42,405 nucleotides of DNA from a virus: the IMG/VR virus record IMGVR_UViG_3300047494_000168, positions 1 through 42,405 of that record. The stretch is one strand, 5' to 3'. The notes beneath the pieces are model-generated. The model had not been told where the DNA came from. It made no database searches and saw only the letters and a list, made by a program, of their open reading frames with translations. The translations under genes were made by a program, and so were the position numbers. Below, piece by piece: positions 1 through 42,405 of this stretch; within the stretch, counting starts at the first letter, position 1, and every line of letters starts with the position of its first letter.

Positions 1-127
1 TCCGCTCTCTCCGCTCCTGTTACGCTGATACGGACACCAAAAGCAGGAGCTGGACACCATGGCTGCGGTCCCCAATGTGCTGCGCAAGGTCAAGGTCGAT
101 GGAGCCTGGAAGATGCTGCCCGTCGCC
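1..127. repeat. Left copy of 127-bp terminal direct repeat
   Basis: Bases 1-127 are identical to 42279-42405. An exact end repeat of this size is what an assembler leaves when it closes a circular or circularly permuted molecule (127 is also a commonly used maximum k-mer length). It is best read as one locus seen twice, so features at 1-127 and 42279-42405 are the same. Confidence 0.95.
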
Positions 128-1333
128 CGCGACCGCCACGGCGCGCTTGACTGGTCCAGGGTCATGCACAAGGGGGCGCCCATCGTTGCGGCCGCCGGCA
201 CGTTCTACCTCGAGTACTTCGCTCCGCAGAAGACGCGGCGTGCGGTGGGGACGCACCCGCGCGATGCGAAGGCCGCGCTGGCCTCGCAGACGGCCGTGCT
301 CGCGCTGCGGGCGCGCGGGGTCGTCACCGGGGACGCGCCGGAGATCCAGCAGCGGGCCGATGCCGCGGAGCTAACCGGCGCGCGGATCGACGAGGTGGTG
401 CGGGAGTTCGTGGCCTCGCCGCCGGTGAAGCTGCGGCCGCGCTCGGTGGCGAAATACACCGAGGCCATGCTCGCCTTCGGGATGTTCTGCCGGACCGTGA
501 CGCGCAAGTCGCACGTCTCGCAGCTGGGCCGGGAGGACATCGACGGGTTCATGGCGTGGCTGGTGCGGTCGCAGAAGCTGGCCATGGCGACGGCCAAGGG
601 CAAGGGCATCATCGTCATCAGCACGATGCGGGCGCACGGGGCGGAGATCCAGATGCGCAAGGGCGACTGGCCGCAGACCACGGAGATGCAGCCGGACGTG
701 TACAAGCCGGAGACGCTGAAGGCGCTCTTCGCCGCGATGACGGTGGACGAGCGCGACCTGTTCTCGACGTTCCTGGTGAGCGGGCTGCGCGACCAGGAGA
801 TGCAGCACCTGGCGTGGCCGGACGTCGACGAGCGCGGGTCGCTGGCGGTGACGGCGAAGCCGGAGCTGGGCTTTGCGCCGAAGAATTACGAGGAGCGCAC
901 TGTCGAGATCCCGCCGGTGCAGGTGAAGCGGCTGCAGGCGCGGCGGCGGCGGCGGCCGGGTGAGTACCTGGTGTTCGGCACGAGCACGCGCTACGTGAAC
1001 CGCGGCAACCCCGGCGCGCAGCCGGACGGCAAGATGCTGCTGAAGCTCAAGCGGATCGCACTGCGGGCGGGGCTGAACTGCGGCCGCTGCCGCAGCACCT
1101 GGCAGAAGCAGCCGGTGACGTGCGCGACGCACCCGGTGTGCGCGAACTTCACGCTGCACATGTTCCGCCACACCTACGCCACCTCCATGCTGCGCGACGG
1201 CATGGACGTGGTCACGCTGCAGGGGCAGATGGGGCACAAGGACATCGACAGCACGATGAAGTATCTGCGGATGCTGGCGCCGGAGTCGCTGCGGGAGAAG
1301 GTGAAGAGCTCGTCGCTGGCGAAGTGGGTCTAG
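59..1333 (+). CDS. int: Tyrosine recombinase, phage integrase with cysteine-rich insert
   Basis: 424-residue tyrosine recombinase that probably inserts and excises the phage. Visible catalytic set: R244 (in SGLRDQE), a lysine in the beta region near K275, H367 and R370 (HMFRH), H393 (MGHKD) and nucleophile Y402 (MKYLRM). A SAM-like core-binding domain lies at about residues 105-200. An unusual insert carries C341, C344, C355 and C361 just before the HxxR box and may bind zinc. The ATG follows AGGAG at 44-48. The gene starts about 160 bp after a tRNA-Ser-like attP core (42155-42177), and GGACACCA repeats flank that core, so this recombinase rather than the one at 40414-41319 is the likely phage integrase. 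Its stop shares CTAG with the convergent gene at 1330-1473. The gene is cut by the contig end but whole here because the ends overlap. Confidence 0.95.
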   Translation: MAAVPNVLRKVKVDGAWKMLPVARDRHGALDWSRVMHKGAPIVAAAGTFYLEYFAPQKTRRAVGTHPRDAKAALASQTAVLALRARGVVTGDAPEIQQRADAAELTGARIDEVVREFVASPPVKLRPRSVAKYTEAMLAFGMFCRTVTRKSHVSQLGREDIDGFMAWLVRSQKLAMATAKGKGIIVISTMRAHGAEIQMRKGDWPQTTEMQPDVYKPETLKALFAAMTVDERDLFSTFLVSGLRDQEMQHLAWPDVDERGSLAVTAKPELGFAPKNYEERTVEIPPVQVKRLQARRRRRPGEYLVFGTSTRYVNRGNPGAQPDGKMLLKLKRIALRAGLNCGRCRSTWQKQPVTCATHPVCANFTLHMFRHTYATSMLRDGMDVVTLQGQMGHKDIDSTMKYLRMLAPESLREKVKSSSLAKWV

Positions 1334-1473
1334 GCGCGGCGGTGCTGAATGATCGCCCCAACTGGTCCATCACTGATTCCGGTTCGTAGCGTCCCCGGCT
1401 TCGGTGTCGCCTCTTTCGATCCAGCGGTGTTCGGATTGCACATTGTGGAATCTGACTTCTTCCGAGCATCCAT
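1330..1473 (-). CDS. 47-residue protein, function unknown
   Basis: Short reading frame whose ATG (1473) overlaps the TGA of the upstream gene (TGATG), the coupling style used throughout this phage. GGAGGGAG lies just upstream. The product begins MDARKKSDS and is basic, with no recognisable domain. It ends exactly against the integrase stop codon in a shared CTAG. Size and lack of homology make it only a probable gene; the coupled start and clean fit between neighbours are the support. Confidence 0.4.
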   Translation of the reverse strand: MDARKKSDSTMCNPNTAGSKEATPKPGTLRTGISDGPVGAIIQHRRA

Positions 1474-1826
1474 CACGGCTCCCTCCGTGCATCCCGCGCG
1501 GCCTGGCGTTCGGCCTTGGCCTTGCGCTCGACTAAAAACGCTTCTACATCCTCGCCGGTGGATCTGTTGTGCCATGCCAAAACATCTTCATCCACGCGCT
1601 TGAGCAACGCTTCTGCTCTCGCTAGCCTGTCTATGAGCTCGGATGCTTCATTGCGGAGGGCCACAATGAGCGCGGAATTGGCTTCACATTCACTTGATTT
1701 TCGCGCAACATCCAAGAAGCAAATAGGCCGTCGTTCTCCGCAACTAACGGCCGCCGCGCTTTCTTTGATCCACGGCACAGGCGTGGCCTCCGATAGCAAT
1801 CTCCGCAACTCTTTGGTGTCGATCAT
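1473..1826 (-). CDS. Ead/Ea22-like small phage protein
   Basis: 117 residues starting MIDTKELRRLLSEATPVPW. The central part (NSALIVALRNEASELIDRLARAEALL) is the hallmark of the Ead/Ea22-like family, common accessory proteins encoded near integrases of temperate phages; no biochemical role is established. The chosen ATG at 1826 has a good ribosome-binding site (GGAGAAGG, about 5 bases away); a longer frame back to 1862 lacks one. The C-terminal third is a charged helix rich in Lys, Arg and Glu. It is the third gene of a leftward operon running from 2374 to 1330. Confidence 0.75.
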   Translation of the reverse strand: MIDTKELRRLLSEATPVPWIKESAAAVSCGERRPICFLDVARKSSECEANSALIVALRNEASELIDRLARAEALLKRVDEDVLAWHNRSTGEDVEAFLVERKAKAERQAARDARREP

Positions 1827-1862
1827 GCAACCTTCTCCAATCCCTCTAACGCCCGTGGGCAT

Positions 1863-2150
1863 CTAGCTGGCCTTTCTCATCTCGCGTTGGATGGTGTTGT
1901 GGGTGCGGTACCAGAAGGCGACGGCGGCGGGGTCGAAGCGGACGAGCTTGCGGCCGGCGCCGGGAATGACCATGGAGGGAACGTCGCCCTGGTTGACCAT
2001 GCGGTACAGCACGTCGTCGGAGACGCCGAGGATCGGCGCGAGGTCGGTGATCTTCATGGGCCGGTCAAACTGCGCGATGCGGTCATGCACACTGTACGGC
2101 ACGCCGACGGGGGGCGGCATGGGCGCGAGCTGGAGGCGGCGGGCCGGCAT
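1863..2150 (-). CDS. Helix-turn-helix protein, probable excisionase
   Basis: 95 residues. Residues about 30-85 form a MerR/excisionase-type winged helix-turn-helix (MKITDLAPILGVSDDVLYRM, then a VRFDP wing), the fold used by small recombination directionality factors. Its place a few hundred bases from the integrase and attP fits an Xis role; a transcription regulator is the alternative. ATG 2150 overlaps the TGA of the upstream gene as TGATG, so translation is probably coupled. Basic N-terminus (MPARRLQLAPMPPP). Confidence 0.65.
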   Translation of the reverse strand: MPARRLQLAPMPPPVGVPYSVHDRIAQFDRPMKITDLAPILGVSDDVLYRMVNQGDVPSMVIPGAGRKLVRFDPAAVAFWYRTHNTIQREMRKAS

Positions 2151-2374
2151 CAGTTGGACCTCCGGGCGTCGCCGCCGATGTGCCAGCAGCCGCAGGCGTT
2201 GCACACATACGCGTGCAGGTTCATGCAGCCCTTGGCGACCAGCCGGTCGGCGGTGTTGTGCATCCGCGCCAGGGTGCGGCGCGCGTGCTGGCGATTGACG
2301 TACACCACCTTGGAGCAGAAGAACGCCGCGCCGGCCGAGACGGGGCTGCTACGCAGATACGCATGGGGCATCAC
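2150..2374 (-). CDS. Small cysteine/histidine protein
   Basis: 74 residues, first gene of the leftward operon, with GGAGG about 8 bases before the ATG. The C-terminal part HAYVCNACGCWHIGGDARR carries a CxxC plus Cys/His arrangement that resembles a zinc knuckle seen in many short phage and bacterial proteins ending in a WHIG motif. The middle is basic (NRQHARRTLARMHNTADRL). It could bind nucleic acid; no specific function can be assigned. It is coupled to the excisionase-like gene downstream. Confidence 0.6.
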   Translation of the reverse strand: MMPHAYLRSSPVSAGAAFFCSKVVYVNRQHARRTLARMHNTADRLVAKGCMNLHAYVCNACGCWHIGGDARRSN

Positions 2375-2415
2375 TGGGCCTCCGGAAGGGGAATCCAGGG
2401 AGTAAACTGGCGGGC

Positions 2416-2829
2416 ATGAAAAAGTTTCTGCTGGTGCTCTTCGGCATCTTCGTGGTGAGCTGGGTCATCGTGTCGCTGGGAGACACTCACGCGGCCAAGG
2501 AACCCCCGCCGCCGCCCGCGCCCACCGCCGCGGAGCAGGCCGCCACCAAGCTGGCCGAGCATACGACGGCCGAGGCCTGCCGGCAGAAGCTGGTGAAGGC
2601 CCAGCGGCTGGACCTGCTCTACGATCTGAAGCTGACGATGCCGCCGACCGTGGTGGTGGGGCCGGCCTACGCGGCCATGCCGTTCGACGCCCGCGAAGGC
2701 CTGGCACGCACGGTCAACTGCGTCCTGGTCCTCGGAACGACGAACGTCATCAACTTTGACCTGCTCGACTACCGCACGCACAAGGTGGTGGGACGCTGGG
2801 AGTACGGTCAGTTGCAGGCGGCAGAGTAG
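2416..2829 (+). CDS. Membrane-anchored or secreted protein, candidate moron
   Basis: 137 residues. Residues 1-20 (MKKFLLVLFGIFVVSWVIVS) are a typical signal sequence or membrane anchor, followed by a Pro/Ala-rich linker (KEPPPPPAPTAAEQ) and a soluble domain of about 90 residues with two cysteines (C53, C94) that may form a disulphide outside the inner membrane. It is a single rightward gene between two leftward ones. A -10-like TAAACT (2403-2408) ends 7 bases before the ATG, so it may have its own short- or no-leader promoter, though no good -35 is seen. A lone exported protein beside the immunity region is the usual position of a lysogenic-conversion or superinfection-exclusion gene. Family not recognised. 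Confidence 0.7.
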   Translation: MKKFLLVLFGIFVVSWVIVSLGDTHAAKEPPPPPAPTAAEQAATKLAEHTTAEACRQKLVKAQRLDLLYDLKLTMPPTVVVGPAYAAMPFDAREGLARTVNCVLVLGTTNVINFDLLDYRTHKVVGRWEYGQLQAAE

Positions 2830-2843
2830 ACGTGGTGTCATCG

Positions 2844-3086
2844 TTAGGCCGCCTTCTTTCCGGCCGGCTCAGGCTCGTCGTCGTAGAGCAGCTCCATGCG
2901 GTTGATCGCATGTGGCCCGAAGAACTTCTCGATGCCGGCGGCGAGCTCAGGGGTGGGATGGTAGTGGCCGGCCTCGATGCGGCTGAGGTGGCTCTTGTGA
3001 ACGCCGAGCTCCTGGGCCAACGCGCCGAGGCTGAGACCCCTGGCCGTCCGGAGTGCGGTGAGCTTCGCCTTGGGCTTGAGCGCCAT
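2844..3086 (-). CDS. XRE-family (Cro-like) repressor
   Basis: 80-residue helix-turn-helix protein starting MALKPKAKLTALRTARGLS; the recognition region is LGALAQELGVHKSHLSRIEAG. No cleavage or dimerisation domain, so in size it matches a Cro-type regulator. It is transcribed away from the CI-like gene at 3176. The start at 3086 is chosen because a promoter (TTGCGA, 17 bp, TATATC) ends 7 bases before this ATG; there is no ribosome-binding site, so the message is probably leaderless. Its -35 box lies inside the palindromic operator at 3106-3124, so CI or the protein itself should control it. Confidence 0.85.
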   Translation of the reverse strand: MALKPKAKLTALRTARGLSLGALAQELGVHKSHLSRIEAGHYHPTPELAAGIEKFFGPHAINRMELLYDDEPEPAGKKAA

Positions 3087-3093
3087 ACGTATG

Positions 3094-3122
3094 GATATAC
3101 CGCATTGTTGCGATTTTCGCAA
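3094..3122 (-). promoter_or_regulatory. Promoter of xre gene, predicted leaderless
   Basis: On the minus strand TTGCGA (3122-3117), 17 bases, TATATC (3099-3094), then 7 bases to the ATG at 3086. The -35 box is one half of operator O1. Confidence 0.75.
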
Positions 3123-3124
3123 CA
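3106..3124. promoter_or_regulatory. Operator O1
   Basis: Perfect 19-bp palindrome TGTTGCGATTTTCGCAACA (half-site TGTTGCGA, 3-base centre). The same half-site recurs at 3140 and 3853, always at a promoter of the switch. It covers the -35 of the xre promoter. Confidence 0.85.
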
Positions 3125-3139
3125 CCACAAAGAAGGGGT

Positions 3140-3156
3140 GTTGCGATTTGCTCAAC
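3140..3156. promoter_or_regulatory. Operator O2 (imperfect)
   Basis: GTTGCGA-TTT-GCTCAAC, one perfect and one degenerate half-site, 33 bp (about three helical turns) from O1. It overlaps the -35 of the cI promoter, suggesting autoregulation with a weaker site. Confidence 0.75.
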
Positions 3157-3169
3157 GCTCTGTCAGTCT
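3141..3169 (+). promoter_or_regulatory. Promoter of cI-like gene, predicted leaderless
   Basis: TTGCGA (3141-3146), 17 bases, CAGTCT (3164-3169), then 6 bases to the ATG at 3176. The -10 is weak. A leaderless repressor message has a precedent in lambda cI from PRM. Confidence 0.6.
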
Positions 3170-3175
3170 TTGAGC

Positions 3176-3811
3176 ATGGCTATCCCTGGGTCAAACATCC
3201 GCATCCTTCGACAGCAGCACGGTCTGTCACAGCGCGTCCTCGCCGAGGCCGTGGGCATTGACGTCTCCAACCTCTCCCGCCTGGAGAGTGGCCGGAGCGA
3301 GGGCACGCGGGAGACGATCGAGAAGATCGCCAAAGCGCTGAACGTGACGGTCGGCGTGCTGTACACGGAGGCGGAGAAGGTTGAGGCGGCCGTGCTGCGG
3401 ATGCGCAATGTCGCGGTGCTGAACCCAGAGCAGGCGGCCGCGTGGTCGGGCCCGGACAGCATCGACGCAACGGAGATCGAGCGGTTCCTGCATGTCGAGC
3501 TTCGACGGGCGTCGCGGCACGCGTTTGCTGTGCAACTGGTGGACGACTCGTGTGAGCCGATCTTCCGGCCGGGCGACGATCTGGTCTTTGACCCGGCGAA
3601 GAAGCCTCGGATGGGCAGCTTTGTGCTCGCCCGTGTCAATGAAGGTTCGGTTGCCGTAGGCCAGCTGAGACTGATGGGCGGGGAGCCTGACGGTTCCCAG
3701 GCGTTCGCAGTGGTGCCCCCGGCCCGTGTTTACGCGGCTTTGTCGAGCCGCGAGATCCCCGGCCTGAAGCTGCTGGGGACCCTGGTGGAGAGCCGGCGGT
3801 ACTACGAGTAG
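3176..3811 (+). CDS. cI: CI-like repressor: HTH plus S24-type C-terminal domain
   Basis: 211 residues. N-terminal XRE helix-turn-helix at about residues 7-60 (LSQRVLAEAVGIDVSNLSRL), linker, then a LexA/CI S24 peptidase-like domain. S125 in DDSCEPIFRPGDDL sits where the catalytic serine is expected. The matching lysine (usually in a VK or FK-L segment) is replaced: the segment reads VAVGQLRL. No Ala-Gly or Cys-Gly cleavage pair is evident in the linker. It is therefore likely a stable repressor that does not self-cleave, and induction may need an antirepressor. Start ATG 3176 is favoured over a TTG two codons upstream because of the promoter spacing. The gene lies upstream of, and in the same direction as, the early operon it should repress through the operator at 3853. 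Confidence 0.88.
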   Translation: MAIPGSNIRILRQQHGLSQRVLAEAVGIDVSNLSRLESGRSEGTRETIEKIAKALNVTVGVLYTEAEKVEAAVLRMRNVAVLNPEQAAAWSGPDSIDATEIERFLHVELRRASRHAFAVQLVDDSCEPIFRPGDDLVFDPAKKPRMGSFVLARVNEGSVAVGQLRLMGGEPDGSQAFAVVPPARVYAALSSREIPGLKLLGTLVESRRYYE

Positions 3812-3835
3812 GCGCTTAGCGCATATACTTTGCGC

Positions 3836-3864
3836 TTGACACCCGGTCGAAGTGTTGCGAATAT
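3836..3864 (+). promoter_or_regulatory. Early rightward promoter (PR-like)
   Basis: Consensus -35 TTGACA (3836-3841), 17 bases, GAATAT (3859-3864). The -10 lies inside the operator at 3853-3871, so repressor binding would block polymerase. It drives the early operon beginning at 3894, whose first gene has a leader and a ribosome-binding site. Confidence 0.8.
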
Positions 3865-3871
3865 CGCAACA
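3853..3871. promoter_or_regulatory. Operator O3
   Basis: Perfect 19-bp palindrome TGTTGCGAATATCGCAACA with the same half-sites as O1. It covers the -10 box of the early promoter. Confidence 0.85.
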
Positions 3872-3893
3872 GCACGACTGAGGTGAGCCTGAT

Positions 3894-4067
3894 ATGTCTG
3901 CCCTGGAACAAGCAAAACCCACATTCGATCCCCTGCCGTTGGCGGAGCTGTGCCCCACTTGCACGATGCCGCGGGAGTATCCCGGCCTCGTGCTGGTAGG
4001 CAGCCTTGCGAGCATGTGCGGCGACCCGTTTCACGCGCCCGAGCTGGAGGAGAGTCATGGTGATTAG
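3894..4067 (+). CDS. 57-residue early protein with CxxC motif
   Basis: First gene of the early operon: ATG with GAGGTGAG about 6 bases upstream. The product begins MSALEQAKPTFDPLPL and contains CPTC (residues 20-23) and C42, a possible zinc site. Function unknown. Its last codons overlap the start of the next gene (ATG at 4057), as usual for coupled early genes. The first gene under a PR-type promoter is often a regulator or anti-host factor, but nothing in the sequence says which. Confidence 0.6.
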   Translation: MSALEQAKPTFDPLPLAELCPTCTMPREYPGLVLVGSLASMCGDPFHAPELEESHGD

Positions 4068-4554
4068 TACGATGCGCGCGATGGCGCGGACGTCTCCGCA
4101 GGAGCCCCCGGCGTACCTGGCGTTGCTGCCGGGGCGGCGGGCGATGGTGAAGCTGTGCTGCAATCGGGGCGCGGCGTGCTCGATGTGTCTGCGCAGCATT
4201 GCGGCGTTTCTGGCGCATGAGCTGGGGTATGACACCGAGAACGCGGTGAACCGCAGTGCGGCGAACTATCGCGCGGACCTGGGCGAGAACTACTGCACCG
4301 CGGAGCAGGCGCAGGAGCTGCGCCGGCTGACGGTGCTGGCCTGCGAGCAGAACCTGGGCGCGCGCCGGCCGCCGTATGTGCAGGCGATCCCCTGGCCGAA
4401 GCCGCCGCTGGTGCTGGCCGATGACCTGGCCGAGGACGCCGCGCCGGTGGACGTGGAGGCGTTGATGTGGAACGATCCGCCGGACGCGGAGTTCAAGTTG
4501 GGCAAACTCTTTTGGCTGGTGCTGTTGCTGCTGGCCCTGCTGGCGTTGGCGTGA
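4057..4554 (+). CDS. Tail-anchored membrane protein with cysteine cluster
   Basis: 165 residues starting MVISTMRAMARTSPQEPP, with GGAGGAG 5-11 bases upstream. A cysteine cluster CCNRGAACSMC lies near residue 36, followed by a helical middle part and a strongly hydrophobic C-terminus (LGKLFWLVLLLLALLALA) that should anchor it in the inner membrane with the N-terminal part in the cytoplasm. No family recognised. The membrane-tethered, metal-binding-like layout in an early operon would fit a host-takeover or exclusion factor, which is inference. Its TGA overlaps the next ATG (TGATG). Confidence 0.7.
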   Translation: MVISTMRAMARTSPQEPPAYLALLPGRRAMVKLCCNRGAACSMCLRSIAAFLAHELGYDTENAVNRSAANYRADLGENYCTAEQAQELRRLTVLACEQNLGARRPPYVQAIPWPKPPLVLADDLAEDAAPVDVEALMWNDPPDAEFKLGKLFWLVLLLLALLALA

Positions 4555-4778
4555 TGGTGGTCGCGACATACATCATCAACGAGGTCACGGTGACGTGGCG
4601 GGATACCGGTGGACGCAAGCGGAAACTCAAGCACTGCGACGTCTGCGGCTCAGCCACGACGGGCCGCGCGTCCTTGAACGGAGGTGCTGAGTTCCCAGCG
4701 CACATGCTCTGCGCGATGAAGAAGTGCGAAAGCGCCGCACGGGATCAGAGTCTTGCGCCGACGAGGTCGGCGGCCTAG
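4554..4778 (+). CDS. Small zinc-finger-like protein
   Basis: 74 residues starting MVVATYIINEVTVTW at the ATG that overlaps the preceding TGA. The middle contains HCDVCG and a later HMLCAMKKC, a plausible four-ligand zinc site. The N-terminus reads as a beta hairpin. The stop directly abuts the initiator gene start at 4779, so the two are probably co-translated. Function unknown. Confidence 0.6.
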   Translation: MVVATYIINEVTVTWRDTGGRKRKLKHCDVCGSATTGRASLNGGAEFPAHMLCAMKKCESAARDQSLAPTRSAA

Positions 4779-6251
4779 ATGAGCTACAAGGACAACGCGG
4801 ACCACCGGAACACGGGCGATGGCGGCTGGTTTTATGCCGAGCATGAGCTTTTCAGCGTGTTTGCGCCGCTGATCGGGTCGGACGGGGTGTCGGTGTACAT
4901 GGCGATGAGCCGGCTGATCCCGCTGGCGGCCGTGGACCCGGACCGGCAAGTGACGGCGCGCGCGGTAGAGGAGGCGAGCCGGGTCTCGCGGTCGCAGGCC
5001 AACCGCAAGATGCAGGAGATCGCGCGGCTGGGGATGGTGACCGAGATCAAGCAGGGAATCAAGCGTCCCTCGGCCTATCACCTGGAGAGCCTGCGAGAGC
5101 TGGCGAAGTTGGGCGTGGCGGAGCTGCAACGTCGTCTCGGTGTCCCCGGTGGAGACAGCGGCGTTCCGGCGGGTGGCAGCGGTGCCAGCGCACACGGCCT
5201 GACGCTGGCCCCGCAAGGCCGCGCAGGGGGCGTGATTGCGTCGATTGCGGCGTCGGCGGAGGTTGCGGCGATGCCGATCTCACCTGCGGCCCCTGGCAGC
5301 GCGGCTGTCCCACCGGGGGACACAGCGGCGAACAAAGGGCGTCTGTCCCAAAAACAGGGTTCCGTGTCCCAGAATCGGGCTTCGGTGTCCCAAAAACAGG
5401 CCTCGGTGTCCCAGAATCGGGGTGCCTATAAGGAAGAAGAAAAAGAAAGAGAAGAAGATCACACCCCCCTACCCCCCAAGGGGGGGGAGTTGGTCCTTCC
5501 CGATCCGGGGGTGCAACCGGGGGAGGCGAACTACGAGCTCAACGTGGGGATCTCGGCGCGGTGGGTGCTGCGGCAGATCGGCGTCTCGAACAGCCGGCTG
5601 GAGGGTGGGCTGGGCAAGGCGCTGACGGCGCGGCAGCACATGGCCGGGCGCGAGCTGCTGGCGGTGACGGCGCAGCTGGCGGTGGCGAGCTACGCGCGGT
5701 ACCAGGCAGCGATGGCGGACGGGCAGCTGCGGTTCGGGCCGTGGTCGCCGGCGAAGTTCTTCGGCGAAGGTCACTGGCTGATGCCGGGGAGCTGGCCGTG
5801 GACGGCGGAGGCGCGTGTGGCGCAGGCCGGCACGGCGCCGGGTCCCAGCGAGGACGAGCGCGAGGCTCAGCGCGCGGCGCAGGTGGCGAAGGTGGTGGAC
5901 TTTCTGCGCGAGAACGCCAGCGAGCTGGACATGCTCGACCTCGGCATGGAGGCCGAGTACGCGGTGCGGCCGGTGATCGAAGGGTTGCGCAAGCTGGCGG
6001 CCGACGTGGTCGCGGACCGGGTGAGCGTGGACGCGGCGTATGTGTTCAGCGCCAACCTGGAGGACCAGCTGATCGCGGCGCTGGTGGACACGGTGCCGCA
6101 GGCGAAGGCAGCAGCCGAGGCGATTGCGGCGCGGGTGCAGACGATGCCCGGCGGCGAGGCCGCCCGCACCGAAGCGGCGAAGACGATGCGCCGCGCGCAG
6201 GTGTCGAAGATTTGCAACACGCCGTACCTGGACCTGCGGTACATGCCGTAG
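4779..6251 (+). CDS. Replication initiator (lambda O-like organisation)
   Basis: 490 residues. Residues about 15-115 form a winged-helix DNA-binding domain typical of phage and plasmid initiators (TARAVEEASRVSRSQANRKM). A long Gly/Ala/Ser-rich linker follows, then the heptad repeat SQKQGSV/SQNRASV (residues about 189-216) encoded by DNA iterons, a charged run (KEEEKEREED), and a C-terminal domain of about 230 residues that would contact the replisome. As in lambda O, the origin lies within the initiator gene, so the protein probably binds its own coding sequence. No helicase loader or helicase gene was recognised nearby, so the C-terminal part may recruit the host helicase. Identification rests on layout and the HTH. 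Confidence 0.75.
   Translation: MSYKDNADHRNTGDGGWFYAEHELFSVFAPLIGSDGVSVYMAMSRLIPLAAVDPDRQVTARAVEEASRVSRSQANRKMQEIARLGMVTEIKQGIKRPSAYHLESLRELAKLGVAELQRRLGVPGGDSGVPAGGSGASAHGLTLAPQGRAGGVIASIAASAEVAAMPISPAAPGSAAVPPGDTAANKGRLSQKQGSVSQNRASVSQKQASVSQNRGAYKEEEKEREEDHTPLPPKGGELVLPDPGVQPGEANYELNVGISARWVLRQIGVSNSRLEGGLGKALTARQHMAGRELLAVTAQLAVASYARYQAAMADGQLRFGPWSPAKFFGEGHWLMPGSWPWTAEARVAQAGTAPGPSEDEREAQRAAQVAKVVDFLRENASELDMLDLGMEAEYAVRPVIEGLRKLAADVVADRVSVDAAYVFSANLEDQLIAALVDTVPQAKAAAEAIAARVQTMPGGEAARTEAAKTMRRAQVSKICNTPYLDLRYMP
5306..5458 (+). other. Candidate replication origin: iterons plus polypurine tract
   Basis: Four direct repeats beginning TGTCCCA start at 5344, 5365, 5386 and 5407, an exact 21-bp period (two helical turns); units 1 and 3 read TGTCCCAAAAACAGG, units 2 and 4 TGTCCCAGAATCGGG. 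An inverted pair TGTCCC/GGGACA (5306-5322) precedes them, and a similar pair lies at 5141-5157. A 29-base all-purine run (5430-5458) follows directly, the only A-rich stretch here and a candidate unwinding element, then a C6-AA-G7 hairpin near 5475. The arrangement copies lambda ori inside gene O. Confidence 0.75.
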
Positions 6252-6285
6252 GCCAGCCATCTCAAGCAGCTCGAGGAGCACAACA

Positions 6286-6678
6286 GTGAAGAGGCACACT
6301 AAACCCGCAAAGACCGCTACAGATACTCCGAGGATGTCACTCGATGAGTGGATGGAAGAGGGCCAGCGCCGCTTCGGCAATGACTTCGAGAATTGGCGCT
6401 TCGTCTGTTCATGCTGCAAGAACGTCGCCTCAATCTCCGATTACAAGCCGTTCAAGAACCAAGGAGCCACGCCGGACACTGCAACGACTGAGTGCATCGG
6501 GCGGTATGACGGCAGCAAGTTCAAGGCATTCGGTACCGCCAAGGAATGCGGGAAACCATGCGACTACGCTCTATTCGGCCTCTTCCGGTTTCCCGGCGTT
6601 ATCGTCGTCCTTCCCGATGGAAAAGAGAGGATGTCCTTCGCTTTCGCGGAGCCAACACTCGTTGAGGCTGCGGCATGA
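6286..6678 (+). CDS. VVA0879-like phage protein
   Basis: 130 residues from a GTG with GAGGAG 7 bases upstream. The pattern MSLDEWMEEGQRRFGNDFENWRFVCSCC, later CIGR and a hydrophobic C-terminal part resembles the small phage family named after VVA0879, found in many temperate phages and of unknown function. Cysteines C53 and C55-C56, C73, C91 and C95 could hold zinc. It follows the initiator after a short gap and overlaps the next gene (ATGA at 6675). Confidence 0.65.
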   Translation: MKRHTKPAKTATDTPRMSLDEWMEEGQRRFGNDFENWRFVCSCCKNVASISDYKPFKNQGATPDTATTECIGRYDGSKFKAFGTAKECGKPCDYALFGLFRFPGVIVVLPDGKERMSFAFAEPTLVEAAA

Positions 6679-6899
6679 GCGCGACGACGCAGGTAGAGAC
6701 TGGCTGGCTGATCGAGCTGTGCACCGCCGAAGCGGGTGGCCGCGCGAAGTACTTCGCGGTGGCGCGCGGCGGCCGCATGATGTTTACGCCCAAGGTCAAC
6801 GAGGCCATCCGCTTTGCGCGGGCCGAGGACGCGATGCGGATGCGGTCCGCGCTGGAAGGCGAAGCGGACAGGGCCGTGGTCGAGCACCGCTGGGGCTGA
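6675..6899 (+). CDS. Duplicated small protein, copy 1
   Basis: 74 residues (MSATTQVETGWLIELCTAEA) beginning inside the previous stop. A beta-rich first half and a helical end (AEDAMRMRSALEGEADRAVV) suggest a compact fold. A close relative, in both DNA and protein, lies at 7225-7482, so it arose by tandem duplication. This copy ends in TGA where the second reads on for eleven codons. Function unknown. Confidence 0.7.
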   Translation: MSATTQVETGWLIELCTAEAGGRAKYFAVARGGRMMFTPKVNEAIRFARAEDAMRMRSALEGEADRAVVEHRWG

Positions 6900-6957
6900 A
6901 CGCACCACAACCGCCGAGAGGCAGAGGAGAGCAAGCGATGGTGACAGCAGTGAGTGG
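6675..6957 (+). repeat. Diverged duplication unit, copy 1 (copy 2 at 7225-7497)
   Basis: The gene, the spacer after it (CCGCCGAGAGGCAGAGGAGA) and the first five codons of the following gene (MVTAV) are duplicated about 550 bp downstream. Similarity spans gene borders, so the duplicated unit is DNA-level rather than only a protein family. Confidence 0.8.
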
Positions 6958-7228
6958 GAAGACGAGAGAGATTCATCTTTCGATGATGATCTCCGACGAC
7001 GTGGAGATGATGGAGCCGCAGGACGTGATGTGCCTGATCGAAGAGGCTGTCCGCAGCTTCAGTGAATCCGGCGAGCTCACCGGCGAGATCAACCCGGAAG
7101 GACCTCACCACATCGAAGGCGGCTGGTCTGGCCGTTATGCGATCAGCGATGCGACCGGCGACGGCACCGATGTTTTGTGCCGTGACGCAGCTGCCTACCG
7201 GGAACGGGGCGGGGTGATTTCGCGATGA
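6938..7228 (+). CDS. 96-residue early protein, unknown
   Basis: Starts MVTAVSGKTREIHLSMM after GGCAGAGGAGAGCAAGCG. Acidic protein (SDDVEMMEPQDVMCLIEEAV), with a helix-rich middle and a beta-like end (HHIEGGWSGRYAISD). It shares only its first five residues with the protein at 7482, because the duplication ends there. Its TGA overlaps the next ATG. No function recognised. Confidence 0.65.
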   Translation: MVTAVSGKTREIHLSMMISDDVEMMEPQDVMCLIEEAVRSFSESGELTGEINPEGPHHIEGGWSGRYAISDATGDGTDVLCRDAAAYRERGGVISR

Positions 7229-7482
7229 CGACGCAGAGAGACACGGCCTGGCTGATCGAGCTGTGCGGGGCCGACGCGAGCGGGCGAGCGCAGTACTTCA
7301 CGGTTGCCCGCGGCGGCCGCAGGATGTTTACGCCCAAGGTCGACGAGGCCATTCGTTTTTCGCGGCAAGAGGACGCGCTGCGGATGCGGTCCGCGCTGGA
7401 AGGCGAAGAGCACATGGCCGTGGTCGAGCACCGCTGGGCCTTAACGCAGCACAACCGCCGAGAGGCAGAGGAGAGCAAGTGA
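7225..7482 (+). CDS. Duplicated small protein, copy 2
   Basis: 85 residues (MTTQRDTAWLIELCGADA), paralogue of the protein at 6675-6899; the shared core includes YF.VARGGR, MFTPKV and RMRSALEGE. The copy runs past the equivalent stop (CTTAACG instead of GCTGAACG), adding LTQHNRREAEESK, which is translated spacer. Overlaps its neighbours at both ends (ATGA, TGATG). Function unknown. Confidence 0.7.
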   Translation: MTTQRDTAWLIELCGADASGRAQYFTVARGGRRMFTPKVDEAIRFSRQEDALRMRSALEGEEHMAVVEHRWALTQHNRREAEESK

Positions 7483-7913
7483 TGGTGACAGCAGTGGTGA
7501 CCCATGCGGAGGAGCTGGGATCGTTCCTGGCGGCGGCGCGGACGTTCACGGGCGATGCGGCCGGTGGCGTGGTGCTGGTGGCGATGGAGTTTGGCGACGA
7601 TCTGCGGCTGGGCCTGCAGAGCGGGCTGCGCGCGGACTATGACGTGCCAGAGGCCATTCTGGTGCTGCGCTTTGGGCAGCGCGAAGTGCTGCTGCCGGTG
7701 CAGCCCGGCGACCCGGTGATGCTGCCGAGCGGCGGCGTGGGCATCTTCGGGCTGCGCAAGCTGACGCGCGACACATGGGCGCTGGACCCCAGCCTGGAGA
7801 TCCCCGGCGAGCTGCACGCGTTCGTGGTGCTGGTGGGCGTGCCCAGCCCGGCGCCTTGGGAGCGGCTCATCGTGACGGCTGCAGAGGCGATGGCCGAGAT
7901 GGCGGGACGCTGA
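7482..7913 (+). CDS. 143-residue early protein, unknown
   Basis: Starts MVTAVVTHAEELGSFLAAA at an ATG overlapping the preceding TGA, with GAGGAGAG upstream. Alternating hydrophobic strands (GGVVLVAMEFGDDLRL, EAILVLRFGQREVLLPV, HAFVVLVGV) suggest a beta-sheet protein. No known domain. It ends in the TGATG overlap with the next gene. Confidence 0.65.
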   Translation: MVTAVVTHAEELGSFLAAARTFTGDAAGGVVLVAMEFGDDLRLGLQSGLRADYDVPEAILVLRFGQREVLLPVQPGDPVMLPSGGVGIFGLRKLTRDTWALDPSLEIPGELHAFVVLVGVPSPAPWERLIVTAAEAMAEMAGR

Positions 7914-8083
7914 TGGACGAGCTGCGGCGGGACGTGGAAGACGCGGAGCTGACCGAGCGGGCGTTCCGCGAGGCTGGCGAATGGGCGCGCTGCACAAGGT
8001 TCGTGCCCTATGACGAGATGTTCAGGAAAGAGAAGAGCGATGGGGAAGCCAAAGAAGAACGTGCTGCTGCTGTGCGCGAGTGA
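7913..8083 (+). CDS. 56-residue charged protein
   Basis: Starts MDELRRDVEDAELTERAF at the ATG overlapping the previous stop. Highly charged and helical; ends KEERAAAVRE. The next gene starts within it in another frame (ATG 8040). Unknown function; existence is supported by coupling only. Confidence 0.5.
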   Translation: MDELRRDVEDAELTERAFREAGEWARCTRFVPYDEMFRKEKSDGEAKEERAAAVRE

Positions 8084-8468
8084 GTATGAGCTGGCGAGGC
8101 AGCGGTTTGTGCTGTCGACGCACGGGTACCGCGTGCTGAGCGCGCTGACGGCGGCCACGGCCAGGGAGCGGCTCCGCGACTGCGCGGACCTGCGCGCGGT
8201 GGTGGCCGATGCGGCGCTCACGACCAATGAGCTGCTGGCCGAGGCGCGGCGGCTGCATCCATTTGTGGCGATGATCGTCATTGGCGCTCCGGAGCAGATG
8301 GCCGATCTGCACTCCGATGGCGGGATGCCGTCATTCGCCGCGACGGAGGTGCTGTGGCGCCTGAAGCTGCTGACAGTCAAGAAGCGCGGGCCAAGGGCCG
8401 GCGCGAAGAAGGCCGTGCAGCGCGTGGTGCCGGCGGCGATGGATGTGCAAGTGCGAGGTGCAGCATGA
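8040..8468 (+). CDS. Receiver-like (CheY-fold) protein
   Basis: 142 residues. Residues about 6-85 follow the response-regulator receiver pattern: strand NVLLLCASE, helix, GYRVLSA, helix with ARERL, then LRAVVADAAL, where the phospho-acceptor Asp is expected, and later MIVIGAP. The usual acidic pair after strand 1 is not conserved (CASE), so phosphorylation is doubtful and it may be a pseudo-receiver. The C-terminal tail is basic (VKKRGPRAGAKKAVQRVV). No output domain. A phage-borne receiver domain could interfere with host two-component signalling; this is inference from fold alone. Confidence 0.55.
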   Translation: MGKPKKNVLLLCASEYELARQRFVLSTHGYRVLSALTAATARERLRDCADLRAVVADAALTTNELLAEARRLHPFVAMIVIGAPEQMADLHSDGGMPSFAATEVLWRLKLLTVKKRGPRAGAKKAVQRVVPAAMDVQVRGAA

Positions 8469-8794
8469 CGACGAAGTGGTGTTTACCCTGCGCCCTGACG
8501 GGTACGCATGAAGCGGCGGTGAGCGAGGTCGACGGCGACCCGGTGTGCAGGCACTGCGCCGATATCGCGGTGGCTGAGGGCTTCCCGGCGCCGGAGCTGC
8601 CGGCGCCGGTGAGCCGGATCGAGACGGCTCAACCCGTATCGCCGCGTGTCGAGGTTCCGGTTGCAGAGCCCTGCACACGCGGCTGCGGCGTCGTCAAGCG
8701 GTTGCACGTCGGGAGGTGGCGAAGGCGACCCCGGCGAGCGGACGTGGTTCGAGGAGCAGGAACTCGACGCGCTGTGGGCCGCGCTCACCGTTGA
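8465..8794 (+). CDS. Zinc-ribbon-like protein, C-terminal frame uncertain
   Basis: 109 residues by simple reading, ATG overlapping the preceding TGA (ATGA). The first 45 residues (WCLPCALTGTHEAAVSEVDG, then VCRHCADIAVAEGF) look like a real four-cysteine domain. After about residue 75 the frame becomes arginine-rich (GRWRRRPRRADVVRGAGTRR), as an out-of-frame translation would, while an overlapping frame (8646-8831) becomes protein-like. A frameshift joining the two is possible. Confidence 0.55.
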   Translation: MTTKWCLPCALTGTHEAAVSEVDGDPVCRHCADIAVAEGFPAPELPAPVSRIETAQPVSPRVEVPVAEPCTRGCGVVKRLHVGRWRRRPRRADVVRGAGTRRAVGRAHR

Positions 8795-8831
8795 GGACAA
8801 GTGGACGCTGCTGGAGAGGGTGATGCGATGA
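8646..8831 (+). CDS. Overlapping frame with protein-like C-terminus; start uncertain
   Basis: The last 35 residues (ERTWFEEQELDALWAALTVE to LLERVMR) read as a genuine acidic helical protein, and its TGA overlaps the next ATG at 8828 in ATGA, as in true operon genes here. The first part is low-complexity and no good start is seen. It may be a short gene starting inside the preceding one or the shifted end of that gene. Confidence 0.4.
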   Translation: MSRFRLQSPAHAAAASSSGCTSGGGEGDPGERTWFEEQELDALWAALTVEDKWTLLERVMR

Positions 8832-9103
8832 GCGATCTGGAGTATCAGTGCGGACGGTGCGGGAGCAGCATCGCGTTTGAGGAATGCCCGCAGTGCTGCG
8901 GCGAAGGTTACACCAGCCACGATTGCGGCGAAGATTCATGCTGCTGTCTCGACCCCGAGGACAACGTTCCCTGCGATATCTGCCACGGCCGTGGCACGTT
9001 CCCACGCTGCCTGTCCTCGGTGTCATGGTGCGAAGCCAACCCGCAGCCAGGCCGCGAAGGGATACCGCGGAGCTCGCCGGAGAGCTTTCGGTTCCTGCAC
9101 TAA
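8828..9103 (+). CDS. Cysteine-rich DnaJ-type zinc protein
   Basis: 91 residues starting MSDLEYQCGRCGSSIAFE. It contains two CxxCxGxG-like motifs (CPQCCGEGY and CDICHGRGTF) separated by further cysteines, as in the central zinc domain of DnaJ and in stand-alone phage proteins of this type. Such domains bind unfolded protein or nucleic acid. It is the last gene of the early operon; its stop overlaps that of the convergent XRE gene at 9100. Confidence 0.65.
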   Translation: MSDLEYQCGRCGSSIAFEECPQCCGEGYTSHDCGEDSCCCLDPEDNVPCDICHGRGTFPRCLSSVSWCEANPQPGREGIPRSSPESFRFLH

Positions 9104-9309
9104 ACCAGCAGATCTCCAGGCGGCAGCCCGAGGGCGTTGGCGATCCGCTCCAGGGTGAGCAGGCCGAGCTCGCGCTTGCCGTTCTCGATGTCCGAGATGT
9201 GGGTCTTGCCGACGCCGGCGGCGACGGCGAGGTCGACCTGCCGCCAGCCCCGCTTCTGGCGCAGCGTGCGGATGCGCTTGCCTACCTGCTGACAGATCCC
9301 CGTGGACAT
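9100..9309 (-). CDS. Small XRE-family repressor
   Basis: 69 residues, essentially a bare helix-turn-helix (RIRTLRQKRGWRQVDLAVAA, then VGKTHISDIENGKREL). Divergent from the methylase gene. A 20-bp palindrome (9329-9348) lies in the short gap and reaches into the -35 position of this gene, the same layout as in the main switch, so the protein probably controls both itself and the methylase. No ribosome-binding site is visible, which fits a leaderless message. Confidence 0.8.
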   Translation of the reverse strand: MSTGICQQVGKRIRTLRQKRGWRQVDLAVAAGVGKTHISDIENGKRELGLLTLERIANALGLPPGDLLV

Positions 9310-9328
9310 GCACCATGTTCATCGGCGC

Positions 9329-9348
9329 GGTTCGCGCATGAGCGAACC
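9329..9348. promoter_or_regulatory. Palindromic operator between XRE gene and methylase
   Basis: GGTTCGC-6 bases-GCGAACC, perfect 7-bp arms. It lies 20-39 bases upstream of the XRE start and just before TTGCCT (9353-9358), which is 36 bases upstream of the methylase ATG at 9389. Confidence 0.7.
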
Positions 9349-9388
9349 TGATTTGCCTGCGCCGGGCTGTGGAGCGACGGTGCGCAGC

Positions 9389-10165
9389 ATGAACGCACCC
9401 TTTGCATGGCCGGGCGGGAAGCGCTGCCTGCTCAAGACGCTGCAGTCCCGCATCCCCGTCCACACCGTATACGTCGAGGTCTTCGCCGGGTCGGCGAAGC
9501 TGCTGTTCGCTAAGGAGCCCTCGAAGGCAGAGGTAATGAACGACCTCAACGGTGACGTCACCAACTTCTTCCGCGTGGCCAAACACCGCGCGGCCGAACT
9601 GGCCGAGCTGCTGGAGCAGGAGGTGGTCCACCCGCAGCGCTTCCGCGACCTGGCCAACGACACCAGCGCGGACGAGCTGTCGCGCGCGCTGCGGTTCGCG
9701 TATCGCACCTGGTACAGCTACGGGGCCAAGGGCGAGCACTTTGCGGCGGCGAGCCTGGTGGAGTCGCTGCGCGGGCAGACGCGCCGGCCGCTGGACACCA
9801 TCCGCGAGCTGCTGACCGTCACGGCGGAACGGCTGCGGCGCGTGCGCATCGAGCAGCGCGACTTCGCCGACCTGATCCGCCGGTTCGATTCGCCGTCGAC
9901 GTTCTTCTACCTGGACCCGCCCTACGTCCATTTCCAGCCGATCGGCCGCTACGACGCGCTGTCGGCAGGGCGACGGGAGGAGCTGTTCGCGGTGCTGGCG
10001 CAGATCCGTGGGACGTTCCTGATGAGCTTTGATAACTGCAGCGAGGTGAGGGAACTGGCGGCCGCGCACGGTATGCGCGTGGAGTTGGTCGAGACCAGGT
10101 ATGGGATTGGCAGCACGAAGGCTTCGCGGGCGACGCTGACCGAGGTGCTGATCAGTGGCCGCTAG
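9389..10165 (+). CDS. dam: D12-class DNA adenine N6-methyltransferase
   Basis: 258 residues. Motif X AWPGGK (residues 6-11), S-adenosylmethionine site EVFAGSAKLLF (about 30-40) and catalytic DPPY (FYLDPPYV) identify a Dam-like D12 adenine methylase; the target is unknown. The start at 9389 (MNAPFAWPGGKR) is chosen because the family begins about ten residues before motif X and TTGCCT sits exactly 36 bases upstream; ATGs at 9311-9338 overlap the operator. Phage methylases protect against restriction or tune promoter and packaging timing. It ends in a CTAG shared with the convergent gene at 10162. Confidence 0.9.
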   Translation: MNAPFAWPGGKRCLLKTLQSRIPVHTVYVEVFAGSAKLLFAKEPSKAEVMNDLNGDVTNFFRVAKHRAAELAELLEQEVVHPQRFRDLANDTSADELSRALRFAYRTWYSYGAKGEHFAAASLVESLRGQTRRPLDTIRELLTVTAERLRRVRIEQRDFADLIRRFDSPSTFFYLDPPYVHFQPIGRYDALSAGRREELFAVLAQIRGTFLMSFDNCSEVRELAAAHGMRVELVETRYGIGSTKASRATLTEVLISGR

Positions 10166-10779
10166 GTGAGGTTGTCGATGTGCACCTTGCGCGGATCGGC
10201 GACGAACTTCAGCAGCTCGGGCGACCAGCCGGGCGATCCTGCCGGCAGGTAGTCCAGGATGGCGCGGGCCATGTGCGGGCAGACGAAGCCCAGCTTGCCG
10301 GGCTCATACCCCGAGGCCGCGCGGATGCGCTTCTCCGGACACGCGCACATGTAGCGGTTCAGGTCGACGGTCCAGGTTCGGTGGCTCACCGCGACCGTCG
10401 GCATCTTGTAGACGGCGTTTTCGAGCGGGAACTTTGGCAGGTCCATGGCGTAGTTCGGCATGGGATGGATGCTGGGTCCGTGGCCCTGGGTGAGCTGCTG
10501 CAGCACGGCGACGATGCGGTCGGCGCGCAGCGTCTTGAAGCCGCCGGCGTGCGTGACGCCGAAGTAGGTCTCGTGGCTGAACTCGCCGATCTTCTGCAGC
10601 TCGATGTTGCGCTCGGAGAGCTCGCCGTCGCGGTCACGGTAGACGATGCGGTAGCGCTCCCGCGGATCGACGATGCGCGTCCAGCGGATGTTGTCCGCCA
10701 TGAGCGGCGGTGAGCCTGCAGCGTTGCGCGGGGCAGGCCGCTTGCGGCGCCAGTCGGGGGTGAGGGTTCGCTTCGCCAT
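10162..10779 (-). CDS. WYL-like plus SWIM-type zinc finger protein
   Basis: 205 residues. After a basic N-terminus (MAKRTLTPDWRRKRPAP), residues about 30-95 (RYRIVYRDRDGELSERNIEL, then GGFKTLRADRIVAVL) look like a WYL-type SH3-barrel ligand domain. Near residue 140, CAC, and about 23 residues later CPH, fit the SWIM pattern CxCx(n)CxH. A WYL/SWIM pairing without a helix-turn-helix is unusual; it might bind nucleic acid or a nucleotide signal. The start at 10779 has TTGCAC exactly 36 bases upstream and CACAGT 6 bases upstream, so the message is probably leaderless. Divergent from 10825. Confidence 0.6.
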   Translation of the reverse strand: MAKRTLTPDWRRKRPAPRNAAGSPPLMADNIRWTRIVDPRERYRIVYRDRDGELSERNIELQKIGEFSHETYFGVTHAGGFKTLRADRIVAVLQQLTQGHGPSIHPMPNYAMDLPKFPLENAVYKMPTVAVSHRTWTVDLNRYMCACPEKRIRAASGYEPGKLGFVCPHMARAILDYLPAGSPGWSPELLKFVADPRKVHIDNLT

Positions 10780-10785
10780 GGCGCG

Positions 10786-10818
10786 ACTGTGACACCGATG
10801 GCCGAGATGGTGCAAAAT
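10786..10818. promoter_or_regulatory. Two face-to-face, overlapping leaderless promoters
   Basis: Minus strand: TTGCAC (10815-10810), 18 bases, CACAGT (10791-10786), 6 bases, ATG 10779. Plus strand: GTGACA (10789-10794), 18 bases, CAAAAT (10813-10818), 6 bases, GTG 10825. The -35 of each overlaps the -10 of the other, so they should exclude one another. Confidence 0.55.
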
Positions 10819-10824
10819 GCAGGT

Positions 10825-11079
10825 GTGTCCAGCGCTATCACGAAGTTACACATCGCCCACCAACCGTGCCGCATCTGCGGCGCACCGGCGGCGGTGATGA
10901 AATGGCCTGAGGGTCCGGTGTTCGCGAAGAAGTTTGCCAACAACCCGGAGTACGCGGCTGCCAACGCGCCAGCGTATTTCTGCGACGCGCACAAGGAAAC
11001 CGCCGCTCCAGCCGCCGCGCCGCATGTGCCGGCGACGAACCGGTTGCAGAGCAAGAAAATCAACTTCCACACACGCTGA
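10825..11079 (+). CDS. Small zinc-binding-like protein
   Basis: 84 residues if started at GTG 10825 (MSSAITKLHIAHQ); in-frame starts also exist at 10789, 10798 and 10807. The promoter geometry favours 10825. PCRICGAPA and a later YFCDAHKE give a CxxC...CxxH zinc site; the C-terminus is Ala/Pro-rich and basic. Function unknown. Divergent from the WYL/SWIM gene. Confidence 0.55.
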   Translation: MSSAITKLHIAHQPCRICGAPAAVMKWPEGPVFAKKFANNPEYAAANAPAYFCDAHKETAAPAAAPHVPATNRLQSKKINFHTR

Positions 11080-11098
11080 GGCGTGCCACAATAACGAC

Positions 11099-11323
11099 AT
11101 GGCCGCACCTTCCAGAGCAGGCGGACGAGCTCCACGGCAGCGTGAGCACCTGCCGCGCAAGAAGAAGAGCTTTCGCATCGACTTCCGCGTCGAGTGCTAT
11201 GAGCGCCTGCGCGAACTTCAGCAGATCCGGCACGATGGGCAGCCGGAATCCCTGGCTGAGGTGGTGGAGCGGTTGATTATGAGCGCGCCGCAGTCATCGA
11301 TGCTGCCCTTTCAGCGGGGGTAA
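11099..11323 (+). CDS. Small basic protein, possible ribbon-helix-helix
   Basis: 74 residues, starting MAAPSRAGGRAPRQREHLPR. The segment KSFRIDFRVECYERLRELQQ followed by an acidic second helix (LAEVVERLIMSA) has the strand-helix-helix rhythm of ribbon-helix-helix DNA-binding proteins. CACAAT lies 7 bases before the ATG, again without a ribosome-binding site, but no good -35 is seen. Function unknown. Confidence 0.55.
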   Translation: MAAPSRAGGRAPRQREHLPRKKKSFRIDFRVECYERLRELQQIRHDGQPESLAEVVERLIMSAPQSSMLPFQRG

Positions 11324-11876
11324 GGCTAGGATTGGCAGCTCCAGATGAGCGCCTCTGGGTACACTGCTTAGCACTTGTGAGAGCGCACCGCAGCCGCGCC
11401 CATGACCTTGCCGCACTTTTGGCAGGTGTAGAGGCGCGTTGGCCGGCCTTGCCGCCGAAGTAGGCTTCGTCGATTTCGACCATGCCCTGCAAATTCACGA
11501 ACTCACCGCCGCAAGCCTCACGGAGACGGTGGAGCATAAACCATGCGGATTTTTGGGTAACACCGATCTCTTTGGCTATCTGCATAGAGGAGATACCTTT
11601 GCGGGCGGTAACAAGCAGGTACATCGCGTAGATCCACTTATGCAGCGGGATGTGCGACCGCTCGAAAATCGTGCCTGTGCGGATAGTGAAATCGAGTTGG
11701 CACTTGTTGCAGCGATAGAAGCCCTCACGCTTGCGGGTGGTGATGCGATCTTGACCGCCGCAGGTAGGGCAGGTGGTGCCTTTAGGCCAGAGACGGCCCT
11801 CAAGATAAATGCGGGCCGTCGATTGGTCGGGGAACATTTGGAAAAGCTGAAAGGTGCTGATAGTGGATTTGCTCAT
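11277..11876 (-). CDS. Truncated IS1595-type transposase, probably frameshifted
   Basis: The first 137 residues match the IS1595 transposase N-terminus: zinc ribbon (CPTCGG and YRCNKC), helix-turn-helix (ISSMQIAKEIGVTQKSAWFM) and the first catalytic Asp in EIDEAYFGGK. The rest of the DDE domain is missing. After the GGK the open frame turns into an Arg/Ala/Ser-rich run that overlaps the gene at 11099. In the -1 frame the sequence instead gives RLYTCQKCGKVMGAAAVRS followed by HKC and a stop at 11368, a plausible zinc finger with no overlap. So the real product may be about 169 residues (11368-11876) after a -1 shift, or the gene may be a decayed fragment. GAGGGG precedes the ATG. No terminal inverted repeats were seen. 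Confidence 0.65.
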   Translation of the reverse strand: MSKSTISTFQLFQMFPDQSTARIYLEGRLWPKGTTCPTCGGQDRITTRKREGFYRCNKCQLDFTIRTGTIFERSHIPLHKWIYAMYLLVTARKGISSMQIAKEIGVTQKSAWFMLHRLREACGGEFVNLQGMVEIDEAYFGGKAGQRASTPAKSAARSWARLRCALTSAKQCTQRRSSGAANPSLTPAERAASMTAARS

Positions 11877-11879
11877 GGC

Positions 11880-12161
11880 TTACATCCCCTCGAATTCAGC
11901 GGCGCGACGTTCCCATGCGGTGGGTTCCTGCGAGCCATCGGCGGCGATTACATGGCCGGTGCTGTCCTCGACCCGCGCGTTGTACCAGCGCGCAGACGTA
12001 GAGCCATCGCGCCATGCAGTGAGGCGTTCGTAGCAAGCTTGTGCAGTCGCAAAGCTCTTATGGTTGTGACCGCAGTTTGCAATCTCCTCATGGATGCCAG
12101 TGGATGCGCTCCAGGAGTTAGGGTTGCGGACGATGACGGAGTAGGTGATTGTGTTGGACAT
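11880..12161 (-). CDS. 93-residue protein, unknown
   Basis: Starts MSNTITYSVIVRNPNSWSA, with GGAGG 9 bases before the ATG (an upstream in-frame ATG at 12176 lacks this). It reads as a small alpha/beta domain (SFATAQACYERLTAWRDGST, RWYNARVEDSTGHVIAADG), similar in rhythm to short proteins that decorate phage accessory regions. Followed after 3 bases by the transposase-like gene, with which it forms a leftward operon. Confidence 0.6.
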   Translation of the reverse strand: MSNTITYSVIVRNPNSWSASTGIHEEIANCGHNHKSFATAQACYERLTAWRDGSTSARWYNARVEDSTGHVIAADGSQEPTAWERRAAEFEGM

Positions 12162-12212
12162 GATGCTGGCCTCCAAAGCCGTTCTAGGTTGTGGCTGTCT
12201 GCCACTAGAGAT

Positions 12213-12241
12213 AAGGTACTTGAGTCCCGCGCTATTGTCAA
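12213..12241 (-). promoter_or_regulatory. Leftward promoter of 12161-11368 operon
   Basis: Minus-strand TTGACA (12241-12236), 17 bases, TACCTT (12218-12213), with a leader of about 45 bases to the ATG. It lies in an AT-rich patch (12230-12310) that also holds the palindrome TGTTGCAACA (12284-12293), which resembles fused CI half-sites. Confidence 0.65.
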
Positions 12242-12347
12242 CAGTTATTTTCAGAAAAAGTCATTTATTTTAGGCGCGCTATCTGTTGCAACAAAGAGTT
12301 TGTACGTGTTGCGGGTTTTTGCTCCACGTGCATGGCATTGTGGGTTA

Positions 12348-12896
12348 ATGGCCAAGGCAGATGTGCAGATTAGCGCAGCAAGGACGGATCGTTCTCTCAT
12401 AAGAGAGCGGGGAACCCGTCCTGGGCTGCGCGTGGACCTGACGCTGCTGTTCTGGCGGCGGCTGATCAACAGCGCGGTCGCCGATGCTTGCCGCACGCTG
12501 TACGGCGCTCCCACCGACAACGCCATCATGGCCCGCTATTGGATCGACGAGATGCAACCGCACCAGACGGAGAGTGCTGGGTGGTCGGTATCGTTTGAGT
12601 GTGCGTGCGGATGGCTGAGCTTGGACGTCGCCACAGAGCGAGCTCGGCTGGTGGGGTTGGTGGATGATGCGTGGATGGCAGCTGCGGCGAAGCATCTGCA
12701 GGCCGCGCTGAAACTGCGTCGGGCGGCAGTGCTGAGCTGCGCCGGCGTGATGATTACGTCGCCAGGCCAGGCCGAACTGCCGCTGGTGAGCGAAGCCGAC
12801 TATGAGGATGTCGCCGGGATCGAGCACGGAGATCCGCTGTACGCCAAGATGCCACCACCGCATGTGCCGGTCGATCGCGGTGGCGTCCGCATTTGA
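12348..12896 (+). CDS. 182-residue protein, unknown
   Basis: Starts MAKADVQISAARTDRSLIRE at the ATG in GGTTAATGG, with no clear ribosome-binding site. The middle (DLTLLFWRRLINSAVADACR) is helical and ends in WIDEMQPHQTE; then CACGWLSLDV and a long amphipathic helix. No family recognised. It is the last gene before the packaging module and may be a late-control or packaging-accessory protein by position only. Confidence 0.6.
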   Translation: MAKADVQISAARTDRSLIRERGTRPGLRVDLTLLFWRRLINSAVADACRTLYGAPTDNAIMARYWIDEMQPHQTESAGWSVSFECACGWLSLDVATERARLVGLVDDAWMAAAAKHLQAALKLRRAAVLSCAGVMITSPGQAELPLVSEADYEDVAGIEHGDPLYAKMPPPHVPVDRGGVRI

Positions 12897-13120
12897 CCCA
12901 CAGCGCGCCGCTGCTCGATAAAACGATGGAGACGCGGACGCGGTAGCCACCAAGCGCACCACGAGGCCATCACGCGGCAGTGAGACCGTGCGACGGAGGG
13001 GTTCAGATGCGAGGCGAAGGTACTCCCTGGACTTTCCGCCACGCGGGTAACGCGCCACCGCACGTTCGGGCTATATGAGTCCCGAAAAGGGCATTTCCGT
13101 TTCCGAGAGGGCTTCACTAG
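12897..13120. other. Intergenic region upstream of terminase; cos position
   Basis: 224 bases without a convincing gene. In lambda-like phages cos lies here, just before the small terminase gene. An inverted CGCG-GGTAA-CGCG occurs at about 13046-13058 and a GAGAGG ribosome-binding site before 13121. No cos nick site can be assigned by eye. Confidence 0.4.
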
Positions 13121-13858
13121 GTGGCAAAGGTAGCCAAGCACGAGGCGATGGACGCAGAGACAGTGGCCGATCTCCTCGGCGTGTCTACGCGGATGCTCAA
13201 TAACTACATCAATCAAAAGGGTTTGCCCTCATCGGGCAGTGGGCGCGCCCGCACCTTCGTCTGGGCGGAGGTGCTGGAGTGGTTCGTCGGGTACCGGCTG
13301 TCGCTGGAGCACGGCGACGGAAGTGGCGGAAATGACGACGCCGATCCGGACGACCCCGTTTCCGGCAACGAGAACATCCGCCAGGCGAACCTGCGCAAGA
13401 CGCGCGCCGAGGCCAACCTAAAGGAGCTGCAGCTGGGTCGGCTGCGCAGCGAGGTCATCAGCATCCAGGATGCAAAGGTTCGACTGGACCGGATGATGGC
13501 GAACCTGCGCGCCCGTCTGCTTGGGATGGCGCCCAAGCTGGCGAACCGGCTGGAGGCGGAGCGCGACCGCACCTCCCGCGAGTCGGCCATCAAGGACGAG
13601 TTGGAGACGCTCTGCCGCGAGATCTCCACCGGCGCCATCGTTGATGTTGAGCCCGATGCCGAAGCCGGCCACGACGCGGAAGACACCGATGTCGTTGACG
13701 AGCTCACCGCGGCCGCCCAGATCGACACGCATGTCCTCGGCCACGTCTTCCGCTATCTCAGCCCGCGCCAGGCCATCGCGGAGGCCAATGAACTCGTCCG
13801 CGCCGCCCGCGACTTCCGGGATCAGGTCAAGGAGTACTTCCGTGCTCGCCACCAGTAG
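13121..13858 (+). CDS. Terminase small subunit (Nu1-like)
   Basis: 245 residues from a GTG with GAGAGG about 10 bases upstream. An N-terminal winged helix-turn-helix (MDAETVADLLGVSTRMLNNY) like lambda Nu1 recognises the packaging site. A charged linker (GNDDADPDDPVSG) and long helices (LRKTRAEANLKELQLGRLRS) serve oligomerisation and contact with the large subunit. The last codons overlap the start of the large subunit in another frame, as expected for a stoichiometric pair. Confidence 0.9.
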   Translation: MAKVAKHEAMDAETVADLLGVSTRMLNNYINQKGLPSSGSGRARTFVWAEVLEWFVGYRLSLEHGDGSGGNDDADPDDPVSGNENIRQANLRKTRAEANLKELQLGRLRSEVISIQDAKVRLDRMMANLRARLLGMAPKLANRLEAERDRTSRESAIKDELETLCREISTGAIVDVEPDAEAGHDAEDTDVVDELTAAAQIDTHVLGHVFRYLSPRQAIAEANELVRAARDFRDQVKEYFRARHQ

Positions 13859-15830
13859 AGAGGGCCTCTCCGCGTTCCACCAGATGCTGCTGGACGCCTG
13901 CGCGCTCATGCGCCCGCCGGAGAAGCTGGACATTGCCGAGTGGGCGGACAAGTACGGGATGCTCTCGGCCGAGGGCTCGGCGATGCCCGGCAAGTGGTAC
14001 ACCTCCAACGCCGAGTACCAGCGCGAGCCCATGCGCGTGCTCAGCCCCGGAACGCCGTATCAGGAGGTCGTGCTCTGCTGGGCGTCGCAGGTCGGCAAGA
14101 CGCAGATCGTGCTCTTCCTGGCCGCGTATCACATCGAGCATGACCCCGCGCCCATCCTCTTCGTCGAGCCCGACGAGAACCTCTGCAAGGTGATCTCGAA
14201 CGACCGCATCACGCCCATGGTGCGCGACACCCCGCGCCTCAAGGCCATCTTCGACGGCGTCAAAGGCAAGAAGGACGCGATGCACAAGCCGTTCCCCGGT
14301 GGCCAGCTCACCTTCGCCTGGGCTAGCTCGCCGGCGCAGATGGCCTCCCGCCCCATCCGCATCCTGGTCACGGACGAGGAGGGCCGCTACGACAAGGCCG
14401 CCAACAAGGAAGGCGATCCGGTCCAGCTCGGCCGCAAGCGCATGGCGACCTTCCGCAACCGCAAGCACGCGCGCGTCTCGTCACCAAACCTGCGGCGAAC
14501 GTGCAGCATCACCAAAGCCTTTGAGGCCAGCGACCAGCGGTATTACTACGTCCCCTGCCCGCAGTGCGGCCACATGCAGACGCTGGTGTGGGAGCAGGTC
14601 AAGTGGCCGGAGGGCCGCCCCGAGGACGCCTTCTACGTCTGCGAGTCCTTCGGCTGCGAGATCACCGAGGCCGACAAGTTCACCATGGTGCGCGACGGCG
14701 AGTGGCGCGCCCACAACCCCGGCGCCCGCACCGCCGGCTTCCACCTCAACGCGCTCTACTCCACCATCGGCTATACCTGGGCGGAGATCGCCGCCGACTA
14801 CCTCAAGGCGCAGGGCATACCCTCCGAGCTGCAGGTGTTCACCAACACCGTCCTCGCGCTGCCCTGGGACGAAGAGGCCGAGGGTGCGGACCTCAACGAG
14901 CTGCAGAAGCGCGTGGAGGAGTACCCCGCGCCCGCCCCGGCCTGGTGCATCATCGTCACCTGCGGTGCGGACGTGCAGCCGGACCGCATCGAGGCCACCA
15001 AGTGGGGCTGGGGGCTCGACCAGGTCTCCGGCGCGCTGGAGCACCGCATCTTCTACGGTGCCACCTCGAACGCCCGCGGCGGTGCTTGGGCGGAGTTCGA
15101 TGCCTGGCGGCGGCTGCGCGTGCAGCATGAGAGCGGCCTGGACCTGCCCGTCGGCTGCACCTTCGTGGACTCCGGCGACGGCAACCGCACCCAGGCCGTG
15201 TACGAGTACTGCCGCGCGCATGAGGCCGGCAAGGTCTTCGCCTGCAAGGGCAGCTCGCTGCGCGGCGCGCCGCTGGCGTCGGAGGCCAAGCGCGTCGGCA
15301 AGCAGAAGACCCTGCTGGTCATGGTCGGCAGCTCCACCGCGAAGGATATGATCTTCTCCAGGCTCAAGATCACGGACCCCGAAGCTCCGGGCTACATCCA
15401 CTTCCCCAGCGGCGTGGAGGCCGGGTGCGGCAAGGAATACTTCGAGCATCTCACTGCAGAGGCCCTCGTTACGAGGCAAACTAGAAGCGGAGCCGTCTCC
15501 ACATGGGAAAAACTCAGTCGCCGCAACGAAGCTCTGGATTGCGCGGTCTACGCCTACGCGGCGCAGGTCTTCGCCAAAGCGAAGCTGCCGTTGCTGGCCA
15601 GGCAGCTGGCGCTCAAGGCCGCCAAGGTAGCTCCGGAGCTGCTGGCCGCGCGCCAGGCGGCGTGGGCCCAGCGCGCGGCGCAGGAGGCCACCTGGCGCAG
15701 CTCCATTCCCCCGTCCACGTCACCGGCGTCCTCGCCTGCATCACCCTTGCCGCCTGAGCGCCGCCGCCGCCCCAAAGCCCGCGTCCTCCGCCGGCCGGGA
15801 GCGGACTGGATTCGCAGCCCGCTGGGGTAG
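13842..15830 (+). CDS. Terminase large subunit (GpA family)
   Basis: 662 residues, GTG start with CAAGGAG 8 bases upstream, inside the end of the small subunit gene. ATPase: Walker A WASQVGKT (residues 80-87), Walker B IRILVTDEE (D178, E179). A zinc-like CPQCG and a later cysteine pair follow the ATPase. The nuclease half has the RNase-H-like strand CGADVQPDRIE, a second acidic site VDSGDGN and the family-typical NEALDCAVYAYAA. It packages DNA into the prohead and cuts concatemers; the GpA type implies cos packaging with cohesive ends. The Pro/Arg-rich C-terminal tail should dock on the portal. Confidence 0.95.
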   Translation: MLATSREGLSAFHQMLLDACALMRPPEKLDIAEWADKYGMLSAEGSAMPGKWYTSNAEYQREPMRVLSPGTPYQEVVLCWASQVGKTQIVLFLAAYHIEHDPAPILFVEPDENLCKVISNDRITPMVRDTPRLKAIFDGVKGKKDAMHKPFPGGQLTFAWASSPAQMASRPIRILVTDEEGRYDKAANKEGDPVQLGRKRMATFRNRKHARVSSPNLRRTCSITKAFEASDQRYYYVPCPQCGHMQTLVWEQVKWPEGRPEDAFYVCESFGCEITEADKFTMVRDGEWRAHNPGARTAGFHLNALYSTIGYTWAEIAADYLKAQGIPSELQVFTNTVLALPWDEEAEGADLNELQKRVEEYPAPAPAWCIIVTCGADVQPDRIEATKWGWGLDQVSGALEHRIFYGATSNARGGAWAEFDAWRRLRVQHESGLDLPVGCTFVDSGDGNRTQAVYEYCRAHEAGKVFACKGSSLRGAPLASEAKRVGKQKTLLVMVGSSTAKDMIFSRLKITDPEAPGYIHFPSGVEAGCGKEYFEHLTAEALVTRQTRSGAVSTWEKLSRRNEALDCAVYAYAAQVFAKAKLPLLARQLALKAAKVAPELLAARQAAWAQRAAQEATWRSSIPPSTSPASSPASPLPPERRRRPKARVLRRPGADWIRSPLG

Positions 15831-15887
15831 CTGATTCCTCGCAAAAATCTATGTTTTTTATCAGAATTGCAGCGAAATGATGCAGAT

Positions 15888-15917
15888 TTGACCGTTTTTC
15901 CGGCGTACCTGTAACAC
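15888..15917 (+). promoter_or_regulatory. Late promoter 1, predicted leaderless
   Basis: TTGACC (15888-15893), 18 bases, TAACAC (15912-15917), 6 bases, GTG 15924. The -35 starts exactly 36 bases before the start codon. An A/T-rich stretch (15838-15900) precedes it. Confidence 0.65.
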
Positions 15918-15923
15918 CTTGCG

Positions 15924-16520
15924 GTGAGCTCCTTCCCGCTGCCCCCGCCGCTGCTGCCCGCCAAGAGTCTGCCGCCGCGCCTGCGTGGGGGTGACCTGCT
16001 GGCCTTCTCCGTGCAGACCAACCTGCCGGCGGGCTTCACCCTCCTGTACATCCTCACCGCTGTGATCGCGGGCGTGCCCACGCGCATCACGCTGGCTGCG
16101 GTGGTCGTCAGCGCCACGGGCCTGGCCAGCTTCAGCGTCCCCGGCACCACCACCACGGCCTGGCTGCAGGGGCGGTATAGCTGGCTGCTCTTCCAGGTGG
16201 ATGCCAGCGGCAACCGCGACCAGCTCGCGGAGGGCGAGATCTACATCGAGGCCGACCCCGCCGGCACGGCCGTCCCGGACCCGCGCAGCTACAACCAGAA
16301 GCTGCTGGACTCCATCCGCCAGGTCCTCGCAGGTGCCGTCACCAGCGACGTCACCATGTACAAGATCGGCGGCCGCGAGGTCACGAAGATGCCGCGCCTG
16401 GACCTGATGAAGTGGGAGGCGCTCATCGCCTCCCGCGTTCGCCGGGAGCGCGTCCGCCGCGGCCAGTCCGTCGACACCCGCACGCTCGGTATCACCTTCG
16501 GCGGCAGGGGGCAGGTATGA
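15924..16520 (+). CDS. gpW-like head-tail joining protein with N-terminal beta domain
   Basis: 198 residues from a leaderless GTG. It lies where lambda W lies, between large terminase and portal. The C-terminal 65 residues (LLDSIRQVLAGAVTSDVTMY, KIGGREV, LMKWEALIASRVRRERVRRG) follow the gpW pattern of helix, short sheet, helix and basic tail. The first 110 residues are a beta-rich extra domain (GFTLLYILTAVIAGVPTRIT) not found in lambda gpW. Expected role: closing the head after packaging. Its stop overlaps the next ATG (ATGA). Confidence 0.65.
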   Translation: MSSFPLPPPLLPAKSLPPRLRGGDLLAFSVQTNLPAGFTLLYILTAVIAGVPTRITLAAVVVSATGLASFSVPGTTTTAWLQGRYSWLLFQVDASGNRDQLAEGEIYIEADPAGTAVPDPRSYNQKLLDSIRQVLAGAVTSDVTMYKIGGREVTKMPRLDLMKWEALIASRVRRERVRRGQSVDTRTLGITFGGRGQV

Positions 16521-16618
16521 AGATCCTTCTCGGTCTGCTCATCTTCCAAGGCATCTTCTTCCTTGCGTTCTCTGGTTTGGCTCTGGTTGATGTCTGCCGC
16601 AAATGGAGGCGGCGCTGA
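16517..16618 (+). CDS. 33-residue single-pass membrane protein
   Basis: MKILLGLLIFQGIFFLAFSG then LALVDVCRKWRRR: one membrane helix with a positively charged cytoplasmic end. The start sits in the ATGA overlap with the W-like gene and the stop in a TGATG overlap with the next small gene. Too small for routine annotation but supported by the coupling at both ends and by its clean hydrophobic pattern. Role unknown. Confidence 0.55.
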   Translation: MKILLGLLIFQGIFFLAFSGLALVDVCRKWRRR

Positions 16619-16749
16619 TGAGCCTCTTCGATCTCATTCTCTTTGATTGCCTGAAGCTCGTCTTCACAGCCGCCGGCGTGCTCTTCGGCGTGCTGCTCAT
16701 CATCGGCATGATCCACACCGCCCGCGACATTTTCCGAGGTAACCGCTGA
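16618..16749 (+). CDS. 43-residue single-pass membrane protein
   Basis: MSLFDLILFDCLKLVFTAAG followed by VLFGVLLIIGMIHTARDIFR: one membrane helix, basic end. Joined by TGATG overlaps to the preceding small gene and to the portal gene. Two tiny membrane proteins inserted between W and portal are unusual in a head cassette; they might act in exclusion, lysis timing or membrane-associated assembly. Function unknown. Confidence 0.55.
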   Translation: MSLFDLILFDCLKLVFTAAGVLFGVLLIIGMIHTARDIFRGNR

Positions 16750-18401
16750 TGCCGATCCTCGACCTCACCGGTGCCAAACCGCTCGACGGCTACCGCTCTG
16801 CGAAGCTGGGCCGCCGCACGCTGGATGCGGGCAGCATCCCCGGCCTGGTTCCCGGTTCCGGCAGCGGCGGCTTCGCGGCGGCCAAGCTCACGCGGCTCAC
16901 GCTGGACTTCATAGCCCGCTCGCGCTCGGCCGACCAGGACCTCTTCGGCGACAACATCCGCCTGCGCGCCCGCGCCCGCAAGCTCGCGCTGGACAACCCC
17001 CACGCCCGCAAGTTCCTGGCGATGGTGAAGCAGAACGTGGTGGGGGCCAAGGGCATACGGATGAAGTCCAAGGTCACCGGCGTCAACGGCAAGGAGACTG
17101 CGGCCACCGAGAAGATCAACCAGCGCATCGAGGAGGAGTGGGCGCGCTGGTGCCGCCCCGGCCGCTGCACCGCAGACGGCAAGTTCAGCTTCGCCGAGCT
17201 GCAGCAGATGGCCATCGTCAACATCGCGCGCGAAGGCGAAAACATCCTCAAGGATGTCTATGGCCGCCAGTTCAACGACACCGGCTACGCCCTGCAGCCG
17301 CTCGATAACGACCAGCTCGACGACACCATGATGGTATCGCTGCCGGACGACGCCAGCATCCGCATGGGCGTCGAGGTCGATAAGTACCGCCGCGCCCAGG
17401 CCTATCACCTGTGGAACGGCCACCCGCAGGACATCATCGCCAGCACGCGCACGCGCACCCGGGTGCCGGCCGCGCAGATCACCCACACCGCCGTGTGGGA
17501 GCGCCCCGGCCAGACCCGCGGATACACCTGGATGTCGGCGGCCATCCTGCCGCTCAATATGTACGGCGGCTTTGAGGAGGCCACGCTCGTCGCCAGCCGC
17601 GCCTCGGCCGCCAAGTTCATGGTCATCGAAAACCCCGCCGACGATGGCTACATCGACGACGACGAGGACCAGGAGGGCGCGGATCGCAACCCCGACGGCA
17701 CCCAGCAGATGACCGCCAACTCCGGCGAAATCCTCAGCCTGGACCCCGGCGCAACGGCCAAGTTCATCGACCCGCGCTTCCCGATGAACACGTACAAGGA
17801 GTTTTCGCAGGCCGCGCTGCGCTCTGTTGCGAGCGGGCTGCTGGTCAGCTATCCCTCCCTGGCGAACGACCTGGAGGGAGTCAACTTCAGCTCCATCCGC
17901 GCCGGCCTGCTAGATGAGCGCGACTGCTGGCGGCTGATCCAGCGCTGGTTCATCGACCACTTCTGCGAAGAGATCCGCATGAAGTGGCTCAGGTTCGCCC
18001 TGCTCACCACGCTTTCGGACATCACGCTCACCCCCGCGCAGATGGAGCAGGTGGCCTGGATGCCCCGCGGCTGGGCCTGGGTGGACCCGCAGAAGGACGC
18101 GGACTCCATCATCCTCAAGCTCGGCGAAGGCCTCACCACCTATGAGAAGGAGGCGGGCGAGATGGGCGAGGACTGGCAGGAGATCGTCAAGCAGCGCGCC
18201 AAGGAGCAGGAGTACTTCGAGGAGCTCGAGGTGCAGTTCGGCGTAGACATATCCGGCGACCAGGCCGGCAAGGGCGTCGCGGCGGTGACTGAGACGTACG
18301 TCGACCAGGAGGGCGGCGGCGCGACCGGCGGCGCGGCCAAGACCGGCGCGGCCGGGGCAGCGAAGGCCGGCAAGGGCAAGAAGAAGGGCGGCGGCAAGTG
18401 A
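16749..18401 (+). CDS. Portal protein (lambda gpB family)
   Basis: 550 residues; ATG overlaps the previous TGA. The N-terminal part (SADQDLFGDNIRLRARARKL, then NPHARKFLAMVKQNVVG) and the core (VDKYRRAQAYHLW, RGYTWMSAAI, YKEFSQAALRSVASGLLVSY) fit the lambda-type portal, which forms the dodecameric ring for DNA entry and tail attachment. The C-terminal 50 residues are Gly/Ala/Lys-rich (GGGATGGAAKTGAAGAAKAG) and probably disordered. It follows the terminase cassette as in lambda. Confidence 0.93.
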   Translation: MPILDLTGAKPLDGYRSAKLGRRTLDAGSIPGLVPGSGSGGFAAAKLTRLTLDFIARSRSADQDLFGDNIRLRARARKLALDNPHARKFLAMVKQNVVGAKGIRMKSKVTGVNGKETAATEKINQRIEEEWARWCRPGRCTADGKFSFAELQQMAIVNIAREGENILKDVYGRQFNDTGYALQPLDNDQLDDTMMVSLPDDASIRMGVEVDKYRRAQAYHLWNGHPQDIIASTRTRTRVPAAQITHTAVWERPGQTRGYTWMSAAILPLNMYGGFEEATLVASRASAAKFMVIENPADDGYIDDDEDQEGADRNPDGTQQMTANSGEILSLDPGATAKFIDPRFPMNTYKEFSQAALRSVASGLLVSYPSLANDLEGVNFSSIRAGLLDERDCWRLIQRWFIDHFCEEIRMKWLRFALLTTLSDITLTPAQMEQVAWMPRGWAWVDPQKDADSIILKLGEGLTTYEKEAGEMGEDWQEIVKQRAKEQEYFEELEVQFGVDISGDQAGKGVAAVTETYVDQEGGGATGGAAKTGAAGAAKAGKGKKKGGGK

Positions 18402-18406
18402 GATCC

Positions 18407-18646
18407 ATGGAGCTCGGCCAGATCGGCTATGAGGCCTACCGCAACTCCACGGACGGGATCTCGCTCGTCACCGGCGCGCTGATCCCGCAGTGGAAGTTGC
18501 TCAACAGCTCCGTGCAGAACGCCTGGGCCATCGCAGCGGCGGCCGTTGCCATGCACGTGATGGATGAGTACTCCACGGAGCTCAACGGCAGGCTGCAAAA
18601 ACTCGGCCAAAAACTCCCAATTCCTCCTCAAGAAGGCCAGATTTGA
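18407..18646 (+). CDS. Small head-module protein
   Basis: 79 residues starting MELGQIGYEAYRNSTDGISL. Short helical proteins with this opening (G..AY..Y/N... W..L....Q.AW..AA.AV) commonly sit next to portal genes in lambdoid phages; the role is unknown. A GTG at 18398 overlapping the portal stop is the alternative start. A promoter for the capsid gene lies in its last codons. Confidence 0.65.
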   Translation: MELGQIGYEAYRNSTDGISLVTGALIPQWKLLNSSVQNAWAIAAAAVAMHVMDEYSTELNGRLQKLGQKLPIPPQEGQI

Positions 18647-18672
18647 CACGAAATCGAGCGGCGACGGATAAA
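18643..18672 (+). promoter_or_regulatory. Late promoter 2, for protease-capsid gene
   Basis: TTGACA (18643-18648), 18 bases, GATAAA (18667-18672), 9 bases, ATG 18682. Leader predicted at 0-3 bases. This is the best -35/-10 pair of the late set, fitting the need for much capsid protein. Confidence 0.7.
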
Positions 18673-18681
18673 CCCGGTGCG

Positions 18682-20883
18682 ATGTCCACGTCTCAGCGCG
18701 CCCACAAACCCGTTCCCGGCATCCTCGCGTCGATCACCGCCGCGGCGGCCAAAGCTGGCGTCAAAAAGCCGGAGCTGGACGAGCGCGGCATTCCGAAGAA
18801 GCTGGGCGAGCAGTTCCGCCGCAGCGCGGTGGACACCTCCAGCGGCTTCGACAAGGAAGCCGGCACGGTCACCATGGCCTTCAGCTCGGAGACCCCGGTC
18901 GACCGCTGGTACGGCGTGGAGGTCCTCTCGCACGAGAAAGGTGCCATCCGCACCGGCCGCCTCAAGGGCGGCGTCTCGCTGCTCTTCAACCACGACTACG
19001 ACAAGCAGCTCGGCCGCTCGGTTAGCTGGCAGCTGCGGGACGACAAGACCGGCGAGATCACCGCGCGCTTCGGCCCCAGCCCGCTGGCTCAGGAGAAGAT
19101 GGCCGACGTCGAGGCCGGCATCCTGGTCGATGTCAGCTTCGGCTACATCGTGCACGAGTGGGAGATCACCGAGGACAAGAACGGTGTCCGCACCTACCTG
19201 GCCGTCGATTGGGAGCCCCTCGAGGTCTCGCTGGTCACCGTGCCGGCAGACCCCACCGTCGGCGTCGGCCGTGGCGCGGAGCCGGTGGAGGTCAAGGTCC
19301 GCAGCTTCCGCAGCTTCGATTCGGCCAGCGAAACAGTCCCGCCCGTCCCCGATGCCACCCGCACCGCCGATCCGGACGAGGACGACGACGACGAGGATGA
19401 CGACCCCGAGCCCGACCCGGAAGACGACCGCTCGGCCCAGCCAGTTTTAGATCCGCCCATTCCAGCAACGCAAAGGACCACCATCATGGCAGAAGAGACC
19501 GTAGACCTCGCAGCCCAGAATGAGACGCGCAAGGCAGGTCTGCGCGCTCTCCACACCGCCTACCCCGAGGCGTTCACCGCGCGCGCCCTCGAGGCCGCCA
19601 TCGCCCTGGACGTTCCCTTGGCCGATGCCAAGCGCAGCATCGCTGAGCGCATCATCACGGACGCGGAAAAGAGCGACGTACCCACCGTCGGCGAGGACAC
19701 CTTTGGCCGCATGAGCGCGAAGGAGATCCGCAACTACTCCATCGCCGCTGCCTACCGCGCTGCGGTCAACAAGACGAACCCCGGCACCTTCCGCGGCAAG
19801 GAAGAGGGCGGCTTCGAGCGCGAGGTCTCCGAGTCCCTGCTCAAGGAAGCCGAGGACAACGGCGTCCGCACGCTGGGCGCTGGCATCGTCATCCCCAGCG
19901 TGACGAACAAGCGCCTCTGGCAGGCGCAGCTTGAGCGCGCCATCAGCTCCGGCGGCAACGCTGGAACGGCGTCGAACTTCACGGTCGTCAACCCCGACCC
20001 CATCGAGCTGCTCCGCACCCAGACCGGTTGCCTGGCGCTCGGTGCCCGTATGCTCCCCGGCCTCCACGGCGCGATGCAGATGACCCGCCAGAACGCGGCG
20101 GCCAGCAGCTCCTGGCTGGCTGAGCTGGCTGGAATCACCGAGTCGGACCCCGGCTTCGATTTCTTCACCATGAAGCCCAACCGCCTCAGCATCGCGAACG
20201 CTTACACCCGCGACTTCCTGGCGCAGTCGGACTTCGCGATCGAGTCCATCCTCTCCGACGACCGCCGCGAGGTGCTCGGCATCTCGCTGGACACCGCCGG
20301 CATCGCCGGCAGTGGCGTGGCCCCGGTGCCCAAGGGCATGCTGAACTACACCGGCCTCGGTGCGCTCCTGGCTGGCTCCGCGCGCAACGCCAGCACCGGC
20401 GCAGTCACGGCTGGCGCAGGTGGCGCGCCGCTCACCTATGTGGACATCACTCACATGGAGAGCGGGCTGGGCACCGGCAACGCCGGGCAGCTCGGCACCC
20501 CCGCGTGGCTCACCACGTACGGTATCCGTGGCGCCCTGCTCAGCACGCCCAAGACCCCCGGTACCGCGAGCGAGTTCATCTGGCCGGACTCCCCGCTGAA
20601 CTCCCTCGGCCTGCAGGCCGGTCCTCGCGGCTACCAGGCCAAGTGCATCACCAACCCGGCGCTTACCGGCTTCACGGCCAACAGCGTCGCTGGTTGCCAT
20701 GCCATGATCCTCGGCATCTGGAACCAGATGCTGATCGGCGACTGGGGCCTGTCGGAGGTGATCGTCGATCCGTACACCGGAGCCGCGAACGCCACGATCA
20801 ACATCACCGAGCACGCCTTCTACGACATCAACTTCCGCCACATCGCTGCCTTTATCGCCTGCACCTCGGCGGTACCCAGCTAG
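18682..20883 (+). CDS. Prohead protease / HK97-type major capsid protein fusion
   Basis: 733 residues. Residues about 45-210: HK97-type (U35-like) prohead protease with LLFNHD (H104), VSFGY (S152) and the family signature EVSLVTVPADP (181-191). An acidic linker (DPDEDDDDEDDDPEPDPEDD) follows. Residues about 269-733 are the HK97-fold major capsid protein with a helical, scaffold-like delta region first (about 269-370). The protease should cut itself away and trim the capsid during maturation. An internal ATG at codon 269 with AAAGGA upstream may give free capsid protein. The start at 18682 is preferred over TTG 18643, which is the -35 box. Such fusions are known in several phages. Confidence 0.92.
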   Translation: MSTSQRAHKPVPGILASITAAAAKAGVKKPELDERGIPKKLGEQFRRSAVDTSSGFDKEAGTVTMAFSSETPVDRWYGVEVLSHEKGAIRTGRLKGGVSLLFNHDYDKQLGRSVSWQLRDDKTGEITARFGPSPLAQEKMADVEAGILVDVSFGYIVHEWEITEDKNGVRTYLAVDWEPLEVSLVTVPADPTVGVGRGAEPVEVKVRSFRSFDSASETVPPVPDATRTADPDEDDDDEDDDPEPDPEDDRSAQPVLDPPIPATQRTTIMAEETVDLAAQNETRKAGLRALHTAYPEAFTARALEAAIALDVPLADAKRSIAERIITDAEKSDVPTVGEDTFGRMSAKEIRNYSIAAAYRAAVNKTNPGTFRGKEEGGFEREVSESLLKEAEDNGVRTLGAGIVIPSVTNKRLWQAQLERAISSGGNAGTASNFTVVNPDPIELLRTQTGCLALGARMLPGLHGAMQMTRQNAAASSSWLAELAGITESDPGFDFFTMKPNRLSIANAYTRDFLAQSDFAIESILSDDRREVLGISLDTAGIAGSGVAPVPKGMLNYTGLGALLAGSARNASTGAVTAGAGGAPLTYVDITHMESGLGTGNAGQLGTPAWLTTYGIRGALLSTPKTPGTASEFIWPDSPLNSLGLQAGPRGYQAKCITNPALTGFTANSVAGCHAMILGIWNQMLIGDWGLSEVIVDPYTGAANATINITEHAFYDINFRHIAAFIACTSAVPS
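19472..19488 (+). promoter_or_regulatory. Internal ribosome-binding site and start for capsid half
   Basis: AAAGGA (19472-19477) stands 8 bases before an in-frame ATG (19486-19488, MAEETVDLAAQNE) exactly at the border between the acidic linker and the capsid domain. Translation here would yield a 465-residue capsid protein without the protease. Confidence 0.6.
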
Positions 20884-20906
20884 GCCCTCGACACACCCGC
20901 GAAAGT

Positions 20907-20933
20907 GGGGGTGCTGCGAACCTGCTCACCCCC
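20907..20933 (+). terminator. Hairpin after capsid gene
   Basis: GGGGGTG (20907-20913), 13-base loop, CACCCCC (20927-20933). No U-tract. It lies in the 97-base gap after the capsid stop and could act as a partial terminator or protect the capsid mRNA 3' end. Confidence 0.45.
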
Positions 20934-20980
20934 ATACTTACTGAACCACCGCAGCCCACCTCAGCCAGGAGATTCACATC

Positions 20981-21307
20981 ATGTCCAAACTTCTCACCCT
21001 CGCCGCAAGCGCAGCAGCGTTTGGCGCTCGCTACCCCAACGCCGGTGTCATCGACAGCGCCCCGGTCGCCCTGCAGGCCTCGGAGGACGCGACCATTGAC
21101 GTCCAGGCGGCTGCCTTCCGCGGCTACACCACAGGTGACAAGACCGTCTACGTCAAGGCGCAGACCCACTTCTTTGTCGCCGGCGACGTCGTCTCCAAGG
21201 GTGACGTCATCGAGGTCACCGAGTCGGAGGCCCGCTACCTAAAGTCGTGCAATAAGGCCGTGCGAGCCACCGACGAAGAGGTCGGCGCGGCCAAGAAGGG
21301 CAAGTAG
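20981..21307 (+). CDS. Small head protein (FI position)
   Basis: 108 residues, good ribosome-binding site AGGAG 9 bases upstream. A hydrophobic N-terminus (MSKLLTLAASAAAFGARYP) leads to a beta-rich part ending VSKGDVIEVTESEARYLKSC with a basic, Lys-rich tail. It lies where lambda FI lies, between capsid and the FII-like gene. Possible roles are head completion or decoration; no clear homology. Confidence 0.6.
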   Translation: MSKLLTLAASAAAFGARYPNAGVIDSAPVALQASEDATIDVQAAAFRGYTTGDKTVYVKAQTHFFVAGDVVSKGDVIEVTESEARYLKSCNKAVRATDEEVGAAKKGK

Positions 21308-21310
21308 CCC

Positions 21311-21628
21311 ATGCCCTTCGGTAGCGCCGATCTGCGGGCCATCTTCGCGGACACCGGCGTTCCGGTCAGCTTTAACGGGGTGTCGACGTACCCGGACGGC
21401 TCGCCCGTCAAGGGTCTGTTCGACACCCCGATGAGCATCAAGCTCATGGACCAGGGGATCGGGGGCGTGGAGGCCACGCTGCCCGAGCTGCGGCTCCCCT
21501 ATATCGCCTTCAACCCGATGCCCGTCAGCCGGCAGACCGTCCTCGTCGACGGCACCAGCTACCGGGTCTCCGCACCCACGGCCGAGGACGATGGCGCTGT
21601 CCTCTGCTATGAGCTGAAGCAGCTATGA
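21311..21628 (+). CDS. Head-tail joining protein (gpFII-like)
   Basis: 105 residues. GLFDTPMSIKLMDQGIGGVE and the end (QTVLVDGTSYRVSAPTAEDD, then CYELKQL) match the gpFII pattern in which a GxFD strand is followed by a valine-rich strand and a terminal DDG-type turn. The protein should cap the head and form the tail docking site. Overlaps the next gene by ATGA. Confidence 0.75.
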   Translation: MPFGSADLRAIFADTGVPVSFNGVSTYPDGSPVKGLFDTPMSIKLMDQGIGGVEATLPELRLPYIAFNPMPVSRQTVLVDGTSYRVSAPTAEDDGAVLCYELKQL

Positions 21629-22065
21629 GCCAAGCCAACGGCCAGTCTCTCCAGTCCGATCTGCTCGACGCGGTGGTCGCCGCGCTGGGCGGGGAGGCGG
21701 CGAACGTTTGGCGGTGCCGCTTCCAGCCCTTCGGCCCCGCTGAGATGCCCGCCATCAACGTGCTGCCGGACGAAGAGCAGGCGCTGTATGAGATCGCCGG
21801 CCAGCGCGAAACGCACTTCCGCTTCAAGGTCCGCCACATGGCCGCCACCACGGACGCTGTGGACAAGGTTGTGGATCTGGCCTACGTCGCTGCGGAAAAG
21901 CTGCTCCTCGCCGACCCCACCTTCGCCGGCCTGGTGCGCATGACGCGCCACATCGGCGGCAAGTGGGAGTTTGAGGACGCCACCCTGCAGCAATGCGCCT
22001 TCGCCATCACCTATGAGGCCGAGTTCAGCACCAAACGCAACGACCCCAGCACACCGGGACTTTGA
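21625..22065 (+). CDS. Tail terminator (gpU-like)
   Basis: 146 residues beginning MSQANGQSLQSDLLDAVVAA. An alpha/beta protein with the order helix, strand (PAINVLPDEEQ), strands (ETHFRFKVRHMA), helix (VDKVVDLAYVAAEKLLLAD), strands, as in lambda gpU, and in the same gene position. It should stop tail-tube polymerisation and join the tail to the head. Confidence 0.7.
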   Translation: MSQANGQSLQSDLLDAVVAALGGEAANVWRCRFQPFGPAEMPAINVLPDEEQALYEIAGQRETHFRFKVRHMAATTDAVDKVVDLAYVAAEKLLLADPTFAGLVRMTRHIGGKWEFEDATLQQCAFAITYEAEFSTKRNDPSTPGL

Positions 22066-22082
22066 TCCGAAGGAGCTCCACC

Positions 22083-23006
22083 ATGTCCAACCTCGCCGCA
22101 ACCGAACTGAAGGAAAACATCCTGGCCGCCATCGCCGCCTGCAGCGACGAGGACTTCAACCCTGAAGACTTCGACGACAGCACCACCAACCTGGTCGCCG
22201 AGCTGGCCGCCGCCGCCTCGCTGGCAAAGAACGCGCTCGTGCTCAAGGTGGTGCAGGCCTCGCAGCTCTCGCTCACCGATCTGCGCGAGTTCACCGGCGC
22301 GGAGACCGACGACGAGATCGTCGACGGCATGATCGACGAGCTGCACGCGGCCGGGCAGACCATCACCGGCGACGTCGCGCAGACCTCGGTGGGCCCCGGC
22401 GTCACGATCACCGGCAGCACCACCACTGGCAGCGCCGTCATCACCAACCCGTCGTCCACTGCGGGCCTTGCGGTCGGCCAGGCGGTCTCGGGCGCGGGCA
22501 TCCCGGCCGGCAGCACGATCCTCGGCCTCAGCCCGCTCACGCTCTCGGCCAACGCCACGGCCACGGCCAGCGGCATCACCATCACCGTCGGCGAGACGCA
22601 GGTGCTCGGCCTGGCGGAGTGGACGATCGACTGGAAGCGGAAGACTGCCGAGGCGACGACCACGGACAACGCGGCCTACGAGTCCTCGCTGGGCAGCACG
22701 GCGAGCTGGAGCGTCAAGGCCAAGTACATGTTCCTGGTCGGCGACACCACGCAGGCCGCGGCCATCATCGCCGCCATCAGCGCGCCGCAGTCGCCGCAGC
22801 AGTGGAACTTCTTCCCGGACGTCACGGTCGGCCACCCGGCCTATAAGGGCCTTGCCTACATCGACGGCATCACCATCTCCGCCGGCGTCGGCAAGATCGT
22901 CGGCCTGGATGTCTCGCTCAAGGGCACCGGCCCGCTCACCGTCGCGGTGCAGGCCGCTCCGCAGGCCAATGCCAGCACCATCACCGGTACCCAGGCGGAG
23001 GTCTAG
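22083..23006 (+). CDS. Major tail tube protein (gpV-like) with extra beta module
   Basis: 307 residues, AAGGAG 9 bases before the ATG. The first 95 residues are acidic and helical (NPEDFDDSTTNLVAELAAAA). Residues about 105-170 are a beta module (GSTTTGSAVITNPSSTAGLA, VGQAVSGAGIPAGSTI, TLSANATATASGITI) also found in the L-like protein and the small fibre. The C-terminal part (LGLAEWTIDWKRKTAEATTT, SWSVKAKYMFL, DGITISAGVGKIVGLDVSL) is the tube domain. Position between gpU and G/GT supports the tube role. Two hairpins follow. Confidence 0.8.
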   Translation: MSNLAATELKENILAAIAACSDEDFNPEDFDDSTTNLVAELAAAASLAKNALVLKVVQASQLSLTDLREFTGAETDDEIVDGMIDELHAAGQTITGDVAQTSVGPGVTITGSTTTGSAVITNPSSTAGLAVGQAVSGAGIPAGSTILGLSPLTLSANATATASGITITVGETQVLGLAEWTIDWKRKTAEATTTDNAAYESSLGSTASWSVKAKYMFLVGDTTQAAAIIAAISAPQSPQQWNFFPDVTVGHPAYKGLAYIDGITISAGVGKIVGLDVSLKGTGPLTVAVQAAPQANASTITGTQAEV

Positions 23007-23034
23007 ACTTTACACAGGTCATCGTGTAGAGTCT
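23005..23034 (+). terminator. Hairpin after tail tube gene
   Basis: AGACTTTACAC, 8-base loop, GTGTAGAGTCT; 11-bp stem with one G-U pair, starting at the stop codon. No U-run. Candidate terminator or RNA stability element. Confidence 0.55.
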
Positions 23035-23099
23035 GTGAATCGCGCCTCCGAATTGATATCGACCGCGCGAGACCTTTCCCCTAAAAACAGAGGCCGTAC

Positions 23100-23133
23100 C
23101 AGCAACGCCCCCGGAGCTCCGGGGGCGTTGCTG
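23100..23133. terminator. Perfect 34-bp palindrome, likely bidirectional hairpin
   Basis: Symmetrical about 23116/23117 (GGAG|CTCC), very GC-rich arms (AACGCCCCCGGAG). Ends 14 bp before the next promoter. It lacks a U-tract, so termination would depend on the stem alone. Confidence 0.55.
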
Positions 23134-23147
23134 CGTTCGGGCTGGGT

Positions 23148-23177
23148 TTGACGGCTTCGCGGTGCCGGGGCTACACA
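23148..23177 (+). promoter_or_regulatory. Late promoter 3, predicted leaderless
   Basis: TTGACG (23148-23153), 18 bases, TACACA (23172-23177), 6 bases, ATG 23184; 36-base spacing. The first 13 bases TTGACGGCTTCGC are identical to those of the promoter at 34431. Confidence 0.75.
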
Positions 23178-23183
23178 TCCGGC

Positions 23184-23672
23184 ATGGCAAGCACGGAGCT
23201 CACCCCCCAGCGCGGCGCGATCCCTGTCGACCTCGACCGGCCGCGCGTCCTCTTCTTTGACCACAACGCCACCTGGCTGCTGATTCAGAAGTACGGTGAG
23301 CGGTTCGTCCCGGAGCTCTACCGCGTCAACGAGAAGCGCGAGCTGGTGCTGCACAGCATGGACGCGCTCGCCTACTTCCTGTGGGCGGGCGTGCAGCGTG
23401 ATGCGCTGGAGCAGGGCGCGCCCTTCGCGCTGGCTGACGCGCAGGACGCGCTGCGGCCTTACACCTACACCCGCATCTTCAAGGCCGTGCTGCTCGCGGT
23501 GGTGGGAGGTACGGCCGCGCCGGCGCCGCCGGGAAAACCGGAAGCGCCCGGCGCAAAGGAGCAGCCGAGCGCAGCGGGTCCGGGAGGAGCAGGGACGGCA
23601 AGGGCCGCTTCGCCTCCGGAACCGGGGCCCACCAGGGTTATGACATCGTCGAAGCGCAGCGCATCGCGCTAG
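23184..23672 (+). CDS. Tail assembly chaperone G
   Basis: 162 residues starting MASTELTPQRGAIPVDLDRP. The N-terminal 110 residues (FDHNATWLLIQKYGERFVPE, then YTRIFKAVLLAVVGG) form the chaperone domain typical of gpG proteins; the tail is Ala/Pro/Gly-rich. The gene is preceded by a leaderless-type promoter and ends at 23672 unless ribosomes slip at 23531-23537. With the GT form it binds the tape measure and guides tube assembly. Confidence 0.8.
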   Translation: MASTELTPQRGAIPVDLDRPRVLFFDHNATWLLIQKYGERFVPELYRVNEKRELVLHSMDALAYFLWAGVQRDALEQGAPFALADAQDALRPYTYTRIFKAVLLAVVGGTAAPAPPGKPEAPGAKEQPSAAGPGGAGTARAASPPEPGPTRVMTSSKRSASR

Positions 23673-23941
23673 GGCTGCTGGGCTGGTCCTTGGCTGCTTT
23701 CTGGAGTGCGACCCCGCGGGAGTTCAACCTCGCGCTGCAGGGCCACCACGCTGGCAAGGAGGCGCAGCTGCGCTCGCAGGCCGGCTGGATGGCGCTGCTG
23801 CTCACCGCGCAGACCGGTGAGGTGGTCACCGCCGCCCAGCTGCTGGGTGAGGAGGCCGCCGACATCGAGGACCGCACCGCCGAGGCCGCCAAGTCCCAGA
23901 AGGCGCTCGAAAAGAAGATGCGGAAGGCAGGTGTTCTGTGA
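23184..23941 (+). CDS. Frameshift product GT of tail chaperone
   Basis: Predicted -1 frameshift at the heptamer G GGA AAA (23531-23537) in phase. Residues 1-118 come from G and 134 more from the -1 frame, which is open from the slip to the TGA at 23941 and contains YDIVEAQRIALGLLGWSLAA and a coiled-coil end (LEKKMRKAGVL). This copies lambda G/GT, whose slippery site is GGGAAAG. The T part contacts the tape measure and tube protein; GT is not in the finished virion. Its TGA overlaps the GTG of the tape measure gene. Confidence 0.8.
23531..23537 (+). promoter_or_regulatory. Slippery heptamer for -1 frameshift
   Basis: GGGAAAA in X XXY YYZ phase with the G frame (ccG GGA AAA ccg). The -1 frame stays open for 134 codons. 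Confidence 0.8.
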
Positions 23942-26481
23942 GCCCACGCAAACGCGCAGGCATCATTCCGGAGATCCAGGCTGCGGGCCGTGGCATCGTC
24001 ATCAAGATCGAGGGCGACGGCGAGTCCGCGCGCAAAGCCCTGGAGATGGTGCAGGAGCAGCTGCGTCATACGGCCGAGGAGGCCGAGCACTCCGGAGGCG
24101 AGATCGCCGAGGCCATGGAGATGGTTAAGCGGTCGCTGGAGTACATCTTCATCTACTCCGGCATCCGCGAGACGGTTGAAGGTATCAAGGAGCTGGTCGG
24201 CGGCTCGCTGGAACTCGGCGAGGCCATGGTCAAGGCGCATGAGCGCACCGGCCTTGCCGTGGAAACACTCAGCACGCTGCACTACGCCGCAGCTCTCACC
24301 GGCTCCGACTTCGATGGTTTGGTGAACGGCGTCGGCCGCATGGAACGGCAGATCGCCCAGGCAGCGGACGGCAACAAAGAGGCCGCGGCCCTGATGAAGG
24401 CCCTCGGGCTCAATGCCAAGGAGCTCTCCGGCCAGGCAGACGGCGCGGAGATCGCCTTCCACAAGTTCGTCGCCACCCTCGCTGCCACGGAATCCCCCAT
24501 GCGCCGCAACGAGCTGGCCATGCAGCTGATGGGCCGCGCGGGGCAGGCTCAGATCCCGGTCCTGATCGAAATCGCCCGCCATTGGGACGAGTTCAAGCAG
24601 AAGGCCGACGACGCCGGCGTGCTGCTGACCGGCAAGACCGCGCAGGCCCTCGCGGATACCAACCAGCGCTTCAAGGACATGGAGCAGCACATCAAGGGCG
24701 CGGGCCTGGCGCTGACCGAGGGCATGTCTCCCGGCCTCAGCCAGATGCTCAGCATCATCTCCGGCGGCAAGAGCCAGATGGACACCTTCAATGCCACTGG
24801 GCAGGGCATTGCCAAGACCTTCGCCTTCGTCGGCGAGGTCATCTACAGCGCCGCCGCCGCCGCCGAGATGCTGTTCTCCTTGTCCGAAGGTGGCCGCTTG
24901 ACGGAGGGCGGCCGGAAGGATGCGGACGCGGCGATCGAGCTGAAGAAGCAGGCCGACGAGATGCACGACCTGGCCTTCGGCAAGGGAAGTCCGCAGAGCC
25001 CTGGTCCACTGCTTTCAGGCGGGGAAGGTGCAGGCGGCGACGCCTACGGTGGGACGCCGCCGCCGGGTGGCAAGGCGAAGTCCGACGACGGCATCGCCCG
25101 CGCGGCCGAGCAGCTGCTCGATGAGAGTGCCCGCGCGAAGATGAACGCGCAGAAGAACCTCGACGAGCAGATGCTGGCCGAGCTGGAGACCCAGCACAAG
25201 CTGATGATCGTCAGCGACCAGGAGTTCTACCAGGAGAAGCTCCGCCTGCAGAACGACGCGCTCGACGCGGAGATGGCCGCGCTGGAGACCAAGGGCAAGG
25301 ACCTGCAGGCGCTCTACGACCAGCAGCACAAAGACAAGACGCTGAAACGCGACAAGAACGGCAACTCCGCCCAGGAGCTCGCTACCCAGCGCCAGCTGCT
25401 GCAGGTGCAGGAGCAGATGGCGAACCTGCAGACCCAGCGCGCCCGCAACACCCAGCAGAACACCACCGAGGTGGGCCTGGGCGCGAACAAGACGGAGCTG
25501 GAGTCGTTGAAGCTGGCGGCGGAGCTTGAGAAGGAGCGCGGTGCCGGCATCGCGGCACAGATCGCGCTGCTGCAGAAGGAGGCCTCGCTGGAGGCCGAGA
25601 AGGTGCGCAACGCCGGCGGCAGCGACCGCGACGTGCAGAACATCCAGAAGACTGAGCAGCTCGCCGAGGCCAAGCTGCGCATCGGCGAGGTGAACCGCCA
25701 GATCACCACCACCGAGGAAAACTACGCCCTGGCCGTGCAGGCCGTGACGGACGCGGCGGAGAAGAACCCGGCACTCAAGCTCAAGGCCGAGCAGCAGATC
25801 AACCAGATCCACCGCGAGGAGGCGGCGCAGCTGCAGTCGCTGATCCAACAGTACACGGCCATGGCGGAGCTGCTGGGCGGCGAGTATGTGGAGAACGCCA
25901 AGAAGCTGAACGCGGAGCTGGGCAAGCTGACCACGCCCTCGCAGAAGGAGTCGTCAAAGCCGTTTGAGGAGCTGGCCAAGGGCATCGGCAACATGGCGTC
26001 GCAGCTCTCTGAGGCCTCGATCCGCGGCAAGGACAGCTTCCGCAAGATGAAGACGCAGATCCTCGGCGACGTGGCGGAGATGGCGATCAAGTTCGCGGAG
26101 CAGAAGTGGCTGCTGCCGCTCATCGCCGGGGCCGTGGGCGGCCAGCAGGGCACGGCGCAGGCGCGGCTGGCGCTCCCCGGCTTCGCGGCTGGTGGCGACC
26201 CCACCGGCCCCAGCATCGTCGGGGAGAACGGTCCGGAGATCTTCGTGCCCAAGGGTCCCGGCACGGTGGTCCCCAACAACGTGGTGCAGAAGCTGGCGGA
26301 CTCCGGCGGCGGCGGCAAGGCCCCCAACGTCACCACCAACATCGTGAACCAGACCAGCACCCCCGTCACCGCGCAGCCCAGCCAGGTGAGCTATGACGAG
26401 CAGCTGCGCAGCTTCGTCATCCACACGATTCTCACCGACCAGGCCACCGGCGGCGCGCTCTCGCAGGCACCGGGGAGCTAG
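23938..26481 (+). CDS. Tape measure protein (gpH-like)
   Basis: 847 residues, GTG start overlapping the GT stop. An N-terminal helical part with hydrophobic runs, then long coiled-coil stretches (QLRLQNDALDAEMAALET-like helices between about 400 and 640), and a C-terminal segment with the common tape-measure ending (AAGGDPTGPSIVGENGPEIF, VPKGPGTVVPN). It sets tail length and is passed into the host envelope at infection. The length suggests a tail of the same order as lambda's (853-residue gpH). Confidence 0.92.
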   Translation: MSPRKRAGIIPEIQAAGRGIVIKIEGDGESARKALEMVQEQLRHTAEEAEHSGGEIAEAMEMVKRSLEYIFIYSGIRETVEGIKELVGGSLELGEAMVKAHERTGLAVETLSTLHYAAALTGSDFDGLVNGVGRMERQIAQAADGNKEAAALMKALGLNAKELSGQADGAEIAFHKFVATLAATESPMRRNELAMQLMGRAGQAQIPVLIEIARHWDEFKQKADDAGVLLTGKTAQALADTNQRFKDMEQHIKGAGLALTEGMSPGLSQMLSIISGGKSQMDTFNATGQGIAKTFAFVGEVIYSAAAAAEMLFSLSEGGRLTEGGRKDADAAIELKKQADEMHDLAFGKGSPQSPGPLLSGGEGAGGDAYGGTPPPGGKAKSDDGIARAAEQLLDESARAKMNAQKNLDEQMLAELETQHKLMIVSDQEFYQEKLRLQNDALDAEMAALETKGKDLQALYDQQHKDKTLKRDKNGNSAQELATQRQLLQVQEQMANLQTQRARNTQQNTTEVGLGANKTELESLKLAAELEKERGAGIAAQIALLQKEASLEAEKVRNAGGSDRDVQNIQKTEQLAEAKLRIGEVNRQITTTEENYALAVQAVTDAAEKNPALKLKAEQQINQIHREEAAQLQSLIQQYTAMAELLGGEYVENAKKLNAELGKLTTPSQKESSKPFEELAKGIGNMASQLSEASIRGKDSFRKMKTQILGDVAEMAIKFAEQKWLLPLIAGAVGGQQGTAQARLALPGFAAGGDPTGPSIVGENGPEIFVPKGPGTVVPNNVVQKLADSGGGGKAPNVTTNIVNQTSTPVTAQPSQVSYDEQLRSFVIHTILTDQATGGALSQAPGS

Positions 26482-26495
26482 GCCAAGTCGCTGAT

Positions 26496-26525
26496 TTGCC
26501 ACGTTTGCCGCGACCGTCGCATATA
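26496..26525 (+). promoter_or_regulatory. Late promoter 4, predicted leaderless
   Basis: TTGCCA (26496-26501), 18 bases, CATATA (26520-26525), 6 bases, GTG 26532; 36-base spacing. Confidence 0.6.
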
Positions 26526-26531
26526 GACGGT

Positions 26532-27092
26532 GTGACGACCACCAGGAAACCCGCCAAGCACCCCAACCGCATCCCGTTCGAGGGGCTGCTCACCCGCCTC
26601 GACGTGCCCAGCGACAAGGCACCCACCGGTGCGCGCGGTCACCGCGTCATCCTGACCACGGCGGCTGCCGAGGAGGCGCTGGACTCGCTGGTGGGCATGG
26701 CCGTGAGCTTCAAGCGCGAGTGGGATGGCCACGACGCACGGCAGAAGTGCGGCGTCATCACCCGGGCCTGGATTCAGGACAGTGACCTGCGCGTGCGCGG
26801 CCACATCTTCGGGCATGACTTTCCGGAGGTCGCCGCGGAGATGCGCAAGTCGAAGGTGCACCTCGGCATGAGCTACGAGATGGTCAACGCCAAGATCGAG
26901 GACATGGCCGCCCCGATGTGGACGCTGGTTCAGGTCACCTTCACGGGTGCGGCGATCCTGCAGAGCCTCAAGGCAGCGTACAAGTCCACGCGGATCGCGC
27001 TCATCACGGCCACGGCGGAGCCCGTCACGGCCCGCTTCAACGGCAAGCTCCGCTTCCACGGCCAGGGCAAGGTCAAGCTGCTCAAAGGCTAA
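26532..27092 (+). CDS. Protease-like protein in the tail module
   Basis: 186 residues from a leaderless-type GTG. The order of motifs resembles the prohead serine protease fold: GHDA (H67), strands (GVITRAWIQDSDLRVRGHIF), a short helix, then LGMSYE (S114) and VTFTGAAIL near residue 135, like the HD, VSFGY and EVSLVTVPAD of the protease at 18682. Whether it is active is unknown; catalytic roles of H67 and S114 are inference. Its place after the tape measure is odd for a head protease. It might process a tail protein or be a structural derivative. Confidence 0.5.
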   Translation: MTTTRKPAKHPNRIPFEGLLTRLDVPSDKAPTGARGHRVILTTAAAEEALDSLVGMAVSFKREWDGHDARQKCGVITRAWIQDSDLRVRGHIFGHDFPEVAAEMRKSKVHLGMSYEMVNAKIEDMAAPMWTLVQVTFTGAAILQSLKAAYKSTRIALITATAEPVTARFNGKLRFHGQGKVKLLKG

Positions 27093-27122
27093 AAGCAAAC
27101 TCAACCAAAGGAAAGAGAACAA

Positions 27123-27371
27123 ATGAAGCCTTCAATCGGACGCATGGTGCATTTCGTTCAGAGAAAGCCAGCAATCTACGGGGATCAGCTTGTACATCTC
27201 CCGGCAATCGTCGTTGCCGTTCACAGCGATACCTGCGTGAATCTGCAAGTCTTCACGGACGGGACGAACTCCGACTCTTATGAAACGCAAGGGGTCAAAT
27301 GGATGACGTCAGTCCTTCAGGATGAGGCGGCGCTCCAAGTGGGCAGCTGGCACTGGCCGGAGCGCGACTAA
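27123..27371 (+). CDS. Small SH3-like phage protein
   Basis: 82 residues, AAGGAAAGAG about 8 bases upstream. MKPSIGRMVHFVQRKPAIYG, then HLPAIVVAV, CVNLQVFTDG and the ending GSWHWPERD match a widespread small phage protein of beta-barrel type with no known role. It overlaps the stop of the convergent Z-like gene. Confidence 0.7.
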   Translation: MKPSIGRMVHFVQRKPAIYGDQLVHLPAIVVAVHSDTCVNLQVFTDGTNSDSYETQGVKWMTSVLQDEAALQVGSWHWPERD

Positions 27372-28135
27372 AAGTTCACGCGGAAGCCGGACTTCAGCAG
27401 GTTGTTCACCAGCACCTCGGCGGCGGCGCGGGTGAAGTTGCGCTCCAGGTTGGCGTCCACCGCCTGCTGCACCAGCTCCTCCATCGGGAAGCGCGCGGAG
27501 ATGTGCGCCTCGCGAATGAGCGTGTACCAGGGCTCGGCGTCGTGGCTGCCCCCGTAGCCCATGCCCCCATGCCGCACGAAGATGCAAAGCGTGCCGCCGG
27601 TCATCTGCACGAAGGCCACGTAGTCGTTGGTGGCCAGCTTCGTGCGGATGGCCTTGCCCAGGCCGCGGCGGGGCCGTGGCGCCCCCTTGACGGTGAAGTT
27701 GCCCTGGTATTCCACACCGATCTCCACACCCGGAGGCAGCAGGTTCTTGGGCCGCAGCGCGTCGGGGATCGCACCGGGAGCGACGCGGCGGAGGTAGCGC
27801 GTGGGGATAGCCAGGAAGCGGTGGCCAGCCACTGGCACTTTGTCGCCGCCCTCGTCCTGGCGGGGCAGGTAGTCGGGCGCGCCGCTCTTGCGGTTGCTGG
27901 TGTCGGTGTAGACCTCGCTGAACATCGTCTTCTTCGTGGCCGGCGTGATCTTCGTGTTCTGCGTGGTCCAGTCGTTGCGCAGCTTGAAGACGTTGCGCTC
28001 GCCCTGCCGCGCGGCCTCCTGCCCGCTCTGCGCCTGCATGGTGAGGAAGCGCGCGATGGTGAAGGGCAGGTCCTCGCCGAGCATCTGCTCCAGCCCCTTG
28101 ATCGGCCCGTCGATGTCGCACTTCACGCTCAGCAT
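27368..28135 (-). CDS. gpZ-like minor tail protein on the reverse strand
   Basis: 255 residues from ATG 28135 (MLSVKCDIDGPIKGLEQMLG). An N-terminal helical segment (FTIARFLTMQAQSGQEAARQ), a mid part (RNVFKLRNDWTTQ) and C-terminal helix (ARFPMEELVQQAVDANLERN) resemble the gpZ/HK97-gp10 group that completes the head-tail joint. The only late structural gene facing left. Start chosen because TTGCCG lies exactly 36 bases upstream and GAGACT 6 bases upstream; a longer frame begins at 28261 but would cross the neighbour's promoter. Family assignment is moderate. Confidence 0.6.
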   Translation of the reverse strand: MLSVKCDIDGPIKGLEQMLGEDLPFTIARFLTMQAQSGQEAARQGERNVFKLRNDWTTQNTKITPATKKTMFSEVYTDTSNRKSGAPDYLPRQDEGGDKVPVAGHRFLAIPTRYLRRVAPGAIPDALRPKNLLPPGVEIGVEYQGNFTVKGAPRPRRGLGKAIRTKLATNDYVAFVQMTGGTLCIFVRHGGMGYGGSHDAEPWYTLIREAHISARFPMEELVQQAVDANLERNFTRAAAEVLVNNLLKSGFRVNF

Positions 28136-28141
28136 GGGGTG

Positions 28142-28184
28142 AGTCTCGCGCGTTTTGCCAGAAACCGGCAACGCGCGGCATAAC
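28142..28184. promoter_or_regulatory. Face-to-face overlapping leaderless promoters (Z-like / M-like)
   Basis: Minus: TTGCCG (28171-28166), 18 bases, GAGACT (28147-28142), 6 bases, ATG 28135. Plus: TTGCCA (28155-28160), 18 bases, CATAAC (28179-28184), 6 bases, GTG 28191. The two -35 boxes lie between the two -10 boxes, so the polymerases would collide. Confidence 0.65.
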
Positions 28185-28190
28185 CTTGCG

Positions 28191-28559
28191 GTGCTGACCT
28201 TCCCCCAGCTCTCGCGCAAGCCCGCCCTCCGCACCCGCGGGACCACGCTTGACCCCACCATTCGCGACAGCTACGAGAACGGCATGGAGAGCACTCGCGC
28301 GCGCTACACCCGGCCGCGCCGGCAGTGGGACTATGCCATCGACTTCCTCACCCCGGCCGACGTGCGCAGGCTGCAGAACTTCGTCGAGAAGAAGGCGGTG
28401 TTCGGCGCGCTGCCGTTCATCTTCCCGGACCCGGCCCGCGACCCCAGCACCCCCAGCTACCCGAATGTGCGCTTCAGCACGCTGCCCAGCTACACGGACG
28501 CCGGCAACGTGGACGGACAGTTCCGCCAGAACTGCGCCTTCCAGATCCGGGAGGTGTAG
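28191..28559 (+). CDS. Minor tail protein M-like
   Basis: 122 residues from a leaderless-type GTG (VLTFPQLSRKPALRTRGTTL). The pattern TRARYTRPRRQWDYAIDFLT, DVRRLQNFVEKK, FIFPDPA, RFSTLP and a final strand (QNCAFQIREV) is that of gpM-type minor tail proteins, which help build the tail tip. Directly followed by the L-like gene, as in lambda. Confidence 0.75.
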   Translation: MLTFPQLSRKPALRTRGTTLDPTIRDSYENGMESTRARYTRPRRQWDYAIDFLTPADVRRLQNFVEKKAVFGALPFIFPDPARDPSTPSYPNVRFSTLPSYTDAGNVDGQFRQNCAFQIREV

Positions 28560-28562
28560 CCG

Positions 28563-29702
28563 ATGTCCACCGCGCGGCCGCCGTTTTACATCCTCTCCGT
28601 CGCCGCCAACCTGGAGCGCCACAAGCTGGCCAGCGGCGAGCCCTGGGTGCTGCTCCTGCAGCTGCAATGGCCCGGCAGCGCCAACCCCGGCGCGACGCAG
28701 CAGTACATCCGCCTGGCGCGCAACCTGGACCCCGTGCAGTTCGACGCGCAGGACGGCCAGGGCGTGCAGACCTACACGCCCTTCAACTTTGAGATGGGCG
28801 ACCTCGCGGTCAGCTCCACCGGCCAGGTGCCGGAGATGGAGCTGAAGGTCAGTAACGTGATGCGGGTGCTGCAGAGCACCATCGAGCAGTACCAGGGCGT
28901 CGTCGGCGCGAACCTCACGCTCTACGCCGTCAACATGGCCAACCCCTCCGGCGAGCCGGACCTGACGCTGGCCTTCACCGTCAAGCAGACCATCTGCGAC
29001 GCCAAGACGGTCACCTTCAAGCTGGGCGCGAGCTCCCCGCTGCGGCGGCTCTTCCCCATCCACATGTACCGGCCCAACTACTGCATCTGGCAGTACAAGG
29101 GCCTGCAGTGCGGTTACACCGGCAGCAGCATCACCGGGCAGACGCTGGCGGGCTCGGTCTTCGTTTTCAACCTGTCGGATCAGCTAGGCGTCGTGGTGGG
29201 CACCGGCGTCTCCGGCATTGGCCTCCCCGCCGGCACCACGATCCAGGGCGTCAACGCGGTGCTCCCGGTGAGCTGCTCCACGGTGGCTGGCAGCGCCGTC
29301 TACACCATCCTGCCGTCCAACGGCACCTTCAACGGCGTGCAGCTCACGCTGACGGCCGCGCAGGTCGCATCGCTGCTCAGCGGCGGGATGAATGTGGATC
29401 TTCCTGGGGGCGGCGCGGGGGGCAACGTCACCATTACCGCCGTAGGCAGCTCCACCTTCACCGTGTCGTCGCCCGCGTCGGCAACGTCGTCGCTGGTGGG
29501 TGTCGCGGTGGAGATGGTGAACGTGGTGCTCTCCGCACCGGCCACGGCCACCGGCAGCGGCGTCGCGCTGGCCCTGGTGATGAGCACCTGCAGCCACACC
29601 CTTGACGGAGCGACGGGCTGCCAGGCGCACGCCAACACGCTGCGCTTCGGAGGCTTCCCCGGCATTGACACCAACGGCGCGGCCGTCGCGAGCGTGGCCT
29701 GA
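28563..29702 (+). CDS. Minor tail protein L-like with inserted beta module
   Basis: 379 residues. Residues 1-170 are the tail-tip domain. Four cysteines match those of lambda gpL, which binds an iron-sulphur cluster: C174 and C183 (YCIWQYKGLQCGYTG), C343 and C353 (CSHTLDGATGC), followed by RFGGFPG. In lambda gpL the two pairs are about 20 residues apart; here about 155 residues (188-342) are inserted, containing the LAGSVFVFNLSD / VGTGVSGIGLPAGTTI beta module. The cysteines can still meet if the insert loops out. Its TGA overlaps the next ATG. Confidence 0.8.
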   Translation: MSTARPPFYILSVAANLERHKLASGEPWVLLLQLQWPGSANPGATQQYIRLARNLDPVQFDAQDGQGVQTYTPFNFEMGDLAVSSTGQVPEMELKVSNVMRVLQSTIEQYQGVVGANLTLYAVNMANPSGEPDLTLAFTVKQTICDAKTVTFKLGASSPLRRLFPIHMYRPNYCIWQYKGLQCGYTGSSITGQTLAGSVFVFNLSDQLGVVVGTGVSGIGLPAGTTIQGVNAVLPVSCSTVAGSAVYTILPSNGTFNGVQLTLTAAQVASLLSGGMNVDLPGGGAGGNVTITAVGSSTFTVSSPASATSSLVGVAVEMVNVVLSAPATATGSGVALALVMSTCSHTLDGATGCQAHANTLRFGGFPGIDTNGAAVASVA

Positions 29703-30136
29703 TGAAACATCCACCTCAAGCCCGCATCGCGCGCCTCCCGGCCCGCCTCTACGCCGACCTCATCGGCAAGCCCTACCTCGCCGACGGGCGGGGGCCTGCC
29801 GCCTACGACTGTCTCGGCCTGGTGCTGGAGCTGCAGCGCCGCCAGGGCAGGCAGGTGCCGGAGTACTCCTCCAGCTCCGAGGAGCTGCACCGCAGCGTTG
29901 ATCGCGGCGCCGGGGTTCTGGGCGTCGCCCGGTCCATCGGCCACCCCCAGCCCGGGTGCGTGGTGCTGCTGCGCACGCTGGAGCCGGGGCGCGTGCACAT
30001 GGGAACCATGCTCGATCCGTGGGCGATGGTGCATTGCTCTGAGTCCTCGCAGTCGGTGGTGGTGGAGCGTTTGGCCGGCTCGCGCTGGGAGCGCTGCGTG
30101 CTGGGCTTCTACGTGCCGCAAGGCGGTGCCGCATGA
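29702..30136 (+). CDS. NlpC/P60-type tail peptidase (gpK-like)
   Basis: 144 residues. YDCLGLVLELQ carries the catalytic cysteine (C37) and RVHMGTML the histidine (H99), with H111 as third candidate. Equivalent to the C-terminal peptidase domain of lambda gpK; lacks the N-terminal JAB domain. Should open the peptidoglycan locally during DNA entry. Overlaps the IJ gene by ATGA. Confidence 0.8.
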   Translation: MKHPPQARIARLPARLYADLIGKPYLADGRGPAAYDCLGLVLELQRRQGRQVPEYSSSSEELHRSVDRGAGVLGVARSIGHPQPGCVVLLRTLEPGRVHMGTMLDPWAMVHCSESSQSVVVERLAGSRWERCVLGFYVPQGGAA

Positions 30137-33100
30137 TCCGCATCATCACCATCACCAACCCCATCGACGTGCAGCGCGATCGCCGCACCGCCGACGTGGA
30201 CACGCTCGGCCACAACCTCTGCCAGGTGCTGCTGTACCACTTCGCCGCCGCGGTCGCCCGGCCCGTCGACGGGGAGGAGATCACCGCGCTCTTCGACGTG
30301 TGGGCGGCGGACTACGTCGCCAGCGTCAACGGCCACGTCTGGCCGCGCTCGCTGTGGGACCAGGTGACGCCACGCGACGGCGACACCATTGTGCTCTTCC
30401 CGGTCGTCGCCGGCGGCAGCCTGCTGCGGACACTGGCCTCGGTGGCGCTGCTGGCCGGTACCATCGCGCTGGCGGCCTCGGGCGCGGGCGCGTTCGTGGG
30501 GGCGTTTCTCTCGGCGGCCATCAGCGCCAACGTCACGGCGGCCATCGGCACCTCCATCCTCGTGGGCGCGGCGCAGATCGCCGGCAACCTGCTCATCTCC
30601 GCCGTGCTGGGCAAGAACACGCCCAGCAACAAGAGCGCCAGCGGCAGCTATGACCCGGACGGCCCGCAGACGCTTGCCCGCAGCGGCACCGTCATCCCAA
30701 AGGGTTACGGCACCATGCTTTGGGGCGGAAACATCATCGCCAGCTTCACGGAGATCGACGGCTCCGACCAGTGGGTGAACGTGCTGGTGTGCTTCGGCTT
30801 CGGCCCCGCGCGCAGCATCAGGCAGGTGCAGATCAACGGCAAACCCATCTACGAGTACCAGAACTGCAGCTACTACACGCGCCTCGGCACCAACGACCAG
30901 ACCGAGCTTGCACAGTTCAACCAGATCTCGAACGGCTACCCGCAAGACACTCAGTGCCTTGCGGGAATCCCCGTCGTGGTCCCCGGCACGGGCGACCAGA
31001 CCCGCGCGCTGCAGGTGGACATCAGCTACCCCAGCGGCATCTTCGTCAACACGAACGACGGCAACATCATCCCCGCCGTGATCACCTGGCTGCTGGAGTA
31101 CCAGCTCGATGGCTCGCTCGAATGGCAGCAGGCCATCCAGCCGCAGACCACCGCGGACGTGGTCCAGTTCAACCCCAACGGCTCGGCGTACTTCCCCAAC
31201 AGCTGGGGCGTCGTCGCCACCGATCTGCCCACCGGGTCGAACGTGGTGTACGACGTCGACAACGGGCCGCACAACCCCGGCGACAAGTGGACCGGCAACA
31301 TCACCGTCGAGACCTTCGCGCCCAACGGCAACCACAGCACCTACACCACCACGCGGCAGGGCGAGTGGCAGCTGCTCGACATCAACGTCAACTACGTCTA
31401 TGTGCTCACCTGGACCTCTGGGTATCAGGACGTGGTCTTCGCGCAGACCACGCCCTGCTACAGCCGCAGCACCATCCTCGGCCTCGCCCCGGGCAAGTAC
31501 AACGTCCGCATCACCAAGTACGGCTCCGCCCGGCTGCATGACGATGTCTACTTCGGCGACAACTACAGCCCCAACGTGGGGCAGGACATGTGGGTGCATT
31601 CCGTCAACGAGATCACGTACCAGGACCTGGCGTACCCAAACATGGTGCTGATCGGCGTGCGCGCGCTGGCCACCAGCCAGCTATCTGGCAGCGGCATCAA
31701 GGTCACCGCGCTTATCGAGCACGGCCTGCGCACGCTGGACACCGGCGTGCTGCCCGCCGCGCTCCAGCAGTTTGAGGAGGACAACCCGGCCTGCGTCGCC
31801 GCGGACATGCTGCTGGACGACCTCTACGGCGGCGGCGCGTGGCCCGGCATCACCCCCACCAACCTCGAGCGCTTTATCGACGAGTGGGTCGCCTGGGCCG
31901 AGGCCAGCGATGCTCTGGTGCCCGATGGCAACGGCGGCAACGTGCGGCTCTGCCAGTTCGCCGGCGTCTTCGACAATGAGGACAACCTGTGGAACCAGGT
32001 CACCCGCGTCGGCGGCATCAGCCGCGCGGGCATCGTGCAGATGGGCCTAGACTACGGCGTCTTCCTCGATGGCCCGGTCGACGCGCCGGTGCAGATGTTC
32101 ACCGTCGGCAACATCCTGCAGGACAGCTTCACCGAGACCTGGCTGCCGATCGACGACCGCGCCAACCAGGTGGAGGTGCAGTTCGCCGACCAGACCCGCT
32201 ACTACAAGGCGGACAACCCGCTGGTCTACATGGATACCGCCCAGCAGGACGCGGGCGTGGTGGTGAAGAACAGCCGCATCAATGCGCTGGGCATCACGCT
32301 GCCCGCGCGGGTGTGGCACTTCGCACGCTACAAGCAGCGCAGCACCGAGTTCCTGCTGCGCTCCGGCAGCTTCCGCACGGACACCGACGGCATCGCCTGC
32401 CGGCCGGGGAACGTGATCGCGCTGCAGCATGACGTGCCGCAGTGGGGCTACGGCGGCCGCACGCTGCCCGGCAGCTCCACCACGCGGCTCGTCCTGGACC
32501 GCAACGACGTGCCCTTCGACACCGCAACCAGCTACTCGGTGGTCGTGCAGCACGCGGTGGTGCAGAGGTACACCGGAACGGTCACGGGCGGGTCGCTGGT
32601 GCCAGGCGTGGGCGCGGTGCTCACGCTCAGCGGCTTCGACGGCGACCAGCGGGTAACGCGCATCGTCTTCGCCGACGGCTCCGACCACCTCGTCCTCGCC
32701 TCGGCCGCTGGCACCGTCACCATCCCGGAACCGGCCACGGTGCCCATCGGCGGCGGGGGAACCCTGGTCTACATCCCGCCCACCGGCGGCTACACGCTCT
32801 TCGACACCGACGTCATGGAGACCGTCGGCGTCACGGGCCTCAGCGCCGCGGGGTGCCCGCCAGGGACCATCGCAGCGCTGCTGGCCGCGCCGCTCTCGCA
32901 GCCGCCGGACGACTTCGGCCTGTACATCTACGGCGCGGCCGGCGCGGTCAAGTGGGTGCGCGTCACCCGCATCACCAAGGCCAGCGAGTTCCGCAGCACC
33001 ATCGAGTGGGTGGATTACGACGCCAGCATCTATGACGTTGCCACGCCCGTCATCGGCGAGACCTCCGCCCAGGTGACGAGCAACCCGGGCGTCACCAGCC

Positions 33101-34422
33101 TCACCGGCGCGGAGGGCTTCAAGCTCGTCGCCGGCAGCTATGCCAGCTACGCCAACCTCTCCTGGCAGCCGGGACCCAACACCGCTGGGGTGGCCATCTA
33201 CGCGCAATTCGTTGGCACGACCAAGGTGCAGCCCACGCTGGTCCAGCGCGTCATTGGCGCCAACACCGTGCAGCTGCCGGTCTCGCCCGGCACCACGGTC
33301 CAGTACACCGCGGTCGGCTTCGATGCGGACGGCAACTACGCCGGCCTGGGCACCGCACCAACGGTCACCATCGCGGCCGTCGGGGTGGCCACGAACCTGC
33401 TGCTGGGCTCGAGCTTCAGCAGCGGGTTCGCGTACTGGTCCATCTCGCCGCGCGCCGGCGACACCTTCGCTCCGCAGTTCGACGACGACGGCCAGGCTGT
33501 CTACACCGTCGCCGGCACGGCGCTCACAGCGCCACAGCAGCTCTGCTTCCAGCAGGTTCCCGCCACCAAGTGGAGCGTGGGTGGGCTGCTGATGCTGAGC
33601 GGCTACGTCATGGACTCCGCCGCCGTCTCCACCGCGCCCAACGCGGGCAGTGTGTCGCTGGGCATCGTCTTCGTCAACGCCGGCGGCAACCCCATCAGCA
33701 CCGCGCAGGTGCTGGCCCCGCTCAGCGGCGTCCAGCCCACGCTCACGCGGTTCAACACCGCTGCCGTCGCCGTGCCTGTGGGCACCGCAGCGGTCTTCGT
33801 GCAGATCGCCCTTGCGGGCAGCTCGCTCAGCGTAAAAGTGGGCTCCGCCATCACCGTGAGCCATCTGCTGTTGGAGGCCGCCGAGACCGGCCAAACCACG
33901 CCCAGCGCCTGGGCGGACATCGACGCCAACGGCAACATCCTGGACCTCTTCACCAGCGGCAGCAGCACCGGCCTCCGCGTGCAGGGCAGCGTCCTGCCCA
34001 GCTTCACCGGCAGCTTCAGCCAAACCGGCACCAGCACGACGCTCACCCTTGGCTGGAGCAACCTGGTCATCCTCTGGCCGGACGGCGCATACACCATCAT
34101 CCCGGACGGCACACTCGCCATCAGCGGCCTCACGCCCAGCACCACCTACTACGCCTACCTGTATTTCGACATCATCAACGGCGGGGTCAAGGCCGCTGCG
34201 CCTGCCACCGCGCTGGGCACACCCAATGCGCTATGGCCTGCCATCAGCGCCAACGCGGATGCCGCCTGCAAACAAGACGGCAGGGTCGCGCTCACGCCCG
34301 GCGGGTACGCTGTGGTCACCAGCGCCTCGGGTGGCAGCGGTGGCGGCGGTGGCGGCGGTGGCGGCGGATCGAACCCGGACCCCATCTTGCCGGTCGGCCC
34401 GGTGCGCGTCTCCACGGAGTAA
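30133..34422 (+). CDS. Tail tip attachment protein, I-J fusion
   Basis: 1429 residues. Residues 1-160 resemble gpI: a ubiquitin-like start (RIITITNPIDVQRDRRTADV) and long hydrophobic helices (about 97-160) with AlaGly-rich turns. The J part follows (ARSGTVIPKGYGTMLWGGNI), with the central hub domains (YDVATPVIGETSAQV and Ig-like modules near 1000-1090), a carbohydrate-binding-like segment (about 1090-1270) and a Gly-rich end (GGSGGGGGGGGG). It forms the central tip and recognises the receptor or carries the fibres. In lambda I and J are separate genes. Confidence 0.88.
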   Translation: MIRIITITNPIDVQRDRRTADVDTLGHNLCQVLLYHFAAAVARPVDGEEITALFDVWAADYVASVNGHVWPRSLWDQVTPRDGDTIVLFPVVAGGSLLRTLASVALLAGTIALAASGAGAFVGAFLSAAISANVTAAIGTSILVGAAQIAGNLLISAVLGKNTPSNKSASGSYDPDGPQTLARSGTVIPKGYGTMLWGGNIIASFTEIDGSDQWVNVLVCFGFGPARSIRQVQINGKPIYEYQNCSYYTRLGTNDQTELAQFNQISNGYPQDTQCLAGIPVVVPGTGDQTRALQVDISYPSGIFVNTNDGNIIPAVITWLLEYQLDGSLEWQQAIQPQTTADVVQFNPNGSAYFPNSWGVVATDLPTGSNVVYDVDNGPHNPGDKWTGNITVETFAPNGNHSTYTTTRQGEWQLLDINVNYVYVLTWTSGYQDVVFAQTTPCYSRSTILGLAPGKYNVRITKYGSARLHDDVYFGDNYSPNVGQDMWVHSVNEITYQDLAYPNMVLIGVRALATSQLSGSGIKVTALIEHGLRTLDTGVLPAALQQFEEDNPACVAADMLLDDLYGGGAWPGITPTNLERFIDEWVAWAEASDALVPDGNGGNVRLCQFAGVFDNEDNLWNQVTRVGGISRAGIVQMGLDYGVFLDGPVDAPVQMFTVGNILQDSFTETWLPIDDRANQVEVQFADQTRYYKADNPLVYMDTAQQDAGVVVKNSRINALGITLPARVWHFARYKQRSTEFLLRSGSFRTDTDGIACRPGNVIALQHDVPQWGYGGRTLPGSSTTRLVLDRNDVPFDTATSYSVVVQHAVVQRYTGTVTGGSLVPGVGAVLTLSGFDGDQRVTRIVFADGSDHLVLASAAGTVTIPEPATVPIGGGGTLVYIPPTGGYTLFDTDVMETVGVTGLSAAGCPPGTIAALLAAPLSQPPDDFGLYIYGAAGAVKWVRVTRITKASEFRSTIEWVDYDASIYDVATPVIGETSAQVTSNPGVTSLTGAEGFKLVAGSYASYANLSWQPGPNTAGVAIYAQFVGTTKVQPTLVQRVIGANTVQLPVSPGTTVQYTAVGFDADGNYAGLGTAPTVTIAAVGVATNLLLGSSFSSGFAYWSISPRAGDTFAPQFDDDGQAVYTVAGTALTAPQQLCFQQVPATKWSVGGLLMLSGYVMDSAAVSTAPNAGSVSLGIVFVNAGGNPISTAQVLAPLSGVQPTLTRFNTAAVAVPVGTAAVFVQIALAGSSLSVKVGSAITVSHLLLEAAETGQTTPSAWADIDANGNILDLFTSGSSTGLRVQGSVLPSFTGSFSQTGTSTTLTLGWSNLVILWPDGAYTIIPDGTLAISGLTPSTTYYAYLYFDIINGGVKAAAPATALGTPNALWPAISANADAACKQDGRVALTPGGYAVVTSASGGSGGGGGGGGGGSNPDPILPVGPVRVSTE

Positions 34423-34430
34423 CCCTGGTT

Positions 34431-34460
34431 TTGACGGCTTCGCTCGCCCGTGACTACACC
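34431..34460 (+). promoter_or_regulatory. Late promoter 5, predicted leaderless
   Basis: TTGACG (34431-34436), 18 bases, TACACC (34455-34460), 5 bases, ATG 34466; 35-base spacing. Near-copy of the promoter at 23148. Confidence 0.75.
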
Positions 34461-34465
34461 TGCAC

Positions 34466-35296
34466 ATGCAGGCAACGGCCGTCTCCACCACCGCAACCAC
34501 CACCGCAGGCTCGGCGGCCGTCACCGTCGTCAGCGCCACGGGCCTCACCCAGGGCCAGGTCATCTTCATGGCCGGCCTCGCGGCGGGCACCACTATCCTG
34601 TCGATCGCGGGCACCACCGTCACCCTGAGCGCCACGGCCACGGCCACGGCCTCCGCCGCGAACCTGCTGGCCTTCACCCCGGGCTTCGTGCCGCTGCTGG
34701 CCAGCAACATCCAGAACGCTGACGGCACACCTCTGGCCGCGGGCTTCCTCGAGATCGTCCCGACGGACACCAGCGACAACCCGCTCACGGCGGTCGCTGG
34801 CGGAACGGGCGGCGCCATCGCCACCGCCCCGGCCGTGGTCACCATCACCAACGGCGCCATCCCCGCCGGCATCTGCATCCCGGACAGCTCGCAGACCCGG
34901 CCCGCGAACCTCTGCTACCGCATCTCCATCCTGGACGCGACCACCGTGCCGATCTTCACCTGGCGCACCGTGCAGACCGCCGCGAACACCCCGCTCAACC
35001 TGGACACCCTGCAGCCCAACGTCCCAACCCAGGCCATCGTGCAGGCCGGCCCTCCGGGGGCGCCGGGGGCGGCCGGGGTCGCTGGCACGCTGATCGCTGA
35101 GGTCCCCGGCGGCGTCATCGGCACGGACACCACCTTCACCCTGGCCCACACCCCCGCCAGCGTCATCGGCGTCTTCCGCAATGGGCTGCTCCGCGCCGCC
35201 TCAGAGTACACCTTCAACTCCGCCACCACATTTAGCTGGACCACCAACCCCATCACCCAAGGAGAATCTCATGCGGTGCTTTACATCCATGCCTAA
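34466..35296 (+). CDS. Small tail fibre protein with collagen-like segment
   Basis: 276 residues. Residues 1-60 are the same beta module as in the tube and L-like proteins (AVTVVSATGLTQGQVIFMAG, AAGTTILSI, VTLSATATATASA). A central domain (about 70-185) looks like a fibre-attachment domain, followed by a short collagen-type GPPGAPGAAGVAG and a C-terminal domain (GVIGTDTTFTLAHTPASVIG, VFRNGLL, YTFNSATTFSW) typical of phage fibre ends. Probably a trimeric fibre bound to the tip. The tailspike gene starts within its last codons. Confidence 0.75.
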   Translation: MQATAVSTTATTTAGSAAVTVVSATGLTQGQVIFMAGLAAGTTILSIAGTTVTLSATATATASAANLLAFTPGFVPLLASNIQNADGTPLAAGFLEIVPTDTSDNPLTAVAGGTGGAIATAPAVVTITNGAIPAGICIPDSSQTRPANLCYRISILDATTVPIFTWRTVQTAANTPLNLDTLQPNVPTQAIVQAGPPGAPGAAGVAGTLIAEVPGGVIGTDTTFTLAHTPASVIGVFRNGLLRAASEYTFNSATTFSWTTNPITQGESHAVLYIHA

Positions 35297-37994
35297 ACTG
35301 CTCGGCCTCGCGTTGGCCACCGTCGCCTTGGCCGCGTCGGCGCAGACCAAGATCAACGCCAAGAACGACATCAACTGGCAGCCACTCACCGGCAACAGCA
35401 GCGTGCTGCCGTCGCTGGCTCCCACCCAGGTCAACGTCGACATCTACCCCGGCTCGGATGTGGGCGCGAAGATCACCGCCGCCCAGGCGGCGATGCCCTC
35501 CGGCTTCTATATCACCCTCTCGGTCAACACGGCTGGCACCCTCTCCACCGCTTACACACTCGCCGCCGGCAATGACCTCGTCGTCAATGCTCCTGTCACC
35601 GTCGCTGCAACTGGAACACTAGCGGGGAACAACCGCATCACCTGCTCCTCGGCAGCGATCCTCACCACGACCATCGCGCATCCTTTCGTCTCTACGGCCA
35701 GCAACCTCACCATCGACCACTGCCAGCTCGCTAGCACCTACTCTGGCAACGCGCTCCTGCTCAGCACCACGGGCAGCAGCAGTGTGCTTATCGACCACAA
35801 CCGCACGACCTCGCAAGGCATGGGCCTTCTCAGCGCGACCGGTGGAAACGGCATCCGCACAGCCTTCAACGATGTCATCTGGCCTTCCAGCGGTGGTGTG
35901 TACGCCGTGTATTGGCAGGGCAACGCCAACGACGTGACGGTGACGAACAACCACTTCAAGAACGTCGCTGACCCCGTTGAGTTCTTCAACGCAAACGCGA
36001 ACCCAAGCAGCTATTCGGGGTCGGGCGGATGCCCCGGAAGCCCCACAGCATATCCGGGTAGCCGCGCCTTGGTGGCAAGTTGTGGTGGGCGATACATCAT
36101 CGCAAACAACCAGTGCGAGGGAGCTGTATCTTGCTTTTGGGGTTCCGTCGCTCACGATGTGGTGGTGGCCAATAACACGGCATCGGGTTGCAGTGATGTC
36201 TGCTATGACGCTGAGGGAAGCATCGACGTGACCTTCGCCAATAACACCGGTGATACAGCGGGGACAGCGGTGGGCAGCGTGTTTTTCTTCGCAGATCATA
36301 TCCAGTGGACTGGCAATCACTTTAGTCAGAACCCCAGCGGTGCCTTGATTCAAGCCTTCAACGCTTCGCAAAATCCGGGTGCTCAAAACTATATGACGGT
36401 CGAGGGCAACACGCTCAACTGCTACCCTCCGTCTTCGGGCTACTCATCGCCATGCACAGGCGTTGGTGGTGACCCTATCGCCAACTTCGCCATCAAGGGC
36501 AACACCTTCAAGGATGCGGGCGTTAGTTTCGGCAATCAGATTGGCGGAACCTCGCTGATTGCCAATAACGATATGATCTTCACCACGGCCTTCGGGTCTG
36601 CGGCCAACGCCATCAATATCGGCGATGTCACCAATGCGAGTGGCAGCCTGAAGGTGGAGAACAACACCATCACTTCCGTCGCTCAGCCTAGCGGTTCAGC
36701 GGCCATCTACGTGCAGCTTTACGACTACAACGACATCAACACTGCCTACATCACAGGCAACCACACCTATGGTGCTACGGGCTATGCGGGTGGCTTTCCC
36801 GTGGACATCAGCACCGTGAACGCCAGCGGCAACGCAGCGCAATACTGGCTCGTCACGGACAACTATGCAGGTGCGGGGAACATTCGGCACACGATTCCGG
36901 GTGGCCACGGTGATGGCTATGCTCACTACGATAACAAGCTCGACAACTCCGGAACCCAAGCGTGGTACTTAGACACACCAATGGTGACACAAGACCAAGC
37001 GTCGAAGACAGGGGCTACGACAACCTACGACCCTTATGGGGCTGCTGCTGCTGCTCAGAGTGCGGCCATTGCCTCTGCCAATGCGACCGCTGCCAACGCC
37101 AGCAACCTCAGCAGCGGCACGGTGAACCCCGCGCTGCTGCCGGTATTTGGGGCAAGCGGCTCAACACACGCCGTTGGTGCGGTGCCCGACCCTGGCGCGA
37201 CGGCGGGAGCCGCACGGTATCTGCGCGAGGACGGGATGTGGGTGGCTCCGCCTTACCTGGCGCTGGACAGCAGCGGCAACATCTCGGTGCCAGGGCAATC
37301 CAGCTTTTCTGGCACGGCCACGTTTCATCACGAGTTCAACTCGATTGCCGCGGCCGGCGATGCCGCGGGTGTGATGGTGCCCTCGGACGACACGGCGAAC
37401 ACCAAGGAGCTGTACGGGGCCAACCACGCCAACAGTACCTATGTCTGGTGGATCAACAACGATGGCAGCGCGCAGTACCCCAGCGTCAACGGAGTAGCCC
37501 TCACGAACACCGGGGACGGCACGAAAACTCTCTACAACGACGGCACTTACAAGACACCGCCTTCTGGTGGTTCAACAGGCATCACCGCAAATGGTGGCTA
37601 CACATTGACCAACCAGACCGGCAATATCGGCGGCTATGGTTTGTCGCTCGTGTATCAGGTGCCGACAGGTGGTGATGGTGAGTACGAGGTCAGCGGCTCG
37701 CTCTATGTCGATACAGTCGCCACAACCGCCTCCTCGGACGGGCTGGCCCTCCAGTGGTTCATCAAAGCCGGTTACTCACCCTACAACTTCCCGGACTTCT
37801 CATGGAACGCAATCAACGGTTGTGTGGTGACGACAGGTGTTACTGGTCCATGCCAGGACCACAATTCAGGCATCTTCGCTCCGAGCAAGAAGTATTACCT
37901 CAAGGCGGGCGACCTCATCTACTTCGGCACTTCAGATCCGACGACCAATAACGCAGTGTATGACGTTACTTGGAAGGTCGTGAAAGTGAACTAG
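35271..37994 (+). CDS. Beta-helix tailspike with predicted signal peptide
   Basis: 907 residues, AAGGAG 9 bases before ATG 35271. The N-terminus MRCFTSMPKLLGLALATVAL followed by AASAQTK looks like a Sec signal peptide with an AxA site. Residues about 60-560 are repetitive (NLTIDHCQLAS, VTVTNNHFKNV, VVANNTASGC, SLKVENNTITS), a right-handed parallel beta-helix as in pectate lyases and tailspikes. A fibre shaft motif (NLSSGTVNPALLPVFG) and a C-terminal receptor-type domain with two cysteines (C868, C877 region) follow. Base composition drops visibly between about 35,600 and 37,990, which suggests recent acquisition. Role: binding or degrading surface polysaccharide. Confidence 0.75.
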   Translation: MRCFTSMPKLLGLALATVALAASAQTKINAKNDINWQPLTGNSSVLPSLAPTQVNVDIYPGSDVGAKITAAQAAMPSGFYITLSVNTAGTLSTAYTLAAGNDLVVNAPVTVAATGTLAGNNRITCSSAAILTTTIAHPFVSTASNLTIDHCQLASTYSGNALLLSTTGSSSVLIDHNRTTSQGMGLLSATGGNGIRTAFNDVIWPSSGGVYAVYWQGNANDVTVTNNHFKNVADPVEFFNANANPSSYSGSGGCPGSPTAYPGSRALVASCGGRYIIANNQCEGAVSCFWGSVAHDVVVANNTASGCSDVCYDAEGSIDVTFANNTGDTAGTAVGSVFFFADHIQWTGNHFSQNPSGALIQAFNASQNPGAQNYMTVEGNTLNCYPPSSGYSSPCTGVGGDPIANFAIKGNTFKDAGVSFGNQIGGTSLIANNDMIFTTAFGSAANAINIGDVTNASGSLKVENNTITSVAQPSGSAAIYVQLYDYNDINTAYITGNHTYGATGYAGGFPVDISTVNASGNAAQYWLVTDNYAGAGNIRHTIPGGHGDGYAHYDNKLDNSGTQAWYLDTPMVTQDQASKTGATTTYDPYGAAAAAQSAAIASANATAANASNLSSGTVNPALLPVFGASGSTHAVGAVPDPGATAGAARYLREDGMWVAPPYLALDSSGNISVPGQSSFSGTATFHHEFNSIAAAGDAAGVMVPSDDTANTKELYGANHANSTYVWWINNDGSAQYPSVNGVALTNTGDGTKTLYNDGTYKTPPSGGSTGITANGGYTLTNQTGNIGGYGLSLVYQVPTGGDGEYEVSGSLYVDTVATTASSDGLALQWFIKAGYSPYNFPDFSWNAINGCVVTTGVTGPCQDHNSGIFAPSKKYYLKAGDLIYFGTSDPTTNNAVYDVTWKVVKVN

Positions 37995-38015
37995 CCGGGT
38001 GCGTAATCGCGGGAT

Positions 38016-38045
38016 TTGACGGCGACCCCGGCCTCGCCGTATCAC
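38016..38045 (+). promoter_or_regulatory. Late promoter 6, lysis cassette
   Basis: TTGACG (38016-38021), 18 bases, TATCAC (38040-38045). Start codon 38064 lies 18 bases further on, so the leader is short (about 10-12 bases), unlike the others. Confidence 0.6.
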
Positions 38046-38063
38046 CTTCCTGCGAGTCCAGCA

Positions 38064-38462
38064 ATGCGCCTGCAGATCACCCTCCACGTCGTCCCGGAAC
38101 CCGCCGCCCCCGTCGACCTCCACGCCGAGTCCGACGGCGAGCGCCCCGTCCGCTGGTGGTCTGCGGAGTTCAACCTGCGCAATGCCCTGGCCACCATCGC
38201 GCTCATCGCTGGGGCCGTCGCGGCCTATGGCGGCTTCCAGGCGCGGCTGGCCCGGCTGGAGCTCAAGCAGGCCGCCGACCATGAGGCCATTGCGCAGATC
38301 CACGCCGAGGCCGCCCAGCTCCGCACTGACACCGTTCCACGCGCCACCTACGAGCATGACACCGCGCAGCTCGACCTCATGCTCACCTTGCTGGTCCCCG
38401 GCACCGGCGCGGCGCCGCACCTGCTCTACCCCGTCCCCAGCATCCTCAGGGAGGTCCACTGA
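38064..38462 (+). CDS. Membrane protein with coiled coil, lysis cassette
   Basis: 132 residues starting MRLQITLHVVPEPAAPVDLH. One membrane helix (NALATIALIAGAVAAYGGFQ, about residues 40-58) followed by a coiled coil (ARLELKQAADHEAIAQIHAE). Position immediately before the endolysin suggests a holin, holin-like or antiholin role. Its TGA overlaps the endolysin ATG. Confidence 0.6.
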   Translation: MRLQITLHVVPEPAAPVDLHAESDGERPVRWWSAEFNLRNALATIALIAGAVAAYGGFQARLARLELKQAADHEAIAQIHAEAAQLRTDTVPRATYEHDTAQLDLMLTLLVPGTGAAPHLLYPVPSILREVH

Positions 38463-38968
38463 TGGAAGCCACCTCCGAGCAGCGCCTCGCCCTCGTCCAC
38501 CCGGAGCTCGCCGCCAAGGTCCGCGCCGCCGCCGTACAGCTCGCCGCGCAGGGCATGTCCTTCCGCGTCGCCTGCGGCCTGCGCACCTGCGCCGAGCAGG
38601 ACGCGCTCTACGCGCAGGGCCGCACCCGCCCCGGCCCCGTGGTCACCAACGCCCGCGGCGGCTGGAGCAACCACAACTTCGGCTGCGCCGTGGACTGCTA
38701 CCCCTTTATCCACGATGACCACGGCCCCATCGACCTCAGCGACCCCGGTATGCCTGTCTTCCAGGCCATGGTGCGCGCGCTCAAGGCCCAGGGCCTCGCC
38801 TGGGGCGGCGACTGGATCTCGCTCAAGGACGCTCCGCACTTCCAGCTCGCCAACGTGCCAGAGACCCCGAACTCGGCCGATCGCATCGCCTTCGCGCGCG
38901 GCGGCCTGCAGGCCGTGTGGGCGCTGTACACGCCCACGCCCACACCGCCAGTCGAGGAGCAGGCATGA
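38462..38968 (+). CDS. Endolysin, M15 peptidase
   Basis: 168 residues. M15C (VanY/L-alanyl-D-glutamate peptidase-like) domain: FRVACGLRTCAEQDALYAQG (substrate loop), SNHNFGCAVD (zinc ligands H71 and D78), D123 and DAPHFQL (H126 third ligand). Cuts the cell-wall peptide at lysis. No signal peptide, so it depends on a holin to cross the membrane. A Pro-rich tail (PTPTPPVEEQA) ends it. Overlaps the next gene by ATGA. Confidence 0.9.
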   Translation: MEATSEQRLALVHPELAAKVRAAAVQLAAQGMSFRVACGLRTCAEQDALYAQGRTRPGPVVTNARGGWSNHNFGCAVDCYPFIHDDHGPIDLSDPGMPVFQAMVRALKAQGLAWGGDWISLKDAPHFQLANVPETPNSADRIAFARGGLQAVWALYTPTPTPPVEEQA

Positions 38969-39654
38969 AGCTCACCACATGGGAGCGTCTCATCCTCGGC
39001 CTCACCGTCCTGCTCTTCGTGGGATGGTTCGCCTACGGCCTCGTCGTGGAGCACGATCTCCGCGTGAAGGCCGAGGCAGCCACCGCCGCGGACGCGCAGG
39101 TCATCGCCGCCAAGGACCAGGCCATCGCCGCCACCAACGCCGCGGCCGCCACGGCCAACGCCGCGCTGCAGCACCAGTCGCAGGCCCTCAAGACGCCGCA
39201 GCAGGCCATTCAGGTGATCGAGCACTACCTGCCTGCCCCCGCCGCCGGCGCGCCCGCCCCTGCGCCCATCCAGGTGGTGCCCAAGGCCTCGCTGCCGGCC
39301 GCCGACCAGACCGGGCTGCCCGACGCTCCGGACGTTGCCCTCGTCCCCACGGACACGCTCACCGCGCTGGCCAGGCAGCAGCTCGCCTGCCAGCAGACCG
39401 GCAACAGCCTCACCGCTTGCCAGCAGGAACTCGCCGACGAGACCGCCAAGTACAACGCCGAGGTGGCCACCGCCAAGACCTGGGAGACGGCCGCGAAGGG
39501 CGGCACCAAGTTTCACCGCATCCTCCGCGTCGCCAGGCAGGCCGCCTGCTCCGCCGTGGGCGCGGGTGCAGGCAAGCTCGTCGACACCCAGCATGGGGCC
39601 CAGGGCGCCGCCCTCGGAGCCGCCGCCGGCGTCATCGTCTGTTCGCTGTTCTAA
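38965..39654 (+). CDS. Spanin-like (Rz-type) membrane protein
   Basis: 229 residues from ATG 38965 (MKLTTWERLILGLTVLLFVG). N-terminal membrane anchor, long Ala-rich helical region (residues about 35-90), a Pro/Ala linker (PAPAAGAPAPAPIQV), a second helical part with cysteines (QQLACQQTG, TACQQE), and a hydrophobic Gly/Ala C-terminus (GAALGAAAGVIVCSLF). The layout fits an inner-membrane spanin, possibly spanning to the outer membrane. No separate outer-membrane lipoprotein was seen inside it. Confidence 0.6.
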   Translation: MKLTTWERLILGLTVLLFVGWFAYGLVVEHDLRVKAEAATAADAQVIAAKDQAIAATNAAAATANAALQHQSQALKTPQQAIQVIEHYLPAPAAGAPAPAPIQVVPKASLPAADQTGLPDAPDVALVPTDTLTALARQQLACQQTGNSLTACQQELADETAKYNAEVATAKTWETAAKGGTKFHRILRVARQAACSAVGAGAGKLVDTQHGAQGAALGAAAGVIVCSLF

Positions 39655-39678
39655 ATCCGCAGCAAAAGGAGATCCACC

Positions 39679-39999
39679 ATGTTCACCGCCATCGCCGTCT
39701 TCGCGTTCTTCTTCCTCTCGTTCGTCCACACCCTTGAGCTGCTGCTGATCGTCGCGGTCCTCGCCTTCCTCGCGTTGCTGATCTACGCCTACCGCCAGCA
39801 CGCCACGCTCAAGCAGGAGGTCAGCTCCATCCTCACGAGCCTTCGCGTGGACGCGTCGAGCCTCACCACCGCGCTCTACAATCGCATCCACGCGTTGGAG
39901 AACGGTGGCCACCTCGCCGCCGGCACCGCTGCGGTGGTGAGCGTCCACGCTGTGCCCAGCTCCGGCAGCGCCAGCACCGCGCAGCCTTCCACGACCTAA
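39679..39999 (+). CDS. Holin-like membrane protein
   Basis: 106 residues with a strong ribosome-binding site (AAAGGAG). Two hydrophobic stretches at the start (FTAIAVFAFFFLSFV, then LLLIVAVLAFLALLIYAY) followed by a helical and Ser/Thr-rich soluble part. Small membrane protein in the lysis cassette: candidate holin. Confidence 0.55.
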   Translation: MFTAIAVFAFFFLSFVHTLELLLIVAVLAFLALLIYAYRQHATLKQEVSSILTSLRVDASSLTTALYNRIHALENGGHLAAGTAAVVSVHAVPSSGSASTAQPSTT

Positions 40000-40031
40000 C
40001 CCGCCAGCCATCCCACGCCCGAGGTACGCCG

Positions 40032-40325
40032 ATGAAGACGATGCTGCTCAACACCCTGCACTACCTCCTCGAGATCTTCGATGAGTCCACGCCCGCGAGC
40101 TTCTCGCGCTGGGCCACGGCCGCGACGGTCGGCACGGGCTGCTGGGCCGTGGTTCACATCGTCCGCCACGGCCACCAGCTGCCGGACCCCCTGCAGCTCG
40201 GCGCGCTGGCAGCGTGGATGGTCGCACCGTACTCGGTGAACAAGGTGGCCGGCGTCTTCAACCGCGGCAACGATGACCGGGTCGCCATCGCCGCGATGGC
40301 CGCCGCCGAGCGAGATTCCACGTAG
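40032..40325 (+). CDS. Holin-like membrane protein 2
   Basis: 97 residues starting MKTMLLNTLHYLLEIFDEST. Two moderately hydrophobic segments (ATVGTGCWAVVHIV and LGALAAWMVAPYSV) fit a two-pass class II holin better than the gene before it; the other could be an antiholin. GAGGT lies 7 bases upstream. Last gene of the rightward late operon. Confidence 0.6.
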   Translation: MKTMLLNTLHYLLEIFDESTPASFSRWATAATVGTGCWAVVHIVRHGHQLPDPLQLGALAAWMVAPYSVNKVAGVFNRGNDDRVAIAAMAAAERDST

Positions 40326-40358
40326 CAAAGGAGGTCGCGGAGAATCGCCAGAGCCACC

Positions 40359-40386
40359 AGCGCCTCAGCCTCCGGGCTGGGGCGTT
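40359..40386 (+). terminator. Hairpin terminator of late operon
   Basis: Stem CGCCTCAGCC / GGCTGGGGCG with loop TCCG, extended by A-T and G-U pairs, after the last late gene and before the convergent recombinase gene. Confidence 0.7.
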
Positions 40387-40410
40387 CGTGTATTTACACG
40401 TAAATACGTG
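40387..40410. repeat. Nested AT-rich palindromes next to second recombinase
   Basis: Three overlapping inverted repeats: CGTGTA-TT-TACACG (40387-40400), GTATTTAC-AC-GTAAATAC (40390-40407) and CACGTA-AA-TACGTG (40397-40410). Alternatively 9-base arms CGTGTATTT and AAATACGTG flank 6 bases, the geometry of a tyrosine recombinase core site. It ends 4 bp before the recombinase stop. Terminator function is the alternative. Confidence 0.6.
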
Positions 40411-40413
40411 CCC

Positions 40414-41319
40414 TCACAACCCCATCTTGTCGTTCACCGCGACTGCCAGCCGCTGCACCGTGCCCAGGTACTTCTGCGTGGTGCTGATGTCGGCGTGGCC
40501 CAGCATCTCCTGGATCTGCTCGAGCTCGCCGCCGTGGTCGCGGCAGAGCTTGGCGCAGGTGCGGCGCAGGTCGTGCGGGCTTACCTTTCCCGCGCCGATC
40601 ACCTGCGCGGTCTTCTGCACGATCTCGCGGATGCCCTCGGTGCTCATCCCCTCGGCGGCCAGGGTGAGCCGGCGCACCAGCTTGCCCTCGCGGATCGCCG
40701 CCGCGCGGGTCCAGTTGTCGATCGCCGCCTTCACCCAGCCGGGCACCGCCACGGTCCTGCGCCGGCCGCCCTTGCCCACCAGGTCGGCGAAGACCCAGCG
40801 GCCGTCCCGCTGCTGCAGCGTCGGCAGCTCCAGCCCCGCCAGCTCGTCCAGGCGCAGGGCGCAGCCCACCAGCACGGCCAGAATGCAGTAGTTCCTCGCG
40901 CCTCTCAGCGTCTTGCGCTGGGGTACGGCCAGCAGCCGCCGCGTTTGTTCCAGCGTCAACCAGTTGCCCTGGCGAACCCCGCGCATGGGCATCCCGTCGA
41001 TCTGCAGCAGCTCGAAGGCCTCCTCGGTGCCGAGGAAGCCAGTGCGCTGCGCCTCCTGGATCAGCCGCCGCACCGCCGCGATCCGGGCGTTCACTGTGGC
41101 GGTTGACTTGGTCATGGCCAGGGCGATCTTCCACTCCTGCAACAGCGCCAACGTCACCGGCCGGCCGGCGGCGAAGGCGTACATCGCCTCGATGCTGTGC
41201 CGGTAGCTCTTGCGGGAGTGGGGGCTCGGCAGCCCCTGGACCACGGAAAAGATGAGGGCTCGCGGAATCTCGCCGCGGATGAGCAAGCCGGTCGCGGGTG
41301 TGGTGCGGGAGGTGGGCAC
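40414..41319 (-). CDS. Second tyrosine recombinase (XerC-like)
   Basis: 301 residues from GTG 41319. N-terminal core-binding domain (SRKSYRHSIEAMYAFAAGRP), catalytic domain with R156 (CALRLDEL), K183 (VGKGGRRRTV), H249 and R252 (SPHDLRR), H275 (LGHADISTTQ) and Y284 (QKYLGTVQ): complete active site. The start is chosen because TAGAAT (41333-41328) ends 8 bases upstream and the family is about 300 residues; the frame is open further back to 41631. It is unlike the integrase at 59. Possible roles: dimer resolution, DNA inversion or a second integration system. The style is common in acidobacterial genomes. Confidence 0.9.
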   Translation of the reverse strand: MPTSRTTPATGLLIRGEIPRALIFSVVQGLPSPHSRKSYRHSIEAMYAFAAGRPVTLALLQEWKIALAMTKSTATVNARIAAVRRLIQEAQRTGFLGTEEAFELLQIDGMPMRGVRQGNWLTLEQTRRLLAVPQRKTLRGARNYCILAVLVGCALRLDELAGLELPTLQQRDGRWVFADLVGKGGRRRTVAVPGWVKAAIDNWTRAAAIREGKLVRRLTLAAEGMSTEGIREIVQKTAQVIGAGKVSPHDLRRTCAKLCRDHGGELEQIQEMLGHADISTTQKYLGTVQRLAVAVNDKMGL

Positions 41320-41341
41320 AGGGGGCAATTCTACCCTAGGT

Positions 41342-41361
41342 CGGATAATGGGTGTTATCCG
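41342..41361. promoter_or_regulatory. Palindromic operator between recombinase 2 and HTH gene
   Basis: CGGATAA-TGGGTG-TTATCCG, perfect 7-bp arms. It covers the -35 position of the recombinase promoter (TAGAAT at 41333-41328) and precedes a rightward TTGAGT (41369-41374). A binding site for a dimeric regulator, perhaps the neighbouring HTH protein. Confidence 0.65.
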
Positions 41362-41446
41362 GGAGTTTTTGAGTTTATGCGCGATCTGGTATTTATCCCC
41401 CTCATCTGCGAGGATGGCTAAACCGTTTGCCCCGAGGTGTTTCCGC

Positions 41447-42091
41447 ATGGCCCGCCCCCGCCCCTGGCTGCCTGATGTGCCGCAGCTGATCCGCACCGTC
41501 GAGCGTTCGAAGCAGTCCCATTTCCCCCGCAAGGACATCCAGAGGATCTTCGCCATCCAGCCGCGCGCGGCCGGCAAGCTGCTCGCGCTCTTCCCCCAGG
41601 TGGAGGGCAGCCTCAACACGCACATGGTCAAGCGCGAGCTGCTGCTGGCGTTTCTGCAGGCGGTGCGCGACGCGCCCGATCCGGACGTCTACCTGCGCGG
41701 CCTGGAAGGGCGGCAGAAGATCAGCCGCAAGCGCCCGCGGGTGCTGGTGATGAAGGACCTGCTGGAGGAGTCGACGCTGGCCACGCTGCCGCGCGGCATC
41801 ACCCTGGAGCGCGGGCGGCTGGTGGTGACGTTCACCAGCGAGCAGGAGCTCGGCAACCACCTGGCCGCGTTCGCTGGCGCGTGGGAGCGGGAGCGCGTCG
41901 AGTTCTTCGAGCGCTACGTGCCGGAGAGCGACGAGGACCGCGAGCGCCAGGCCGCCCTGGAGCTGGAGCGCGAAGACATGCGCCGCATCGCCGCCTACCT
42001 GGCCGAAGCTCAAGCCCCCCGCAAACCCCCGCAAGCAGCGCCGTCCGAAGACACCGGAGACCTCACTGCCCAGGCCTGGGCAGCCAGCTAA
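41447..42091 (+). CDS. HTH-type protein paired with recombinase 2
   Basis: 214 residues from ATG 41447 with GAGGTG 7 bases upstream (ATG 41414 in frame is the alternative). Residues about 5-45 read as a helix-turn-helix (HFPRKDIQRIFAIQPRAAGK), followed by a basic linker (QKISRKRPRVLVMKDLLEES) and a C-terminal domain rich in charged helices (RERQAALELEREDMRRIAAY). Probably a DNA-binding regulator or recombination helper. Divergent from recombinase 2 and lies against the attP region. Family not named with confidence. Confidence 0.65.
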   Translation: MARPRPWLPDVPQLIRTVERSKQSHFPRKDIQRIFAIQPRAAGKLLALFPQVEGSLNTHMVKRELLLAFLQAVRDAPDPDVYLRGLEGRQKISRKRPRVLVMKDLLEESTLATLPRGITLERGRLVVTFTSEQELGNHLAAFAGAWERERVEFFERYVPESDEDRERQAALELEREDMRRIAAYLAEAQAPRKPPQAAPSEDTGDLTAQAWAAS

Positions 42092-42112
42092 CCGGACACC
42101 AACCGGACACCA
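42091..42112 (+). repeat. Arm-type repeats, left side of attP
   Basis: Two adjacent copies of ACCGGACACCA (11-bp period). Core GGACACCA recurs twice on the other side of attP (42310-42317 and 42330-42337), all in the same orientation, as expected for integrase arm sites. Confidence 0.65.
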
Positions 42113-42154
42113 CGCTAAGGAGAACGCCAAAAAACCAATCTATTTCCAACATGC

Positions 42155-42177
42155 TTCGAATCCCCCACTCTCCGCCA
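42155..42177 (+). other. Candidate attP core matching tRNA-Ser 3' end
   Basis: TTCGAATC, CCCC, ACTCTCC, G, CCA: T-loop, T-stem 3' strand, 7-base acceptor 3' strand (partner of GGAGAGT), discriminator G and encoded CCA, the pattern of a bacterial tRNA-Ser 3' end. The 5' T-stem (CATGC instead of GGGGG) and the rest of the tRNA are absent, so this is the identity block that rebuilds the host gene upon integration. Confidence 0.75.
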
Positions 42178-42218
42178 TAACATTTGCTCATCGCCCGCAG
42201 CCATGCTGGAATCGCTCG

Positions 42219-42241
42219 AACCCCGCTCCTGTAGCGGGGTT
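42219..42241 (+). terminator. Hairpin between attP and integrase
   Basis: AACCCCGCT, loop CCTGT, AGCGGGGTT, then a short T-run. Typical intrinsic-terminator stem; it would end transcription entering the integrase region or the tRNA transcript after integration. Confidence 0.65.
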
Positions 42242-42255
42242 TGGCGTTGGTGGCC

Positions 42256-42285
42256 TCGTCCGCTTTCGTCCGCTTTCGTCCGCTC
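42256..42285 (+). repeat. Three 10-bp tandem repeats near integrase
   Basis: TCGTCCGCTT twice, then TCGTCCGCTC. Helical-turn spacing upstream of the integrase; may bind Int, Xis or a host protein. Confidence 0.6.
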
Positions 42286-42405
42286 TCTCCGCTCCTGTTA
42301 CGCTGATACGGACACCAAAAGCAGGAGCTGGACACCATGGCTGCGGTCCCCAATGTGCTGCGCAAGGTCAAGGTCGATGGAGCCTGGAAGATGCTGCCCG
42401 TCGCC
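42279..42405. repeat. Right copy of 127-bp terminal direct repeat
   Basis: Identical to 1-127; contains the integrase promoter region, two GGACACCA sites and the first 23 codons of the integrase gene (ATG at 42337). Confidence 0.95.

Follow-up and report, generated by a model that had tools for sequence, protein, structure and literature searches.

Do the structural genes of this phage start from promoters placed so close that their messages open on the start codon itself? The window, which spans the entire virus record (42,405 bases, 66% G+C, with a 127-base direct terminal repeat), is the genome of a temperate, siphophage-like soil phage encoding an integrase, an excisionase-like protein, a cI-type repressor, terminase, portal, a fused protease/capsid protein, tape measure, a lambda-J-like fibre, and an endolysin. 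Two different tyrosine integrases are present, at 40414-41319 and 59-1333. In lambda-like temperate phages, a single long late mRNA with Shine-Dalgarno sites usually carries the structural genes. A first-pass annotation of the window described a phage-wide set of leaderless promoters with a -35 box 35-36 bases before the start codon, and the distances it listed hold at every coordinate. Judging from the sequence, we consider it likely (probability about 0.8) that clade-specific sigma-70-like promoters yield leaderless or near-leaderless mRNAs for the structural units.

The underlying observation, TTG[AC]C 35-36 bases before gene starts, is real. The motif lies at -36 of 6 of the 58 gene starts (the methylase gene dam, 15924, 23184, 26532, 28191, and, on the minus strand, 28135), at -35 of 34466, and at -39 of 18682, where about 0.13 would be expected at any one offset. 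At 35-36 bases it precedes 7 of 57 gene starts compared with 22 of 3613 other ATG/GTG/TTG codons (Fisher p = 1.8e-7). The comparison with shuffled sequence, proposed earlier as a check, bears this out: 2000 dinucleotide shuffles of the upstream regions gave a mean of 0.24 and a maximum of 3, against 7 observed. Filters for ORF starts were used because counts at in-gene codons are blurred by codon periodicity. A neutral rule taking the first ATG/GTG of each ORF returns identical starts with no choice involved; under it, the count of TTTG[AC]C at offset 36 is 4 for the window, where other offsets average 0.11, and 13 for close relatives, where they average 0.67. Coincidence, or an artefact of how start codons were chosen, could be invoked for the dam, WYL, 10825, and cI sites, which fit no better than chance, and TTG[AC]C-36-RTG combinations are numerous inside genes. 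As a general explanation it is very improbable given the window enrichment, the shuffles, the neutral rule, and the collection-wide pattern described below, and for the strong set it is refuted by conservation in relatives. We count as strong the sites before 15924, 23184, 26532, 28191, and 34466, together with the Z-like gene 28135 through its relative. The supported promoters are:

15888..15926, plus strand, joining-gene promoter: TTGACC (15888-15893), 18 bases, TAACAC (15912-15917), 6 bases, GTG 15924
18643..18684, plus strand, protease/major capsid promoter: TTGACA, 18 bases, GATAAA (18667-18672), 9 bases, ATG 18682
23148..23186, plus strand, promoter of 23184, predicted leaderless: TTGACG, 18 bases, TACACA (23172-23177), 6 bases, ATG
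26496..26534, plus strand, promoter of 26532, predicted leaderless: TTGCCA, 18 bases, CATATA (26520-26525), 6 bases, GTG
28133..28171, minus strand, Z-like minor tail promoter: TTGCCG (28171-28166), 18 bases, GAGACT (28147-28142), ATG 28135
28155..28193, plus strand, promoter of 28191: TTGCCA, 18 bases, CATAAC (28179-28184), 6 bases, GTG 28191
34431..34468, plus strand, promoter of 34466, predicted leaderless: TTGACG, 18 bases, TACACC (34455-34460), 5 bases, ATG
38016..38066, plus strand, promoter of 38064: TTGACG, 18 bases, TATCAC (38040-38045), ATG 38064

Viral contigs with portal proteins 54-69% identical were examined at orthologous starts. Orthologs sharing about 30-88% protein identity keep the order TTTG[AC]C, 18 bases, a [T/C/G]A box, 5-6 bases, and the start. 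The joining-gene promoter is kept in six close relatives with 36 bases from TTG to the start (37 in one), the orthologs reading TTTGACCG...TA at that distance, and also in distant relatives; the mRNA of the head-tail joining gene 15924 is predicted to be leaderless. The 23184 promoter is conserved at 35-37 bases in L207, L214, L008, L212, and L210, and that of 26532 at 36-37 bases in L207, L214, L205, and L008, while the 34466 promoter stands at 35 bases in L210, L214, and L205 and at 36 bases in prophage L217. The 28191 promoter is retained at 36 bases in L210 and L207, and its -35 box belongs to a palindrome, TTGCCAGAAACCGGCAA (28155-28171), that it shares with the divergent Z promoter. For the Z-like gene, whose -10 box is weak, boxes and distance are retained in one ortholog, L017/L016. 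The relatives also back the downstream ATG/GTG starts that had been preferred to the TTG of the -35 box at 18682, 23184, 26532, and 28191.

Before the capsid gene, the boxes in the clade read GATTTGAC...GATAACC, 39-41 bases from the start, and the orthologs of close relatives GATTTGACA...GATAACC at the same distance. Since the GATAA(A/C) box ends about 9 bases before the capsid ATG, the leader is expected to measure about 3 bases, and the 18682 mRNA probably carries one of 2-5 bases. For 38064 the predicted +1 lies at about 38052, giving a leader of about 12 bases without a Shine-Dalgarno sequence, and the gene is likely an exception to the leaderless rule.

Further afield, the 36 bases are retained in the more distant phages L104, L106, L102, and L103 (portal 39-41% identical), and the acidobacterial prophages L217 and L239 carry TTGCCG-18-CATAAC-6-GTG before the capsid gene. 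The related prophage L018/L217 is carried by Acidobacteriaceae strain TAA 166, and its capsid GTG is at L217:203. At L217:150-203 the upstream gene has a terminator-like hairpin, and the 3' arm of that hairpin contains the -35 box; before the capsid gene of L170, L105, and L114 such a hairpin arm likewise appears to double as the -35 box. No offset-36 peak was found among mostly proteobacterial relatives and prophages, and in many of those inspected the capsid gene overlaps or closely follows the upstream gene. Genes led by Shine-Dalgarno sequences, such as 20981 and the portal gene, have no such upstream element in relatives. Part of an offset-36 peak in distant contigs was rejected as promoters, being a conserved portal-end coding stretch (L125, L126, L147, L149, L151, L154, L156, L157, L160, and L161). 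A capsid-type pattern, GATTTGAC-N17-20-GATAACC-N2-6-GC(A/G)ATG, run on 2.9 million viral contigs returned nine matches, all nine in the clade and positioned either at the capsid gene or at a small ORF. The equivalent collection search with the joining-gene pattern returned 15 stretches. Six lie at joining-gene ortholog starts in clade members or distant relatives, and one, in the clade contig G252, precedes an ORF of 46 residues; the remainder are at short ORFs or within other ORFs.

Translation signals differ between the two groups of genes. Predicted pairing with the 16S tail has a median of -2.5 in the strong set, where 0 of 8 genes reach -6 kcal/mol or lower, and of -7.8 in the other genes, where 31 of 45 do (p = 9e-5 between the sets), in agreement with the earlier statement that genes within operons use Shine-Dalgarno sequences. 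Geometry, conservation, and the lack of Shine-Dalgarno sequences thus lend good support to the part of the leaderless claim that concerns several structural genes, with leaders of 0-5 bases.

The phage-wide scope of that claim does not extend to the immunity, methylase, and WYL-region sites, which are weak; the promoter before 3894 is leadered with a Shine-Dalgarno sequence, and 18682 and 38064 are likely short-leadered. Two candidates lie in the immunity region:

3084..3122, minus strand, candidate xre promoter, seen in one genome only: TTGCGA, 17 bases, TATATC, 7 bases, ATG 3086
3141..3178, plus strand, candidate cI promoter with a weak -10 box: TTGCGA, 17 bases, CAGTCT, 6 bases, ATG 3176

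The TTGCG of the xre site sits inside a cI-operator-like palindrome and lacks independent support, though a promoter there is plausible. That of cI, a gene with no Shine-Dalgarno sequence, likewise lies inside an operator-like repeat. Three such repeats, GTTGCGAAAATCGCAAC, GTTGCGATTTGCTCAAC, and GTTGCGAATATCGCAAC (3105-3121, 3140-3156, and 3858-3874), lie on either side of cI, an arrangement resembling the lambda immunity region. The third repeat coincides in part with the -10 box of a promoter (TTGACA at about 3836) upstream of 3894, the first gene after cI, whose message would have both a leader and a Shine-Dalgarno sequence. Upstream of the dam gene 9389 there is a sequence matching Shine-Dalgarno (-7.7 kcal/mol), and a -10-like box is missing. 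A palindrome, GTTCGCGCATGAGCGAAC (9319-9350), lies between the HTH gene 9309 and dam, and a similar one occupies the same place in L204. The proposed site before the WYL gene 10779 reads TTGCA, with nothing conserved there in relatives, and that before 10825 reads GTGAC, not TTGAC.

An alignment of 26 sites, chosen for carrying TTG[AC]C and [TC]A and in part sharing descent, revealed T at -37, A/T at -38, G at -30, A/T at -28/-27, and C at -6 beyond the selected letters. The -35 hexamer is TTGACA-like, with TTGAC or TTGCC at all strong sites, and the spacer to the A-containing box is 18 bases at nearly all sites, within the 16-19 of sigma-70. The -10 box is atypical, as T at -7 is absent from all 26 sites (A at the second position was a selection criterion, T at the sixth was not), and a strict sigma-70 scan matches none of these promoters. 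High-GC bacteria commonly have non-canonical -10 boxes, and the missing T therefore lowers the case for sigma-70 use without excluding it. Standard promoter geometry applied to these boxes and spacing would place +1 on the start codon. The start codon is mostly GTG (20 of 26), followed by A; this counts against the favoured explanation, since the mapped leaderless starts of S. meliloti are all AUG (PMC3616915).

The phage host is probably a member of the Acidobacteriota, where the evidence points without proof. The best portal relative by E-value belongs to an Acidobacteriaceae prophage (39% identity), which by identity is no closer than proteobacterial portal relatives (36-40%). A provirus search of genome_contigs found no close copy. 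An attP-like core, TTCGAATCCCCCACTCTCCGCCA (about 42157-42180), adjoins the integrase gene and equals a tRNA-Ser 3' end; it occurs exactly in 27 of 247 Acidobacteriota genomes, G001 among them, and is suggestive only. A truncated IS1595-type transposase gene is 69-73% identical in DNA to Acidobacteriaceae copies. This remnant (zinc-ribbon domain only) and a small gene occupy 11277-12290, separating the WYL-like gene from gene 12348; in relatives these two genes stand close together and divergent. Upstream of terS, GGGCATTTCCGTTTCC (13087-13120) is conserved in relatives and may be a cos or packaging site.

With such a host, the promoters could be real and yet represent a common leaderless signal of the host that the phage adopted. 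About 13% of genes in Acidobacteria are predicted to be leaderless (PMC3160421), and in one sampled Acidobacteriota genome TANNNT shows an excess at -12/-13 relative to in-frame starts (4.7% against 1.4%, p = 9e-7). We nevertheless think this rather unlikely: the four Acidobacteriota chromosomes sampled (1.6 Mb), which may not include the host's, display Shine-Dalgarno enrichment and no excess of TTG[AC]C at -35 to -37. Moreover, the phage box about 12 bases before the start reads TANNN[AC] or CANNNN, without the final T of TANNNT.

It is also possible, if somewhat doubtful, that TTTG[AC]C chiefly serves to bind a phage regulator, whether activating or repressing, at a weak promoter, and that the distance to the start follows from this site. 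Conservation does exceed the -35 box, at -38, -37, -30, and -28/-27, and the TTGCC type forms the palindrome at 28155-28171; yet the first six bases are near a normal -35 box, and kinship among the aligned sites inflates the conservation. A WYL-domain-like protein (10162-10779), whose C-terminal part is rich in Cys and His, and gene 12348 are both conserved beside the late genes; the former, conserved in the clade, has weak fold matches to PafBC, BrxR, and DriD. PafBC is a WYL activator bound to RNA polymerase. A fold search with gene 12348, which adjoins terS, gave no matches, and any role for either protein in the late promoters is a guess. More doubtful still is that the sites form a phage-specific late promoter class, recognised with a phage factor (the WYL-like protein or 12348 being candidates), that couples late transcription to leaderless translation. 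Structural genes would then be translated only from their own promoters, not from read-through RNA.

We retain the reading of clade-specific sigma-70-like promoters. Several structural units would start from the phage's own promoters, comprising (A)TTTG[AC]C at -36, an 18-base spacer, and a -10 box at -12 to -7 with A at its second position, and +1 would fall on the start codon or a few bases from it. Initiation there would be by the host's main RNA polymerase holoenzyme, perhaps with help from a phage factor. The mRNAs would begin with GUG or AUG (the capsid leader not exceeding about 5 bases), and ribosomes would read them by the leaderless pathway; genes inside each unit would be translated via Shine-Dalgarno sequences or coupling. 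If leaderless mRNAs, often starting with GTG, do head the capsid, joining, and tail units across the clade, leaderless translation could be studied there in a natural setting other than Actinobacteria and Deinococci. Gene starts assigned in soil virus contigs would also be corrected, and the promoter pattern provides a sequence signature for these viruses.

A literature search found no report of such promoters in Acidobacteriota phages, and promoters go unmentioned in a paper describing acidobacterial virus isolates (PMC11924767). Among the closest parallels are cluster O mycobacteriophages, where leaderless mRNAs are predicted at three promoters (PMC4351075). In Corndog, the sigma-70-type SigA promoters PL1 and PR2 are likewise predicted to initiate at the first nucleotide of the start codon, and PL2 is similarly placed within the structural operon; however, the host is an actinobacterium rich in leaderless genes, sequence and phage differ, and there are three such promoters rather than one before most structural units. 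Leaderless phage mRNAs are also known for cI/cro: those of lambda (cI) and PY54 begin at AUG, as mapped by RACE in PY54, but they are confined to the immunity region and do not involve structural genes (PMC4488713). Finally, a TA-type -10 box near -12 marks leaderless genes across bacteria (PMC3160421). As in those genes, the position of the phage -10 box would put +1 on the start codon, and no Shine-Dalgarno sequence is present; the phage sites differ in conserving a strong, extended -35 box and in a -10 box without T at the sixth position.

Follow-up and report, generated by a model that had tools for sequence, protein, structure and literature searches.

In lambda, dimers of the O protein bind the iterons of the origin, the adjacent AT-rich tract is opened, and transcription activates the process (PMC5043065, PMC6022878, PMC3349717, PMC7466680). 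The lambda record contains four iterons with spacings of 20, 24 and 23, followed by a purine-rich AT tract and then by a 28-bp inverted repeat. Two other groups of initiators invite comparison: the HTH_36-type proteins named 'replication protein O' in enterobacterial and Mesorhizobium phages (for example KpF5, YeP1, phiNP and vB_MseS-P1), and the RepA_N plasmid initiators, such as pSK41 RepA, in which an iteron origin lies inside the rep gene.

The DNA analyzed here, referred to as the window, is the whole 42,405 bp of IMG/VR virus record IMGVR_UViG_3300047494_000168, in which a gene scan identified an integrase, a CI-like repressor, a methyltransferase and a GpA-type terminase, and which is therefore assigned to a temperate tailed phage. 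Its initiator gene lies in the early region and adjoins the CI-like repressor gene, and from the sequence comparisons below it is very probable that the phage carries a lambda-O-type intragenic theta origin inside this gene, whose product belongs to a divergent family.

Comparison with described initiators

The window shares with the lambda origin, and with the O genes of Stx phages, an intragenic position and four iterons that recur about every 20 bp and show TCCC...GGG symmetry (PMC3349717, PMC6022878, PMC7466680). Also shared with lambda are a purine-rich AT tract directly 3' of the iterons with an inverted repeat next (PMC3349717, PMC6022878), and the joining of N-terminal DNA-binding and C-terminal domains by an iteron-coded linker (PMC3349717, PMC6022878, PMC7466680). 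The window differs from lambda, however, in its TGTCCC half-site and exact 21-bp period, in the C/G block that replaces lambda's inverted repeat, and in the sequence of the C-terminal domain of its initiator; a P gene was not found, and no match to the lambda O family profile (PF04492, Phage_rep_O) was obtained in the window. An earlier sequence-only reading had proposed a lambda-O-like organization around an initiator not obviously related to that of lambda, and both proposals are supported, in that the layout recurs in divergent homologues whose DNA motifs occupy different reading frames and the protein has no detectable relation to lambda O. As far as anatomy tells, the window origin works like that of lambda O, but its initiator falls outside the lambda O family proper.

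HTH_36-type O proteins share with the window initiator a winged helix followed by linker repeats, whereas the N-terminal subfamily of the window protein is a different one, with a profile match over only 50 columns. HTH_36-like members from Acidobacteriota (L013 and L020) have both the KFFG C-terminal domain and the C/G block in common with the window family. For the RepA_N plasmid initiators, the Rep N-terminal winged helix is among the best PDB matches (5kbj, 4pql), but the window presents a phage rather than a plasmid context and another C-terminal domain; no RepA_N Pfam match was found at E<=1 for the window protein, and none among the family hits of its homologues.

Organization of the repeat region

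Every element of the proposed origin at 5141-5487 is contained in the coding sequence 4779-6251 (Table 1), as had been claimed from the sequence alone, and the claimed four iterons and polypurine run were likewise recovered: the array, with a spacing of exactly 21 bp, had the top score (98) among 63 tandem-repeat rows of the window, and the next longest purine run is 14 bases. Of the inverted TGTCCC copies that were said to flank the iterons, one is exact and the other is only a near copy. The C6-TA-C6-AA-G8 block falls inside the interval that the same reading had assigned to the origin, where it went unmentioned. The A-rich, T-poor tract between iterons and block is presumed to be the unwinding element.

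Table 1. Coordinates of the initiator gene, its domains, the repeat region and the upstream neighbor in the window
Feature	Coordinates	Strand	Evidence or remark
CI-like repressor gene	3176..3811	+	upstream neighbor of initiator gene
Initiator gene, 490 aa (P0001)	4779..6251	+	open frame; homologues with identical domain order
N-terminal winged-helix domain, residues 16-120, recognition helix SRSQANRKMQEI	4824..5138	+	AlphaFold2, PDB fold matches
Imperfect 17-bp dyad TGTCCCCGGTGGAGACA	5141..5157	+	sequence; near inverted copy GAGACA at 5152-5157
17-bp dyad TGTCCC-ACCGG-GGGACA	5306..5322	+	sequence; exact inverted copy at 5317-5322
Iteron 1	5344..5364	+	sequence, tandem-repeat scan
Iteron 2	5365..5385	+	sequence, tandem-repeat scan
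Iteron 3	5386..5406	+	sequence, tandem-repeat scan
Iteron 4	5407..5427	+	sequence, tandem-repeat scan
A-rich, T-poor tract, GC 0.31 in a gene of 0.69; lowest-GC 36 bp of gene	5426..5461	+	composition
29-base polypurine run, longest in window	5430..5458	+	run-length scan
C/G block CCCCCC-TA-CCCCCC-AA-GGGGGGGG (C6-TA-C6-AA-G8)	5464..5487	+	sequence
C-terminal helical domain with KFFGEGHW motif, residues 246-350	5514..5828	+	conserved alignment; AlphaFold2
C-terminal extension	5829..6248	+	missing from most homologues

TGTCCC ranks first among the window's 6-mers for clustering, ahead of CCCCCC, which peaks just downstream. Counted on both strands, TGTCCC occurs 8 times in the 42,405 bp where shuffles lead one to expect 23.5, and seven of the eight copies fall at 5141-5412, with one in all the remaining window; within the initiator ORF they comprise six forward cores and one inverted core in 272 bp, distributed over two reading frames. 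Synonymous shuffles that keep the protein and its codon usage yielded a mean of 1.3 TGTCCC and a maximum of 6, so that none of 20,000 reached the 7 observed.

Phage GC skew tends to track gene direction. The turning point of cumulative GC skew that had been anticipated at the origin is absent, the skew climbing through 5.3 kb to a maximum at about 13.5 kb, and given that tendency the missing turn, although it lends the site no support, is not counted against the origin. No DnaA boxes were found near the origin region.

The initiator protein and its homologues

The window initiator had no family match at threshold in Pfam, PHROG or NCBIfam, showing only weak TrmB/MarR Pfam matches in its N-terminal winged helix, and tblastn with the full protein returned no match in 50,697 phage and 72,556 plasmid records. 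AlphaFold2 modeled the winged helix (about residues 20-120, blocks mostly at pLDDT 77-95) and a helical C-terminal domain (249-350) confidently, and the latter, modeled alone, reached a pLDDT of 92.6, while the linker at residues 124-236, including the iteron-coded part, is predicted to be disordered (pLDDT <50). Fold searches of the PDB with the N-terminal domain returned winged helices, including those of RepA (Rep-type initiators) and the N-terminal domains of DnaD, as well as TubR-like partition proteins; these matches carry little weight because the fold is common. For the C-terminal domain no significant PDB match emerged (none at E <0.6, best Z 3.8), which does not establish a new fold. 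This KFFG domain is presumed to be the helicase-recruiting part.

Acidobacteriota genomes and IMG/VR contigs yielded eleven homologues. Scans of IMG/VR with the single protein or with its domains recovered at most one relative; a degenerate DNA pattern for the KFFGEGHW motif retrieved the IMG/VR relatives, a profile of the KFFGEGHW region led to a locus of Acidicapsa dinghuensis (Acidobacteriota) and to matches in 7 of 396 genomes of the phylum, and profiles of the N-terminal domain added further members. The family alignment comprises 12 proteins that share the winged-helix type of the window initiator, the window included, 10 of them full-length. A wider winged-helix search matched 103 of 399, a figure that is not a family count because, apart from five strong family members, the matches were mostly weak. 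One of the matches in the Acidobacteriota genomes, L025, is an orthologue whose alignment with the window protein (36% identity, 1e-52) spans both domains and the linker, and it carries the same repeats at a 21-bp period, the purine tract and the C/G block. In all 12 members the winged helix is followed by TGTC-N-C or related repeats in several frames and, directly after these, by the 36-bp stretch with the lowest GC content in the coding sequence.

Up to three of the 12 members matched O-like PHROGs (E 1e-4 to 1e-2), the window protein itself giving no match, and HTH_36 relatives with the same C-terminal domain matched 'replication initiation O-like' PHROGs strongly. On this sequence evidence the window initiator is linked to O-like families through intermediates. 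These matches bear on an improbable alternative in which the repeats are operator sites where a transcription regulator, encoded by the gene itself, binds for operon control, with no replication start: the N-terminal fold is indeed common to transcription regulators and the 17-bp dyads resemble operator sites, but against such a role stand the O-like PHROG matches of homologues, the conserved C-terminal domain, and the fixed position of an AT-rich purine tract and a C/G block after repeats that sit mid-gene and not at a promoter.

The gene neighborhood speaks to a still less probable alternative, that the region serves another DNA transaction, for example the partitioning of a prophage maintained outside the chromosome or the start of packaging. 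The TubR-like helices among the fold matches would fit partition, but no ParA- or TubZ-type partner was found among the neighboring ORFs scanned and an integrase is present; the terminase genes lie 8 kb from the origin region, and the PHROGs matched by homologues are replication families. A homologue of the CI-like repressor stands upstream of the initiator in three related Acidobacteriota loci (L107-L109), as it does in the window, and because this order is held in common and relatives occur in Acidobacteriota genomes, the host is probably an acidobacterium.

Frame-independent conservation of the proposed origin DNA

The same DNA core recurs in homologues that encode different peptides, and across the family the C blocks fall in all three reading frames. 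Because repeat cores and C blocks occupy different frames both within and between genes, the comparison of sequences shows that selection in this region is for the DNA sequence itself and not for the peptide. The heptad repeat previously read from the protein is a by-product within a predicted-disordered linker and not a coiled coil, and the cores span two frames. That the repeats are a peptide-level feature or slippage product of this linker, with no role as DNA sites, is highly improbable, since their tandem, in-frame arrangement and the low AlphaFold2 confidence of the linker are outweighed by cores in two frames and both orientations within one gene, a core count that synonymous shuffles never attain, and the recurrence of the core over different peptides.

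The C/G block, in the form C3-7 ... C4-6 ... G4-8, begins 0-10 bp past the tract in 10 of 10 full-length members, the window included. It is also present in L013 and L020, the Acidobacteriota relatives with a different winged helix, and in looser forms in L005 and L022; KpF5, vB_MseS-P1 and lambda yielded no such block. Among twelve block-bearing genes the block arises in 0.8-5.8% of synonymous shuffles per gene, figures that serve as a guide and not a test because the pattern was picked after the sequences had been seen. The hairpin of the window's block is no stabler than its shuffles (z -0.13), which keep the C and G runs and so account for this result, while four homologues score better (z -2.5 to -3.3). 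In 8 of 10 genomes, CCCCCWACCCCC matched at only a few sites across the genome, and the initiator gene was one of them. As a genome-wide origin marker, CCCCCWACCCCC alone was rejected, being as rare as the control, with four other sites that were read proving to be non-initiator genes.

Two longer tandem arrays were noted in relatives. The one in L008 (2891-3081) has four copies, at 98%, of a 48-bp unit that takes in the G block of the C/G element; the one in L013 (2401-2741) has 4.4 copies, at 96%, of a 78-bp unit and lies in an open frame near the Acidicapsa prophage initiator.

Apparent covariation of repeat and recognition helix

Half-sites were read in the 280 bp preceding the tract and gave the consensus TGTC-N-C, whose fifth base varies among lineages; 17-bp dyads of the form TGTCNC-N5-GNGACA occur in several family members. 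N is C in the window and in L025, L029, L030, L008 and L032, where the recognition helix reads S[RK]S (L025 and L029 additionally contain TATCCC), and G in L031, L034 and L035, where it reads S[KV]D. N is A in L013, L020, L022 and L063, and T in L012 and mostly so in L033; the repeats of L036 and L037 are TTTCTC. At helix position 3, S is found mostly with C, D with G and R mostly with A. The fifth repeat base apparently changes together with the recognition helix across lineages. Such a pairing is consistent with reading of the repeat by the winged helix but is suggestive only, because the groups are few and related by descent.

A bolder reading, which we regard as possible but rather unlikely, is that the C/G block constitutes a third kind of origin module, not described before, which serves two different classes of Acidobacteriota-phage initiator as a signal for priming or for entry of the host replisome, and that the fifth base of TGTC-N-C is an interchangeable letter from which the recognition helix reads its specificity. 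Were the letter so read, it would keep the origins of related phages apart.

Proposed mechanism and significance

For a lambda-O-type origin within the initiator gene, we propose that the winged-helix domain would bind TGTCCC half-sites in the 17-bp dyads and in the four iterons, which the 21-bp period would place on one face of the helix. The nucleoprotein assembly, together with negative supercoiling and transcription through the gene, would then open the A-rich, T-poor tract 3' of the iterons. The last two steps are the weakest. The KFFG C-terminal domain may recruit the host replicative helicase, a role proposed because P, DnaC and DnaB were not detected in the phage (no PF06992, PF01695 or PF03796 gene in the window), and the C/G block, at the place of lambda's inverted repeat, may mark the end of the opened region or form a hairpin for priming or loading.

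Such an origin would extend the lambda type of intragenic origin to a phage initiator family unrecognized at threshold by the profile libraries searched, and a literature search found no characterized phage replicon for Acidobacteriota. The locus is a candidate compact replicon of about 1.5 kb for vectors, and its relatives offer a natural series of origin-recognition variants in which changes in DNA site and protein can be paired. Conservation independent of reading frame may also provide a simple way to spot origins hidden in coding sequence.

Elsewhere in the window, a Dam-like N6-adenine methyltransferase is encoded at 9302-10165 (+), and a GATC occurs at 5457, at the 3' end of the purine run; phages YeP1, phiNP and KpF5 have a DNA methylase at or just past the O-like gene. 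An IS1595-like transposase at 11277-11876 (-) retains its zinc ribbon and is probably a broken copy, because its DDE domain match extends over only 19 residues. The lowest-GC 40 bp of the window lies near it, at 12233, and three short tandem arrays with periods of 10, 11 and 10 are located by the right end, at 42016-42293.
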